Source: an uncultured Saprospiraceae bacterium
GTDB taxonomy: Bacteria > Bacteroidota > Bacteroidia > Chitinophagales > Saprospiraceae
Direction of reading: 5' to 3'
Assembly: GCA_937951615.1 (NCBI GenBank)
Contig: CALFBH010000037.1
Coordinates: 1-52,718 of the forward strand
DNA length: 52,718 nt
The position numbers and the translations under genes are program-made. How positions within the stretch are numbered: the first letter of the stretch is position 1; the number at the start of each line of letters is the position of its first letter. Below the pieces are notes generated by a model. It was given only the letters and a program-made list of their open reading frames with translations. It was not told the origin of the DNA and searched no databases. Below, piece after piece: positions 1 through 52,718 of this stretch.

Positions 1-207
1 ACGAAGGATTTGATTAAAATTAGTGGTTTGTCTCTGGAAATATGCTGTATTTTCAACTAAATTCGTCTGACGACAACGGAATTTGCTCAACGATGCTTTG
101 ATAGAACACGACTAAAATTTTGATGCGTTTGCCCTGAAAAATAATGATTTTATGGGAGTTATGCTTGTTTTTTTTGTAATTTTGTGTGTGATTGGTTGCG
201 TTATTTG
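1..207. other. Left-edge non-coding stretch
   Basis: AT-rich sequence with no open frame that looks like a gene; the frames present run antisense through the terminator and repeat tract to the right. A TAATTTTG box at 177-184 resembles a plus-strand Bacteroidota -7 element, but it has no good -33 partner and no plus-strand gene follows it. Confidence 0.4.
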
Positions 208-243
208 AAAAAAAGAGACACCAAGCCAAGCCCAATGTCTCTT
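208..243 (-). terminator. Intrinsic terminator of the M1 peptidase gene
   Basis: Read on the minus strand, AAGAGACA (236-243) pairs perfectly with TGTCTCTT (213-220) across a 15-nt loop and runs straight into a T tract (208-214). It lies about 60 nt past the peptidase stop codon, the expected place for a factor-independent terminator. Confidence 0.7.
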
Positions 244-244
244 C

Positions 245-303
245 CAAAATAACTTCAAAACCAGTCACAAACAACCAGTTACCAATCACCAATAAACCAA
301 TCA
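245..303 (-). repeat. Word-like tract after the M1 peptidase stop codon
   Basis: On the minus strand this reads as loosely repeated words such as TTGGTGATTGGTAACTGG between the stop codon and the terminator. The same words follow the stop codons at 10581, 29198 and 49860, always in the same orientation relative to the gene. Confidence 0.6.
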
Positions 304-2643
304 CTACTCCCCACCAGCTCCAGTCTTACCTTTCTCCACCTCTTTCGCCCGGCGGTCGCGCTGCATCTTATTCTCTCTACTGCGTTGTTGTTTGAACATT
401 TCAAAGCGGGAAGGCTGTGCTTTTGGCGGCCAGTAATTATTGGACTTGTCGGTATCTGCGGTTTCCTTGAAAGGGTCGAGGATAATGCGCCTGATCTCCT
501 TTTTGACCGGGAACACCTTGGTCACTTTTTCGTGCGGCAGCATTTTCCAAATCTCGGCTGGAATATGGATAATTTCGTCCGTACCATCTTTATATCTGAA
601 TTTCAAAATAATCGGCATCACCAGTCCGCCGACATTTTTGAAGGTCACTTCATAGAAATGATAGCCTTCGTCCAGTAATGCTTTTTCGTCCGCTGGAAGT
701 GAATTATAAAATGCTTCATATTCCTGACGGTCGAGCGCATTGACATCGTAAGGGCTGTATTCATTATAAAAATCACGAGTAGAAGGATCACGTTCTGTAA
801 CCGTTTTTTTGACCGCTTTGGCATTGCGAATTTTGGTGATGTTTTGTTCCTCTGCTTCTTTTTCCAACTTAGAAATTTCGCGAACCTCATCAGGACTTTG
901 AGAGCCCAATTGCATCCAGTTTACTTCATCAATCGCAATATCTACATGGTCGGTCGTATAAAACCAGCCTCTCCAAAACCAGTCGAGGTCAACACTTGAA
1001 GCGTCTTCCATCGTCCGGAAAAAATCTGCAGGCGAGGGATGCTTGAACATCCAGCGTTGAGAAAATTCGCGGAAAGCGTGGTCGAATAATTCCCGTCCCA
1101 TGACAGTTTCACGGAGAATATTGAGCGCTGTTGCAGGTTTTCCGTAAGCATTATTTCCAAATTGGAAGATAGACTCTGAATTGGTCATGATGGGCGAAAT
1201 TTTACTTTTATCGCCTTTCATATAATTGATAATATTTTCGGGTGGCCCGCGACGGGAAGGATAATCGCGTTCCCATTGCTGCTCCGTCAGGTATTGCAAA
1301 AAGCTGTTCATACCTTCATCCATCCAGGTCCATTGTCGTTCGTCGGAATTGACAATCATGGGGAAATAATTATGCCCTACTTCGTGAATAATCACGCCGA
1401 TCATGCCATACTTGGTACGAGCAGAATAAGTGCCATCTTTTTCGGGGCGACCAAAGTTGAAGCAAATCATCGGATATTCCATACCAATGCGCTTGGCACT
1501 GACCGAAATCGCTACTGGATATGGGTAATCGAAGGTGTGGTGCGAATAGGTTTTCAGCGTTTGCACAACAGCTTTTGTTGAGTATTGTTCCCAAAGTGGA
1601 TTGCCTTCTTTTGGATAATAAGACATCGCCATAATGGTGCGATTGCCCTGCTTCACGCCTTGTGCATCCCAGATAAATTTACGGGAAGATGCCCAACCGA
1701 AATCGCGCACGTTTTTGGCGTGGAAAGTCCAGGTTTTAGAACCACTTGCTTTTTCTGTCTCATTATTTTTGGCTTCGTCTTCAGTGATAATCATCACGGG
1801 TGCGTCGGCGGTTTTCGCCTGCTCGAAGCGTTTGCGCTGCTCGGCAGTCAGAACGCTGGCTGGATTTTGCAAAGTACCTGTAGAAGCCACAACATGGTCG
1901 GCAGGTACAGTCAGGTTTACTTTATAATCGCCAAAGGCTAAGGCAAACTCACCGCGCCCGAGGAACTGCTTGTTTTGCCAGCCGTTTATCTCATCATACA
2001 CGCACATACGCGGGAAAAACTGCGCGATGGTGTACAGGTAATTATCGTTTTCTTCAAAATATTCGTAGCCAGAACGTCCTCCAATTTTCATACGGTCGTT
2101 GATGTTGTACCACCATTTTATTTTGAAAGAATATTTGCCGCCAGGCTTCAAGTCTGTTGGCAGGTCAATCCGCATCATCGTTTTATTGATGGTATAAGGT
2201 AGGTCGCTGCCACCAGTGGTCTTGACATGTTCTATCTTAAAACCGCCATCAAAATCATTGAACAATTTTTTGATGTCGCGCATACTCGATTCTTCGCTGA
2301 TGCTGGTCGGGCGAATTTTATAGGAGTCCGAATCCTTTGCCCGCATGTTTTGATCGAGTTGCAACCACAAATAACTCAGCACATCTGGCGAGTTGTTGTG
2401 GTAAGTAATGGTTTCTTCGCCATAAATCTGCTGGGCATCATCATCAAGCCTGATGTCCATCACGTAATCGGCTTGTTGTTGCCAGTATTCATGTCCCGGT
2501 GCGCCGGAAGCTGCCCGATAGACATTCGGCGTGGGCAATTCCTGTCCGAGTTGGCGGAATTTGTTGGTATTGGTATTGTCTTGTGCCGTCAGTCCGCCAG
2601 AGAGGAGGATAAGCAAAGCCAATAGAGTGTTTATTTGTTTCAT
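304..2643 (-). CDS. Secreted M1 family metallopeptidase
   Basis: Zinc aminopeptidase of the M1 (gluzincin) family, expected to act in the periplasm or outside the cell. The start is placed at the internal Met at 2643 because it begins a clean signal peptide (MKQINTLLALLILLSGGLTAQ); the open frame extends 30 codons upstream but those codons would bury the signal. The zinc motif HEVGH is at residues 420-424 with the third ligand Glu at 443 (HEXXH-X18-E), and a GMEYPM segment upstream matches the exopeptidase GxMEN-type loop. The length of 779 residues suits secreted Bacteroidota M1 enzymes. The C-terminus is a beta-rich region ending in a DPF..DxxxxNN-like tail. No T9SS sorting domain was seen. 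A fragment of another M1-type C-terminus lies at 6525-6764. The substrate is unknown. Confidence 0.9.
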   Translation of the reverse strand: MKQINTLLALLILLSGGLTAQDNTNTNKFRQLGQELPTPNVYRAASGAPGHEYWQQQADYVMDIRLDDDAQQIYGEETITYHNNSPDVLSYLWLQLDQNMRAKDSDSYKIRPTSISEESSMRDIKKLFNDFDGGFKIEHVKTTGGSDLPYTINKTMMRIDLPTDLKPGGKYSFKIKWWYNINDRMKIGGRSGYEYFEENDNYLYTIAQFFPRMCVYDEINGWQNKQFLGRGEFALAFGDYKVNLTVPADHVVASTGTLQNPASVLTAEQRKRFEQAKTADAPVMIITEDEAKNNETEKASGSKTWTFHAKNVRDFGWASSRKFIWDAQGVKQGNRTIMAMSYYPKEGNPLWEQYSTKAVVQTLKTYSHHTFDYPYPVAISVSAKRIGMEYPMICFNFGRPEKDGTYSARTKYGMIGVIIHEVGHNYFPMIVNSDERQWTWMDEGMNSFLQYLTEQQWERDYPSRRGPPENIINYMKGDKSKISPIMTNSESIFQFGNNAYGKPATALNILRETVMGRELFDHAFREFSQRWMFKHPSPADFFRTMEDASSVDLDWFWRGWFYTTDHVDIAIDEVNWMQLGSQSPDEVREISKLEKEAEEQNITKIRNAKAVKKTVTERDPSTRDFYNEYSPYDVNALDRQEYEAFYNSLPADEKALLDEGYHFYEVTFKNVGGLVMPIILKFRYKDGTDEIIHIPAEIWKMLPHEKVTKVFPVKKEIRRIILDPFKETADTDKSNNYWPPKAQPSRFEMFKQQRSRENKMQRDRRAKEVEKGKTGAGGE

Positions 2644-2732
2644 ATTATTAGTTTTCAGAAACGATTTTCTATGTTTTATTAAATTTTTTATTCTTGTATT
2701 CCAATTTAGATAGCGTTTGATGTTTGACCCCA

Positions 2733-2823
2733 AAGCTCTGAAAGAGCGAAATATGTCAGCGAGGGACGAAGTCCTTCGTAAGAAATAGACACCTCACAAG
2801 CCCTGAAAGGGCGAAATAAATAC
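2733..2823. repeat. REP-like palindromic unit beside the RAYT gene
   Basis: It contains imperfect palindromes (AGCTCTGAAAGAGC, GCCCTGAAAGGGC) and a foldback around GAGGGACGAAGTCCTTC. It abuts the 3' end of the transposase gene and is repeated at 3426-3515 with about ten differences. Palindromes of this kind beside a Y1 transposase are typical of REP/RAYT systems. Confidence 0.75.
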
Positions 2824-3276
2824 TCAATCCCAAACATATCGCTCATCATAATCTACCTTATATTTATTTAAAAACGCACGATACTTTTCTTGAAAGGTCT
2901 TATTACGATGGTGTTCATGTTGGGTTTGAATGTAATTTATAGCTACTTTCGTTTCACTTGGATTAACAGAAAATGCGCCATACCCATCTTGCCAATAAAA
3001 ATTAGCTAAACTACCGTCCTTAGTTTTCATCCATTTAGAAGAATTTATTTTTATTTTTTTAATTAACTCTACCAATGCTATGTTTTTAGACAACATACAG
3101 AGTATATGTACATGATCTATGTAGCCACCTACAGCAAGTACAGGGCAAGATAACTCATTGCAAATACCACCCAAATATGCGTGTAACTCCTGCTCATAAA
3201 GAGGCTTGATGAGAGGCTGTCGATTTTTAGTGCTGAATATGATATGAATATAATTTTTTACTAATGATTGTCCCAT
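2824..3276 (-). CDS. REP-associated tyrosine transposase (IS200-like, Y1)
   Basis: HUH-superfamily Y1 transposase of the IS200/RAYT type, which nicks single-stranded DNA at hairpins through a tyrosine. At 150 residues it has the usual size. The HUH motif reads DHVHIL with His55 and His57; the candidate nucleophile is Tyr115 in AINYIQTQ. The C-terminus DYDERYVWD is typical of Bacteroidota members. It is flanked on both sides by palindromes (2733-2823, 3288-3347, 3426-3515) rather than by terminal inverted repeats, so it resembles a domesticated RAYT more than an active insertion sequence. The frame is intact. A decayed 3' end of a second copy lies at 3518-3566, showing an earlier duplication or recombination between repeats. 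Confidence 0.88.
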   Translation of the reverse strand: MGQSLVKNYIHIIFSTKNRQPLIKPLYEQELHAYLGGICNELSCPVLAVGGYIDHVHILCMLSKNIALVELIKKIKINSSKWMKTKDGSLANFYWQDGYGAFSVNPSETKVAINYIQTQHEHHRNKTFQEKYRAFLNKYKVDYDERYVWD

Positions 3277-3287
3277 ATATTATAGAT

Positions 3288-3347
3288 ATTTCGCCCTTTC
3301 AGGGCTTGGTAAAAGGGGAGATCTTTTTCGATGGGATGCTCCCATCG
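3288..3347. repeat. REP palindromes upstream of the RAYT gene
   Basis: GCCCTTTCAGGGC (3293-3305) is the inverted form of the palindrome found at the 3' side of the gene. CGATGGGATGCTCCCATCG (3329-3347) is a perfect 8-bp stem with a 3-nt loop. A further degenerate unit (tcctttcaggac) follows near 3361. Confidence 0.7.
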
Positions 3348-3425
3348 CTGACATATATCGTCCTTTCAGGACTTGTTGAAATAGAACCAAACCACCTCTG
3401 TATAAAAGGGGGATGTTTAAGTTTG

Positions 3426-3515
3426 AAGCTCTGAAAGAGCGAAGTATGTCAGCGAGGGACAGCGTCCCTCGTAAGAAATAAAGAACCTCACAAGCCCTGA
3501 AAGGGCGAAATAAAT
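3426..3515. repeat. Second copy of the REP-like unit
   Basis: Nearly the same 90 bp as 2733-2823, in the same orientation. The central foldback differs in sequence yet still pairs (GAGGGACAGCGTCCCTC), a compensatory change suggesting that the hairpin is maintained. It continues into the transposase remnant at 3518-3566, just as the first copy continues into the intact gene. Confidence 0.75.
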
Positions 3516-3517
3516 AC

Positions 3518-3566
3518 TTAATTCCAGACATACCGTTCATCATAATCCACCCTTTTTTATTTAAAA
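3518..3566 (-). pseudogene. 3' remnant of a second Y1 transposase gene
   Basis: The minus strand reads VDYDERYVWN then stop, matching the intact transposase C-terminus VDYDERYVWD. Upstream the frame breaks after two more codons, and similarity to the intact gene fades near 3566. Only the last dozen or so codons survive, so the element lost its 5' part. Confidence 0.75.
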
Positions 3567-3571
3567 GTCAT

Positions 3572-4156
3572 TTACCAAAATTTAGTTTCCATCATCAACA
3601 ATAAAGCCATCCCCGCTACTGCGCCGGAGACAAACAAATTCCATTCACGCTGTTTGATTTTGAATATTTGCATGGATATAAAAGCTGCCAACATGGATAA
3701 TCCGACAATCAATAATTGCCCCAATTCTATACCAATATTAAAAGGAAATAAAAGTTCCACTATACTTTGTCTTTTGCTAATCAACATGCTAAAGTAGTTG
3801 GAAAATCCCATTCCATGTATCAGCCCGAAGACAATCGCGAAGACATATTTGATGTATAATGATTTTTTATCAAAATTTGCTGCAAAGCGGCTTACATTAT
3901 AAATTGCCGTCAGGAAAATCGTGACTGGAATCAGAAATTCGATCAATTTAGTATGCACAGGAATAATATGCAGTGCAGCCAAAGCCAGTGTGATGGAGTG
4001 CCCGATGGTGAATGCTGTTACGAGTATCAACACGGTCCGCCATTGTGTCCATTTATAAATGGCGCATAAAGCGACGACAAACAGAATATGATCGTAAGCC
4101 GATAAATCTGAAATATGCTCAAATCCCAATTGTAGATACGTCGAGAACGAACTCAT
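3572..4156 (-). CDS. HupE/UreJ-type membrane protein
   Basis: Integral inner-membrane protein of 194 residues with about six hydrophobic segments, of the HupE/UreJ_2 type. Characteristic pieces are GFEHISDLSAYDHILF near the N-terminus, FTIGHSITL in the middle and GLIHGMGFSNYF later, giving conserved His residues within or beside membrane helices. Relatives are associated with nickel or other metal uptake, but members like this in Bacteroidota have no proven substrate. It is divergent from the DUF6702 gene at 4392, with a 161-bp foldback element between them. The grouping of M1 peptidase, HupE-like and DUF6702 genes suggests a shared envelope function; that is inference from position. Confidence 0.85.
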   Translation of the reverse strand: MSSFSTYLQLGFEHISDLSAYDHILFVVALCAIYKWTQWRTVLILVTAFTIGHSITLALAALHIIPVHTKLIEFLIPVTIFLTAIYNVSRFAANFDKKSLYIKYVFAIVFGLIHGMGFSNYFSMLISKRQSIVELLFPFNIGIELGQLLIVGLSMLAAFISMQIFKIKQREWNLFVSGAVAGMALLLMMETKFW

Positions 4157-4187
4157 TTGCGGATTGGTTTGATTGTTGATGTCATCA

Positions 4188-4348
4188 AGGAATGACGCGT
4201 AAATAAATTTACATTCTGACTTGTTCTATTTTCCTCTTTCTGCGTTGTGAAAATCCTTATGTAGCGTAGGCTATACGCGGTTTTTCACGCCTTGAAAGAG
4301 AAAAAAATAACTGCGGCATAATTCTAAATTTATTTACGCCTCATTCCT
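4188..4348. repeat. 161-bp foldback element A
   Basis: The outer arms pair over 24 bp with one mismatch (AGGAATGACGCGTAAATAAA... against its complement ending at 4348), and imperfect pairing continues inward. The centre contains TGCGTTGTGAAAA, TATGTAGCGTAGGCTATA and TTTTTCACGCCTTG. That centre is shared with the element at 7059-7219, while the arms are not. No open frame is present; it resembles a MITE or a large intergenic hairpin repeat. Confidence 0.75.
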
Positions 4349-4391
4349 AATAGCCTGTAAAAATAAGAATAATTCGTCAATTTACCTTGTT

Positions 4392-4880
4392 ATGCGTTTA
4401 ATACTACTGCTTACTGTTTTCTTTCTCTCCACTGGCTTTGCCCACAAATTTTATGTGAGCATGACGGATATTCATTATAATACAAAAAACCAATCGCTGG
4501 AAATTTCTGTAAAAGTCTTTACAGATGATTTGGAAACAGCGATTCAAAGTAGCGAGGACGATAAACTCTGGATTGGCGACAAAAAAGAAGCAGCGCAGGT
4601 AGATAGTTTGATTGAGGCATATTTTAGAAAAAAATTCCAGGTTTCGGTGAATGGCGAAGCTGCAAAATTTGATTTTCTGGGTAAAGAAGCGGAGACGGAT
4701 GTCATCTGGTGTTATCTTGAAATCAAAGATGTCGCGAAGCTGGAAAGTTTGGATGTCAGCAATCGGGTTTTTATGCATTTATTTGACGAGCAGAAAAATT
4801 TGGTGCATATTTATGTGGGCGATACAGAGGAAAGTTTGTTGTTGATGAAAGGGAAGGAATCTGGTCTGGTGCGGTTTTGA
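4392..4880 (+). CDS. DUF6702 family secreted protein
   Basis: A 162-residue protein with an N-terminal signal peptide (MRLILLLTVFFLSTGFA) followed by HKFYVSMTDIHYN, the hallmark opening of DUF6702 proteins in Bacteroidota. The body is predicted beta-rich (ISVKVFTDDLETAI, VIWCYLEIKDV, VHIYVGDTEESLLL). The function of the family is unknown. It commonly sits near M1 peptidases and HupE-like proteins, as here, and is probably periplasmic. It is transcribed away from the HupE-like gene across a foldback element. Its stop codon is followed within 10 nt by a repeat tract. Confidence 0.85.
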   Translation: MRLILLLTVFFLSTGFAHKFYVSMTDIHYNTKNQSLEISVKVFTDDLETAIQSSEDDKLWIGDKKEAAQVDSLIEAYFRKKFQVSVNGEAAKFDFLGKEAETDVIWCYLEIKDVAKLESLDVSNRVFMHLFDEQKNLVHIYVGDTEESLLLMKGKESGLVRF

Positions 4881-4885
4881 CCGCG

Positions 4886-5035
4886 TGGGGTCGATAGTCG
4901 ATAGTCCATGGTCGATAGTGCAATCGAGGCGTGGGCTTTATTTTGCTTTGCAAAAGCCTTAAAAAACTACATCAACTTATTAGACTTTATTTCTCTCTTA
5001 CAGCCATGGACTATGGACCATCGACTATGGACTTA
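4886..5035. repeat. Paired inverted word tracts with central hairpin
   Basis: After the DUF6702 stop come repeats of GGTCGATAGT/CCATGG (4886-4921). Before the HAD gene come their reverse complements, ATGGACCATCGACTATGGAC (about 5004-5035). Between them TTTTGC-TTT-GCAAAA (4941-4955) forms a hairpin with extra outer pairing GGCT/GCC. The whole spacer can fold back on itself. The word GGTCGAT recurs as a perfect tandem array at 52614-52718. Confidence 0.7.
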
Positions 5036-5046
5036 ATTGAAAAACT

Positions 5047-5718
5047 ATGAAACTTATTATCTTCGATATAGACGGAACGCTGACCAATACAGCGGAAGTA
5101 GATTACCTCTGCTACGCACAGGCATTCGAACTGATTTTTGGACATGATGTGCGTGATCAAAAATGGGAAACGATTCAGCATGTTACAGACTGGGGGATTA
5201 CAGAAGAGATAGTCCGGCAGCGACTTGGCAGGCTGCCAACTGAGGCTGAATATGCAAAAATGCAGGTAGTGCTGGTCGAGCAATTTGAAAAAGAAAAAAT
5301 CCGCGATGCGTCGCAATTTAAAGAAATTCCTGGCTCGGCAGCTTTCTTTGAGCGCATCAAGGCGGATTCGAATTTTGGTATGGGTGTAGCTACTGGCTGC
5401 TGGGAAAAAACTGCCCGTCTCAAAATGGGCGCAATAGGTTTGTCGCCCGATGGATTGCCTTTTGGAAATAGCGACCATTTTATGTCCAGAGCAAAAATTA
5501 CGGAACATGCAGTGGAGCAAGCGCGAGCGCAATACGGGCGAGCTTTTGAGGAAGTGATTTATTTTGGGGATGGAGAATGGGATTATAAAACCTGCAAACA
5601 ACTCGGCATCCGGTTTATTGGTATTGATGTATTTGAAGATGGAAAATTGGCTGGGCTGGGCGCGAAAACGGTGTTTAGCCATTTTGAAAATCAGGACGCT
5701 ATTTTGAATGAATTATAA
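5047..5718 (+). CDS. HAD family hydrolase, phosphoglycolate-phosphatase-like
   Basis: A 223-residue soluble HAD-superfamily hydrolase, presumably a phosphatase. Motif I is FDIDGTLT, with nucleophile Asp7 and acid/base Asp9. Motif II Thr116 lies in GVATGCW, motif III is probably Lys150, and motif IV is GDGEWD with Asp175 and Asp179. Residues 12-95 form a helical cap, placing it in subfamily I. The substrate cannot be read from the sequence. It is followed 8 nt later by a small membrane protein gene, so the two are probably cotranscribed. An antisense frame of equal length covers it and is taken as a shadow. Confidence 0.88.
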   Translation: MKLIIFDIDGTLTNTAEVDYLCYAQAFELIFGHDVRDQKWETIQHVTDWGITEEIVRQRLGRLPTEAEYAKMQVVLVEQFEKEKIRDASQFKEIPGSAAFFERIKADSNFGMGVATGCWEKTARLKMGAIGLSPDGLPFGNSDHFMSRAKITEHAVEQARAQYGRAFEEVIYFGDGEWDYKTCKQLGIRFIGIDVFEDGKLAGLGAKTVFSHFENQDAILNEL

Positions 5719-5726
5719 ATAAGCTC

Positions 5727-6290
5727 ATGAATTTTAACTGCCTTCAAAAAATTGCGCCTGTATTGAATCTTTGTGTTGGGTTTAGCTGGATATTCTGGTT
5801 GATGTATATCAGCTTTGACGAGTATCTTAACTTTACTGGAACTGCATTTACCTACACTTTTTTCTTATTCTTCATACATCTTCCGTGGATATTTTTGGCT
5901 TATTATTACTATGGATTACGACAATCGAAGGGAATCATACAAAGTATAGTCAGGCATGGGGAAATATCCATGACGACAAACAATATTATTGATACGGTTT
6001 CAGATGAAGCCCCTGATGCACTAAGTGTAAAAGCAGTGAATGGTTTTTCAATAGCAAAACTATTAGCGATTGGAAGCGCAATTATGCAAATCTTGTGCGG
6101 ATCACTTGGAACAGTGGATATGGTTTATAGTTTAACAGAAACCCCACACAGGATATATTCAACTATTTTAATTCTAATATTAAGTTTCATTACTTTTATT
6201 AATGGTGTCTTAGCTCTCTACCAAATCATCATCATCAATCGTGCAGCAAAGAAAATAAGGAAGATTCGGGCTGGATCAGATGAAGTTTAG
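5727..6290 (+). CDS. Four-helix membrane protein of unknown function
   Basis: A 187-residue protein with four likely membrane helices, at about residues 12-30, 40-60, 108-128 and 138-165. Between the two pairs lies a polar segment (about 62-105), and the C-terminal tail is basic (NRAAKKIRKIRAG). No family was recognised. It starts 8 nt after the HAD stop codon, suggesting cotranscription. The first helix pair contains the aromatic run YYYYG at its cytoplasmic edge. A function cannot be assigned. Confidence 0.65.
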   Translation: MNFNCLQKIAPVLNLCVGFSWIFWLMYISFDEYLNFTGTAFTYTFFLFFIHLPWIFLAYYYYGLRQSKGIIQSIVRHGEISMTTNNIIDTVSDEAPDALSVKAVNGFSIAKLLAIGSAIMQILCGSLGTVDMVYSLTETPHRIYSTILILILSFITFINGVLALYQIIIINRAAKKIRKIRAGSDEV

Positions 6291-6340
6291 CCACGAATGC
6301 ACGAATGATTGTCGAAGTAATAAATTGCTCAACCTTTCGA

Positions 6341-6471
6341 CGCCCATGAATGAATTCATTGGCTACCAGATAGGTCGTCGCGATGCGACTTGGATAGAGT
6401 TTCAGCCTGATAGTTTTGTCAAGTGTCATCGACACGAATTGTTTGGTAGCCAATGGTTTTAACCATGGGCG
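6341..6471. repeat. 131-bp foldback element, copy 1
   Basis: It begins CGCCCATG..., includes TTGGCTACCAGATA on the left, and ends TTGGTAGCCAATGG...CCATGGGCG, so the ends are inverted repeats. A second copy of the same architecture is at 24551-24676. The right arms of the two copies are nearly identical; the centres differ. Confidence 0.7.
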
Positions 6472-6524
6472 TATGGGATGGCGATTATTTCATTTCAAGG
6501 CACTTGTCGAATAAAAATTTCCAC

Positions 6525-6764
6525 TTACTCATTATCAGCCCTATCCTTATCAATCAAAAGATAATTCGGATCCAAAACAACACGATTTATCTTTCCATCT
6601 GTCGCAATTCTAATGCGGTTTTCTTTCTGCGTTACCTTGATTTTTTCCAATTGTATCAATTCATTTTCATCATCAAAAAATCCGATTTCGATATAGTCCT
6701 GTAGAGCGGTATCTGGAACGATTTCTCCATCCTGATATTTCGTTGACGCTGAATATAATTTCCG
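6525..6764 (-). pseudogene. C-terminal fragment of an M1 peptidase-like gene
   Basis: The minus strand carries an uninterrupted 79-codon frame with no start codon, bounded upstream by an in-frame stop at 6765. It reads YSASTKYQDGEIVPDTALQD..., continues through YIEIGFFDDENELIQLEKIK, and ends VVLDPNYLLIDKDRADNE. This is the usual C-terminal end of Bacteroidota M1-type peptidases, including those fused to ABC permeases (small beta domain, then DPNxxLIDxxRxDN). The rest of the gene is missing, so it is a relic. It lies in a 1-kb gene-free zone beside repeat elements, which may explain the deletion. It is too divergent from the C-terminus of the gene at 304-2643 to be a recent copy. Confidence 0.7.
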
Positions 6765-6771
6765 CTAAGAA

Positions 6772-7058
6772 AAACTAGCGTGACGTTGATAAACATATCG
6801 CACTATCTAACGGAGCTAATTCGGAACATTTTTTCAAAATAACAGCCCCAGTCGGAGCGACATGTTTAATGTATACGTTTTGTGCAATTACTGTAATGGT
6901 TCAAAAAACGCCCCGATGCGCAACCCAGTACACAACATGAACACGACAACACATCAACACCACAACACACTCAAATACTTCGGCACAGCCTTTGCAAACA
7001 TAAACTTACGTTAAAACATTTACTTCCTCATTTACGTTAAATCAAAAAGCCGTACTTT
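6772..7058. other. Gene-free stretch with decayed repeats
   Basis: No gene was seen. AGTCGGAGCGACATGTTTAA (6851-6870) looks like a worn copy of a REP-type repeat. An A/C-rich tract of CAACAC-like words follows at about 6935-6985, in the orientation found upstream of plus-strand genes. Confidence 0.45.
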
Positions 7059-7219
7059 AGAGGATGTTGGAAATTTGCTTTTGGAGCGAACGCAGCTAAA
7101 TTTTGTTTTGGGCAAGGCGTGATGAACGATTATAGCCGTAGCTACATGAGTGAAGAACAACGCAGCACAAGACGAAATTTGGCAAGTGCAGCCCAAAGGG
7201 TAAATTTCCAACATCCTCT
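7059..7219. repeat. 161-bp foldback element B
   Basis: The terminal arms AGAGGATGTTGGAAATTT (7059-7076) and its perfect complement (7202-7219) form an 18-bp stem. Imperfect pairing continues inward to a centre with GGCAAGGCGTGATGAACG, TATAGCCGTAGCTACATGAG and GAACAACGCAGC. Read on the other strand, this centre matches that of element A (4188-4348). The two elements have equal length but unrelated arms. Confidence 0.78.
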
Positions 7220-7261
7220 TATTCGACTGATTTTTTGTAAAAAAAGAAGCCGTTTTATAAA

Positions 7262-7325
7262 AATACAGTTACACAATCACTCAATTACGCAGTAACACAA
7301 TTACTCAGTAACACAATCACACCAA
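7262..7325 (+). repeat. A/C-rich word tract before the first thioredoxin gene
   Basis: Three near repeats built on CAGTAACACAATCACTC lie directly before the start codon at 7331. The composition and orientation match the tracts before the genes at 26998 and 13056 (minus). It occupies the expected leader region. Confidence 0.6.
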
Positions 7326-7330
7326 ATAAG

Positions 7331-8518
7331 ATGAAAAATATCATTACTTCCTTACTCATTACTTTATTCGCTGTCGCTCATACACAGGCAGAAGGCATAG
7401 AATTTTTTGAAGGCACCTGGAAAGAAGCCCTAGAAGCGGCAGCCAAGCAGGACAAACTGATCTTTGTGGATGCTTACACTACCTGGTGTGGACCCTGCAA
7501 ACGGATGGCGAAAGATATATTCCCATTGAAGGATGTTGGCGAATTTTATAATGCCAATTTTATCAACATGAAGATGGATATGGAGAAAGGGGAAGGACGT
7601 ACCATACGGTCTAAATATGGTGTAAACGCTTTCCCGACTTTTCTGTTTGTCAATGGTTCGGGCGAATTGCAATACAAAAGCAAAGGCGGCAAACCTGCGC
7701 CAGCATTTATCAAAATGGGGAAGGAAGCCCTGAATCGTTTTGATAATAGCGGACAATTTGCAGAGCAATATGAGGAAGGCAGTCGCGAGCCGGAATTGCT
7801 GTACAAATATGCCATTGCATTGGCGAAAGCCAATAAAGAAAACAAAGTAAAAGTGGCCAATGAATACCTCAAAACTCAAAAGCCACTGAGTACAAATATG
7901 GCAAAAGATGAAAATCTAAACTTCCTGTTTCATTGCGCAACAGAAGCAGATTCTCGTATTTTCAATTTGTTTTTAGACCATAAAGATGCCATTCAAAAAG
8001 TACATGGCGAAGATGCGGTCAATAAGCGAATCGAAAAAGCCTGTAACAGCACCGTAGAAAAAGCCATCAGCTATAAAAGCCCTGAATTGCTGGAAGAAGC
8101 GAAGACCAAAATGGCGAAAAGTTCAGCAGCCGGTAATTTTGCCATGATGAGTGATTTGCGGTATTTTGAAGGCACAGAAGATGGGGCACAATTTGCAAAA
8201 ACGGCAGAGAAATACCTGAAAGTAGTTGGTAAAAATAATGCCGTAGAACTGCATAAAATGGCGACTCGTGCGATTGATAATTTTGGAGACAACCAAAAAG
8301 TACTGGGAAAAGCCACGCAGTGGGCAGACAAAGCAGCAGAGAATGGCGGTACACTCGAATACATCCTCACACTCGCGAATTTGCAATACATGAGTGGAAA
8401 ATATCCACAGGCACTCAAGACGCTAAGCAAAGCGGAAGGCATGGCCAGCGATAAAGATAAAGGAGCAGCAAGAACAATTGATTTGCTCAAAAGGAAGGTA
8501 GCTGACGCTACTAAATAA
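7331..8518 (+). CDS. Secreted thioredoxin-domain protein, copy 1
   Basis: A 395-residue exported protein. The signal peptide (about 1-20, ending HTQA) is followed by a thioredoxin fold (about 25-135) with the active site WCGPC at residues 52-56 and the cis-Pro region AFPTF. The remaining 250 residues are helical and charged, with TPR-like repeats near the C-terminus (NLQYMSGKYPQALKTLSKAE). It is expected to act as a periplasmic disulfide reductase or chaperone-like thiol protein. A paralogue follows directly at 8638 with the same architecture, giving a tandem duplication; the motifs VDAYTTWCGPCK and VGEFYNANFIN are almost identical in the two. Partners are unknown. Confidence 0.88.
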   Translation: MKNIITSLLITLFAVAHTQAEGIEFFEGTWKEALEAAAKQDKLIFVDAYTTWCGPCKRMAKDIFPLKDVGEFYNANFINMKMDMEKGEGRTIRSKYGVNAFPTFLFVNGSGELQYKSKGGKPAPAFIKMGKEALNRFDNSGQFAEQYEEGSREPELLYKYAIALAKANKENKVKVANEYLKTQKPLSTNMAKDENLNFLFHCATEADSRIFNLFLDHKDAIQKVHGEDAVNKRIEKACNSTVEKAISYKSPELLEEAKTKMAKSSAAGNFAMMSDLRYFEGTEDGAQFAKTAEKYLKVVGKNNAVELHKMATRAIDNFGDNQKVLGKATQWADKAAENGGTLEYILTLANLQYMSGKYPQALKTLSKAEGMASDKDKGAARTIDLLKRKVADATK

Positions 8519-8520
8519 GA

Positions 8521-8622
8521 CCAGAGAAGCGAGAGACGAGACCATTCCATTGCGAGAAGCGAGACTTACGACGTAAAAGATCCCGCTTCTCGCAGCGTAG
8601 CGGTCTCGCTTCTCGCTTCTCA
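8521..8622. repeat. Paired inverted tracts between the thioredoxin genes
   Basis: GAGAAGCGAGA-type words follow the first gene and TCTCGCTTCTC-type words precede the second. GAGAAGCGAGAC (8556-8567) can pair with GTCTCGCTTCTC (8611-8622), and further pairs lie inside. It is a long intergenic foldback with the same polarity as other tracts in the window. Confidence 0.65.
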
Positions 8623-8637
8623 ATAAATCACAGATAC

Positions 8638-9795
8638 ATGAAAAATACAATCCTCCTCATTTTGCTTTTTGTCAGCTCGCTGGCAACGGCGCAAATCCAG
8701 TTTACACAAGACAACTGGCAAACAGTATTGGCGCACGCGAAATCGCAAAATCGCTATGTATTTGTAGATGCTTACACGACTTGGTGTGGGCCATGTAAGG
8801 TCATGGACAGAGATGTGTTTGCACAGCCCAATGTTGGCGATTTTTATAATGCTAATTTCATCAATGTCAAGTTGAACATGGAGCAGGGAGATGGACCGGC
8901 AGTGGCGCGGCAATTTGGCGTGTATGCTTATCCGACGTATCTGTTTTTGTCGCCAGAAGGCGAGTTGGTGCATCGAAGCCAGGGCATACAGGCGCCCGAC
9001 CGTTTTATCGAACTCGGCAAAGCTGGTCTGGATCCTAAGCGACAGTGGACTCGTTTATCTGCTTTGTACAATAAAGGAGACCGCAGCCCTGAGGTCTTGC
9101 GCAATTACACCATCGCAAGCTACGAAACAGGGAATCGGATTTACTCCAATCTGGCAGAAAAATATCTGGAAACGCAGTCGGACTGGACGACCTATGAGAA
9201 CATGGAATTTCTGCTGCGTTATGCTGATGATTTTGACGATAAGCCGATGCAGTTTGTGCTGAACAATAGAGAAACATTCAATGCTGCTTTTGGAGCAGAA
9301 CGGGTCAATAAGCAATTGAAAAGTTCTATTTCTAGTAAGCTGTTTAGTCCTTATGGACCCAAGCTATCTTTGGAGGAAGTGGATAAAACTTTTCAGAAAA
9401 CATTTCCTGGGCAGGCAGAACAATATGGATTAGAATTTCGCATTTTGTTTTACGATATGGCGAAAGACCGGAAAAAATTCATGGAAACTGTGGAGCAATA
9501 TATGGACACTTATTCGTCTAGTGACTGGTCGGAGTTGAATTCTTATGCCTGGCGTTTTTATGAATATGCAGACAGCAATACTCAGCTACAAAAAGCATTG
9601 AGCTGGGCTCTGATGTCGGTCAGTCTGGAAAGTAATTTTTATAATACGGATACTGTAGCTGCTTTGTACTATAAGCTCGGCGATCAGCAGAATGCTCGAA
9701 GATATGCCAAGAAAGCGATTAAGTATGCACAAGAAACCGGAGAGGATTTTTCGCCTACGATGGATTTGATGTTGAAGATTAATCAGATGAACTAA
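8638..9795 (+). CDS. Secreted thioredoxin-domain protein, copy 2
   Basis: A 385-residue paralogue of the preceding gene. The signal peptide ends at about residue 19 (SLATA). The thioredoxin fold carries WCGPC at 49-53 and the cis-Pro segment AYPTY, and a long helical C-terminal region follows. Similarity to copy 1 is high around the active site and low in the C-terminal half, so the duplication is old and the two may have different clients. The 119-bp spacer between them is filled by an inverted repeat. Periplasmic redox function is inferred from the fold and the signal peptide. It is followed by a T/G-rich tract and then a lipoprotein gene. Confidence 0.87.
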   Translation: MKNTILLILLFVSSLATAQIQFTQDNWQTVLAHAKSQNRYVFVDAYTTWCGPCKVMDRDVFAQPNVGDFYNANFINVKLNMEQGDGPAVARQFGVYAYPTYLFLSPEGELVHRSQGIQAPDRFIELGKAGLDPKRQWTRLSALYNKGDRSPEVLRNYTIASYETGNRIYSNLAEKYLETQSDWTTYENMEFLLRYADDFDDKPMQFVLNNRETFNAAFGAERVNKQLKSSISSKLFSPYGPKLSLEEVDKTFQKTFPGQAEQYGLEFRILFYDMAKDRKKFMETVEQYMDTYSSSDWSELNSYAWRFYEYADSNTQLQKALSWALMSVSLESNFYNTDTVAALYYKLGDQQNARRYAKKAIKYAQETGEDFSPTMDLMLKINQMN

Positions 9796-9796
9796 A

Positions 9797-9833
9797 GTGT
9801 GTTGATGTGTTGTGGTGTTAATGTGTTGTTGTT
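9797..9833 (+). repeat. T/G-rich word tract after thioredoxin copy 2
   Basis: Repeats of GTGTTGATGTGTTGTGG fill the whole gap between two plus-strand genes. The same vocabulary appears, as complement, after the epimerase gene at 13155-13198 and before the gene at 26998. Confidence 0.6.
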
Positions 9834-10529
9834 ATGATTCGAGTTTTTCTATTCATTATAGTGCTTGTTTTTCTTCAATCTTGTGGAAATGAAAGGGAGC
9901 AGCGTGCGGCACAATTAGCCGAACAAAAAAAGGATTCTCTACTAACTGTCAGGCTACAGTTGATGAGGAAAATGGCAGAAAGAGAGGCTGCCCAAATAGA
10001 ACTTAATAATCTCTATCAAAATAGACGGTATAATCCTGATTCAATAAGCGACTCACTCATTATAGCTTATGAAATTCACTGTCCATGGGAATGTGGTCAT
10101 CGTAATTTATTTACAAATAGAACAGGCAAGGAAAAAGTAATTTCCAGGGCATCGTTTTTAGAATTAATTCAAGTTTTAGATACTCCAAAAACGTATGGCG
10201 GATATACTGCTGCGTGTTTTCACCCAAAAGTTGGAGTTATAAGCTATGATGCTAAAAAAAGACCTCAAAGCTATATCGGAATTTGCTTGAGTTGTAATAA
10301 TCAGACTTCTAATATTGATTTTGATGATGGGGTAACCAATAAAACTACTCGATATGGCTACTCTAAAAACGGGCGCCATAAAATCCGAAATATCTTGAAT
10401 CAGTGGGGCTTCGACCATTCCAAGTCATATTCATCTTTCGATTCAAAGCAAGAGTATGGAGACTTTTTGAAAAGGGAAGGATGGAGTGCTGAAAAGATTG
10501 AAGAAGAGCTGAAAGGGCCTTATAAGTAA
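9834..10529 (+). CDS. Lipoprotein with paired cysteine motifs
   Basis: A 231-residue lipoprotein of unknown function. The signal ends in a lipobox LQSC with the lipidated Cys at 17. A charged helical stretch (about 20-60) precedes a globular part with CPWEC (83-87), a single Cys128, and CLSC (151-154); together these could bind a metal such as zinc or be redox-active. The C-terminus (DFLKREGWSAEKIEEELKGP) is helical. No family was recognised. The position after two thioredoxin-domain proteins makes a disulfide or metal connection plausible, but that is inference. Confidence 0.7.
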   Translation: MIRVFLFIIVLVFLQSCGNEREQRAAQLAEQKKDSLLTVRLQLMRKMAEREAAQIELNNLYQNRRYNPDSISDSLIIAYEIHCPWECGHRNLFTNRTGKEKVISRASFLELIQVLDTPKTYGGYTAACFHPKVGVISYDAKKRPQSYIGICLSCNNQTSNIDFDDGVTNKTTRYGYSKNGRHKIRNILNQWGFDHSKSYSSFDSKQEYGDFLKREGWSAEKIEEELKGPYK

Positions 10530-10537
10530 GCGTATGC

Positions 10538-10612
10538 CAGTTTATTTTGCTCCGCAAAATGCCCTCTAATATACCAATCACTAATCACCAATACTCCAGT
10601 CACCAATCACCT
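10538..10612. repeat. Small hairpin and word tract between convergent genes
   Basis: ATTTTGC-TCC-GCAAAAT (10545-10561) is a perfect hairpin, similar to those at 4941 and 28476. From about 10565 come ACCAATCACTAATCACC-type words, which read T/G-rich after the stop of the minus-strand acetyltransferase gene and also supply its last codons. Confidence 0.6.
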
Positions 10613-11072
10613 TCACCATTTCCTGATTTTGTAGATTGCTCCTCACCACTTCATAGCCCAGTTTTTTGTAAATATGAATCGCTCGTTTATTGTCCATAAA
10701 TACATTAAGCAAGATGCTTTGTATGCCTAATGTTGCTAGTTTCTTTTCCAGCAATAGCATGGTTTGTTGTCCGTATTCTTGATTTTGGAAAACCTCAAAA
10801 ATAAGTATCTGCACCAGAAAAGCCGCTGGCTTATCAAGTTGAACAAATAATCCTCCGATTACCCTGTCTTCGGTATTAGCCAAAGTCCAGAAGATGGTAT
10901 TTTTTGTGGCTTGTCCGTGCGGCAATAATTCAGCATGTTCCTTTTTGGATTCTTCTAATGCTTTTTTGTGTGACCAGTCAAAATGATGTGCCATATCTTT
11001 TGCTAGTTGTTCGACTTCATAGCCCATAAAGGTGGTGTATTCTGCTGGGGTCATCGCTTGAAATTGTAGCAT
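10581..11072 (-). CDS. GNAT family N-acetyltransferase
   Basis: A 163-residue acetyltransferase of the GNAT fold, which transfers an acetyl group from acetyl-CoA. The N-terminal part (YEVEQLAKDMA...) resembles acetyltransferases of small molecules. The acetyl-CoA-binding region is around FQNQEYGQQTMLLLEKKL, a variant of the Q/RxxGxG/A loop, and the closing motif NKRAIHIYKKLGYEVV is typical. The final residues VIGDWSIGD are encoded by the word-like repeat found in other spacers, so the original C-terminus has probably been overwritten by repeat sequence. The substrate is unknown. It is convergent with the lipoprotein gene. Confidence 0.82.
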   Translation of the reverse strand: MLQFQAMTPAEYTTFMGYEVEQLAKDMAHHFDWSHKKALEESKKEHAELLPHGQATKNTIFWTLANTEDRVIGGLFVQLDKPAAFLVQILIFEVFQNQEYGQQTMLLLEKKLATLGIQSILLNVFMDNKRAIHIYKKLGYEVVRSNLQNQEMVKVIGDWSIGD

Positions 11073-11158
11073 AATATGGTTTACTTATTTTAGAGCGGAC
11101 TTGGGATTTGTAGTTTTAAGATTTGAAACATGTTTAAATGTTGCTACGCATAAAAATA

Positions 11159-11188
11159 TTGTAATCAATATTTTTTTTGTTATCTTTG
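11159..11188 (+). promoter_or_regulatory. Bacteroidota-type promoter for the DUF805 gene
   Basis: TTG at 11159-11161 and TATCTTTG at 11181-11188 are 19 nt apart, matching the -33/-7 consensus of the Bacteroidota primary sigma factor. The DUF805 start codon is about 150 nt downstream, implying a fairly long leader. Confidence 0.55.
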
Positions 11189-11337
11189 AAGCTGATTTAG
11201 CAAAGATACACAAAAACCAAAGCCCTATACTACAATACAAGCCGTTGATTTTGACGACCCCGTCAAAATAATGTTGGTCTAAACCACACATAAAATTATT
11301 TTCATTTACTAACCAATTTTCAAAAGTTTAATTTACT

Positions 11338-11733
11338 ATGAGTGCTTTTAATTATTACAAGGAAGCTTTTACGAAAAAATTTGCCGATTTCAATGGACGG
11401 GCAAGAAGGAGTGAGTTTTGGTACTTCACACTATTTAATACGATAGTGGCAGTTGTGCTAAACTTAATTGACGGAGTTACTGGAATGCCCATTTTAGGAG
11501 GTATTTACAGTCTAGCTGCTTTAATTCCAGGTATTGCTGTGGGAGTAAGACGACTACATGATACAGGTAAAAGTGGATGGTGGTATCTTATAGCATTTAC
11601 GATTATCGGAATTATTCCTTTGATTGTATTCTGGGCGATGGATAGCACATCTGGCTCAAATAAATTCGGCGCAAATCCAAAAGGTATTGGTTCTGACCAA
11701 CCTGCGGATCATTTAATTAGCGATGAAGCCTAA
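11338..11733 (+). CDS. DUF805 family membrane protein
   Basis: A 131-residue inner-membrane protein of the DUF805 family. The N-terminal segment FNGRARRSEFWYFTLF is the family signature, and GVRRLHDTGKSGWWYLI matches the conserved RRLHDxGxSGWW motif. Three to four hydrophobic helices are expected. The function of the family is not established. The C-terminal tail is short and polar (GSNKFGANPKGIGSDQ). A perfect 34-bp palindrome follows as a likely terminator, and beyond it lies a truncated second DUF805 gene, the trace of a tandem duplication. Confidence 0.9.
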   Translation: MSAFNYYKEAFTKKFADFNGRARRSEFWYFTLFNTIVAVVLNLIDGVTGMPILGGIYSLAALIPGIAVGVRRLHDTGKSGWWYLIAFTIIGIIPLIVFWAMDSTSGSNKFGANPKGIGSDQPADHLISDEA

Positions 11734-11759
11734 TTTGGCGATCATGATATGAGTTTTTA

Positions 11760-11793
11760 GTCCGCCCAAAAATCTATAGATTTTTGGGCGGAC
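11760..11793 (+). terminator. Perfect 34-bp palindrome after DUF805
   Basis: GTCCGCCCAAAAATCTA and its exact complement form an uninterrupted palindrome, followed by TTGTCTTTAATTT. It probably acts as a terminator between the intact and the truncated DUF805 genes. A perfect palindrome with no loop is unusual, and it could also be a protein-binding site. Confidence 0.6.
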
Positions 11794-11822
11794 TTGTCTT
11801 TAATTTCAAAAACAAACTACTT

Positions 11823-11945
11823 ATGTCCCCATTTGGATATTTCAAAAACTGCTACACAAAAAAATATGTAGACTTTAAGGGTCGAGCTAGGAGAAGTGTT
11901 TCAACTAAATCGCTCCAAAATCAATACGGAGTATTGACTTATTGA
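11823..11945 (+). pseudogene. Truncated DUF805 paralogue
   Basis: The 40-codon frame begins MSPFGYFKNCYTKKYVDF and then KGRARRS, matching the N-terminus of the intact DUF805 protein (YYKEAFTKKFADF, NGRARRS). After the Arg-rich signature it runs into unrelated codons (VSTKSLQNQYGVLTY) and stops. All membrane helices are lost, so it is a remnant of a second tandem copy. Confidence 0.75.
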
Positions 11946-11985
11946 ACAACATATAAAAGAGCCAAACGTAATAGAGTCTTGAGTC

Positions 11986-12017
11986 CATTCATTCATTCAT
12001 TCATTCATTCATTCATT
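11986..12017 (-). repeat. CATT tetranucleotide array at the rlmN 3' end
   Basis: Eight copies of CATT (GAATGAATG on the rlmN strand) end five bases before the rlmN stop codon. Being a perfect simple repeat it is prone to slippage. Related ATGAATGATGAACG words lie upstream of yidC. Confidence 0.8.
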
Positions 12018-12021
12018 TCAT

Positions 12022-13056
12022 TCACTCCTTGTTCGCCAACTGCCCACAGGCGGCGTCGATATCCCGTCCACGACTACGGCGTACCGTTACATTCACACCA
12101 TGATCCGATAAATAGCCGGAAAACACATCTAGTCGGTCTTCTTCCGATTTGTTAAAAGGTGCATTATCAATGGCGTTATATTCGATGATATTGATTTTTA
12201 CTGGAAAACTTCTGCACAGTTTAGCAAGGCGTTTGGCATCGCCGATACTGTCATTGAAGTTATTGAAAGCGATGTATTCGTAAGTAATTCGGTTGTCTGT
12301 TTTTTCATGAAAATAAATCAAGGCTTCCATCAGCGTGGCAAGGTTGTTTTGCTCATTGATGGGCATGATTTCATTGCGCTTTTCATCGTCGGCAGCGTGG
12401 AGCGAGAGGGCGAGGTTGAACCGGACGCCATCATCAGCCAGTTTTTTTATCATCTTCGAAATACCAGCCGTACTGACTGTAATCCGCTTTGGCGACATGT
12501 TCAGTCCTTCTGGCGAAGTCAGGTGTTCTATACTTTGTAAGACATTTTTATAAGCCAACAAAGGCTCACCCATACCCATATATACAATATTGGTCAGCGG
12601 CAGCCCAAACTTTTCCATTGCCTGCTCATTTACCATCGTCACCTGATCATAAATTTCGCCCGGATCGAGATTGCGTTCGCGCTTCATCCGCCCAGTCGCA
12701 CAGAAGGAACAGCTCAGGCTACACCCTACCTGCGAAGATACACAAACCGTAAAACGTTTTTCAGAAGCAACAGGAATCAACACCGATTCAATCAAATGTC
12801 CGTCATGCAATCGAAAACGGGTTTTTATAGTGCCATCGTTGCTATGTTGTACTTTATCCATGACGATAGGACGCAGCAGGAATTTTTCCTCCAATAGTTT
12901 TCTCAATGGCTTGGAAAGGTTGGTCATATCCGCAAAAGAACGCGCACTTTTTTGCCACAGCCATTCATATACCTGCTTGGCGCGAAAGCGTTTTTCACCA
13001 ATCTCCAAAAAGAAGTCGGTCAGTTCTGTTAAATTCAATAAGCGAATATCTTGCAT
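12022..13056 (-). CDS. rlmN: 23S rRNA/tRNA adenosine-C2 methyltransferase RlmN
   Basis: Radical-SAM enzyme that methylates C2 of A2503 in 23S rRNA and of A37 in some tRNAs. The start is set at 13056 (MQDIRLLNLTELTDF), giving 344 residues; 26 further upstream codons are translated CAA/ACA repeat and are not credible. The [4Fe-4S] cluster motif CSLSCSFC supplies Cys112, 116 and 119. The two mechanistic cysteines are likely Cys105 (VCVSSQVGC) and Cys337 (AACGQL). GMGEPL and FNLALSLHA are standard family segments. It is downstream of the TIGR01777 epimerase gene on the same strand, separated by a 143-bp spacer that can fold into one long hairpin. Confidence 0.95.
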   Translation of the reverse strand: MQDIRLLNLTELTDFFLEIGEKRFRAKQVYEWLWQKSARSFADMTNLSKPLRKLLEEKFLLRPIVMDKVQHSNDGTIKTRFRLHDGHLIESVLIPVASEKRFTVCVSSQVGCSLSCSFCATGRMKRERNLDPGEIYDQVTMVNEQAMEKFGLPLTNIVYMGMGEPLLAYKNVLQSIEHLTSPEGLNMSPKRITVSTAGISKMIKKLADDGVRFNLALSLHAADDEKRNEIMPINEQNNLATLMEALIYFHEKTDNRITYEYIAFNNFNDSIGDAKRLAKLCRSFPVKINIIEYNAIDNAPFNKSEEDRLDVFSGYLSDHGVNVTVRRSRGRDIDAACGQLANKE

Positions 13057-13058
13057 TT

Positions 13059-13198
13059 TGTTGTGTTGTTGTGTTGTCGTGTTGTTGTGTTGTCGTGTTG
13101 TCGTGTTTGTTTTGCGGATGTAGTGATAATTCATGAATTATCGCAACCGCAAAACAAATCACATCAACACACGCACACACCAACACCTCAACACACTT
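13059..13198. repeat. Paired inverted word tracts and hairpin between epimerase and rlmN
   Basis: The left half (13059-13110) is T/G-rich (TTGTGTTGTCGTG words) and the right half (13155-13198) is A/C-rich (CACATCAACACACG words), so the halves are complementary. In the middle GTTTTGCGG (13109-13117) pairs with CCGCAAAAC (13147-13155) around a perfect 18-bp palindrome GATAATTCATGAATTATC (13125-13142). Confidence 0.75.
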
Positions 13199-13199
13199 T

Positions 13200-14114
13200 T
13201 CAAATCCCCCGCGCTATCAAATCTCTCACCGCAGTTTCTAGCTCAGGATGTTCAAAATCAAAACCTGTTGCCTGTATTTTATCTGCATTTACCCGACTGC
13301 CGTGCAGTACAATATCCGCCATTTCGCCCATCGCAAGACGGAGCGTGAAAGCGGGTGTCGGCAGCAGCAGACTTTTTTTATCCATTGCTTTCGACAGTGT
13401 TTGTACAAAAACTTTATTGGTGACTGGATTAGGCGCGACGGCATTATAAGCTCCACGTATGTCCTCATGCTCAATAGCATATTGAAACATTTTCGCCAGA
13501 TCATCAATATGTATCCACGAATAATATTGGCTTCCATCGCCAAACCAAGCCCCCACATTTGCCTTGAAACTCAGCATCATTTTGGGCAATGCGCCATCTA
13601 CTGTCGACAAAACAATACCTATCCGCAATAAAGCTACTCGAATACCCAAGGACACCACTTCATCAGCGGCCAATTCCCAGCGCACGGTCGTTTCCGACAA
13701 AAAACCTTTGTCGGCGGGCGGCGATTTTTCAATCAGTATTTCATCGCCCCGATTGCCATAATAACCAATAGCGGAAGCAGAAATAAAAGACTTCGGCAAT
13801 TTGTCCAATCGCTTGAGTTTTTTTGCCAGTAGGCTGATGCTTTTTACTCGGCTATCTATTGCAATTTTCTTGAACTTCTTCGTCCAACGCTGGCTAGCAA
13901 CATTGGCACCAGCCAAATGAATAATATGATCAGCTTGCAGCAGTGCAGTTTCATCTATATAGCCTTCTTCAATATCCCAGCGATAAGCTGGAAATGCAGT
14001 ATTCAGGTTTTCTTTTCTACTCAGATGTATCACTCGGTAACCACTTGTCGTCAACATATAGCTGAGTCTTTGGCCGACTAAGCCCGTTCCTCCTGTGATG
14101 AGTATCGTGTCCAT
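13200..14114 (-). CDS. TIGR01777 family NAD-dependent epimerase/dehydratase (YfcH-like)
   Basis: A 304-residue extended-SDR protein of the TIGR01777/SDR39U1 group. The Rossmann motif GGTGLVG is at residues 8-14. ISASAIGYYG carries the catalytic-type Ser and Tyr, and SWIHIDDLA is a family signature. The C-terminal DUF1731-like part includes PTPAFTLRLAMGEMA and closes near LETAVRDLIARGI. The substrate is unknown for the family. A -7 box TAGTTTTG lies at 14143-14150 just upstream. It precedes rlmN on the same strand and may be cotranscribed with it. Confidence 0.9.
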   Translation of the reverse strand: MDTILITGGTGLVGQRLSYMLTTSGYRVIHLSRKENLNTAFPAYRWDIEEGYIDETALLQADHIIHLAGANVASQRWTKKFKKIAIDSRVKSISLLAKKLKRLDKLPKSFISASAIGYYGNRGDEILIEKSPPADKGFLSETTVRWELAADEVVSLGIRVALLRIGIVLSTVDGALPKMMLSFKANVGAWFGDGSQYYSWIHIDDLAKMFQYAIEHEDIRGAYNAVAPNPVTNKVFVQTLSKAMDKKSLLLPTPAFTLRLAMGEMADIVLHGSRVNADKIQATGFDFEHPELETAVRDLIARGI

Positions 14115-14142
14115 GTATTTAAGTTGAGTTTGATTTCTGATA

Positions 14143-14150
14143 CAAAACTA
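14143..14150 (-). promoter_or_regulatory. Candidate -7 promoter element of the epimerase gene
   Basis: The minus strand reads TAGTTTTG, fitting TAnnTTTG, about 29 nt upstream of the start codon. No convincing -33 TTG was found at the usual spacing, so the promoter is only half supported. Confidence 0.4.
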
Positions 14151-14273
14151 ATGTTTTTCGGGCAGTATTGTTCATAAAATGTAAAAACGGATACTTTAAC
14201 ATGCCATTTAATTAAATAAATTTCAAACTATAAAAAAATGTCCTTACCTTTCAAAACAGATGACGACATAAAT

Positions 14274-14325
14274 AGTATGTCTAAACCCCTATAATTGAGC
14301 GAAAGCGAGTAAATTTAGACATACT
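14274..14325 (+). promoter_or_regulatory. Inverted repeat in the leader of the T9SS protein gene
   Basis: AGTATGTCTAAA (14274-14285) pairs perfectly with TTTAGACATACT (14314-14325) across a 28-nt loop, ending 14 nt before the start codon at 14340. It could be a leader hairpin affecting translation or mRNA stability, or a dyad operator. No terminator-like T tract follows. Confidence 0.5.
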
Positions 14326-14339
14326 CTAAAAAACATAAA

Positions 14340-15482
14340 ATGAAAAAAACTATACTCTTTATCTTCAGTATCTTATGTACCGTTTCGGCTATTGCCCAAA
14401 TCACGGTAACAGATGCTGTATTCCCCGCAGCAGGTGATCTCTTGTTTACTGCAATGGATTCCGCTACAGTAGGCGTGGTCATTACCCCCGCTTCTGCTAC
14501 GGCACAAACCTGGGACTTTTCTTATTATTGGCCACAATCTGCCGATACGACCGAAGTACAGGCAGCTTCAGCAGGAACAGCTTTTGCTGATTTTCCCAAT
14601 TCAGATGTTATTCTCAGCTTCCTCGGCGGCGAAGGTTATTTTGACACGGATAATCAAACACTAGAATTGCTAGGTTTTGCTGGCGATATTGGTTTTGGTT
14701 TGCCACTGCCTTTACTGGTACAGTTTAATCCAACCTCCACCCAAATGAGTACGCCAGTTTCTTATCCATACAATTTTAGCGATGATTTTGCCTTTACGCA
14801 AACATTGTCCTCAGATGTACTTCCATTTCTGGACAGCCTCGGCTTGCCCGTAGAAATTGATTCTGTGCGAGTCAATTATTCTGCTGACCGCAGTGATGAG
14901 GTGGATGCCTGGGGAACACTAACGACCTATACTGGCACTTATGATGTGTTGCGTTTGAGAAAAGAAGAAATTACCAACACAGAAATTCTGATTTTGACAG
15001 ATTTGCCAATTGTTGGACCAACTTGGGTCGATCCGGCAATTCTTGGGTTTGAAGTGCCTGGCGCAGGACTGGACACCACTTACACTTACGACTTCATCAG
15101 TGAATTCGACAAAGAGCCTATCATGTCTGTCAATCAAAATGCCGTACAGGAAACGACAAGCATCACTTATAAAGTTGACCCAAATAATTTATATGTCGAT
15201 GTACAGTATGTACAAGGCAGAGACTACGAAATCACAGCTTTCCCAAATCCTGTTGTCAGTCAATTAACCATAGCACTTAAAGGACTTCCTGCAGATGCTT
15301 ATACCGTCAAAATATACAGCATTATTGGCAATCAGATTATACAAGAAAAGCAGACCGTCGGCGCAAATGCCCGAATGACCACCAATACCTCCAAACTAAA
15401 ACGGGGAACTTATTTATACAGCGTAACGAATAGCTCAGGACAAATCCTGACGACTAAGCGATTTGTGAAAACAAATCCATAA
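14340..15482 (+). CDS. Secreted protein with T9SS type A sorting domain
   Basis: A 380-residue exported protein. The signal peptide MKKTILFIFSILCTVSAIAQ is followed by a beta-rich region of unknown fold (about 21-295). The C-terminal T9SS type A sorting domain starts at about residue 299 (ITAFPNPVVSQLTIAL), continues through YTVKIYSIIGNQI and LKRGTYLYSVTNSSG, and ends TTKRFVKTNP. The protein should cross the outer membrane by type IX secretion and be anchored or released. No catalytic motif was recognised. A strong terminator follows. The next gene, a secreted amylase, uses the same export route. Confidence 0.87.
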   Translation: MKKTILFIFSILCTVSAIAQITVTDAVFPAAGDLLFTAMDSATVGVVITPASATAQTWDFSYYWPQSADTTEVQAASAGTAFADFPNSDVILSFLGGEGYFDTDNQTLELLGFAGDIGFGLPLPLLVQFNPTSTQMSTPVSYPYNFSDDFAFTQTLSSDVLPFLDSLGLPVEIDSVRVNYSADRSDEVDAWGTLTTYTGTYDVLRLRKEEITNTEILILTDLPIVGPTWVDPAILGFEVPGAGLDTTYTYDFISEFDKEPIMSVNQNAVQETTSITYKVDPNNLYVDVQYVQGRDYEITAFPNPVVSQLTIALKGLPADAYTVKIYSIIGNQIIQEKQTVGANARMTTNTSKLKRGTYLYSVTNSSGQILTTKRFVKTNP

Positions 15483-15505
15483 AATTCTTTCTTTCTTTTA
15501 AATAC

Positions 15506-15540
15506 AAATCCCTCCATTCTTTGAATTGAGGGATTTTTTT
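15506..15540 (+). terminator. Intrinsic terminator after the T9SS protein gene
   Basis: AAATCCCTC (15506-15514) pairs perfectly with GAGGGATTT (15528-15536) across a 13-nt loop and leads into a run of T. It lies 24 nt past the stop codon. Confidence 0.85.
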
Positions 15541-15597
15541 ATTTCTAATGGTGTAACATCCATACATTCTTCCTATTTTTAAAACACAAAACGTACC

Positions 15598-15750
15598 GGC
15601 GACTTCAGTCGCCACATGAACATAACTTATGGCTATTGATTGATTTTAATTAAATAACCGCCGAAATCTCAGGTATACGGCGGGTTGAAACCCGCCGCTT
15701 TTGCGAATAATTACGTGTGTTTCGCAAAAGCGTAGGACTTCAGTCCTACG
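15598..15750. repeat. Cluster of four perfect hairpins (REP-like)
   Basis: GGCGACTTCAGTCGCC (15598-15613) stands alone. Then three hairpins sit end to end: CGGCGGGTTGAAACCCGCCG (15678-15697), CTTTTGCGAA/TTCGCAAAAG (15698-15730), and CGTAGGACTTCAGTCCTACG (15731-15750). The GACTTCAGTC and GGTTGAAACC cores are typical of REP-type repeats. With the terminator upstream, the cluster fills the 325-bp spacer, in which no gene was seen. Confidence 0.8.
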
Positions 15751-15807
15751 TGTAAAAGTGATGGTTAATTTTTGAAAACCAACAAGTCGCCAATACAATA
15801 AAAAATC

Positions 15808-18609
15808 ATGCTAAGAAATCTACTCCTTCTCATCACCCTCTTGAGTACCCATTTTCTTTATGCCCAAATCGTTACCGTCGATCCGCCTTTTCCTACTGTC
15901 GATGATAATGTCACGATCACCTATGATGCCACGCAGGGTAATGGCGACTTGGTAGGCGTGACGCCTGTCTATATTCATACTGGTGTCATCACAACGAATG
16001 GCGGGGCAGGCAACTGGCAATATGTATTTGGCGATTGGGGGTCTTCTGCTAGTCAGTATGAAATGACTGACATTGGAAACAATCAACATCAAATGTCTTT
16101 TAATATTCGGACTTTTTATGGTGTCCCGATTGGAGAAGAGGTTGTGGAAATGGCTTTTGTCTTTCGCAATGCTGATGGAACCATAGAAGGCAAAACGGCA
16201 GCTGGAGGCGACATCTTTGTTCCCGTGTATCAAAGTGGAACGACATTGAATACCGCAATTGTAACACCAGCAGATGATTTTGTATTTGCAGCCATCAACG
16301 ATGTGATTCCCATTACGGGCAATGCCTCTGTTGGCGCAGACTTATCTTTGTATGATAATGGCAACCTCATTGCATCAGCCAGTGGAATCAGCATCAGCCA
16401 CAACCTCACCGTCTCCAGCACAGGCAACCATACCGTTATTTTGGAAGCTGATGATGGGAATACAGTGGCTTTGGATTCTTTCAAATACATTGTCAATCCA
16501 ACCGTCAATGTTGCCAATCAACCTGCTGGTACATTGCCTGGACTGAATGAAGTAAATAGTAGCACCTTGCGACTTTCTTTATACGCACCTTTCAAAGATT
16601 TTGTCTACGTCATCGGCGATTTCAACGACTGGACGCCAGATGTCAATTATTATATGAATCGTGATTCAGACGGTGAGACTTGGTGGCTGGACATTACTGG
16701 ACTGACGCCCGGACAAGAATATGCTTTTCAGTATTTTGTAGATGGTGAAATTCGGGTAGCAGACCCGTACAGTGAAAAAATCTTGGATCAGTATAGCGAT
16801 GGCGAAATCAGTGCTGCAACTTATCCCAATTTAAAACCTTATCCCTTTGGGCAAACGACCAATGCGGTGACCGCTTTCACACTTGGCGAAGCACCTTATA
16901 ACTGGCAAATCAATACTTTTTCAAAACCTAAAAAAACCGATCTAGTCGTTTATGAATTGCTAGTCCGCGACTTTTTGGTGAAGCATGATTTTAAAACCTT
17001 GAAAGATAGTCTGGACTACCTACAAAAGCTAGGTGTGAATGCAATTGAGCTGATGCCTGTCAGCGAGTTTGAAGGCAATAATAGCTGGGGCTATAATATT
17101 TCTTTTCACATGGCTTTGGACAAATATTACGGGCCGGCGGATGACTTTAAAGCCCTGGTGGATGAAGCCCATGCGCGTGGCATTGCCGTGATTTTGGATG
17201 TAGTGTATAACCATGCTTTTAGTCAGAGTCCACTGTGCCAGTTGTATTGGGATCAGGCAAATTTCAAGCCTGCACCTGGCAATCCCTGGCTTAATGTCAA
17301 TGCTGCTCATCCTTTCAATGTCGGCTACGATTTCAATCATGCGAGTAATGCGACAGAAGTGTGGCGGGAACGTGTGATGCAGCATTGGATTAATGAATTT
17401 AAAATAGACGGTTTCCGCTTTGATTTATCAAAAGGCTTTACACAAAACTTCACTACCGACGTAGGCGTATGGGGACAATATGACGCTTCCCGCATTGCCA
17501 TCGTCAAAGACATTGCAGATGCTTGCTGGGATGCCGATTCCGATTTTTTCGTCATTTTGGAACACTTTGCAGAAAACAGTGAGGAGATTGAATTGTCCAA
17601 TTATGATATGATGATTTGGGGAAGCGGACATGGACAATATAATGAAGCCAGCATGGGCTATGGCTCAGACTTAAGCACTTTATCCTACCAAAGCAGAGGT
17701 TGGACTGCGCCCAATCTGGTCGGTTTCATGGAAAGTCATGACGAAGAAAGACTGATGTATAAAAACCTGCAATTTGGCAATTCAAGCGGCAGTTATGACA
17801 TCACCGACCTGAATACTGCGCTGGCTCGACAGGAATTGGTTGCGGCATTTTTCTTCACCATTCCTGGACCAAAAAGTATGTGGGAATTTGGAGAACTGGG
17901 CTACGATTATTCCATCAATACCTGTATCAATGGCACAATTGACCCAAGTTGCCGACTAGACCCCAAACCTATTCGCTGGGATTACCTGACTGTGCCTGCG
18001 CGCAAGCAATTACACGATGTCTATCAGTCATTAATTCATTTAAAAAAGGAATACAACACTTTTGAAACCAGTGATTTTCAACTATCGGTCAGCGGCTTTC
18101 AAAAACGTATTCGCCTCAATCATCCTGACATGGACGCGATTGTATTGGGCAATTTTGATGTCGTAGCGGGTAGCATTGATCCACAATTCCAATACACTGG
18201 CTGGTGGTATGAATATTTTTCGGGCGACAGCCTGAATGTATCCAATATCAATACTGCGATCAATTTACAGCCGGGTGAGTATCGCATTTATACTTCACAA
18301 AACTTGAATAATCCAATCAGCGTTGGCATCCATTCTCCGAACCTTATTGGTGATTTTGATGTACAAATTGCTCCCAATCCAGCAAATCAGCAGACGCATA
18401 TTCAATACGAATTGGCTTATACTACGAATGTACATATCAGCGTTATAAATCCAATAGGACAGACAATTGCTGTATTGTATGAAAGCAAAAAAAATGCGGG
18501 GACACATGACCTAGATTGGGATACTTCTGATTTGAGTCCTGGCTTATATTTTCTTCGATTGGAGGTAGATGGCGTCACAGAAGTTCAGAAGGTTCTCATT
18601 GGAAGATGA
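15808..18609 (+). CDS. Secreted GH13 alpha-amylase family protein with T9SS domain
   Basis: A 933-residue multidomain glycoside hydrolase acting on alpha-glucans outside the cell. Order: signal peptide (1-20, ending LYAQ), beta-sandwich domains (about 21-245), an E-set domain like that of branching enzymes (about 250-340; VYVIGDFNDWTP), the GH13 barrel (about 375-740), a C-terminal beta domain, and a T9SS type A sorting domain (about 850-933, from FDVQIAPNPANQQ to EVQKVLIGR). The four GH13 regions are visible: DVVYNHAF; GFRFDLSKG with nucleophile Asp539; VILEHFAEN with acid Glu585; and MESHDEER with His644 and Asp645. Region III has LEHF rather than the more common GE[TL/AW], so substrate preference is uncertain. 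No SusC/SusD-like genes are nearby. It has its own spacer upstream, rich in hairpins. Confidence 0.93.
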   Translation: MLRNLLLLITLLSTHFLYAQIVTVDPPFPTVDDNVTITYDATQGNGDLVGVTPVYIHTGVITTNGGAGNWQYVFGDWGSSASQYEMTDIGNNQHQMSFNIRTFYGVPIGEEVVEMAFVFRNADGTIEGKTAAGGDIFVPVYQSGTTLNTAIVTPADDFVFAAINDVIPITGNASVGADLSLYDNGNLIASASGISISHNLTVSSTGNHTVILEADDGNTVALDSFKYIVNPTVNVANQPAGTLPGLNEVNSSTLRLSLYAPFKDFVYVIGDFNDWTPDVNYYMNRDSDGETWWLDITGLTPGQEYAFQYFVDGEIRVADPYSEKILDQYSDGEISAATYPNLKPYPFGQTTNAVTAFTLGEAPYNWQINTFSKPKKTDLVVYELLVRDFLVKHDFKTLKDSLDYLQKLGVNAIELMPVSEFEGNNSWGYNISFHMALDKYYGPADDFKALVDEAHARGIAVILDVVYNHAFSQSPLCQLYWDQANFKPAPGNPWLNVNAAHPFNVGYDFNHASNATEVWRERVMQHWINEFKIDGFRFDLSKGFTQNFTTDVGVWGQYDASRIAIVKDIADACWDADSDFFVILEHFAENSEEIELSNYDMMIWGSGHGQYNEASMGYGSDLSTLSYQSRGWTAPNLVGFMESHDEERLMYKNLQFGNSSGSYDITDLNTALARQELVAAFFFTIPGPKSMWEFGELGYDYSINTCINGTIDPSCRLDPKPIRWDYLTVPARKQLHDVYQSLIHLKKEYNTFETSDFQLSVSGFQKRIRLNHPDMDAIVLGNFDVVAGSIDPQFQYTGWWYEYFSGDSLNVSNINTAINLQPGEYRIYTSQNLNNPISVGIHSPNLIGDFDVQIAPNPANQQTHIQYELAYTTNVHISVINPIGQTIAVLYESKKNAGTHDLDWDTSDLSPGLYFLRLEVDGVTEVQKVLIGR

Positions 18610-18676
18610 CGAAGTTAGCGGAATACGGGTTTTCAAGTTGATAGGGTTTATTGCATCTAAATAAATAACAATACAT

Positions 18677-19462
18677 ATGAATAGTAAATTGAATCAAATC
18701 GGTTTTATTCTATTACTTATATTGATTTTCAGCTCTTCGGTATCCTATTCTCAAAGTAAGACAGTTGAAGGCAAATATTCTTATTTATTGAAACCGCATC
18801 CTAAGAGCGTATATTTCAGATATAATCTTAATCTTAAAAGTGACTTTACATTTGAACTAGAAAGATATAATGAGCAATACTGCTATAATTCGACGGAAAA
18901 AATAACGGGCAGTTGGAAAAGAAAGGAGGATAAAATTTTATTCGAAAGCATTGATTATCAAGAGAAAATAATGAAAGAAAGGGTAGATACAATTGCTAAA
19001 AATGAACTCATTATAATAGAGGAAGAATACTGGAAAGATGAGGTAGACAGGGAAAATATATTTCTTGCCTTACTGGATTCAGATTACAACTTATTAAGGC
19101 TACTAAATCCAATTGAATCAAAGCTGGTAAAGGAAGATTTGTCTTCTTCAGATGAAGAATATATCAGCTTTGAATATGGCGACTTAGTCTCTAAATTCGA
19201 GTTGCCAGATGAAACGAATATTGTAGTTTATTACGGTGAAAGATTTTTGGACTTTTATGAAGGATCACATAATGAAGCAGGGATGAATATCGACTTAACA
19301 AGTGGTCATAACCTGGTTACATTAGATGGTGTACCCGGCATATTGAATTCAGGAATGAAACTATTGATTACCGATGAAGGGAACTTAGAAAGCTTAAGCC
19401 ACGTTGCAAATGAGCTTGGAAATGTGAAGCATATTTACAAAAAGAAAAATAAACAGAATTGA
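18677..19462 (+). CDS. Secreted protein of unknown function
   Basis: A 261-residue protein with a signal peptide (about 1-25, ending SVSYS). The segment VEGKYSYLLKPHPKSVYFRYNLNL followed by ITGSWKRKEDKILFES resembles the beta-strand layout of lipocalin-like or META-like domains seen in Bacteroidota, but that is only a resemblance. The rest is acidic and beta-rich, with a Lys-rich end (YKKKNKQN). No family was recognised and there are no cysteines beyond one. It stands alone between the amylase gene and a foldback repeat. Confidence 0.65.
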   Translation: MNSKLNQIGFILLLILIFSSSVSYSQSKTVEGKYSYLLKPHPKSVYFRYNLNLKSDFTFELERYNEQYCYNSTEKITGSWKRKEDKILFESIDYQEKIMKERVDTIAKNELIIIEEEYWKDEVDRENIFLALLDSDYNLLRLLNPIESKLVKEDLSSSDEEYISFEYGDLVSKFELPDETNIVVYYGERFLDFYEGSHNEAGMNIDLTSGHNLVTLDGVPGILNSGMKLLITDEGNLESLSHVANELGNVKHIYKKKNKQN

Positions 19463-19465
19463 TTT

Positions 19466-19526
19466 CTCGCAGAGACGCAAAGGCGCAAAGTTTGTTTTCT
19501 CCTTAGCGTCTTTGCGCCTTAGCGAG
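19466..19526. repeat. Inverted repeat between the secreted protein and nudK
   Basis: CTCGCAGAGACGCAAAGGCG and GCGTCTTTGCGCCTTAGCGAG are complementary arms (19466-19490 and 19506-19526) with a short T-rich loop. It fits the paired-tract pattern of other spacers, and GACGCAAAGGCGCAAAG-type repeats are widespread in Bacteroidota genomes. Confidence 0.7.
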
Positions 19527-19557
19527 CGTTTTACTGACAGCAATAAAATCATAAAAC

Positions 19558-20139
19558 ATGACAAACGATAGAATAAAAATAAAAAGTACAGAATTGCTGT
19601 CCGACAATTGGTACACCCTCAACAAGATAACCTATGAGTATAAAAATAAAAATGGCGAATGGGAAACACAGTCAAGAGAAGCTTATGACCGGGGAAATGG
19701 AGCGACCATCTTATTGTATAATAAAGAAAACAGCACCATAATTCTTACTCGACAATTTAGATTGCCGACCTATGTAAACGGAAATGAAGACGGAATGCTC
19801 ATAGAAGCTTGTGCAGGTTTATTAGATAAAGACAATGCTGAAGATTGTATCAGAAAAGAAACCGAAGAAGAAACAGGTTACAAAATTTCAAAGGTCGAAA
19901 AGATATTTGAATCCTATATGTCGCCGGGCTCAGTAACCGAAATCGTACACTTTTTTGTCGCAGAATATAATAAGGACATGAAGGTAAGTGAAGGAGGAGG
20001 ATTGGAAGAAGAACAAGAAAATATTGAGGTATTAGAATTGAAATTTGAGGAGGCTTTTGATATGATTTATTCTGGCGAAATTAAAGATGGAAAAACCATT
20101 ATGCTGCTTCAACATGCTAAGATTCACAGCCTACTATGA
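19558..20139 (+). CDS. nudK: Nudix hydrolase, GDP-mannose pyrophosphatase NudK-like
   Basis: A 193-residue Nudix enzyme resembling NudK, which hydrolyses GDP-mannose to GMP and mannose-1-phosphate. The Nudix box is at about residues 87-109 ([20 protein letters not shown], then GY), with the spacing variant also seen in NudK (CAGLLDxD...CIRKExxEETGY). Other NudK-like segments are the N-terminal [57 protein letters not shown] and [14 protein letters not shown]. The likely role is turnover of nucleotide sugars. It is followed 25 nt later by a UPF0303-type gene on the same strand. The identification rests on several segments, not on the box alone. Confidence 0.88.
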
Positions 20140-20164
20140 AGAGAATCATCGCCCTACTTTGCTT

Positions 20165-20605
20165 ATGGAAAAAGAAATTATAAAAAAAATTGACTTAGAC
20201 TTTTTTAATAATAGAATTGGTCTTGATATGGGATTGACAATTGTCAATTTAGCAAAAGAGCGAAATCAAAATATTGCTGTTCAAGTTGAAAGATTGAATC
20301 ACATAATTTTTCTTTATGTAGATGATAATTTACCTGCGGACAAACATAATTGGTTGAGAAGAAAAGCTAATACAGCAAAGCATTTTGAAGAAAGCTCCTT
20401 AAGTGTAAAACATGATTTAATAAATGGAAATATGACATTAGAGAAAACTTTTGCCCTTGATGAAAAAGAATATTTAGCTAAAGGTGGTTCAATTCCAATT
20501 TTTGTTAAAAGTGCAGGAATAATTGCATTGATAACAGTTTCAGGACTCCATGATGAAGAAGACCATAACATAATAATTGATGCAATGAAAGGAAAATTCT
20601 TTTAG
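20165..20605 (+). CDS. UPF0303 / heme-degrading-domain (HbpS/GlcG-like) protein
   Basis: A 146-residue protein of the UPF0303 family, which shares the small alpha/beta fold of heme-binding HbpS/GlcG proteins. The start at 20165 (MEKEIIKKIDLDFFNN) is preferred; the open frame extends back into nudK but those codons look random. Family features are the N-terminal IGLDMGLTIVNLAKERN, DNLPADKHNWLRRKANTAKHF in the middle, and the closing GGSIPIFV followed by GIIALITVSGL and DEEDHNIIIDAM. The biochemical role in bacteria is unproven. It probably shares a transcript with nudK. Confidence 0.8.
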   Translation: MEKEIIKKIDLDFFNNRIGLDMGLTIVNLAKERNQNIAVQVERLNHIIFLYVDDNLPADKHNWLRRKANTAKHFEESSLSVKHDLINGNMTLEKTFALDEKEYLAKGGSIPIFVKSAGIIALITVSGLHDEEDHNIIIDAMKGKFF

Positions 20606-20702
20606 AAAAAAGTCGAGATTAAAGGTCTAAAAATAGAAAGTACGAACTGAAAAGGGTTACTTCTGCGAAGTAGATAAAACGATATCAAAATAACAAACAA
20701 CT

Positions 20703-21563
20703 ATGGACGAAAAAATACTCAATACCATTCAATACTTTTCCATTTTTCTCGCTGTCTTGCTCGTAACAATGATTGTTGCATTTTTGGCCAATCGTTTTTT
20801 TAAACGATTGATTCGACGTTCGACAGAAGAAATGCAAAATGACCCGACGAATTATCAATTTTTACGCCATGCAGTCAATGCCATCATATACATGATCGGA
20901 TTTAGCATTGCTATTTATTCCATCCCTGATTTGAGGGCATTAGCGAGTTCGCTTCTAGCAGGAGCAGGAATTCTTGCCGTTGCTATTGGATTTGCTTCAC
21001 AACAAGCATTGAGTAATATTATAAGCGGTGTTTTTATTGTTCTTTTCAAGCCATTCAGGGTAAACGACAGGGTTAAAATCAGGGAAATGACAGGTGTAAT
21101 TGAAGATATTACCCTAAGACATACAATCATTAGAGATTTTGAAAATAGGAGAATTATCATTCCTAATTCATTGATTAGTGACGAAATTATTGTCAATTCC
21201 GATTTTGGAGATGGTAAAATTTGTAAATGGATAGACATTGGAATCAGTTATGATTCGAGTATTGAAAAGGCAAGAAAAATTATTAAAGAAGAAATTTTAA
21301 ATCATCCGCTCCATATTGACCCAAGAACGGCAAAAAACATTGATGACGGAGACGAATTGGCGCCTGTTAAAGTTATTACTTTAGGAGAGTCCGCTATAAA
21401 CTTGAGAGCTTGGGCTTGGGCAAAAGATTCAGCGGATGCTTTCAAAATGTCCTGTGATTTATACGAAAGTATTAAAATAAAATTTGATACGGAAGGCGTT
21501 GAAATTCCTTTTCCTCACAGAACGCTTGTTTATAAAAACAATCAAAAAACCCATGAAAGCTGA
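20703..21563 (+). CDS. MscS-family mechanosensitive channel
   Basis: A 286-residue small-conductance mechanosensitive channel, which opens under membrane tension to release solutes. There are three membrane helices: about 10-32, 60-80, and the pore helix about 84-115 (LASSLLAGAGILAVAIGFAS, then QQALSNIISG). The pore helix is Gly/Ala-rich as required for packing. The beta domain follows (PFRVNDRVKI, GVIEDITLRHTIIRDFE, IIPNSLISDEIIVN), then the C-terminal alpha/beta domain. The stop overlaps the corA start codon by one base (TGATG), so the two are translationally coupled. Coupling a tension-gated channel to a CorA-type channel suggests ion or osmotic homeostasis. Confidence 0.93.
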   Translation: MDEKILNTIQYFSIFLAVLLVTMIVAFLANRFFKRLIRRSTEEMQNDPTNYQFLRHAVNAIIYMIGFSIAIYSIPDLRALASSLLAGAGILAVAIGFASQQALSNIISGVFIVLFKPFRVNDRVKIREMTGVIEDITLRHTIIRDFENRRIIIPNSLISDEIIVNSDFGDGKICKWIDIGISYDSSIEKARKIIKEEILNHPLHIDPRTAKNIDDGDELAPVKVITLGESAINLRAWAWAKDSADAFKMSCDLYESIKIKFDTEGVEIPFPHRTLVYKNNQKTHES

Positions 21564-22618
21564 TGCGTAGAAAACAAACAAAAACTGGACTTCCACCTGG
21601 TTCTGTCATTTTTACAGGGCATAAAAAAGTGGAAGAAATCATTATCCATTACCTTCAGTATGATAGTGAATATTTGGACCAACGGACGTTTGAAAATCAT
21701 GCTGAAACTGTATTTCATCAATCTCAAGAAGGCAAAGTAGCATGGTATGACATGCGTGGGATACATGATACTGAATTTATTCAAGTATTGGGCAAAACAT
21801 TTGATGTCCATTCACTCATTTTAGAAGATGTTGCAGATGTTCATCAACGACCAAAATTTGAAGAATATGAAAAAGGTAATTTTATTTCAATTCGGGCATT
21901 GAAGTTTAATAGAACATCAGGCAAAATTTTAACAGAACATGTAACTATCTATTTTAGAAAAGAATTCATTATAACTTTCCAAGAAACAGATAGTGATTTA
22001 TTTAATGCAATTCGGCAGCGAATTCAAAGCAGTAAAGGAAAAATCAGGCATAAAGGAGCTGATTATCTTGCGTATGCACTTGTGGACGCGCTTGTGGATA
22101 ATTACTATTTGGTACTGGAAGAAATCGAAGACGTCATAGAGTCATTAGAAGAAAAAGTAATCAATAACCAAGACGCAAACATCAAAGGGAAAATCCATGG
22201 GCTTAAAAAAGAGTTATTGATATTGAGGAAATCTATTTCTCCACTGCGAGAAGCTATTGGACGTTTTTCAAAAACAGACAGCCCTTTTGTTGAAGAAAGT
22301 AACCTGGTTTTTATTCGCGACCTATACGACCATACGATCCAGGTCATGGATATGGTAGATACCTATAGAGACATGCTAAATGGCTTGCAAGACCTCTTCT
22401 TGACGGAAGTAAGTTTTAGAATGAATAAAGTCATGCAGTTGCTTACTTTGATTTCGACCATTTTTATTCCACTGACTTTTTTAGCCGGTATATATGGTAT
22501 GAATTTCAAGTATATGCCAGAACTAGAATGGGAGTATGGGTACTTCGTATTACTTGGATTAATGGCGGTCATTTTTGTTGGATTATTGATCTATTTTAAA
22601 CGGAAAAAATGGATTTAA
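21563..22618 (+). CDS. corA: CorA-type magnesium/cobalt transporter
   Basis: A 351-residue divalent-cation channel of the CorA family, usually carrying Mg2+ (also Co2+ or Ni2+). The cytoplasmic N-terminal domain (about 1-285) includes the long stalk helix. Two C-terminal membrane helices flank the signature GMN at residues 312-314 (AGIYGMNFKYMPEL), and the protein ends in the basic tail KRKKWI. The length is typical. It overlaps the stop of the MscS gene and is followed 3 nt later by a beta-propeller lipoprotein gene, so at least these three form an operon. Confidence 0.94.
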   Translation: MRRKQTKTGLPPGSVIFTGHKKVEEIIIHYLQYDSEYLDQRTFENHAETVFHQSQEGKVAWYDMRGIHDTEFIQVLGKTFDVHSLILEDVADVHQRPKFEEYEKGNFISIRALKFNRTSGKILTEHVTIYFRKEFIITFQETDSDLFNAIRQRIQSSKGKIRHKGADYLAYALVDALVDNYYLVLEEIEDVIESLEEKVINNQDANIKGKIHGLKKELLILRKSISPLREAIGRFSKTDSPFVEESNLVFIRDLYDHTIQVMDMVDTYRDMLNGLQDLFLTEVSFRMNKVMQLLTLISTIFIPLTFLAGIYGMNFKYMPELEWEYGYFVLLGLMAVIFVGLLIYFKRKKWI

Positions 22619-22621
22619 GAG

Positions 22622-23728
22622 ATGAGAATAAAAATGACGACAAACCTACTCCTTCTATTAAGCATCCTGACAACAGTCTGTTCCTGCAAAGGACAAACCC
22701 AAACAGAGAAAATTAATAAAAGCCCCAGCACAGCAAGTATCGAAAAAATAAGGTCAGCATTCAATGAATCAATTTGGAGTATTTATCAGGACAAAAGAAA
22801 CCATTATTGGTTCGGCAGCAATGGCAATGGTGTATATTATTATGATGGTAAAAACTTAGCACAATTCACTGCTAAAGACGGCTTAGTTAGCAATCAAATA
22901 CGGGTCATACAGGAAGATAAATTTGGCAATATATATTTCGACACAGCCGATGGAGTTAGTAAATATGATGGACACACATTCACTACCTTACAAGCCGTTT
23001 ATTCGCCTGAAAATAAATGGAAATCGGAGTCCGAAGATCTGTGGTTCAAGGGGAGTGGAGATATTAATGGCGTTTATCGGTATGACGGAGACTCATTATT
23101 TCATTTAGCATTTCCAGCGCAAGATTTGAAAAAAGCCTTTGGGCTTGAATCAGAAGAAAACCGATATAGTCCTTATGGCGTTTATGGTATTTATAAGGAC
23201 AACAGTGGGCATCTTTGGTTCGGAACACTCTCCGCTGGCGCTTACCGATATAATGGACATGCCTTCCTATGGATTTCGGAAAAAGAATTGACGGTGCTTG
23301 ATGACGGGCGAGTGCCAGGTGTACGCTCCATTATCGAAGATAAAGACGGGAATTTTTGGCTCAGCAATATCCTTAGTCGATACAGGATAAAAGAGACTAA
23401 AAAAGGTAAGCTAAAATATGAAAAACTGAGCGGAATAGAGCAATCAGAAGGGCAAACTAAAATGGCACTACCTTATTTTATGTCGGCAGTCGTTGATGAC
23501 AAGAATGGTGATTTATGGATATTAACCTACGAAGAAGGGGTGTGGAGATATGATGGAGAAAAATTTTCCAATTACCTGATAAAGGATGGTGAAAAAACTG
23601 TTTTACTGTACTCCATGTACAAGGACAATCAGGGAATGATTTGGCTTGGAACGCATGATGCCGGAGTTTATAAATTTGATGGAAATCACTTTGAAAAATT
23701 CAAGCCCCAAATAAGCAACTCCTATTAA
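22622..23728 (+). CDS. Beta-propeller lipoprotein with two-component-type propeller repeats
   Basis: A 368-residue exported lipoprotein; the signal ends in CSC near residue 21. The rest consists of Reg_prop-type repeats as found in the sensor domain of hybrid two-component systems: SIWSIYQDKRNHYWFGSNGN, GVYYYDGKNLAQFTAKDGL, IYKDNSGHLWFGTLSAGAYR, SMYKDNQGMIWLGTHDAGVY. It has no kinase, transmitter or DNA-binding part, so it is a stand-alone propeller rather than a sensor kinase. It may bind a polymer or protein at the cell surface. It begins 3 nt after corA and is probably cotranscribed. Confidence 0.82.
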   Translation: MRIKMTTNLLLLLSILTTVCSCKGQTQTEKINKSPSTASIEKIRSAFNESIWSIYQDKRNHYWFGSNGNGVYYYDGKNLAQFTAKDGLVSNQIRVIQEDKFGNIYFDTADGVSKYDGHTFTTLQAVYSPENKWKSESEDLWFKGSGDINGVYRYDGDSLFHLAFPAQDLKKAFGLESEENRYSPYGVYGIYKDNSGHLWFGTLSAGAYRYNGHAFLWISEKELTVLDDGRVPGVRSIIEDKDGNFWLSNILSRYRIKETKKGKLKYEKLSGIEQSEGQTKMALPYFMSAVVDDKNGDLWILTYEEGVWRYDGEKFSNYLIKDGEKTVLLYSMYKDNQGMIWLGTHDAGVYKFDGNHFEKFKPQISNSY

Positions 23729-23773
23729 ATTAATATGGCAATCGCATAAAATTTAAAAAATGAAACTGCTAAT

Positions 23774-24442
23774 ATGAGACTTAAAGTAATATACTTTTGG
23801 GCTGTATTCTTGTTTGTGTCATGCTCAAATGAACCCAAAAAATATGAAGACATTGCCACTCATCCAAACTACTACGATTCTTTGTATAATGCTTCGTTTT
23901 TAAAAGAAATCAAACCCATTCGCTTAATAGACAGCGTTAAAAACCAGTTTAATCATGCTACCTCAAATCCCTATATGGACTCTTCAATCATGAGCAATCC
24001 ATATCTGGTGAACGGGAGTCAAAACATTAATATCTTCAATGAGTTGGAAAAATCTCACCAACTCAAGAAACCCATTTTGATACATTTCACCTCGATAGCT
24101 TGTGTAAATTGCAGGAAGATGGAACAAATGATTCTTGATGACCCAGAGGTCAACTCATTCATTGATGAAGCGTTTCATTTTATCTCCTTAAATCTTGATA
24201 ATAGGACTAAATTGCCCGAGGATCATTGGGTCAGCAATCCACTTAATAATAAGTCTAGGCCTTTAAAAAGGCTAGGTATAATTAATGGTGCTTTTCAGAC
24301 AATAGTCTCAAGAACAGGGAGTCAGCCTATGTTTATTGTTCTAGATGTAGATAGATCGCTTGGGGTTACTGGCTATACAACTAGCAAAGATGATTTTCTA
24401 GGTTTTTTGAAAAAAGCGATTGAAAAATATAAAGAAAAATAA
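23774..24442 (+). CDS. Thioredoxin-fold lipoprotein (DsbD C-terminal-like)
   Basis: A 222-residue lipoprotein with lipobox FVSC (Cys17). After an unassigned N-terminal part it has a thioredoxin fold like the C-terminal domain of DsbD: PILIHFTSIACVNCRKMEQM with the redox pair Cys110 and Cys113, DDPEVNSFIDEAFHFISLNL, and the cis-Pro region GSQPMFIVLD. The CVNC motif is the DsbD type rather than the CGPC of thioredoxin. A role in periplasmic disulfide reduction is likely. It follows the propeller gene by 45 nt on the same strand. Confidence 0.85.
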   Translation: MRLKVIYFWAVFLFVSCSNEPKKYEDIATHPNYYDSLYNASFLKEIKPIRLIDSVKNQFNHATSNPYMDSSIMSNPYLVNGSQNINIFNELEKSHQLKKPILIHFTSIACVNCRKMEQMILDDPEVNSFIDEAFHFISLNLDNRTKLPEDHWVSNPLNNKSRPLKRLGIINGAFQTIVSRTGSQPMFIVLDVDRSLGVTGYTTSKDDFLGFLKKAIEKYKEK

Positions 24443-24550
24443 AGCGAGTCATCCCAAATTTCAAGAAAAACAGAAATTATAAGAGATTGATTCCCGATGG
24501 CTTATTTAGTTTTAAAACTATTTAAAATTGCACAATTTTGCCACCCCATT

Positions 24551-24676
24551 CGCCTACGGTTGAAACCATAGTCTACCAGATAATCCGTGTCTACGACACT
24601 TTGTAAAGCTATTTAGCTGAAAGACTACTAAGATAGCGACGAATCATTTGGTAGCCAATGGTTTCAACCATGGGCG
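24551..24676. repeat. 126-bp foldback element, copy 2
   Basis: It begins CGCCTACGGTTGAAACCATA, continues GTCTACCAGATA, and ends TTGGTAGCCAATGGTTTCAA followed by CCATGGGCG, so the two ends are inverted repeats. It shares ends and layout with 6341-6471. It fills most of the 283-bp gap before yidC, in which no gene was seen. Confidence 0.75.
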
Positions 24677-24694
24677 AAAAAGAAAGTAATACAC

Positions 24695-24711
24695 ACGGTG
24701 AAGCTCACCGT
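24695..24711 (-). terminator. Hairpin downstream of yidC
   Basis: ACGGTGA-3 nt-TCACCGT is a perfect 7-bp stem 15 nt past the yidC stop codon on the minus strand. The bases after it lack a strong T run, so it is only a possible terminator. Confidence 0.4.
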
Positions 24712-24725
24712 TCTTCAATAAAATC

Positions 24726-26627
24726 CTATTTTTTCTTAGACTTATTTTTTGCCGCCCCAGTCTTATTCTGCTGTTCTTTCATCGCTTTCTCCAGACTTTG
24801 CTGGAAAGCACCTTTTTTCTTAGGCTTCTTTCTATTGGCATCCAATTCGGCTAATATTTTTTCCTCATTAATGACGAATTTTTTAGCCACAATCGTTTGT
24901 GTAATATTGATTACATTACTAAAAAACAGGTAACAACTCAGACCAGATGCAAAACTATTGAAGAAGACAATAAAAAACATCGGCATCACATACTGCACAT
25001 ATTTCATCATCGGCTGTGCGCTGAAATCCATGTGCTTGCTATTATAATAAGCATACATCACAGTCGTAACTGCCCAAAGCAAGGTAAACAAACTGACGTG
25101 TGCTCCGTACATCGGTATTTCAAAAGGAAGATTCATAATAGAATCCCAAGAGGATAAATCATCCGCCCACAAAAAGCTCTTCTGCCGGAACTCAATGGAA
25201 GCCGGGAAGAAACGATATAAGGCAAACCAAATCGGCATTTGCAGCAACATCGGCATACAACCTCCGAGCGGACTCACACCGGTTTCCCGATACAGTGCCA
25301 TCTGAGCCATTTGTTGTTTCTGCGCATCATCGCCGTGTTTTTCTTTGAGCTTCGCCAATTCTGGTTTCAATGCGCCCATTTTCGCCTGCGAATACAACAT
25401 CTTATAGGTCAATGGAAACATCACCATTTTCACAATCAGCGTCAGCAGCAAAATGACAATACCATAATTGCCAACAAAACCCGAGATGAAATTGAACAAG
25501 GGACGGAAAATATGTCGATTGATCCAGCCAAAAATACTCCAGCCAAAAGGAATAATCTGCTGCAGCTCCATGTCATAGCTTTGCAGCAAATCATATTTAT
25601 TCGGTCCCAAAAACATTTGCATCGCAAACACTTCATTCGCCTGATGCTGATAAGGAATTTCTATTCTGGAAATGAGTTTTTTAATTTCCTCACTATCGCT
25701 CTCCAGCATATCCGACTCCGTATAAACTCCGCCAAACTGACTTTTCGCAATCAAGGTAGAATTGAAAAACTGCTGGGCATGAGAGACCCATTTTACCGCT
25801 TTATCGGTTTCATCGTCATCACTGCTTCTACAACTACAATAGGTCGGATCTTCATCCACTTCTTTATAATAAACCGTCGATAAATTTTTCTCATTATAAG
25901 CTGAAGCATCTTTTTCGAGTTTGTTCAGATAATTGACCCAGTTGAGTTCTATGCTATTTTTATCGCGGGAAATAACATCATTCAGCCCAACAAAATTCAG
26001 GTCATAATCGACCATATAACTGCCATCTTCAATCGTAAATTTCTGTTCTAAATATCTGCCGCTTCCAGCATCTGCTTTAAAACTAATCGTATTGCCGGAC
26101 ACCGTTGGCGTAAAATATAAATCACTGGTATAGACCTCTCTGCTTTCCGCAGAACCAACAGGCAGGCGATAGTCAAATTTGTTTTTAGGGTCAGCCATGA
26201 TATTCAGTTGCTCTTTATGGTAGTCATCGAGCTTATCCCTCACCCATTTCTTATAGCCTTTCAACTCTACATTTTTGATGCGCGCGCCTTTATTGGTAAA
26301 GACGATTTTCATCACATCATTTTCCAATATCACATCCTCCTCTGTACCGACTCCTGCTGCTGCAAAAACGCCAAGTTTCCCGTTCATCGCCTGCTGGCGC
26401 ACAGAATCAGGTAGTGCGGCGGTTTTTTCTTCTTCAATTTTTTCGACTTCTTTTGTTTCTGTGATGCCTAACTCTTTCAGACTGTCCAAACGCTGTACAT
26501 CCATACGCAGAGAATCCTGAACAAATTTGCGTCGTTCTATTTCTTGCGGTGATGGCTGATTGAACCAGCTCATAGCCATCAATAAACCGAAAATTAAAAG
26601 AAAACCCGTTATTGTATTTTTATCCAT
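24726..26627 (-). CDS. yidC: Membrane protein insertase YidC
   Basis: A 633-residue inner-membrane insertase that integrates and folds membrane proteins with or without SecYEG. The N-terminal membrane anchor (TGFLLIFGLLMAMSWFNQPS) is followed by a large periplasmic beta domain (about 60-360) and the conserved 60 kDa inner-membrane core of five helices (NYGIVILLLTLIVKMVMFPL; SPLGGCMPMLLQMPIWFALY; LFTLLWAVTTVMYAYYN; YVMPMFFIVFFNSFASGLSC). The Lys-rich cytoplasmic tail ends NKTGAAKNKSKKK. The length is in the usual range for the phylum. Upstream lies a 370-bp spacer with word-like tracts. Confidence 0.97.
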   Translation of the reverse strand: MDKNTITGFLLIFGLLMAMSWFNQPSPQEIERRKFVQDSLRMDVQRLDSLKELGITETKEVEKIEEEKTAALPDSVRQQAMNGKLGVFAAAGVGTEEDVILENDVMKIVFTNKGARIKNVELKGYKKWVRDKLDDYHKEQLNIMADPKNKFDYRLPVGSAESREVYTSDLYFTPTVSGNTISFKADAGSGRYLEQKFTIEDGSYMVDYDLNFVGLNDVISRDKNSIELNWVNYLNKLEKDASAYNEKNLSTVYYKEVDEDPTYCSCRSSDDDETDKAVKWVSHAQQFFNSTLIAKSQFGGVYTESDMLESDSEEIKKLISRIEIPYQHQANEVFAMQMFLGPNKYDLLQSYDMELQQIIPFGWSIFGWINRHIFRPLFNFISGFVGNYGIVILLLTLIVKMVMFPLTYKMLYSQAKMGALKPELAKLKEKHGDDAQKQQMAQMALYRETGVSPLGGCMPMLLQMPIWFALYRFFPASIEFRQKSFLWADDLSSWDSIMNLPFEIPMYGAHVSLFTLLWAVTTVMYAYYNSKHMDFSAQPMMKYVQYVMPMFFIVFFNSFASGLSCYLFFSNVINITQTIVAKKFVINEEKILAELDANRKKPKKKGAFQQSLEKAMKEQQNKTGAAKNKSKKK

Positions 26628-26997
26628 TCTTTTATATAATGATGAATGATGAACGATGAACGATGAACTTTTAAAGATTCATGACCATTCATTCAGCATC
26701 CTTTTTTATTCTAATCGCAAAAATGACTGCAATGGTAAGAAAAATTTGCCGATTTTTAGGCATTTTCAGACAGTTTACACCATTGAAAAGACAACATTTT
26801 ATGAAAGCCTATCGTTCTGATTATTCTACATAAGCAACTCGAATTCCGACGAGTATTGGTTTTTTTAGCCTTGCAATACATCAACACAACAATACATCAA
26901 CACAACAACACAATAAATTATCCCCTATTACTTGTCAAAATTTCAACAAAAAATAGTAATATTGCGGAGACCATAATAATTAGAAATCACATAATCT
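26628..26997. other. Spacer between yidC and the 26998 gene
   Basis: No gene was seen in 370 bp. Next to yidC (26641-26670) are repeats of GATGAATGATGAACG, which read as TTCATCGTTCATC before yidC. Next to the plus-strand gene (26872-26917) are repeats of CATCAACACAACAATA. Both tracts lie on the start-codon side of their gene and have the orientation expected from other spacers. The middle is AT-rich and probably holds divergent promoters. Confidence 0.55.
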
Positions 26998-27594
26998 ATG
27001 AAACTTGTAATTAATATCATCTTATTCGCGCTCATATTAATTTTGGGCTACCTTCTTATCTCAGGTATTCGCGAACCCATCAAATTCAAAGCAGAAAAGG
27101 ATTTGAGGGAACAAGCAGTTCAGAATAAACTGGAAACCATCCGTACTGCACAGCAATGCTATATGGGCATTACTGGAAAATATGCACATACTTTTGATAC
27201 GCTCAGACAAGTACTGGAAACCGATTCTTTTGAAATCACAAAAGTATTTGGTGACCCTGATGATCCGACTGGGCAGAAAGTGCTTTACGAAACATCTTAT
27301 GTCATGGCAAATGACTCTATTCAAAAACTAGGTATTGATTTGACTACGCTGTCTTATGTACCTTATACAGATAAAGTGCCTTTTGAACTGACTGCTAAAG
27401 AAATTACTTATCAAAGTACAACTGTTCCAGTTGTAAAGGTACAGACACCAGTCAGTAAATTTATGGGACCTTATGCTGATGCCCGTTATAAGTCTTATGA
27501 CAAATTCTACAATCCTGATGATCCGACCGAGAAAAACTATTATATCGGCTTCGGTGATTTGACCAAACCGTCAACAGCAGGAAGTTGGAATTAA
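26998..27594 (+). CDS. Membrane-anchored protein of unknown function
   Basis: A 198-residue protein with one N-terminal membrane helix (about 4-24, VINIILFALILILGYLLISG) followed by a charged helix (KAEKDLREQAVQNKLETIRT) and a globular part containing PDDPTGQ and PDDPTEKN. The layout of one hydrophobic helix leading into a polar helix and a small globular head resembles pseudopilins, but no processing site was seen. It overlaps the DUF3822 gene by 10 nt, so the two are cotranscribed and probably translationally coupled. The trio of this gene, DUF3822 and rsmD recurs in Bacteroidota from memory; the role is unknown. Confidence 0.7.
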   Translation: MKLVINIILFALILILGYLLISGIREPIKFKAEKDLREQAVQNKLETIRTAQQCYMGITGKYAHTFDTLRQVLETDSFEITKVFGDPDDPTGQKVLYETSYVMANDSIQKLGIDLTTLSYVPYTDKVPFELTAKEITYQSTTVPVVKVQTPVSKFMGPYADARYKSYDKFYNPDDPTEKNYYIGFGDLTKPSTAGSWN

Positions 27595-28433
27595 AAAGAA
27601 ATTATGATATAGTTGAACCTGCGTTCAACGCTCAATTATCAAGTTCTTACAACCTGTCTATACTTACTGGTATGGACAGGTTTTTTTATTTGATTACTGA
27701 TGAGCAACAGAACATTTTTGTGCTGAGGACACATTACTTTCCGATGCACAATTATCTCCAACTGAAAGACGCATTTCAAAAATTATTTATTGGAGATCAA
27801 CTGCTCCGACTGAATTATAAAAGCACAAAAATTGGACTGATCAGCGACACGACGACCCTCATTCCTGCTGATTTGTATGATGCTTCTCAAGAGGCTTTTT
27901 ATATTCAACACAATGCAGCAGCACAAGAACAGCAATCCATATTGTCTGATGAATTGAAAAACATTGACGCTCATCAGGTCTATACTTTTCATCAGGAAAT
28001 TCTGGAAGTGTTGCAAAATTATTTTCACAACGGTCAATTCTGTCACGCTACATCAGCCTTGCTGAAAAGCTGGCAACAATCAAATGTAGGAAACAATAAA
28101 AGAATGTTTGTCAATGTAGCCGGACAACACCTCCAAATCGCTGTTTTTGACCAGCAAAAATTACTGCTTTCCAATACCTTCAACTGGCGTGCAACACTCG
28201 ATATTTCATATTATGTTGTGCTGGTCTTCAATCAACTGGAAATGGACGCCAACAAAATCCCAGTCGTATTGAGTGGAGAAATTACAGAAGAAGGAGAAGC
28301 TGGCAAAATCCTGACCCGTTACATCCGCAACCTGAGCACCAATAGCCGCCCAGCGTTTTATCGCTTTGGCAGAGGCACACAAGAACTTCCACCCCAAGCA
28401 TTTTTTGATTTATTCAGCTTGAAGTTGAGTTGA
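27585..28433 (+). CDS. DUF3822 family protein
   Basis: A 282-residue soluble protein of the DUF3822 family, found mainly in Bacteroidota and often beside rsmD. The start is the TTG at 27585 (read as Met, then ELKRNYDIVEPAFN); the next in-frame ATG would remove 29 residues of the conserved start. Family-like segments include NLSILTGMDRFFYLITDE, VNVAGQHLQIAVFDQQKLLL and VVLSGEITEEG, which suggest an actin/ASKHA-like beta topology. The function is unknown. It overlaps the upstream gene by 10 nt, and rsmD begins after a 148-bp spacer with a hairpin and tandem array. Confidence 0.85.
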   Translation: MELKRNYDIVEPAFNAQLSSSYNLSILTGMDRFFYLITDEQQNIFVLRTHYFPMHNYLQLKDAFQKLFIGDQLLRLNYKSTKIGLISDTTTLIPADLYDASQEAFYIQHNAAAQEQQSILSDELKNIDAHQVYTFHQEILEVLQNYFHNGQFCHATSALLKSWQQSNVGNNKRMFVNVAGQHLQIAVFDQQKLLLSNTFNWRATLDISYYVVLVFNQLEMDANKIPVVLSGEITEEGEAGKILTRYIRNLSTNSRPAFYRFGRGTQELPPQAFFDLFSLKLS

Positions 28434-28475
28434 TTGGGTAATTGAGTTGAGTAAGTTATTATGTAATTAGTAGAA

Positions 28476-28500
28476 GTTTATTTTGCGTAGCAAAATAAAC
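28476..28500 (+). terminator. Perfect 11-bp hairpin between DUF3822 and rsmD
   Basis: GTTTATTTTGC-GTA-GCAAAATAAAC has a perfect stem and a 3-nt loop. It is followed by the tandem array rather than a T tract, so it may be an attenuator or processing signal instead of a terminator. Hairpins with the same TTTTGC/GCAAAA core are at 4941-4955 and 10545-10561. Confidence 0.55.
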
Positions 28501-28578
28501 TCAATAAACTCAATAAACTCAATAAACTCAATAAACTCAATAAACTCAATAAACTCAATAAACTCAATAAACTCAATA
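28498..28578 (+). repeat. Nine-copy tandem repeat (9-bp unit) before rsmD
   Basis: Nine perfect copies of AACTCAATA end three bases before the rsmD start codon. One frame is open through the array and would add a Ser-Ile-Asn repeat to RsmD. The preceding T/G-rich tract (28434-28475, TTGAGTTGAGTAAG) is complementary in kind. Being 9 bp long, the unit keeps frame when the copy number changes. Confidence 0.9.
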
Positions 28579-28581
28579 ACA

Positions 28582-29127
28582 ATGAGAATAATAGGCGGAA
28601 AATTCAAAAGCAGGCGTTTCAATCCTCCAGCAAAAAACTGGCCGACTCGCCCTACGACAGACTTTGCGAAAGAAGGCTTGTTTAATATTTTGAATAATAA
28701 TATCGACTTCGAGGAAACAAAAATGCTCGACTTATTCTGTGGGACAGGAAATCATTCCTACGAGTTTATTTCACGAGGCTGCAAGGAGGTGACTTGTGTG
28801 GATAAATTTTATGGCTGTATAAAATTTGTGACGGCAACTGCCAAGTTGCTGGATATTGAAGAAGAACTGAATATCGTGAAGGCAGATGTATTTAAATTTA
28901 TTGCCCAAACGGGCGCAAAGTATGACTACATTTTCGCTGGACCACCTTACGCCTTGCCCAACATGGATGACTTGCCCAATTTAATTTTCAAACACGACCT
29001 AGTCGCAGAAAATGGCTGGTTTGTAATGGAACATAATCCCAATCACAATTACGAAGACCATCAAAATTTCGATTTTTCACGAAATTATGGTACGACGATT
29101 TTCTCCTTTTTTGAACCTCGTGATTAG
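28582..29127 (+). CDS. rsmD: RsmD-type rRNA (guanine-N2) methyltransferase
   Basis: A 181-residue SAM-dependent methyltransferase of the RsmD family, which modifies G966 of 16S rRNA in E. coli. The start at 28582 (MRIIGGKFKSRRFNPP) fits the family; an open extension of 33 codons upstream is translated repeat. SAM-binding motif I is MLDLFCGTGNHSYEFISRG, and PTRPTTDFAKEGLFNIL is the family N-terminal signature. Motif IV, usually [D/N]PPY, reads AGPPYALP here, with Gly120 in place of the acidic or amide residue that contacts the target amino group. That could lower activity or reflect a lineage variant. It is convergent with nadA. Confidence 0.88.
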   Translation: MRIIGGKFKSRRFNPPAKNWPTRPTTDFAKEGLFNILNNNIDFEETKMLDLFCGTGNHSYEFISRGCKEVTCVDKFYGCIKFVTATAKLLDIEEELNIVKADVFKFIAQTGAKYDYIFAGPPYALPNMDDLPNLIFKHDLVAENGWFVMEHNPNHNYEDHQNFDFSRNYGTTIFSFFEPRD

Positions 29128-29197
29128 TGATTGATTATTAGCTGTTTTGCCTAAGCCAAACCAGTTACTAATAACCAATCACCAATATACTAATTTA
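29128..29197. repeat. Word tracts between convergent rsmD and nadA
   Basis: After rsmD the plus strand reads TTAGTGATTGATTATTAG. Before the nadA stop the plus strand reads ACCAATCACCAATATAC, which is T/G-rich on the nadA strand. Each gene thus has the same kind of tract after its own stop codon, and the two halves are mutually complementary. Confidence 0.6.
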
Positions 29198-30202
29198 CTA
29201 CAACCCAGCCTTAGCCGAAATCTCCATCATCCGATTAATCGGCGCAATACCATCGCGAATGATATGCTCCGGCAATATAATTTCCGGCAATTCATGCTTC
29301 ATGCACAAATACAATTTCTCCATCGTATTCCGCTTCATGTGCGGACATTCGTTGCAGGCGCAGGTATTATTCGGCGGAGCCGGAATAAAAGTCTTATTCG
29401 GCGAAAATTTCTCCATCTGGTGAATAATGCCAACTTCCGTTCCTACAATAAAAGTATCTGCATCATTTTCTCTGGTATAACGAATCAGCGAACTGGTAGA
29501 ACCAATATAATCGGCAATTTCCAATAATTGTGGCTCACATTCAGGATGCGCAATAAATTTCGCTTCAGGGTTGCGATTCATCAATTTGACGATTTTTTCC
29601 ATCGCAAAAATCTCGTGTACCATACAGGCACCATTCCACAAAATCATATCCCGTCCAGTCTTCTTCACCAGATAAGCCCCTAGATTTTTGTCTGGTGCAA
29701 AAATGATTTTCTTATCCTTAGGAATACTGTCTATGATGTGAACCGCATTGGTAGAAGTACATACAATATCCGTCAGCGTCTTGAGTTCTGCGGTACAATT
29801 GATATAACTCACGACCACGTGGTCAGGATGTTTTTCTTTGAATTTGCGAAACACATCCGCAGGGCAGGAATCCGCCAGCGAGCAGCCAGCTTTCAAATCC
29901 GGCAACAAAACTTTTTTACTAGGACTCAGCATTTTAGCTGTTTCTGCCATGAAGTGTACGCCTGCAAAAACAATAATATCGGCATCGGTTTCAGCAGCTT
30001 TCTGCGAAAGCCCAAGACTATCGCCTGTATAATCTGCAATGTCCTGTATCTCTGACTCCTGATAATAATGCGCCAGAATAATCGCATTTTTTTCTTTCTT
30101 CAGTTTCTCAATTTCCTCAACCAGATCCATCGTTGGATCTACGTCAATATTTAAATAGCCATTTAAATCCAAATCGGCTTTTGCGGAAGCTATATCTACC
30201 AT
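29198..30202 (-). CDS. nadA: Quinolinate synthase NadA
   Basis: A 334-residue [4Fe-4S] enzyme that condenses iminoaspartate with dihydroxyacetone phosphate to quinolinate in de novo NAD synthesis. Family signatures are [68 protein letters not shown] and [18 protein letters not shown]. Cluster ligands are probably Cys107, Cys193 and one of Cys281, 283 or 286. No nadB or nadC is in the window. The gene stands alone, convergent with rsmD. Confidence 0.97.
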
Positions 30203-30472
30203 TGTTTGTATTGATTAGTTTATTAAAATGTGAATTGCAAGTTAAGCAACTTATGAATGCATAACAAGACCCGTTCCAATTTAGAATTTGTCTATATTTT
30301 GTCGGCAACTAAATAAGCTGACCACGAATACCGTATCGACGACTTTAGCCGTCGCAGAGCATAAAGCCAAATTTACGCCAAAGTATCCAAAAAATTAACA
30401 CACGAATTACTCCATAAAAGTTTTGATTTTCCTATTTTTAGGTAAAATTTTACTGACCCAAAACCATTTACC
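30203..30472. other. Spacer upstream of nadA and the 30473 gene
   Basis: No gene was seen. It holds a worn REP-like palindrome, CGACGACTTTAGCCGTCG (30337-30354), with one mismatch in the stem, related in kind to the hairpins at 15598-15750. Divergent promoters for nadA and the plus-strand gene should lie here, but none matched the consensus well. Confidence 0.45.
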
Positions 30473-31144
30473 ATGATGAATACCAAGATTTCAATGCTAC
30501 TTGCATTGCTACTATGTTGTATTAATTACGCACATACACAAAGCAACCTGCCCGCCGACTTTCCTGAATATCAGAACACTGGCAATAAAAAATCGGATAA
30601 TGCAAACTATGATAATGCCAAAAAAGCATGGATAGAAAGCAACCCTGAAGCCTATAAAAAAATGGGTGGACAAGTGAACACACCCAATTCTAAAATCAAT
30701 AATGATCCCGTAGATAATATCATTATCGAAGACGAAAACTGCATAACAGATAAAAAAGATATTCCAGTAGTCCCAAAAAACTGTAAAGTCTGGCAACTTG
30801 TAGAAACAGATGTTATTGATCAGGAACAACAACTCAAATCCGCCGAACTCAATACCCTCAAAGCAGAAATCAGAGAAGAATTTTTAAGTGAAACCATTTA
30901 CTGGAAAATGTCGGCAGAAGGCATGTTGTACATTTTTTATAATGATGAATATACCGGGCATTTTCAATTTGAAAAAAATAACAAACAACTCACCCTGCTA
31001 CCTTACGAAGAAACCGCCTGTAGCAATGGCGCCAAGTTTTTTCCATTCGAAAAATGGAATGAGGAGCAAATCATTATCAATATGCCAGATGAAGATGAAG
31101 GCAGCTCACTTGTCTATCAACTCATCTTTGCCCCAGTCCGCTAA
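30473..31144 (+). CDS. Secreted protein of unknown function
   Basis: A 223-residue protein with a signal peptide (about 1-23, ending YAHTQ). The mature N-terminus LPADFPEYQNTGN is followed by NANYDNAKKAWIESNPEAYK, a motif like those in small secreted Bacteroidota proteins that end in a beta barrel-like half. The C-terminal half is beta-rich (IYWKMSAEGMLYIFYN, GHFQFEKNNKQLTLLPY, ACSNGAKFFPFEKWNEEQII), close to a lipocalin-like layout. There are no catalytic motifs. It lies 88 nt before the giant HYR protein gene on the same strand. Confidence 0.65.
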   Translation: MMNTKISMLLALLLCCINYAHTQSNLPADFPEYQNTGNKKSDNANYDNAKKAWIESNPEAYKKMGGQVNTPNSKINNDPVDNIIIEDENCITDKKDIPVVPKNCKVWQLVETDVIDQEQQLKSAELNTLKAEIREEFLSETIYWKMSAEGMLYIFYNDEYTGHFQFEKNNKQLTLLPYEETACSNGAKFFPFEKWNEEQIIINMPDEDEGSSLVYQLIFAPVR

Positions 31145-31232
31145 GAAACGTGGCAAAGCCACTTCCATAATGAGGGAATGAATCGAACTTGTTTTTTAAA
31201 ACACCCCATTGCCTTTATGAAAATCAAATGTC

Positions 31233-34200
31233 ATGAAAAGACTATATACCTTACTGCTACTCTCCTGTATTTCCACATTAGCCTATAACCAACAGGTCAA
31301 TTATACCGTTACTGTTACGCAGATACAGTGGTTTGAAAATGGGATTGGTGGTGCCTGCCAGGAAGCCGGGGATGAAGAATATACCGCTTTAGTCTGGTTC
31401 GATGACAACCTAAATGGCACTAACGTTGGAGGGAATTGCTTTACGTGTAATAATAACGGCAATTGCACCATCAGTCCAAATACCCAGTTAGGAGGAAGAA
31501 ATAATACCTGTGCAACTACTATTAACATGATATTTGAGGGCTGGGAAGATGATACCTGTGGTGGAAGATGTACTTACGATACTGGTACATTTTGCAATAA
31601 CGATGATTGTCATTGCGGACCTTCCACCGTTGCCAGTATCAATTTTAGAAATGCTGGTCCAGGCTGTACTACTTATGGCTACTATGGATGTAATACGGGA
31701 AATCATCGTTTTTTAGTACAAATCTGTTACACCGAAGCAGTCCAGCCCAATGACGTCTGTAGCAATGCCATAGCAGTAGGTACAGGTACAACCAATTTTA
31801 ACCTGATAGAAGAATGTAGCGGGCCGGACATCACTAACTGTGCATTTAATGATTATAATGATATCTGGTACAGCTATACTTATAATGGAACCTGTCCGCT
31901 AAGTAGCTGGAATGTCAATACCTTTGGTACAGGCTTTGATACTGCACTGAGTCTTTGGAGTGCATGTGGTGGAACTCAATTAGGCTGTAATGACGATTCT
32001 GGTGGACTACAATCTAGTATCACACAGACAGGCTGTATTCAGCCAGGTACGACTTATTACATCCGGGTTTCCGGGTATAATGGCGCAGATGGACCTGGTG
32101 TATTAAACATTACAGCAACACCAGAAACTGCCGCCCCCACCTTCACCAACTGCCCCACACAGGGCAACATCAATGCCAATGCCAGCTGCCAAGCAACGAT
32201 TCCCAACCTTGCAGCCGCAGCCACCGCAACCGACAACTGCGACAACTCGGTCACCATCACCCAATCGCCCGCAGCTGGAACAATAGTCGGAATCGGCGCA
32301 CAAAGCGTGACACTCACAGCAACAGATGATTGTGGTAATTCCATATCCAACTGTGTCGTCAATTTTAATGTCGTTGATGTTACAAACCCAAGCATCATCT
32401 GCCCAGGCACACAAACGATAGCAGGAAATGCCAGTTGTCAAGGAAGCCTCGGAAATTATGTAGGACTTGCAATGACCAGCGATGCCTGTCCCGGCACTAT
32501 AAATGTCAGCCAATCTCCTGCCCCTGGAACAACAATCTCCAACTCAGGAACAGTTACACTAACAGCTACAGATGCAGCAGGAAATTCCGCTACTTGTACC
32601 TTTACGGTAAATGTTACAGATACAACACCACCGACCATCACTTGCCCAGGAAATCAGACGCTAAATCCCGGCATCAATTGCGAAGCCAATTTATTGAATT
32701 ATGCAGGTCTTGCCACGGCTAACGACGGCTGTAGTATGGTAAACGTTACACAGTCCCCATCACCAGGAACGACCATTAGCAACACAACGACCGTTACACT
32801 CACCGCAACTGATGGGAGCAACAACACCAACACTTGCACTTTCGACGTGGAACTTGTCGATAATATGCCCCCAACATTTATCTGCCCAGCTACGCAAACC
32901 CTCGCATTGAACCCGACAACCTGTATTGGCTTATTACCTGGCTATCCCTTGTCCAATTTGACAGACAATTGCTCTTCGTCAGGGAATATTGCAGTTACTC
33001 AGTCGCCTATCGGTCTTATATTTGTACCCCCATATACGATAACTGTAACGCTTATGGCAACTGATGAAGCAGGAAACAGTGATGCCTGCGATTTCACCGT
33101 CAATTTTGTAGATAGTACAAGTCCCAATCCAGGTTGCCCAAGCGATATTACAGTAGAAGGCTGTGATACAGATGACATAATGAATGGTGGCATGACAGGA
33201 TTGGCTTACAGCGAAACAGCTGTCATCATTACCGAAGCAGCTTATACCGCCGAAGGAGGAAGTATTGCAGAGGCTTGCGGATTAGCTACGATTACTTACA
33301 TAGATGTCTCAAACGGAACATGCCCGATTACAGTTACCCGATCTTTTGTTTTTACAGATGATTCCGGTAATAGCAATGCCTGTGCGCAGTCCATCCAAAT
33401 TAACGACACAACAAATCCTATCGGAAGTAGTCCCGCCCCTCTTTCTGTACAATGTACAGCAGACATACCAACACCTGATATTTCTATTATAAATACAATG
33501 GATAATTGTACGGCACTCTCAATGGTTAGTTTTATAGGCGATGTTTCTGATAATGGGGCTTGCGCCGAAACGATTACCAGAACATATCAAGTAACAGATG
33601 ATTGTGGTAATACAAGCGATGTTACCCAAACCATCACCATTGATGATGATACACCACCAATGCCCGTTTGTCAAAACATTGCGGTTACTATAGCTCCTGG
33701 TGGGCAAGCAAGCATCACAACTGCTGATATTGATAATGGTAGTTCTGATAATTGTACGGCTGCGGGCAACCTTATACTTTCGCTTAGTCAGACTACTTTT
33801 AATTGTACAAATATTGGAACGCCAGTTACCGTCACACTCACGGTAGAAGATGAATGTGGTAATACCGCAACCTGCGATGCAATGGTCACCGTCAGCGACC
33901 CTGCAAATAATTGTTGCACGCCTCCAACAGCCGCTTGTCAGGATATTGCCGTTCAATTGGATGCCAATGGCAATGTGACCGTCCCAGCAAGTGATATAGA
34001 CAATGGAAGTGTAGCAACCTGTGGCGTTCAATCCTTAACACTTGATAATGACACATTCTCCTGTGCTAATCTGGGAGACAATACAGTCACCTTCACCATT
34101 ACCGACATCAATGGAGATACAGACCAGTGCACGGCTACCATAACTGTCCGAGATGATACACCGCCAACAGCCAGTAATCCTGCACCTATACTTGTTCAAT

Positions 34201-37200
34201 GTTCTGTTATAGGACCACCTTCTCCAGATATTACGGTCGTGACAGACGCCGAGGATAATTGTACACCTACAGTTGCCTTTGTTAACGATGCTTTAAGTGG
34301 GACAGTCTGCCCCCAAATCATTACACGCACCTATAGTGTCACTGATGAGACAGGAAATTCTATTAATGTTACCCAAACCATTACAATAAATGATGATACA
34401 CCTCCAGTGCTAACCGTTCCTGTCGATGCAATAGTAGAATGTAATAACAGTTTTGCAGGAACAGAGAATGCCATTATTATAAATGATAATTTTAGTACGG
34501 GTAATGACTGGACAGTCAATACCGCAGGTGGAAATGCTAATGGAGAAGTTCTTTTTAATGGTGGACAGGCTTTTATGGGAGAAGCTACTCCTAATGGACC
34601 AGGCGCAGCAGTAGCTGAAATATGCCGAACCTTCAATACCACTAATTTTACAAATATTACCTTACAAATAGCAGCTTTCCAAAGTAATGCAGGATTTGAA
34701 GGAACAGACAACCTGACCATTACCTATGATACAGGAGGAGGAGCCACCACATTATTATCCGACCCCGAAGTATGGCAAGGAGTAGATGGACAGACAGGCG
34801 TGAATGATGGGAATACACAAAATACAGCTTCTCCTGTATTGGTTTTACCAGCCACCGCAGATAATAATGCCAGTCTTGTTATTTGTATTACCGTTACCGT
34901 AAATGATTCTAATGAAGATTATTTTGTATCAGGTCTTACACTAAGTGGCGAGGCAACTACTCCGGCTGCCAATGTAAGTCCATCTATTACAGGCAATGCT
35001 ACAGCTACTGATAATTGTTCTGCGGTTACCCCCACTTATACAGATGATCTATCCACCTTAACAGCTTGCGGAACAGGAACATTTGTGAGAACATGGACAG
35101 TATCTGATGAATGTGGAAATACAGTTTCAAATCCCCAAAACATCACCATTGAAGACACAACACCACCTGCACTTAGCGCAACGCCAGCTGACATTACGGT
35201 CGCCTGTATAGGAGATATACCAGGCGATCCAGGCATCACCGCTACCGACACTTGCGATGACATGCCTACCGTCACCTTTACCCAATCCACTGCACCAGCT
35301 TGTCCTGGCAATGGAATAATCACCAATACATGGCTAGCAACAGATTGTGCAGGGAACTCCGTCAGCCATGTACAAACCGTAACGATTGACGACAATACAC
35401 CACCAGTACTTAGCGCAATGCCAGCAGATGTCACAGTCGATTGCGCAGCAAATGCACCAAGTGATCTAGGTATCACAGCAACGGACAGCTGTGATGATAT
35501 GGTCAATGTAACTTTCACTCAATCCACTGCACCAGCTTGTCCTGGCAATGGAATAATCACCAATACATGGCTAGCAACAGACTGTGCAGGAAATACAACA
35601 ACCCACGTCCAAACCGTAACTATTGATGATAATACACCACCAGCACTTAGCACAACGCCAGCCAATGTTACGGTTGATTGCGCAGCAGATGTACCAGGCG
35701 ATTCGGGCATCACAGCAACAGATAATTGTGGTGAAACGCTCACAGTCACTTTCGTACAATCGGCTGTACCTGCCTGCCCAGGTGATGGAACAGTTACCAA
35801 CACATGGCTAGCAACAGATTGTGCAGGAAATACAACAACCCACGTCCAAACCGTAACTATTGATGATAATACACTTCCAATTCTTAGTGCAACGCCAGTA
35901 GATGTCACCGTTGATTGTGTAGCAAATATACCCAGCGATTCTGGCATTACCGCAACAGATAATTGTGGTGAAACACTAACAGTCACTTTCGTACAATCGG
36001 CTGTACCTGCCTGCCCAGGTGATGGAACAGTTACCAACACATGGATGGCAACAGATTGTGCAGGAAATACAACAACCCACGTCCAAACCGTAACTATTGA
36101 TGATAATACACTTCCTGTACTAAGTGCAACACCTGCTGATATTACCGTTGATTGCGCAGCTAATATACCTAATGACCCCGGCATCACAGCAACGGATAAT
36201 TGTGGAGAAACACTAACAGTCACTTTCGTACAATCGGCTGTACCTGCCTGCCCAGGAGATGGAACAGTCACCAATACATGGACGGCAACAGACTGTGCAG
36301 GAAATATTGCCAGTTATGTACAAACCATTACCATTGATGATAATACACTTCCTGTACTAAGTGCAACACCTGCTGATATTACCGTTGATTGCGCAGCTAA
36401 TATACCTAATGACCCAGGCATCACAGCAACGGATAATTGTGGAGAAACGCTCACAGTCACTTTCGTACAATCGGCTGTACCTGCCTGCCCAGGCGATGGA
36501 ACAGTCACCAATACATGGACGGCAACAGACTGTGCAGGAAATATTGCCAGTCATGTACAAACCATTACCATTGATGATAATACACCACCAGTACTAAGTG
36601 CAACACCTGCTGATGTTACTGTTGATTGCGCAGCTAATATACCTAATGACCCAGGCATCACAGCAACGGATAATTGTGGAGAAATACTAACGGTTACCTT
36701 CACTCAATCCGCTGCACCAAGCTGTTCAGGCGATGGAACAGTCACCAATACATGGACAGCAACAGACTGTGCAGGAAATATTGCCAGTTATGTACAAACC
36801 ATTACCATTGACGATAATACACCACCAGTGCTAAGTGCAACACCTGCTGATATTACCGTTGATTGCGCAGCTAATATACCTAATGACCCAGGACTTACAG
36901 CAACGGATAATTGTGGAGAAACGCTCACAGTCACTTTCGTGCAATCGGCAGTACCTACCTGCCCAGGCGATGGAACAGTCACCAATACATGGACGGCAAC
37001 AGACTGTGCAGGAAATATTGCCAGTCATGTACAAACCATTACCATTGATGATAATACACCACCAGTACTAAGTGCAACACCTGCTGATGTTACTGTACAA
37101 TGTTCTGGTGATATTCCTGGTGATCCAGGCCTTACAGCAACAGATAATTGTGGAGAAACACTGACCGTGACCTTTACACAATCCGCTATTCCAAGTTGCC

Positions 37201-38360
37201 CAGGAATTGGTACACTAACAAATACCTGGGCGGTAATTGATTGTGCTGGAAATGCCACAAACTATGTTCAAACCGTTACACTGGATGATGATACCACGCC
37301 TACGCCTGTTTGCCAAAATGTTTCAGTCTTTCTCGACGCGAATGGGCAGGCGAGTATTACCACTACAGATATTGATAACGGTAGTTCGGATAATTGTACA
37401 GCGCAAGGGAATCTCACGCTTTCACTGGATCAGACGACTTTTGATTGCACTGATGCAGGACAAACTGTTTCAGTTGTATTAACGGTTACAGATGAATGTG
37501 GTAATAGTGCAAATTGTACCGCAGATGTTACCGTTAATGATGATTCAGGACCAAGTGTGGCGAATTGCCCCTCAAACATTAGTGTCAATAATGATGTGGG
37601 AGAATGTGGCGCTATTATAAACTACGATTTACCAGAATTTGGAGATAACTGTGGCAGTATGAATGTAGGAACACTTGTGTCTGGACTCGCACCGGGCAGT
37701 TTATTTCCAGTCGGCATCACAACAGTTACTTATGAATACACAGATCTTGGCGGCAACGGGCCAGTTCAATGTACATTTGACATAGAAGTTATAGATAACG
37801 AACCTCCACAGGCGATTTGCCAAGACATTACTGTAGGGCTTGACGCAAATGGCGAGCTAATGATTGTAGCAGCCGATGTAGATGGTGGCTCAACAGATAA
37901 TTGTGGTATTGCAAGTATTGGTCTGGATATGAGTGATTTTGATTGTAATAATACTGGCGCGAATACAGTGATGTTGATGGTGGTCGATGATGCAGGAAAC
38001 ACTTCCTCCTGTACGGCTGCGGTCACTATACCAGCTACTCCTATTCCAACACTTAATTGCCCGTCAGGTAATGTGACCCTGAAAACCTGTGATGGCCCGT
38101 TTTTCTGTGAACTAGATGATGATAATCCTTTCACGGTCAATTTTTCAGAGGCAACGGTCAGCGGCACAGCCGTTCCTTATTTGCAGGGAGATACGAGTCC
38201 TGGCGGCAATGCATTTTTTGATCCTCAAAATATGCCTATTGGTGTCCCACTCACGCTGACTTATACGCTAAGTGTCGATGCCTGTATGTCAGTTTCTGTG
38301 ACTTGCGTTTTTACAGTGGAAGTAAGTCAACAGAGTAATGCAGGGAGTTTTGGGAATTAG
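31233..38360 (+). CDS. Giant secreted HYR-repeat surface protein
   Basis: A 2375-residue exported protein. The signal peptide (about 1-20, ending LAYNQ) is followed by a Cys-rich N-terminal domain (about 21-165) and a PPC-like beta domain (about 170-285). Then come many HYR-type Ig-like modules (TDNC, SVTLTATDDCGNS, VTVNDDTPP patterns). At residues 1311-2021 there is an almost exact array of nine 79-residue units, each with paired TDNCG and TDCAGN segments. The last module region (about 2270-2375) ends VEVSQQSNAGSFGN with no T9SS type A or B sorting domain, and a terminator follows at once. Such proteins are usually adhesins or matrix proteins; Asp/Asn-rich loops suggest calcium binding. How it stays at the surface without a sorting domain is unclear. 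Confidence 0.88.
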   Translation: MKRLYTLLLLSCISTLAYNQQVNYTVTVTQIQWFENGIGGACQEAGDEEYTALVWFDDNLNGTNVGGNCFTCNNNGNCTISPNTQLGGRNNTCATTINMIFEGWEDDTCGGRCTYDTGTFCNNDDCHCGPSTVASINFRNAGPGCTTYGYYGCNTGNHRFLVQICYTEAVQPNDVCSNAIAVGTGTTNFNLIEECSGPDITNCAFNDYNDIWYSYTYNGTCPLSSWNVNTFGTGFDTALSLWSACGGTQLGCNDDSGGLQSSITQTGCIQPGTTYYIRVSGYNGADGPGVLNITATPETAAPTFTNCPTQGNINANASCQATIPNLAAAATATDNCDNSVTITQSPAAGTIVGIGAQSVTLTATDDCGNSISNCVVNFNVVDVTNPSIICPGTQTIAGNASCQGSLGNYVGLAMTSDACPGTINVSQSPAPGTTISNSGTVTLTATDAAGNSATCTFTVNVTDTTPPTITCPGNQTLNPGINCEANLLNYAGLATANDGCSMVNVTQSPSPGTTISNTTTVTLTATDGSNNTNTCTFDVELVDNMPPTFICPATQTLALNPTTCIGLLPGYPLSNLTDNCSSSGNIAVTQSPIGLIFVPPYTITVTLMATDEAGNSDACDFTVNFVDSTSPNPGCPSDITVEGCDTDDIMNGGMTGLAYSETAVIITEAAYTAEGGSIAEACGLATITYIDVSNGTCPITVTRSFVFTDDSGNSNACAQSIQINDTTNPIGSSPAPLSVQCTADIPTPDISIINTMDNCTALSMVSFIGDVSDNGACAETITRTYQVTDDCGNTSDVTQTITIDDDTPPMPVCQNIAVTIAPGGQASITTADIDNGSSDNCTAAGNLILSLSQTTFNCTNIGTPVTVTLTVEDECGNTATCDAMVTVSDPANNCCTPPTAACQDIAVQLDANGNVTVPASDIDNGSVATCGVQSLTLDNDTFSCANLGDNTVTFTITDINGDTDQCTATITVRDDTPPTASNPAPILVQCSVIGPPSPDITVVTDAEDNCTPTVAFVNDALSGTVCPQIITRTYSVTDETGNSINVTQTITINDDTPPVLTVPVDAIVECNNSFAGTENAIIINDNFSTGNDWTVNTAGGNANGEVLFNGGQAFMGEATPNGPGAAVAEICRTFNTTNFTNITLQIAAFQSNAGFEGTDNLTITYDTGGGATTLLSDPEVWQGVDGQTGVNDGNTQNTASPVLVLPATADNNASLVICITVTVNDSNEDYFVSGLTLSGEATTPAANVSPSITGNATATDNCSAVTPTYTDDLSTLTACGTGTFVRTWTVSDECGNTVSNPQNITIEDTTPPALSATPADITVACIGDIPGDPGITATDTCDDMPTVTFTQSTAPACPGNGIITNTWLATDCAGNSVSHVQTVTIDDNTPPVLSAMPADVTVDCAANAPSDLGITATDSCDDMVNVTFTQSTAPACPGNGIITNTWLATDCAGNTTTHVQTVTIDDNTPPALSTTPANVTVDCAADVPGDSGITATDNCGETLTVTFVQSAVPACPGDGTVTNTWLATDCAGNTTTHVQTVTIDDNTLPILSATPVDVTVDCVANIPSDSGITATDNCGETLTVTFVQSAVPACPGDGTVTNTWMATDCAGNTTTHVQTVTIDDNTLPVLSATPADITVDCAANIPNDPGITATDNCGETLTVTFVQSAVPACPGDGTVTNTWTATDCAGNIASYVQTITIDDNTLPVLSATPADITVDCAANIPNDPGITATDNCGETLTVTFVQSAVPACPGDGTVTNTWTATDCAGNIASHVQTITIDDNTPPVLSATPADVTVDCAANIPNDPGITATDNCGEILTVTFTQSAAPSCSGDGTVTNTWTATDCAGNIASYVQTITIDDNTPPVLSATPADITVDCAANIPNDPGLTATDNCGETLTVTFVQSAVPTCPGDGTVTNTWTATDCAGNIASHVQTITIDDNTPPVLSATPADVTVQCSGDIPGDPGLTATDNCGETLTVTFTQSAIPSCPGIGTLTNTWAVIDCAGNATNYVQTVTLDDDTTPTPVCQNVSVFLDANGQASITTTDIDNGSSDNCTAQGNLTLSLDQTTFDCTDAGQTVSVVLTVTDECGNSANCTADVTVNDDSGPSVANCPSNISVNNDVGECGAIINYDLPEFGDNCGSMNVGTLVSGLAPGSLFPVGITTVTYEYTDLGGNGPVQCTFDIEVIDNEPPQAICQDITVGLDANGELMIVAADVDGGSTDNCGIASIGLDMSDFDCNNTGANTVMLMVVDDAGNTSSCTAAVTIPATPIPTLNCPSGNVTLKTCDGPFFCELDDDNPFTVNFSEATVSGTAVPYLQGDTSPGGNAFFDPQNMPIGVPLTLTYTLSVDACMSVSVTCVFTVEVSQQSNAGSFGN
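35163..37295 (+). repeat. Nine-unit 237-bp in-frame tandem array
   Basis: Nine consecutive units of 237 bp (79 codons) inside the HYR gene, with no indels. Each unit starts at the Pro/Leu-Pro before LSATPAD and ends at IDDNT. The inner units (about 36111-37058) are near-identical in DNA, the outer units are more diverged, as expected from unequal crossing-over and gene conversion in the centre. Confidence 0.92.
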
Positions 38361-38370
38361 CGACGTAAGT

Positions 38371-38407
38371 CGAAGTTGAAGTTTAAAAATTTAGAACTTC
38401 AACTTCG
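38371..38407. terminator. Bidirectional hairpin between HYR gene and marR
   Basis: CGAAGTTGAAGTT (38371-38383) pairs perfectly with AACTTCAACTTCG (38395-38407) across an 11-nt AT-rich loop. It lies between two convergent genes, 10 nt from the HYR stop and 6 nt from the marR stop, and probably terminates both. Confidence 0.7.
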
Positions 38408-38413
38408 ATTCAG

Positions 38414-38866
38414 TTAATTTGTTCTCAATTTATCTAAAAGTCCATTCAGCAGGCGGGCTTCTTCTTCCGTTAAATTGAGATGCTTTTTGACACTATTTTC
38501 TATTTCTATGGAGACTTTTGCCAAGACTTCTTCTCCCTCTTTTGTGATAAACACATCTACTTTTCGCAGGTCTTTCTGACAAGATCTTCGCTCCACCAAT
38601 TCCTTCTTTGTCAGTTTGTCTATAAGTCGAGAAGCATTTGACATTTTATCTACCATACGCTCCGTCAGTAGTTTTACAGTGGCGGGTTTAGAATTCATGC
38701 CTTTGAGTATCCTTAAAATATTGAATTGCTGAAAACTGATGCCAGCAGGTTTCAGTACCTCCATTTTTATTCGCCCCAGCCAGGAAGCTGTAAACATGAT
38801 ATTGACGTCTGCTTTTATCCACTCATTTACAAACTTTTTCTGTTGAATCACTTCTTCTATCTTCAT
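38414..38866 (-). CDS. MarR family transcriptional regulator
   Basis: A 150-residue winged-helix regulator of the MarR family, which binds palindromic DNA as a dimer. Family features are ISFQQFNILRILKGMNSKPA, the recognition helix VDKMSNASRLIDKLTKKELV, and the wing RRSCQKDLRKVDVFITKEGE. A Cys in the wing region (Cys in RRSCQKD) may respond to oxidants, though that is speculative. Upstream lies a TGTATATACA dyad, possibly its own operator. It is divergent from the T9SS type B protein gene at 39022, which could share that control region. Confidence 0.92.
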   Translation of the reverse strand: MKIEEVIQQKKFVNEWIKADVNIMFTASWLGRIKMEVLKPAGISFQQFNILRILKGMNSKPATVKLLTERMVDKMSNASRLIDKLTKKELVERRSCQKDLRKVDVFITKEGEEVLAKVSIEIENSVKKHLNLTEEEARLLNGLLDKLRTN

Positions 38867-38886
38867 GTCAAATATTTATAAATGCT

Positions 38887-38910
38887 AATTTAATGTATAT
38901 ACACGAATTA
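38887..38910. promoter_or_regulatory. Candidate MarR operator dyad
   Basis: TGTATATACA (38894-38903) is a perfect palindrome flanked by TAATT on the left and AATTA on the right. It lies between a TTGG and a TAAATTAG on the minus strand that are about 20 nt apart and could be the marR -33 and -7 boxes. A repressor bound here would block that promoter. Positions are by eye. Confidence 0.45.
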
Positions 38911-39021
38911 TCCAATTTTTCATTATAAAAATAAAAATACGCATAGCTACAGACTTGTTTACATACAATTTGTAGCTTTAAACCTTCGTTTAAAACTGGT
39001 GTCTAAATCAAAAGACTAAAC

Positions 39022-41355
39022 GTGAAAACAATTATACTAAGCGGGCTATTCATCGCAATAACCTTTGTACTTTATGCCCAGCCCGAACCTTGCGGCCCTT
39101 CCGCAGAGATGACGCCTACCTGTCAGGAAGCCTGTATTATTTGTGATATTGATGGATTTACTGGCGTGAATGGCGGTACAGAACAAGGTGTTGCACCCGA
39201 TGGTTTTTGTACAACAGTCTGGCATAATATCCAATGGATTGCTTTTATGGCAGGCAGCACAGACATCACATTGCAAGTCGACGTCTTTAATTGCACCCTG
39301 ACAGGATGGGGACTGGAAATTGGTATTTATGAAAGTTTGGATTGTGAAAATACGCTCCTCGTTTCCAATTGCGATACGAATGTTTCGAATAACAGTAGTG
39401 GCACATTTTCTAACACTGTTCCGCTGACTGTCGGGCAATATTATTACTTCGTTATGGATGGTAGTGGAGGCGATATTTGCGACTATACCGTTTCTGTTAT
39501 AGAAGGCAATACAGAAGTTGATCCACTAGATGCTACAGGAGCTATTTTTGGAAAACTCGATCTCTGTCCCGGACTGACCATGCCCTACTCCACTGAGGAA
39601 ATACCAGGCGCGACGATTTACGACTGGACGGTCAATAACACAAGCGTTGCCGAAGGACTGAATGTCAATATCGAATGGGAGACTCCAGGTACTTATCAGT
39701 TGTGTGTGACTGCTTCCAATGCCTGCGATGTAGCTACACCCACCTGCCAAACCGTTACAGTCACGCCAATTCCGACTACAATTATCAACACGATTGTCTG
39801 CGATGATGGATGCCTGGAAATTGCAGATACCAGCCTTTGTGATCCGGGTAATTATCAAATTATCCTACCTTCTTTTCTGGGTTGCGATAGTATTTTTGAC
39901 ATTGCTCTTGAGATATTCCCCGACAGTGAGGTGGGTTTGGATTTGAATATTTGTGATGGTGACACCTTATTTGTTGGTAATACGCCTTATTTTGAAACGG
40001 GCGTTTACCAGGAATTACTTAGCACTTACTTGGGTTGTGATAGTACTGTGACGCTTGATCTCAATTTGATTATTTGTGAAATAGAAGCAACTTATTCCAT
40101 GACACCAACCGTGTGTGCTGGCGAATCTTCTGGAACTTTAGCGTTTTCTGTAGAGAATGGTACAGCACCTTTTACGTATAATTGGGAACGCATTGGACAG
40201 CCCACACCATCAGGTTCTGGCAGCATCAACGCGCTGAATGTTATGGAAACACTGACGCAACTTCCGCAGGGCGAGTACATCATTACGATTTTGGATAATT
40301 TTGGAAATGATGTAGTTCTACTGGCTATAGTCACTGAACCAACTCCCATAATATGGTCAGCAGTATTCTCCGATTTTGGTGGCTATAATATATCCTGCAA
40401 TGGCGGATCCAATGGAACAATTGAAGTCACTGCCACAGGTGGGACACCCAGCTACACCTACGCCTGGAGCAATGGAGATACTGGTCCAAATATAAGCGGA
40501 TTAAGTGCAGGCAATTATGAAATGACTTTGACCGATAATGCTGGCTGCGCCCGAACAGACGTTTTTAATTTAAACGAACCTAATGAGATCATACTTTCTG
40601 CCGACTTCGAGAATCCTGATTGCGATGGGCCATTTTCAGGCTCTGTTACGGTCAATGCCGTGACTGGTGGTACTGCGCCTTACCAATACGCGCTGTCGGG
40701 TGGAGTGTATGGCAATGAGACTGTATTTGATAGTTTAGGACAAGGAATGTATGAGTTAATGGTTCTCGATTCTAATGGCTGTATGATTACTGAAACCGGA
40801 ACTTTGTCAGCGCCTCAAATTCCCGAACTGGAACTAGGCGATGATATGACCATTGACTTGGGTACAAGCGATGTCCTGACGGTTTCTTATAATAGTGTAC
40901 CGCTAGATACTTTTTTCTGGTCGGGTGAGGCGGGACTGTCCTGCTATACTTGTTTTATGCCAACGGCGATGCCTTATGTGACCACGACTTATACGCTGAC
41001 GCTTATTTCTGAAGATGATTGTGCTGCAAGCGATTCGATTACAGTTTTTGTTGATCCCAAAAGAGACGTTTATATTCCTAATATTTTTAGTCCGAATTAT
41101 GATGGTGCAAATGACTATTTCACGATTCATGCAGGTCTGGCAGTCAGCAATATTCGGTCTTTTCAGATTTTTTCACGCTGGGGCGAATTGCTTTTTCAGC
41201 AAGAAAATTTTCCCGCCAATGATATACAGTACGGCTGGGATGGCACGTTCAAAAATAAAGCTATGCCTTCCAGTGTCTATGTCTGGATGGTAGAAGTCGA
41301 ATTTTTGGATGGCTTTCGCCAAAACTATCAGGGTGATGTGACCTTAGTTAGATAA
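39022..41355 (+). CDS. Surface protein with T9SS type B (gliding-motility-type) C-terminal domain
   Basis: A 777-residue exported protein starting with GTG at 39022, which gives a good signal peptide (MKTIILSGLFIAITFVLYAQ). After a Cys-rich N-terminal domain and Ig/PKD-like modules (IYDWTVNNTSVAEGLNVNIE, TYQLCVTASNACD) come repeated LGCDS-type segments and a SprB-like repeat (ISCNGGSNGTIEVTATGGTP, SYTYAWSNGDTGP, ISGLSAGNYEMTLTDNAGC). The last 95 residues are a type B sorting domain: VYIPNIFSPNYDGANDYFTI, IRSFQIFSRWGELLFQ, YGWDGTFKNKAMPSSVYVW. The protein should be exported by T9SS and attached to the cell surface. It is divergent from marR. Confidence 0.92.
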   Translation: MKTIILSGLFIAITFVLYAQPEPCGPSAEMTPTCQEACIICDIDGFTGVNGGTEQGVAPDGFCTTVWHNIQWIAFMAGSTDITLQVDVFNCTLTGWGLEIGIYESLDCENTLLVSNCDTNVSNNSSGTFSNTVPLTVGQYYYFVMDGSGGDICDYTVSVIEGNTEVDPLDATGAIFGKLDLCPGLTMPYSTEEIPGATIYDWTVNNTSVAEGLNVNIEWETPGTYQLCVTASNACDVATPTCQTVTVTPIPTTIINTIVCDDGCLEIADTSLCDPGNYQIILPSFLGCDSIFDIALEIFPDSEVGLDLNICDGDTLFVGNTPYFETGVYQELLSTYLGCDSTVTLDLNLIICEIEATYSMTPTVCAGESSGTLAFSVENGTAPFTYNWERIGQPTPSGSGSINALNVMETLTQLPQGEYIITILDNFGNDVVLLAIVTEPTPIIWSAVFSDFGGYNISCNGGSNGTIEVTATGGTPSYTYAWSNGDTGPNISGLSAGNYEMTLTDNAGCARTDVFNLNEPNEIILSADFENPDCDGPFSGSVTVNAVTGGTAPYQYALSGGVYGNETVFDSLGQGMYELMVLDSNGCMITETGTLSAPQIPELELGDDMTIDLGTSDVLTVSYNSVPLDTFFWSGEAGLSCYTCFMPTAMPYVTTTYTLTLISEDDCAASDSITVFVDPKRDVYIPNIFSPNYDGANDYFTIHAGLAVSNIRSFQIFSRWGELLFQQENFPANDIQYGWDGTFKNKAMPSSVYVWMVEVEFLDGFRQNYQGDVTLVR

Positions 41356-41378
41356 AAGCAAATTTCCAACATATTCTA

Positions 41379-42179
41379 ATGATGACTTTCGACTGGTACA
41401 TGTATCCCCTTATTATTTTTGCTGGCGCAACAGCAGGTGTTATCAATACCCTTGCGGGCAATGGTTCGGCGATTACCCTATCATTATTATTGTTTTTGGG
41501 CTTGCCTGCTGATGTAGCGAATGGTACCAATCGGGTCGGTATATTAGCGCAAAGCATTTCTGCGATTTCTACTTTTCGAAATCGAGGCTTATCCGGCTTA
41601 TTGTCCAAAAGTCGTTTTATACTTATCCCTGCTGTTATTGGTGCTATTATAGGTGCTTTGGTCGCTGTCGAAGTCAATAAAGAGGTCTTGGAAAAAGTCA
41701 TCGGGGCGATTATGGTTGTGATGTTATTTGTAGTACTTGCGAAGCCCAAACGTTGGCTACAGGAAACGGCTACAGCCCATTCAGGTTCTCCCTGGATTAT
41801 GGGACTTATCTTTTTTGCCGTTGGATTTTATGGTGGTTTTATACAAATGGGCTTTGGTATTTTCTTTTTGGCGGCTGGCGTATTAGTGGCTCGTTATAGC
41901 TTAATTGATTCAAACATCATCAAACTTGTCGTCGTTTTTCTATATGCCTTACCTGTCCTCCTTATTTTCGTTTGGTCGGGCGATGTCGCTTGGGTACCGG
42001 GTTTGTTATTAGCTGTTGGACAGGCATTTGGCGGCTGGCTGGCGGCGCGTTTTGCCCTCGAACATCCACAGGCAAAAATCTGGATACGCCGCCTTTTGAT
42101 TGTCATGATTTTGGCTGTTATCGTCAAGTTATTTGAACTACTTAGATATATGGAAATATTTTATAACTACATTTTTTAA
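41379..42179 (+). CDS. TauE/SafE family (TSUP) membrane transporter
   Basis: A 266-residue inner-membrane protein with about eight helices, of the sulfite exporter TauE/SafE family. The two internal repeats open with IIFAGATAGVINTLAGNGSA and FAVGFYGGFIQMGFGIFFLA, the usual family motif with conserved Gly residues. ANGTNRVGI and SLIDSNIIKL are further family segments. Members move sulfite, sulfonates or other organic anions; the substrate here is unknown. It begins 23 nt after the type B surface protein and could be read through from it. Confidence 0.9.
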   Translation: MMTFDWYMYPLIIFAGATAGVINTLAGNGSAITLSLLLFLGLPADVANGTNRVGILAQSISAISTFRNRGLSGLLSKSRFILIPAVIGAIIGALVAVEVNKEVLEKVIGAIMVVMLFVVLAKPKRWLQETATAHSGSPWIMGLIFFAVGFYGGFIQMGFGIFFLAAGVLVARYSLIDSNIIKLVVVFLYALPVLLIFVWSGDVAWVPGLLLAVGQAFGGWLAARFALEHPQAKIWIRRLLIVMILAVIVKLFELLRYMEIFYNYIF

Positions 42180-42199
42180 AAAATATAGCTTATAAGGAC

Positions 42200-42230
42200 T
42201 TGACAAGCAGGTAATATGCGCTTATCTTTG
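42200..42230 (+). promoter_or_regulatory. Bacteroidota-type promoter of the 42248 gene
   Basis: TTGAC at 42200 and TATCTTTG at 42223-42230, with 20 nt between TTG and TA, fit the -33/-7 consensus well. The start codon is 17 nt after the -7 box, giving a very short leader. Confidence 0.65.
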
Positions 42231-42247
42231 TCACAAATATAGCAAAA

Positions 42248-42676
42248 ATGAAATTATCTGGAATCCACTCCTTCTCATTTTTTTTGCTTTTTTTATGGAA
42301 CGTCGGTCTATTTGCGCAAGATGATAAAAAAGCTTTGCAGACGATTACGCTTCCTGAAAAAATTGAGAAAATAGAAGTACAACATGTGAGCAAACAGGGC
42401 AAAAACATTCCCTGTACGATCAAATTTTGGGAAGGCGATTATATTATAATTGAATGTGAAGTAAGTGCAGGAAATGTAGAAAGTCGCAATTATATTATGC
42501 AAAAAAAACCTTTTGATATAAAAACCCAGGAACAAAAAAAGACAATGATTCTTGAAATTACCGGCACCAACCGAACCTTCTATAAAGAAGGAGTTGAGAT
42601 TACATTTGATGTTAAATATGATATATTAATCCCTAAAAACATGGAAGTCTCCAATCAAGAACTCCTTTCAAAATAA
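42248..42676 (+). CDS. Small secreted protein of unknown function
   Basis: A 142-residue protein with a signal peptide (about 1-24, ending GLFAQ). The mature part is beta-rich: EKIEKIEVQHVSKQGKNIPC, EGDYIIIECEV, MILEITGTNR, VEITFDVKYDILIPKNMEV. The last segment resembles the auto-transporter adhesin head or DUF2807-type proteins seen in Bacteroidota, but it is too short to place. It has its own promoter and is convergent with the diheme peroxidase gene, 16 nt away. Confidence 0.65.
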   Translation: MKLSGIHSFSFFLLFLWNVGLFAQDDKKALQTITLPEKIEKIEVQHVSKQGKNIPCTIKFWEGDYIIIECEVSAGNVESRNYIMQKKPFDIKTQEQKKTMILEITGTNRTFYKEGVEITFDVKYDILIPKNMEVSNQELLSK

Positions 42677-42692
42677 ATTTTGTCCAAGTATT

Positions 42693-43844
42693 TTAAAAGG
42701 GATTTTGATACGCTGGATTTTTGGTAAATGTCGTATCCGTCAGCGTATGCAGCAAGGCAATAATATCTGCTTTTTCAGCTGAATCCAATTGAATCAAAGG
42801 CACAAAAGCATCTACATTCGGAGCGGGATGTCCACCACTTCCATAAGCATTCATCACTTCTTCCAGGGTATTAAATCTTCCATCGTGCATATAAGGCGCA
42901 GTCAAGGCAACATTTCGTAAGCTCGGTGATTTGAATTTTCCATTATCTGCAATATTTCCGGTCACGCCACCTCTTCCGAGATCTGTAAAATCAGAAAGAT
43001 TGGGAACAGAGTCTAGCCCGTTATTGAAAAAACCGCCATTGGTGAAAATATTTTTATACTGTCCTGCACTGTGGCAATGCCAGCATTGCGCATCATCAAT
43101 ACCTGGTTCTGTACCTTCCGCCTGAAACAATTTCCAGCCCCGCTGTTCATTCTCTTCAAAAAACTGTCCCGGCTCAGCCCGGATAACACGGTCAAATTTT
43201 GAATTTGAACTAACCAGTGTTAGCTCAAACTGAGCAAGTGCCTTCGCTGCCAGTTCTCTCGTAATGTCTCGCTTATCGCTAATGCCGAATGCTTTTCGAA
43301 ACAATTCGGGATACATAGTATGGTTGCGCAGTTTACATTCTACATTCTCCCAGTCTTCATGAAGTTCCAATTCATTAATAACAGGTTCAATCGCTTGTTC
43401 GGTCAGGCTAGCCGATTTTCCATCCCAGTTGAATTCATTATTGGGTACAAAAGCCATATTCAACAAAGTCATGGTACTACGCGGTCCGGCATTCCCGTCG
43501 ATGCCTATTGGAAAAGCCACATTATCATTAAAACTGGATGCTGGATTATGACAGGAAGCGCAGGACATGGTGCTGTCGGCAGAAAGCAGTGGATCGTAAA
43601 ACAAGCGTCTGCCCAACTCTACCCCTTCATTGGTCAGGGGATTGCCTGGCGGCAGATTGGCAGGTGGAAAAAGTGCTGGTGTGATAAAATTATAAGCAAC
43701 AGGTTCGTAGACAATATCGGTGAGGCTACCCGTTGCAGGCGAACAGCCTGTTGGATCATCATCGTCGGGTGCTTCATCGTCTTTACAGCATGAAAAAATC
43801 AGCAGGGCAGCAACACATAAAAGTGGCAATAAATATTTTTTCAT
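42693..43844 (-). CDS. Diheme cytochrome c peroxidase (MauG/MbnH-like) lipoprotein
   Basis: A 383-residue exported diheme enzyme of the cytochrome c peroxidase/MauG superfamily. The start is set at 43844 (MKKYLLPLLCVAALLIFSC), giving a lipobox with Cys19. The two heme sites are CASCH (MSCASCHNPASSF) and CWHCH (AQCWHCHSAGQY); APYMHDGRF near the C-terminus is the conserved family segment supplying a distal ligand. It is followed on the same strand by two MbnP-like lipoprotein genes, read upstream of it. In methanotrophs the MbnH-MbnP pair is such a MauG-like enzyme and its copper-binding partner, whose Trp is oxidised to kynurenine. By context, this enzyme is an MbnH-like modifier rather than a simple hydrogen peroxide scavenger; that is inference. 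Confidence 0.88.
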   Translation of the reverse strand: MKKYLLPLLCVAALLIFSCCKDDEAPDDDDPTGCSPATGSLTDIVYEPVAYNFITPALFPPANLPPGNPLTNEGVELGRRLFYDPLLSADSTMSCASCHNPASSFNDNVAFPIGIDGNAGPRSTMTLLNMAFVPNNEFNWDGKSASLTEQAIEPVINELELHEDWENVECKLRNHTMYPELFRKAFGISDKRDITRELAAKALAQFELTLVSSNSKFDRVIRAEPGQFFEENEQRGWKLFQAEGTEPGIDDAQCWHCHSAGQYKNIFTNGGFFNNGLDSVPNLSDFTDLGRGGVTGNIADNGKFKSPSLRNVALTAPYMHDGRFNTLEEVMNAYGSGGHPAPNVDAFVPLIQLDSAEKADIIALLHTLTDTTFTKNPAYQNPF

Positions 43845-43888
43845 ATCCAACATCATAATCGTCTTTTATTCTTGTTAATCAGTTTGGC

Positions 43889-44689
43889 TCACTCCGCACT
43901 TAAAGCTTCCACAAAATTATCCGCAATCTTAGTCGTGACGACCATATTTTCTAGTATCATTGGATTGCTGTGTGCGACTGGAGTGTCAGCGATAGTTAGC
44001 GTTTCTACGCCATTAAAAATCTTATCTACGTCCAGTATAATTGAAAATTCTGCGCCGCCTCTTTCATTTACACTAATAGGTGCGAGAATTGTTTTTTCCC
44101 GATACAATTCATCTATTCCTGTATGATAGGTAATCGTTTCATCACTATCTCCACCACCACAAACTCCATTGCCATTGGCATCAAAATAACCTTCTATTTT
44201 TGCAAAAACATAGCTATTCCAACTGTTCCAATGGTGAATCCCTGCGCTCAACACACTCTCTGGTTGTTCATTGGCATAATAACTTGGCGAGTTGCCATTC
44301 AACTCTGGTGCCACACCAATACCAAAACGAATGCCGCTAAATTCTCCTGCTGGAACACCTGAAATACTGAGTGTTTCGCCAGCTTCTGCCTGCTCAGTAT
44401 CCGTATGTCTTTCAAAGGAAATCAAATCCACATCTTTGATGGCAACTTCATTGCTGCCCTCCAATAAGCGAATATTGGAAATGTAAAATTGTAGTCGATT
44501 CAGATTAACAAGTGTGCCATCTTCTAAACTAAAATTTTCCAATAAAATCAAATTGCCCGACTCCGTTTTTGTTTTGAAGGTCAGTTCAAATTCTTCAACA
44601 GGAGGTGGGAGGCAGCAGCCGCCATCATCATCATCCCGACAGGCTATCGCGAGTAATAGAAGGAGTGGAAGTAGCAGTATTTTTTTCAT
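43889..44689 (-). CDS. MbnP-like lipoprotein with tryptophan motif
   Basis: A 266-residue lipoprotein of the MbnP family. The start is placed at 44689 (MKKILLLPLLLLLAIAC, lipidated Cys17); 54 further upstream codons run through repeat DNA. After a Cys-rich linker (CRDDDDGGCC) comes a beta-sandwich with LNRLQFYISNIRLLEGSNEV and FSGIRFGIGVAPELNG, typical of the family. The segment HHWNSWNSYVFAKIEGYFD has Trp154 and Trp157 in the position of the MbnP tryptophan motif; one of them is the likely target for oxidation to kynurenine by the neighbouring diheme enzyme. The C-terminus has conserved His and Met (VAHSNPMILENM), candidate copper ligands. It sits 44 nt before the peroxidase gene. Confidence 0.85.
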   Translation of the reverse strand: MKKILLLPLLLLLAIACRDDDDGGCCLPPPVEEFELTFKTKTESGNLILLENFSLEDGTLVNLNRLQFYISNIRLLEGSNEVAIKDVDLISFERHTDTEQAEAGETLSISGVPAGEFSGIRFGIGVAPELNGNSPSYYANEQPESVLSAGIHHWNSWNSYVFAKIEGYFDANGNGVCGGGDSDETITYHTGIDELYREKTILAPISVNERGGAEFSIILDVDKIFNGVETLTIADTPVAHSNPMILENMVVTTKIADNFVEALSAE

Positions 44690-45069
44690 GATATGTAATT
44701 TTTGCTTTTTATTGTTTTTTCGGAATTGACCATTAATTGGTTTGCCGATTACCCCGAAGGGTGTAAAATGTTTATAGCCTTGCAATTTGCCCGTTACATG
44801 CGACTCTGTAGGAGTCGAACCCGTCTCGCGCTTAGGATTATCTATAAACATGTCATCCCTTCTGGATGATTTAATGTCAGAATCAATAAATGGATAATTC
44901 CGTTGTTTTTTAGTGTTGCCTTCGACTCTGCTCAGGCAACTTTCGTCGGTTTCGTAAACTTGTGCGTATGCTTTTGAAGGGCGAGTTTGCTAAACCTTCC
45001 ACTGTTTCCTAATTGATAGGTTTAGTAAACTTCCCATCCTTAAAGCCGCCCGCAAATTTACCAAACCGA
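44690..45069. repeat. Repeat-filled spacer between the two MbnP-like genes
   Basis: No gene was seen in 380 bp. Hairpins are CGACTC-5 nt-GAGTCG (44801-44817), GTTGCCT/AGGCAAC (44914-44940) around CCTTCGACTCTGCTCAGG, and GTTTGCTAAACCT/AGGTTTAGTAAAC (44985-45030). A longer foldback pairs TTTATAG (44771-44777) with CTATAAA (44842-44848). The sequence looks like several REP-type repeats inserted side by side. Confidence 0.65.
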
Positions 45070-45879
45070 TTAGTGAACAGTAAAAATATTCGACGTATTA
45101 GTAACGATTTTTTGTTGTATCATGTTATCATCATCATTCAAAAAATCAATGGTTTCAAACAAACTAGGATAATCGACATCTAATTGAATTTCTATATCAA
45201 AGCCTTTTGTTACGACTATTGTCGAATCGAAATCCAAGGAAATGGCTTGCAAATTATTTATTCCAATGACTCCATAAGAACGGGTAAGGCTATCCGGCAC
45301 AATGGTCAGTTCGGTCTGTTGAAAATAATAACCGTTTGTCGGATCTAAATACATGCCGTTTTCCTCGCTTAATGGATGGCTTGTTGCCATTGTATCTGCA
45401 AAGACCTGATGAGCAGTTTCATCGAGTCCGATATTAAATTTGATCGACTCAAAATCACCTGTTCCCGCAATTTCACCAACTTCGTAGGAAAATGTATTCA
45501 CGGCAACTAGGATATAATTGTCCGCAAGGGTCTCACTTGTTCCATTGGTCAACATCAACTTGACAGAATCCTGAATGCCGACTTCCTCACCATTGTCCCG
45601 CACCAGCCGCACATCCGACATATAAAAGCGAGCATCTGACAAGACATATAAATTGCCCGCATCATCCGACAAGGTATCATTAACACTATACCCTTCCCCA
45701 TTGTTTCGGGGAAAGAGGCGCAATTTCAATTTAGGATATTCGCAGCAGTCACTAGCACAATCTTTATCTGCACCAGGCGAAAAATTAGTCGCATTCGCAT
45801 CCAGACAACCTTCTTCCTGCTCGCAAGCAGCAAATAGACCAAGCGTCAAAACCAGAAAACCAAGTATGATTTTTTTCAT
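45070..45879 (-). CDS. MbnP-like lipoprotein lacking tryptophan
   Basis: A 269-residue lipoprotein of the MbnP family (MKKIILGFLVLTLGLFAAC, lipidated Cys19). After the lipid anchor it has a Cys-rich module GCLDANATNFSPGADKDCAS, then DCCEYP, like those often found in Bacteroidota surface proteins. The MbnP scaffold follows: LSDARFYMSDVRLVRDNGEE, FESIKFNIGLDE, and NGMYLDPTNGYYFQQTEL (174-191), which aligns with the tryptophan motif of the paralogue. The whole protein has no Trp, so it cannot carry the kynurenine made by MbnH. It may bind copper by another route or have another role. It is upstream of its paralogue on the same strand, after a 380-bp repeat spacer. Confidence 0.83.
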   Translation of the reverse strand: MKKIILGFLVLTLGLFAACEQEEGCLDANATNFSPGADKDCASDCCEYPKLKLRLFPRNNGEGYSVNDTLSDDAGNLYVLSDARFYMSDVRLVRDNGEEVGIQDSVKLMLTNGTSETLADNYILVAVNTFSYEVGEIAGTGDFESIKFNIGLDETAHQVFADTMATSHPLSEENGMYLDPTNGYYFQQTELTIVPDSLTRSYGVIGINNLQAISLDFDSTIVVTKGFDIEIQLDVDYPSLFETIDFLNDDDNMIQQKIVTNTSNIFTVH

Positions 45880-46086
45880 TGCTAAAAGTCAGCAAATATT
45901 ATGCAAAAGTCTATTTTAATACCCGATTGGTCATAATTTGACGTTATAATGTCGTTAAACCCTTAAAAAGGGATTGTATTCTCACAAATATCAATTATTA
46001 TAGCTAAATTTTATTCTGGAATATTTGCTAATCTGACTAATTCTTTAAAATTTGCCAGATATTTTAATACTCAATTCAAAAACGCT

Positions 46087-47472
46087 ATGAACGGTAAAAT
46101 ATTTTTTCTGTTGCTCTTCCTATTGCTACTAGGGGCTGGAGGCTGGTATATGTATCAACAAAAAGGAACTGGACAACAGGTTAAAGAAATTAAAATTCCG
46201 GTCAAAAAAGGAGATTTAAATATAGAAGTCACCGCGACAGGAGAATTGCAAGCCAAAAAATCAGAGAAAATATATGGACCGCAGGGCATGTCATCGAAAG
46301 GTATTTACCAGACGACCATTTCCAATATTGTTCCCGAAGGCACGATTGTAAAAGAAGGCGATTATGTCGCTACCCTCGATCGCACAGAGTTGAGCAATAA
46401 GATAGAAGGGATTGGCAACGACATAGAAAAAGCAGAATCCCAGTTGATGCAAACCAAGCTCGACACCACCCTCGAAATGAGCGGACTCCGCGACCAACTC
46501 ATCAATATTCAATTTTCCATCGAAGAAAAGAAATCGGAAATCGAGCTCAATGTTTATGAACCTAAAGCTGTACAAAAACAAATCCAAAGCGACCTGGAAA
46601 AGCTGGAACGCGATTACCGACAGTCAGAAAAAAATTATTTGTTGAAACAAGAACAGGCTGCCGCCAAAGTACAGGAAATTGCTGCCAATCGCCGCCAACA
46701 CAAAAACAATATGCGCCAGATGAAAACGCTGGGTGAGCAATTTGAAGTGAAAGCCCCCAAAGCCGGTATGGTGATTTATGAAAAAGGCTGGGGTGGAAAA
46801 ATTGGCCCCGGCTCTCGCATCAATGCCTGGAATCCTGTCGTAGCTCGCCTTCCCGACTTGAGCAATATGGTCTCCAAAACCTACGTCAATGAAGTCGATA
46901 TCAGCCGAGTCAGAATCGGTCAGTCTGTCGATATTCAGGTAGATGCTTTTCCGGACAAAAAATATCCCGGCAAAGTAGTCAAAGTGGCCAATATTGGCGA
47001 AAAACGCCCCAATTTCGATGCAAAAGTTTTTGAAGTCAATATAGAACTCACTGAAAGTGATTCTATCCTGCGCCCTGCGATGACCACCGCTAATACCATC
47101 CTGACACAAACGCATGAAGACGTCTCCTACATTCCCCTCGAAGCGCTGCATAGTAATGACAGCATCAATTATGTTTTCACCTATAAAGAAGGACGCCTTG
47201 TCCGCAAAGAAGTCCTTTCAGGTGCTTTTAATGAGGAATTTGTGATTATACAACTGGGCTTGAATGAAGGCGAAGATGTTTTGTTGTCTATTCCTGAAAA
47301 ACCGGAAGAATTAAGATTGCTAGAGTTGAGTATAACAGATAAAGTGAAGTATCGCAGGGAGCAAAAAGAAGCTACCGCAAAACCTGAAGAGCAAAAAACT
47401 GATGACGTAAAAAAATTGCAGGACTTGCCTGCGGAGGTTCGGGAGATGGTTAAGAAAGGGAAGCGGGGGTGA
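46087..47472 (+). CDS. Efflux periplasmic adaptor subunit (HlyD/MacA-like)
   Basis: A 461-residue membrane-fusion protein that links an inner-membrane pump to an outer-membrane channel. The N-terminal membrane helix (about 3-21) is followed by the split barrel-sandwich (IPVKKGDLNIEVTATGEL ... VPEGTIVKEGDYVATLDRTE), a long coiled-coil hairpin (about 100-215) and the returning half (QFEVKAPKAGMVIYEKG). The beta-barrel follows with VNEVDISRVRIGQSVDIQVD. The C-terminal tail is charged (about 410-461). It precedes an Rpn nuclease gene and a MacB-type permease gene, so it is the adaptor of a MacAB-like ABC exporter. An AT-rich promoter region lies upstream with TTTG at 46024 and 46051. Confidence 0.9.
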   Translation: MNGKIFFLLLFLLLLGAGGWYMYQQKGTGQQVKEIKIPVKKGDLNIEVTATGELQAKKSEKIYGPQGMSSKGIYQTTISNIVPEGTIVKEGDYVATLDRTELSNKIEGIGNDIEKAESQLMQTKLDTTLEMSGLRDQLINIQFSIEEKKSEIELNVYEPKAVQKQIQSDLEKLERDYRQSEKNYLLKQEQAAAKVQEIAANRRQHKNNMRQMKTLGEQFEVKAPKAGMVIYEKGWGGKIGPGSRINAWNPVVARLPDLSNMVSKTYVNEVDISRVRIGQSVDIQVDAFPDKKYPGKVVKVANIGEKRPNFDAKVFEVNIELTESDSILRPAMTTANTILTQTHEDVSYIPLEALHSNDSINYVFTYKEGRLVRKEVLSGAFNEEFVIIQLGLNEGEDVLLSIPEKPEELRLLELSITDKVKYRREQKEATAKPEEQKTDDVKKLQDLPAEVREMVKKGKRG

Positions 47473-47515
47473 GGAAGTTTAAGTTTAAGTTTAGAGAACA
47501 AGAAAAAAATAACAG

Positions 47516-48532
47516 ATGCAATATAGAAAACATATCCGCTTCGACTGGGCAATAAAACGACTACTAAGACAAAAAGCCAATTTTGGCATCTTAGAAGGTT
47601 TTTTAAGTGAATTGCTGAAAGAGGATATTGAAATTCTGGAAATTATCGAAAGCGAAAGCAATAAGGAAACCGAAGAAGACAAGTATAACCGTGTTGATAT
47701 TTTAGTAAAGGATACAAAAGGGGACTTGATTATTATTGAAATCCAAAACTCCTATGCACTCGATTACTTTTTGAGGATACTTTACGGCATTTCAAAAGCG
47801 ATGATTGAGCATATAAAGCAGGGGGACACTTATGCCAAAGTCAAAAAAATTATTTCCGTCAATATCGTTTATTTTGAACTGGGGCATGGTGATGATTATA
47901 TTTACAAAGGAACAACAAGTTTTAAAGGCATTCACGACAATAAGCCGCTGGAACTGACACCAGCCCAAAAAAGACTATTTAAAAAAGAAAAGATAGAAGA
48001 AGTCTATCCTGAAATTTATCTGCTCAAAGTCAATAGATTTGATGATAATGCCAAAAATACGCTGGACGAGTGGATTTACTTTTTGAAAAACAGCGAAATC
48101 AAACAGGAATTTTCTGCCAAAGGAATCAAAGAAGCTGATGAAGTCCTGAAACATGGGAATATGTCGGATGAAGAGCGCAGGGATTATCAGCGGTTTGTGG
48201 AAGTATTGTCAGACCGTGCAAGTATTGCCATGACGATTGACTTTGAGTCAACTTTAAGGGCGGAAAAGATAGCACCTAAAATGGCAGAAAAGATGGCGAA
48301 AGAAATGGCAAAAGGAATGGCTGAAAACATAGCAAAGGAAATGGCTGACGAAATGGCAAAAGACATGGCTGAAGGAATGGCAAAAGACATGGCAAAGGAT
48401 ATAGCAAAAGCAAAGGTAGATAAAGCCATTGAAGCAATGATAATTAATACCGACCTTTCTAATGAAGATATTGCAAATACGCTGTCCGTAGAAATTGAAC
48501 GTGTCCGTACAATAAGAAATAAGCTCAAATGA
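47516..48532 (+). CDS. Rpn family PD-(D/E)XK nuclease/transposase
   Basis: A 338-residue Rpn-type protein (recombination-promoting nuclease, transposase-31-like). The N-terminal KHIRFDWAIKRLLRQKANFG is the family opening. The nuclease site is RVDILVKD with Asp61 and LIIIEIQN with Glu75 and Gln77 (PD-(D/E)XK type). The middle has FKNSEIKQEFSAKGIKEADE. The last part is a low-complexity helix of MAK(E/D) four-residue repeats (about 254-300), followed by a helix-turn-helix-like end (NEDIANTLSVEIERVRTIRN). Its stop overlaps the permease start (ATGA), so it is coupled to a pump gene it has no evident business with. It probably inserted into the exporter operon. Confidence 0.9.
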   Translation: MQYRKHIRFDWAIKRLLRQKANFGILEGFLSELLKEDIEILEIIESESNKETEEDKYNRVDILVKDTKGDLIIIEIQNSYALDYFLRILYGISKAMIEHIKQGDTYAKVKKIISVNIVYFELGHGDDYIYKGTTSFKGIHDNKPLELTPAQKRLFKKEKIEEVYPEIYLLKVNRFDDNAKNTLDEWIYFLKNSEIKQEFSAKGIKEADEVLKHGNMSDEERRDYQRFVEVLSDRASIAMTIDFESTLRAEKIAPKMAEKMAKEMAKGMAENIAKEMADEMAKDMAEGMAKDMAKDIAKAKVDKAIEAMIINTDLSNEDIANTLSVEIERVRTIRNKLK

Positions 48533-49860
48533 AACGCCTATCCTCCAATTTTTCCATTGCTTTAGACGCTGTATTCACCAATCGGCTGCGTGCTTTGTTG
48601 ACGGCACTGGGCATCATGTTTGGGGTAGCGGCAGTGATTGCGATGCTGGCTATCGGAACGGGAGCGCGGCAGGAATTGCTGGAGCAGATGAAACTGATTG
48701 GCTCTAATAATATCATTGTGGAATCTTTGTTGGATGGCGATGAAGGGCAGGAAGAAGGCGAAGAAGCCAATGACAAACGCCCTTACTCGCCCGGCTTATC
48801 GGTGGAAGATGCCAAAGCAATCGTCAACATTCCCACGGTGGATAAAGTGAGTCCCGAATTATTATTGCCCTCTACCATTGTGCGCAAGGGAAGGCTGACA
48901 AAAGGACGTTGTGTGGGGGTGAATAATGCTTTTTTTGAATTGAATAATTTGTCGCTGGAACGGGGCAGTTTTTTCCACAACAAACACCTGGAAAGTGGTT
49001 CGCCAGTTTGTATTATTGGCAAAAGTACACAGGCTAAGTTTTTTGGCGGCGGAAACCCCATCGGCAAAAAAATAAAATGCGGCAATACCTGGCTGACAGT
49101 CGTCGGCTTGCTCGGCAAACGATTTGCCAGCAAAGAAAGTCTGGAGAATCTGGGTATTCGTGATTATAATACGGACATCTATATTCCGATACAAACGGCG
49201 CTTTCCCGCTTTCGCAATCGCGCTGTGCTGACAGCAGCAAAAGGCGGCAGAGGCATTATTATTAGAGATGGCGAAGATCAGAAAAAAGTAGCTGAGGATA
49301 TTATGAATTATCATCAGTTGGATCGACTGGTGATTCGAGTGAATGAGACGGCTTACTTAGAACCTACGGCAGATATCGTCGCGCGGATGTTGAAGCGCAG
49401 GCATTGGAAAATCAAAGACTATCAGGTGACAATTCCTGAATTATTATTAAAACAACAACAAAGAACGCAAGACATTTTTAATATTGTTTTGGGCGCAATT
49501 GCAGGTATTTCGCTGCTGGTCGGTGGCATTGGTATCATGAACATTATGTTGGCTTCTGTATTGGAGCGCATCAAAGAAATTGGGCTACGTCGTTCCTTGG
49601 GGGCTACCCGCAAAGATATTGTTCAGCAGTTTGTTTTTGAAGCTGTTTTTATTAGTTTGATTGGTGGAATTGTAGGAGTGGCTTTGGGCTTGTTGGCAGC
49701 AGTTATGATTGCCGAACTTGCAGAAATTCAGACAATTGTGTCCTGGTGGTCAGTGGCTTTGTCTTTTGGCGTAGCCGCAGCTATCGGGCTGATATTTGGT
49801 ATTGTGCCTGCCCGCCGCGCTGCCCAGCTCGACCCGATTACTGCTTTGCGGAATGATTGA
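48529..49860 (+). CDS. MacB-type ABC transporter permease
   Basis: A 443-residue inner-membrane permease of the MacB/FtsX type. A first membrane helix near the N-terminus (LLTALGIMFGVAAVIAMLAI) leads into a large periplasmic MacB_PCD domain (about 45-300). Then come the three C-terminal FtsX helices (IAGISLLVGGIGIMNIMLAS; FEAVFISLIGGIVGVALGLL; VALSFGVAAAIGLIFGIVPA) and the typical end RRAAQLDPITALRND. There is no ATPase domain fused and no ATPase gene in the run, so the nucleotide-binding subunit must be elsewhere. The start overlaps the Rpn stop codon. It works with the adaptor at 46087. Confidence 0.92.
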   Translation: MKRLSSNFSIALDAVFTNRLRALLTALGIMFGVAAVIAMLAIGTGARQELLEQMKLIGSNNIIVESLLDGDEGQEEGEEANDKRPYSPGLSVEDAKAIVNIPTVDKVSPELLLPSTIVRKGRLTKGRCVGVNNAFFELNNLSLERGSFFHNKHLESGSPVCIIGKSTQAKFFGGGNPIGKKIKCGNTWLTVVGLLGKRFASKESLENLGIRDYNTDIYIPIQTALSRFRNRAVLTAAKGGRGIIIRDGEDQKKVAEDIMNYHQLDRLVIRVNETAYLEPTADIVARMLKRRHWKIKDYQVTIPELLLKQQQRTQDIFNIVLGAIAGISLLVGGIGIMNIMLASVLERIKEIGLRRSLGATRKDIVQQFVFEAVFISLIGGIVGVALGLLAAVMIAELAEIQTIVSWWSVALSFGVAAAIGLIFGIVPARRAAQLDPITALRND

Positions 49861-49972
49861 TGTGTTGGTGATTGGTAACTGGGATATTGGTGATCGGTGA
49901 TTGGTAACTGGAAATTAAGTTGGTTGAGCAGAGTCGAAACCAAGGGCTGGTAACTGGAGATTGGGGTATTGA
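49861..49972 (+). repeat. Word-like tract after the permease gene
   Basis: Repeats of TTGGTGATTGGTAACTGG begin within 5 nt of the stop codon, with TTGGTTGAGCAGAGTCGAAA at 49919-49938 embedded. The embedded word is the complement of TTCGACTCTGCTCA at 44921-44934. The vocabulary is the same as after the M1 peptidase, acetyltransferase and nadA genes. Confidence 0.7.
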
Positions 49973-50012
49973 CCAAGCTATAAATGAATTATTAATTTTT
50001 TAAAATAAAACC

Positions 50013-50519
50013 ATGGAAGACAGACTTGACATTATTGACAGCGGAGCAGTAATCGCCGACCGCACTTATCAACCGGCAAGCAATGGAAAACGATTTGCCA
50101 ATTATATTCTTGATATGATCGGGTATTATACTTTGGCTCTTATCTTCGGATTAGTGCTGGGTGGAATCTTGGTAGCGACCAATCCTGAAAGTTCTTTTTT
50201 TGACGACAGTGATCCTTCAGTCTCGGCTAGTCTTTGGGAGTCATTGCTTGGTATTGTATTGATTCTGGTCTATTATACCGGATTTGAGTACTTATTCAAG
50301 GGAAAAACGCTGGGTAAATTTATCACTAAAACTCGTGCAGTCACGGAGGACAATCAAAAAATGAGCCTCAAAACGACTTTCATCAGAACTCTTTGCAGAC
50401 TGGTTCCTTTCGAGGCTTTTTCCTTTTTCAGAGATAAGCCAGGTGGCTGGCACGATGACTGGTCTAAGACTATTGTTATTGACGATAAAGACTGGCAGGA
50501 TGTAGATGAATATATTTAG
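50013..50519 (+). CDS. RDD family membrane protein
   Basis: A 168-residue RDD-domain protein with two to three membrane helices (about 28-53, 70-93). The domain name refers to conserved Arg and Asp residues: here NGKRFANYILDMI in helix 1 and GKTLGKFITKTRAVTEDNQK after helix 2, with FIRTLCRLVPFEAFSFFRD and GWHDDWSKTIVI closing the domain. RDD proteins are of unclear function; some are linked to Na+/H+ exchange or envelope stress. It is convergent with lpxH, with a shared hairpin between them. Confidence 0.88.
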   Translation: MEDRLDIIDSGAVIADRTYQPASNGKRFANYILDMIGYYTLALIFGLVLGGILVATNPESSFFDDSDPSVSASLWESLLGIVLILVYYTGFEYLFKGKTLGKFITKTRAVTEDNQKMSLKTTFIRTLCRLVPFEAFSFFRDKPGGWHDDWSKTIVIDDKDWQDVDEYI

Positions 50520-50533
50520 CAAAGCCTGAGTAG

Positions 50534-50579
50534 AATCATTAAGACATTAAGCCCACAAATCCTTAATGTTTTAATGATT
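50534..50579. terminator. Shared hairpin between convergent RDD and lpxH genes
   Basis: AATCATTAAGACATTAAG (50534-50551) pairs with CTTAATGTTTTAATGATT (50562-50579) over 18 bp with one G-T wobble and a 10-nt loop. The right arm includes the lpxH stop codon. It probably terminates both genes. Confidence 0.65.
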
Positions 50580-51324
50580 GCTCTTCAAAAGTTTCCAGCT
50601 CCAAAGTATCTCCATCAAAAACAGCATAAGTATTGAAATTCATCCATTCACCGAGATTGATGTAACGGCTTTTACCATTTTCGAGAGTAAGATCTAAGGG
50701 CAGGTGTCGATGTCCAAAAATGAAAAAGTCGTAATGCTGGGTTTCCAGTTTTCTATTGGCATATTGATACAACCACTCTTTTTCTTTGCTGATAAATTTT
50801 TCTGGTTCTTTTTCGTTTTGCGAACGGCTTTTTCCCGACCAAAAGTTGGCCAGCCGAATGGCGAAATTTGGATGCAGACGGGCAAATAGCCATTGACACA
50901 AACGATTGGAAAATACTTTTTTTATAAATTTATACCCATGATCGCCTGGTCCTAAGCCATCTCCATGTGCAATGAAAAATTGCTTGCCTTTTAGTTCGAT
51001 TTGGATGGCTTGGCGGTAAGTCGGGATGTCCAGTTCGTCTTCAAAATACTGGAACATCCACATATCGTGATTGCCTGTAAAGAAGTAAATCGGAATGCCT
51101 GCATCGCGCAGTTCTGCCAGTTTGCCCAATAATCGGACATAACCTTTTGGGACAACAGTCGCATATTCAAACCAAAAATCAAAGACATCGCCGACGAGAT
51201 AAATGGCTTCTGCATCAACTCGAATATATTCGAGCCAGCGCACGATACGTCGCTCGCGTTCGAGGCTTTTGGCTGCATTGGGTACACCCAAATGAAAATC
51301 CGATGCGAAGTAGATTTTACCCAT
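50563..51324 (-). CDS. lpxH: UDP-2,3-diacylglucosamine diphosphatase (LpxH)
   Basis: A 253-residue metallophosphoesterase that removes UMP from UDP-2,3-diacylglucosamine in lipid A synthesis. Metal-binding motifs are SDFHLG (Asp9, His11), VGDVFDFW (Asp46), TGNHDMW (Asn85, His86), IAHGDGLGPGDHGYK (His120) and FGHRHLP near residue 205. PGDHGYKFIKKVFSNRLCQW and FARLHPNFAIRLANFWS are family segments of the substrate pocket. The start codon overlaps the end of the acyl-CoA dehydrogenase gene by 8 nt. LpxH points to a Gram-negative outer membrane with lipid A. Confidence 0.93.
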   Translation of the reverse strand: MGKIYFASDFHLGVPNAAKSLERERRIVRWLEYIRVDAEAIYLVGDVFDFWFEYATVVPKGYVRLLGKLAELRDAGIPIYFFTGNHDMWMFQYFEDELDIPTYRQAIQIELKGKQFFIAHGDGLGPGDHGYKFIKKVFSNRLCQWLFARLHPNFAIRLANFWSGKSRSQNEKEPEKFISKEKEWLYQYANRKLETQHYDFFIFGHRHLPLDLTLENGKSRYINLGEWMNFNTYAVFDGDTLELETFEEQSLKH

Positions 51325-52501
51325 GCGCCAAAGTAGGCGTGACAGGCACGTATAATTCTCCCTTTTTCAAAATTTGTCGGGAAATCACCATACGTTGTAT
51401 CTCTGAAGTACCTTCGTAAATTTGTGTAATTTTAGCATCGCGCATCAGGCGTTCTACATGGTATTCTTTTACAAAACCATAACCACCATGCACCTGCACG
51501 GCTTCCACACTATGCTTCATCGCCACTTCAGAAGCAAAGACTTTTGCCATAGAACCCGCTGAAGTATAATCCATGCCCTGGTCTTTCATCCATGCCGCAC
51601 GATAGACGAGCAAACGAGCTGCTTCTATATCAGTAGCCATGTCGGCCAGTTTGAAAGCAATTGCCTGATGTTGTGAAATAGGTTTACCAAATGCTTTGCG
51701 TTCCTGCGAATAAGCGACTGCCAGTTCGTAAGCCCCAGATGCAATACCCAAAGCCTGCGCTGCAATACCAATACGTCCGCCACCCAGCGTTTTCATGGCG
51801 AATTTGAACCCAAAACCATCCTCACCAATCCGATTTTCTTTTGGCACTTTTACATCAGAATACATGATCGTGTGTGTATCAGAAGAGCGAATACCAAGTT
51901 TGTCTTCTTTCGCGCCAATCGCTACACCGTCCCAGTCTGTTTCTACAATAAAAGCATTGATGCCTCGATGTCCTTTTTCTCTATCTGTCTGCGCAATAAC
52001 AAGATGCACCTTAGATGTACCACCGCTCGTGATCCAGTTTTTTGTTCCATTGAGCAGGTAATGGTCACCCATATCTACTGCTGTCGTCTGCTGACTTGTT
52101 GCATCGCTACCTGCTTCTGGTTCTGAGAGACAAAATGCACCAATCCATTCTCCAGTTGCTATTTTTGTCAGGTATTTTTCCTTTTGCGCTTCTGTACCAA
52201 AAGTCTCCAAACCCCAGCAAACCAGTGAATTGTTTACAGAAACAATCACTGAGCAAGAATTATCCACTTTTGACAATTCTTCCATCGCCAGTACATAGGA
52301 TACGGTATCCATTCCACCTCCGCCATAACGCGGATCCACCATCATACCCAGAAAACCAAGTTCGCCCATTTGACGCACTTCTTCTTTCGGATAAGTCATC
52401 GTTTTATCGCGCTCTATGACGCCAGGCTTCAATACATTTTGTGCAAAATCTCTAGCAGCTTCTTTCACTGCAAGTTGTTCTTCGTTTAGTTCAAATGTCA
52501 T
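51317..52501 (-). CDS. Acyl-CoA dehydrogenase
   Basis: A 394-residue FAD enzyme that oxidises acyl-CoA in fatty-acid or branched-chain amino-acid degradation. Family signatures are GAFCLSEPEAGSD, NGTKNWITSG, RIGIAAQALGIA, GGYGFVKEYHVERLMRDAKI and QIYEGTSEIQR. The catalytic base is probably Glu363 in YEGT. After the usual end near ISRQILK there are 14 extra residues (KGELYVPVTPTLAH, G) that run into the start of lpxH, an 8-nt overlap. The extension may be a local frame extension rather than part of the fold. The gene shares a transcript with lpxH but not a pathway. It is preceded by a heptamer array. Confidence 0.93.
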   Translation of the reverse strand: MTFELNEEQLAVKEAARDFAQNVLKPGVIERDKTMTYPKEEVRQMGELGFLGMMVDPRYGGGGMDTVSYVLAMEELSKVDNSCSVIVSVNNSLVCWGLETFGTEAQKEKYLTKIATGEWIGAFCLSEPEAGSDATSQQTTAVDMGDHYLLNGTKNWITSGGTSKVHLVIAQTDREKGHRGINAFIVETDWDGVAIGAKEDKLGIRSSDTHTIMYSDVKVPKENRIGEDGFGFKFAMKTLGGGRIGIAAQALGIASGAYELAVAYSQERKAFGKPISQHQAIAFKLADMATDIEAARLLVYRAAWMKDQGMDYTSAGSMAKVFASEVAMKHSVEAVQVHGGYGFVKEYHVERLMRDAKITQIYEGTSEIQRMVISRQILKKGELYVPVTPTLAHG

Positions 52502-52534
52502 ATTGTAAATTTTTCTGCCATTTAGAATTGACTA

Positions 52535-52542
52535 CAAAATTA
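52535..52542 (-). promoter_or_regulatory. Candidate -7 element of the acyl-CoA dehydrogenase gene
   Basis: The minus strand reads TAATTTTG, matching TAnnTTTG, 34 nt upstream of the start codon. The -33 side is not clear at the expected spacing. The heptamer array begins about 70 nt further upstream. Confidence 0.4.
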
Positions 52543-52613
52543 CATAAAATAGATTACAATGCATGCATTGCTTTTTATTTAAACACCAGTATCTGCTAAA
52601 AAATTTCAAAACT

Positions 52614-52718
52614 GGTCGATGGTCGATGGTCGATGGTCGATGGTCGATGGTCGATGGTCGATGGTCGATGGTCGATGGTCGATGGTCGATGGTCGATGGT
52701 CGATGGTCGATGGTCGAT
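52614..52718. repeat. Perfect 15-copy heptamer array at the window edge
   Basis: Fifteen exact copies of GGTCGAT (105 bp) run to the last base, so the true length is unknown. The same word, interspersed with variants, occurs at 4886-4921 and inverted at about 5004-5035. Seen from the dehydrogenase gene the repeat reads ATCGACC, the before-start orientation. Confidence 0.95.

Follow-up and report, generated by a model that had tools for sequence, protein, structure and literature searches.

Polarised word arrays and probable palindromic elements in the intergenic spacers of a Saprospiraceae-like genome

Word arrays in the window and across the genome

The window, a stretch of 52,718 nucleotides from an uncultured Saprospiraceae bacterium, carries between its genes short-period arrays built from a small set of words. 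The following features were located on it ("unstranded" where no strand is assigned, (-) for genes on the reverse strand):

270-303, unstranded: YTGGTRA-family words after the stop of 304-2733(-)
4881-5046, unstranded: family A element with GTCSATR heptamer arms, filling a tandem spacer; inverted-match score 17; 24 other loci align with it; core TTTTGC-TTT-GCAAAA (about 4941-4955); TRF arrays at 4890-4919 and 5004-5033
7271-7322, forward strand: CAATCACTCAATTACGCAG words before the start at 7331
8519-8637, unstranded: palindromic spacer with GAGAAGCGAGA words; inverted-match score 21
9796-9833, forward strand: lone GTGTTG-type tract that adjoins a stop at its 5' end and ORF 9834 at its 3' end
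10530-10580, unstranded: core TTTTGC-TCC-GCAAAA (about 10545-10559); next to the stop of 10581-11054(-), a YTGGTRA-family tract
11986-12021, unstranded: CATT array after the stop of 12022-13056(-), read as AATG on the coding strand
13057-13199, unstranded: family B-type element with octamer arms, upstream of rlmN; inverted-match score 25
26641-26668, unstranded: GATGAAC array before the start of 24726-26627(-), in a divergent spacer
26874-26913, unstranded: CAACACAA array, also in that divergent spacer and 85 nt upstream of the start at 26998
28434-28581, unstranded: TTGAGTTGAG words and core TTTTGC-GTA-GCAAAA (about 28481-28495)
29150-29197, unstranded: YTGGTRA-family words after the stop of 29198-30202(-)
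47473-47515, forward strand: AAGTTTAAG tract in a 43-nt tandem spacer
49861-50012, forward strand: YTGGTRA-family words after the stop at 49860
52613-52718, unstranded: fifteen perfect TGGTCGA heptamers running into the window end

Nineteen gene ends (11 stops and 8 starts) were re-read, and the words reported for them in an earlier note on this DNA, or close variants, lie at the places and on the strands given there. That note had described a G-rich form of the words after stops, which is borne out by an excess of G over C in the first 60 nt at 11/11 stops, and their reverse complement before starts, where the excess of C is less uniform: within 130 nt, C exceeds G at six of the eight starts, the two are equal at one (26627), and G exceeds C at another (52501), the array there starting over 110 nt upstream. 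The tracts at 9796-9833 and 47473-47515 occupy short spacers between co-directional ORFs, so that one G-form tract is both post-stop and pre-start; ORF 9834-10529 has no Pfam match and may not be a gene. The note had also proposed that four spacers fold back around a central hairpin. Three of them (4881-5046, 8519-8637 and 13057-13199) give strong inverted-match scores, while 28434-28581, in which nine and a half perfect AATAAACTC repeats lie 3' of the core, stays under the threshold despite its core hairpin. A second palindrome, GATAATTCATGAATTATC, is located within the core loop of the 13057-13199 element, the core of which is interrupted and therefore absent from the exact core matches given below. 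A tRNA search gave none, and a plasmid megablast with one window gene gave no match.

The census covered 1.20 Mb of the genome (G000 below), based on gene calls from our own script, which misses some short genes and places starts approximately; a 2.8-kb piece of G031 was left out. The 743 spacers (170.8 kb) hold 277 short-period tracts (period of at least 4), as compared with 22, 17 and 23 in three shuffles, and the genes hold 80 such tracts in 1.03 Mb. Words are 4-9 nt long and differ between families and species. One 16-mer occurs in 306 copies genome-wide, its reversed control in 0, confirming that distant loci share a vocabulary, and after masking of the tandem tracts 329 of the 743 spacers still have sequence in common with another spacer (6/743 and 8/743 in shuffles). 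Arms often reach to within a few bases of a stop or start codon, and in spacers of at least 300 nt, 35 of 80 tracts lie no more than 12 nt from a gene end (5.5 expected).

Polarity of the spacer ends

Edge tracts, defined as tracts at most 30 nt from a gene with unequal G and C (n=198), have the G-form after stops or the C-form before starts in 168 cases, so that the orientation bias extends outside the window. This was found in tandem (130/152), convergent (20/25) and divergent (18/21) spacers, and at 81 of 99 non-tied tracts on the stop side. The rule amounts to a G-form 5' half of every spacer, read on either strand, and since it holds in all three spacer types gene direction adds nothing; the view that orientation follows the gene is geometrically equivalent to left-G/right-C in every spacer and carries no gene-direction information.

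The statement that the tracts have no clear exception did not survive the wider census, as 30 of the 198 edge tracts outside the window run counter to the rule. Most of these belong to the AAATTC/TTTGAA family (7 following, 22 against), in which polarity is reversed in 22/29; when AAATTC-type words are excluded, 161/170 follow (tandem 125/132, convergent 20/21, divergent 16/17). This family was seen in G000 only (26/30 ends reversed there in a regular-expression test), so that the evidence for its reversed polarity comes from one genome; G005 and G003 contain few other reversed words. The remaining counts, following to against, are 64:2 for the GTGTTGNN family, 14:0 for YTGGTRA, 13:1 for GRGTTGC, 20:3 for AATGAWNN, 10:1 for GTCSATR, 9:1 for AAGTTT, 5:0 for GAAGCGAGA and 31:6 for unclassified words. 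The polarity also persists in lone tracts, those with no complementary partner (69:20 in tandem, 13:4 in convergent and 17:4 in divergent spacers).

Part of the start-side skew is ordinary: in 64 tandem spacers from five relatives poor in tracts, GC skew is -0.29 over the 20 nt that precede starts, against just +0.03 over the 50 nt that follow stops. Start-side tracts contain 17 ATG on the coding strand and 94 on the opposite strand. Selection at start codons alone is insufficient, as convergent spacers follow the rule too, and insulation by stop codons is weakened by the GRGTTGC words, which by eye hold no stop codon in any frame and yet follow at 13:1.

Palindromic layout, core hairpin and relatives

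Of 518 spacers 80-400 nt long, 65 have a strong inverted match between their left and right halves, whereas exchanging the right halves leaves 7-10; divergent spacers have it in just 2/98, though polarity is present there. The two ends of one spacer carry the same word family in 59/97 cases (15.8 expected), and some spacers begin and end with different families. For genes, family agreement between the two ends is at chance level (11/70, 11.6 expected), and a gene-cassette or mRNA end-pairing model was discarded on that ground.

A hairpin core, TTTTGC-NNN-GCAAAA, is located in spacers in 69 of its 72 copies (reversed control 1) and joins at least two families with alignable interiors, family A with aligned copies at 25 loci and family B at 16. 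Its R-N-A/T-N-Y triloop is near-fixed (67/69), a preference that is partly general, since 51 of 84 other 7-bp-stem triloops share R-N-A, and that comes from same-family copies which are not independent; R-N-A cores in the genome number 365. Of the marks of a MITE, inverted arms are present, with fuzzy ends. On both strands T's precede the core stem and A's follow it, and the intrinsic-terminator layout (hairpin, then T-run on the transcribed strand), assessed for the core hairpin only, is absent there.

Arm pairing was examined in the two core-bearing families with elements turned by loop orientation. Own arms match at 15.34 against 16.04 for swapped arms in family A and at 15.78 against 18.79 in family B, and thus pair no better than arms of other elements; compensatory changes between arms were found in neither family, and both are without sign of selection for arm pairing. 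In a mixed group of 24 other elements the arm match lies above swaps (99/5000), as expected for mixed families.

At 6 of 39 conserved junctions a spacer of at least 40 nt in one genome corresponds to one of at most 10 nt in the other, and at a shared junction congeners frequently carry other words or lack a spacer, in agreement with the word changes between relatives anticipated earlier. The 8519-8637 junction carries other words in G001 and G003, and the G001 counterpart of 13057-13199 has the same word type. Such junctions, where gene order is conserved but the whole spacer differs between congeners, are well suited to catching intergenic DNA in the making and to seeing how leaders stay functional during spacer change. 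An octamer variant of G001 is present in 10 copies there (3 for its reversed control) and in 2 in G000; this is too sparse for us to claim concerted change of one word across a genome.

The congener G003 carries this core on either side of a Y1 gene, enclosed by GTAG-ended palindromes. Y1_Tnp matches number 4 in G000 and 0 in G001, which has 21 cores without any such match. The core is absent beside the Y1_Tnp copy of the window and at two other G000 loci (three of the four G000 copies examined), and a transposase link in G000 found no support. The GTAG tetranucleotide of the G003 elements is not evident by eye in the aligned G000 families A and B, and no copy of the GGTCTnnAGACC-type REP of G003 occurs in the 1.20 Mb of G000.

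Origin of the arrays

We consider it somewhat probable that most of the tracts are the arms of self-complementary elements dispersed between genes, or single arms left over from them, the elements being REPIN/BIME-like in layout. A complete element would consist of a word array, a small hairpin (TTTTGC-NNN-GCAAAA in several families) and a complementary word array; elements would sit between genes and could nest inside one another, with polarity fixed per family. Because a palindrome reads identically on both strands, a G-first family would place its G-form at the spacer 5' end whatever the gene direction, so that the apparent gene-following code becomes a property of the elements and no RNA code is needed. 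Copies may have spread by transposition or template switching, arms may have grown by slippage, and nesting and decay may have left lone arms, while translation may act as a filter. The probable reason why G-first families prevail is that the reverse polarity would place G-rich words filled with ATG, GTG and TTG before starts, which Bacteroidota leaders avoid.

REPINs and BIMEs are REP doublets that form hairpins and go with RAYT transposases, singlets being seen as remnants and insertion into existing copies occurring (PMC3116915, available text). There as here the units are extragenic, high-copy, self-complementary and two-armed, and an inverted doublet forming one long hairpin is present in the 65/518 spacers and absent for lone tracts; the G003 core flanking a Y1 gene between GTAG-ended palindromes adds to the likeness. 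The arms described here differ in being variable arrays, their words 4-9 nt long and a GTAG tag mostly missing; one genome has many vocabularies, and no transposase link was seen in G000. The polarity of lone tracts is explained by the palindromic elements only if lost partners are assumed, and random insertion would not produce the clustering of tracts at gene ends. Nor did any target-site duplication come to light, and no element was seen to move.

The earlier suggestion of a strand-biased repeat-generating process keeps some chance, but the pattern mostly follows from dispersed palindromic elements of fixed polarity per family. In a directional-writing model, word arrays would be extended one way from gene ends, the strand leading away from the gene being G-form, and palindromes would arise where two arrays meet. 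The polarity of lone tracts, the hugging of gene ends even in long spacers and the spacers with different families at their two ends speak for such writing, but spacer ends share a family far above chance, families have homologous interiors and a common core, and one family has reverse polarity, so that we regard it as unlikely. Local slippage yielding unrelated microsatellites, with the start-side skew due to leader composition, would account for perfect arrays such as AACACGAC, TGGTCGA and AATAAACTC, which look slippage-grown, and for the excess of C before starts in tract-poor genomes too; it is very unlikely in view of the genome-wide 16-mer, the stop-side bias and the non-tandem sequence common to 329/743 spacers. 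A vocabulary common to many loci already disfavours it.

The earlier note put forward a genome-wide RNA system for processing, termination or insulation. Such a signal, or one with a Rho or leader role, under selection at every gene end fits words adjoining stop and start codons and C-form leaders poor in G and in start codons. It is nonetheless very improbable, as polarity ignores gene direction, arm co-variation is absent in families A and B, the T-then-A flanks of the core are the reverse of a terminator, and 6/39 conserved junctions are nearly empty in one genome. A G-quadruplex function, which has been considered for the heptamers of Xanthomonas and Nostoc, is the least probable reading and can be given hardly any weight. 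The positional rule is identical in the available text of Rehm et al. 2015 (PMC4692102), and tracts with GGG or CCC follow it at 29:1, but 168 of the 198 edge tracts contain neither and 139 of those 168 still follow. A polarity published for G-rich heptamers from two further phyla thus also occurs with words lacking GGG, and quadruplexes cannot be its general cause.

Doubtful, but worth stating, is an active, unknown generator that writes species-specific palindromic word arrays into junctions, G-first polarity being a general bacterial law independent of quadruplexes and gene direction. The near-fixed R-N-A/T-N-Y triloop would then point to a single-stranded DNA hairpin as recognised intermediate; GNA-loop DNA mini-hairpins have high stability. 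G-first polarity is seen in Bacteroidota here and in Gammaproteobacteria and Cyanobacteria in print.

We found no description of such repeats in Saprospiraceae or Bacteroidetes in the open-access literature. Cyanobacterial STRR and SDR repeats are leads. For the heptamers of Rehm et al. 2015, the 50 nt downstream of stops carry the G-form on the coding strand and those upstream of starts carry it on the non-coding strand, in any orientation (PMC4692102, available text), as the G-form here lies near the 5' neighbouring gene whatever its orientation (168/198); there, one G-rich word type per genus is discussed as quadruplexes, whereas here many families occur, most without GGG and some reversed, and they frequently form palindromes about a core. 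Beggiatoaceae, Cyanobacteria and five Bacteroidetes have TAACTGA direct repeats, which are likewise intergenic short tandem words close before start codons, but involve a single word, mainly in direct repeats facing starts, with one inverted case mentioned (PMC4679880, as far as available). The GTAG- and CGTC-tagged REP superfamilies share the palindromic intergenic character, the CGTC type being reported in Bacteroidetes without a dedicated transposase, and are, in the accessible part of their description, single short tagged hairpins rather than word arrays (PMC3733652). As to the proposed filter at starts, it is not strict: G-rich pre-start words exist in the AAATTC family and in one G003 tract.

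Polarity of tandem words at gene ends

The survey covered 1.20 Mb on 14 contigs of G000 (the 6.96 Mb, 142-contig genome holding the window), including the window itself, which is contig C37 from base 1. The closest named RlmN, with 88% identity, is encoded in a Saprospiraceae MAG, and G000 is accordingly placed in that family. A Markov-model script called 890 genes, missing some short ones and placing starts approximately, and the spacer set comprised 743 spacers of at least 30 nt (170.8 kb in total). Tandem Repeats Finder (period ≥4) detected 277 tracts, or short-period tandem word arrays, in these spacers; three shuffles gave 22, 17 and 23, and 1.03 Mb of genes gave 80. Two arrays in the window lie within ORFs: nearly eight 237-bp repeats at 35307-37162 in an ORF of 2375 aa, and twelve-base repeats at 48279-48410 in ORF 47516-48532.

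The earlier note described words read in a G-over-C form (G-form) after stops and as the reverse complement (C-form) before starts, with the orientation following the gene. The bias extends beyond the window: the expected sign was found in 168 of the 198 edge tracts in 1.20 Mb, defined as tracts with G and C unequal that lie ≤30 nt from a gene end, and in 82 of 96 tracts ≤40 nt from gene ends in pieces of 13 relatives, most of them supplied by five congeners. Around rlmN, where only 24 of 80 loci have tracts, 14 of 17 tracts agree. Gene direction adds nothing, because the rule is geometrically identical to "left spacer half G-form, right half C-form" for any arrangement of two genes, and convergent (20/25) and divergent (18/21) spacers obey it like tandem ones (130/152).

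Polarity is a property of the word family. Among the 209 tracts ≤40 nt from gene ends, 173 follow the rule.

Polarity by word family (tracts ≤40 nt from gene ends; follow:against)
GTGTTGNN family, 64:2
YTGGTRA family, 14:0
GRGTTGC family, 13:1
AATGAWNN family, 20:3
GTCSATR family, 10:1
AAGTTT family, 9:1
GAAGCGAGA family, 5:0
Unclassified words, 31:6
AAATTC/TTTGAA family, 7:22 (reversed polarity)

The statement that the rule has no clear exception is wrong genome-wide, since the AAATTC/TTTGAA family is reversed and a few further reversed words occur in the congeners G005 and G003; with AAATTC-type words removed, 161 of 170 tracts (≤30 nt) follow the rule.

Palindromic anatomy of the spacers

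The unit of the pattern is the spacer. Where a family could be classified at both spacer ends, 59 of 97 spacers had the same one at each (15.8 expected), and the two ends of one gene shared a family in 11 of 70 (11.6 expected). Among the 518 spacers 80-400 nt long, 65 have left and right halves that match as inverted repeats, versus 7-10 after right halves were exchanged between spacers of like length; by arrangement, the matches comprised 47 of 343 tandem, 16 of 77 convergent and just 2 of 98 divergent spacers.

The proposed elements consist, when complete, of two complementary word arrays (arms) around a small hairpin, the core, in several families TTTTGC-NNN-GCAAAA, of which 72 copies occur in 1.20 Mb, 69 of them in spacers (reversed control, 1). 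Of these 69 cores, 67 have a loop reading R-N-A or the complement, but so do 51 of 84 other triloops with a 7-bp stem. A word criterion places 25 of the cores in family A (heptamer GTCSATR arms) and 16 in family B (octamer arms), and in both families the interiors visibly align between copies. G000 has 365 R-N-A cores; each of the five congeners has 21-204, and none of the 54 remaining genomes searched has more than 10.

Even after masking of the tandem tracts, sequence shared with at least one other spacer remains in 329 of the 743 (103 of 218 with tracts and 226 of 525 without), versus 6 and 8 in shuffles, so the spacers are largely made of dispersed repeats, the word elements being one part. 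The GATAATTCATGAATTATC palindrome lies within the central hairpin of the octamer element at window 13057-13199 and at C79:28934-29105 on another contig of G000, which suggests palindromes inserting into palindromes. Another palindromic repeat of ~130 bp (window 6343-6471 and 24540-24676) is found at several dozen positions in the genome, on both strands.

Turnover between congeners

Pairwise comparison, in which pairs are not independent, yielded 39 conserved adjacent gene pairs among six congeners. Six of these junctions pair a spacer of ≥40 nt with one of ≤10 nt; at 25 both spacers are ≥40 nt, and a coarse word classifier named words on both sides in 13, of which three share a named family and one more only a lumped class. 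At junction 8519-8637 the words are GAGAAGCGAGA in G000, GGTGAGT in G001 and GAGTTGCGGGTT in G003; one operon junction is occupied by a 132-nt octamer palindrome in G000 and measures 2 nt in G001; and the junction that precedes the 48529 orthologue measures 0 nt in G001 and 173, 136 and 189 nt, with unlike words, in G002, G004 and G005. Octamer words kept at two G000/G001 junctions, including 13057-13199, count against complete swapping of words. One octamer 16-mer, present 306 times in G000, is missing from G001 and G003 and occurs 1-3 times in the remaining three congeners, and another variant has 39 copies in G005; family A words are present in all six, from 126 (G000) down to 2 (G005).

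A promoter-like TAnnTTTG motif lies ≤60 nt before rlmN in 16 of 22 related loci (3.5% expected); G000 and G001 have no such motif there and have an octamer element instead (window 13057-13199).

Possible origin of the polarity and possible relation to REP-like elements

Selection for a paired RNA stem is argued against, because two arms from one element of family A or B match no better than arms taken from different elements (own versus other, 15.34 vs 16.04 and 15.78 vs 18.79). The core, with T's before and A's after its stem, is the reverse of an intrinsic terminator. Quadruplexes cannot be a general cause, since 168 of the 198 edge tracts lack GGG and CCC, yet 139 of those follow the polarity. 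A start-side filter, not a strict one, would probably lie behind the G-first order. In tandem spacers of tract-poor relatives GC skew is -0.29 in the last 20 nt before starts and +0.03 in the first 50 nt after stops. Counted over start-side tracts, ATG occurs 17 times on the coding strand and 94 times on the opposite strand; for GTG/TTG the counts are 50 and 708. Papers on Bacteroidetes describe unstructured 5' leaders without Shine-Dalgarno sequences (PMC3155529) and AUG under-represented near starts (PMC6847099). A palindromic family with its C-form toward starts would be tolerated, and its other arm would then land downstream of the preceding gene's stop.

In spacers ≥300 nt, 35 of 80 tracts lie ≤12 nt from a gene end (5.5 expected), and lone tracts also keep polarity (99/127). 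Either nested insertion into old elements or a process of directional writing could produce gene-end hugging and lone-tract polarity alike. The Saprospiraceae tracts have their positional rule in common with the G-rich heptamers of Xanthomonas and Nostoc, for which the pertinent passages of Rehm et al. 2015 (PMC4692102) report no function found. The open-access literature yielded no description of the rule for Saprospiraceae, nor as a family-specific palindrome polarity.

Kinship of the elements with REPINs is suggestive. On contig C161 of G003 (locus L233, 1-800) a Y1 gene is flanked on both sides by GTAG-ended palindromes enclosing the TTTTGC core, an arrangement resembling a REPtron. G000 has four Y1_Tnp matches, and the core is absent beside the three genes examined (the window copy and two others); G001 has no match, yet 21 cores. 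The window copy comprises:

2824-3276, minus strand, IS200-like Y1 transposase gene
2734-3300, region in which GCCCTGAAAGGGCGAAAT-type hairpins flank the gene on either side
2734-2778, Rfam Acido-Lenti-1 matches adjoining the gene

The hairpin motif has eight copies in 1.20 Mb and none in called genes, so Acido-Lenti-1 may be a REP-like flank.
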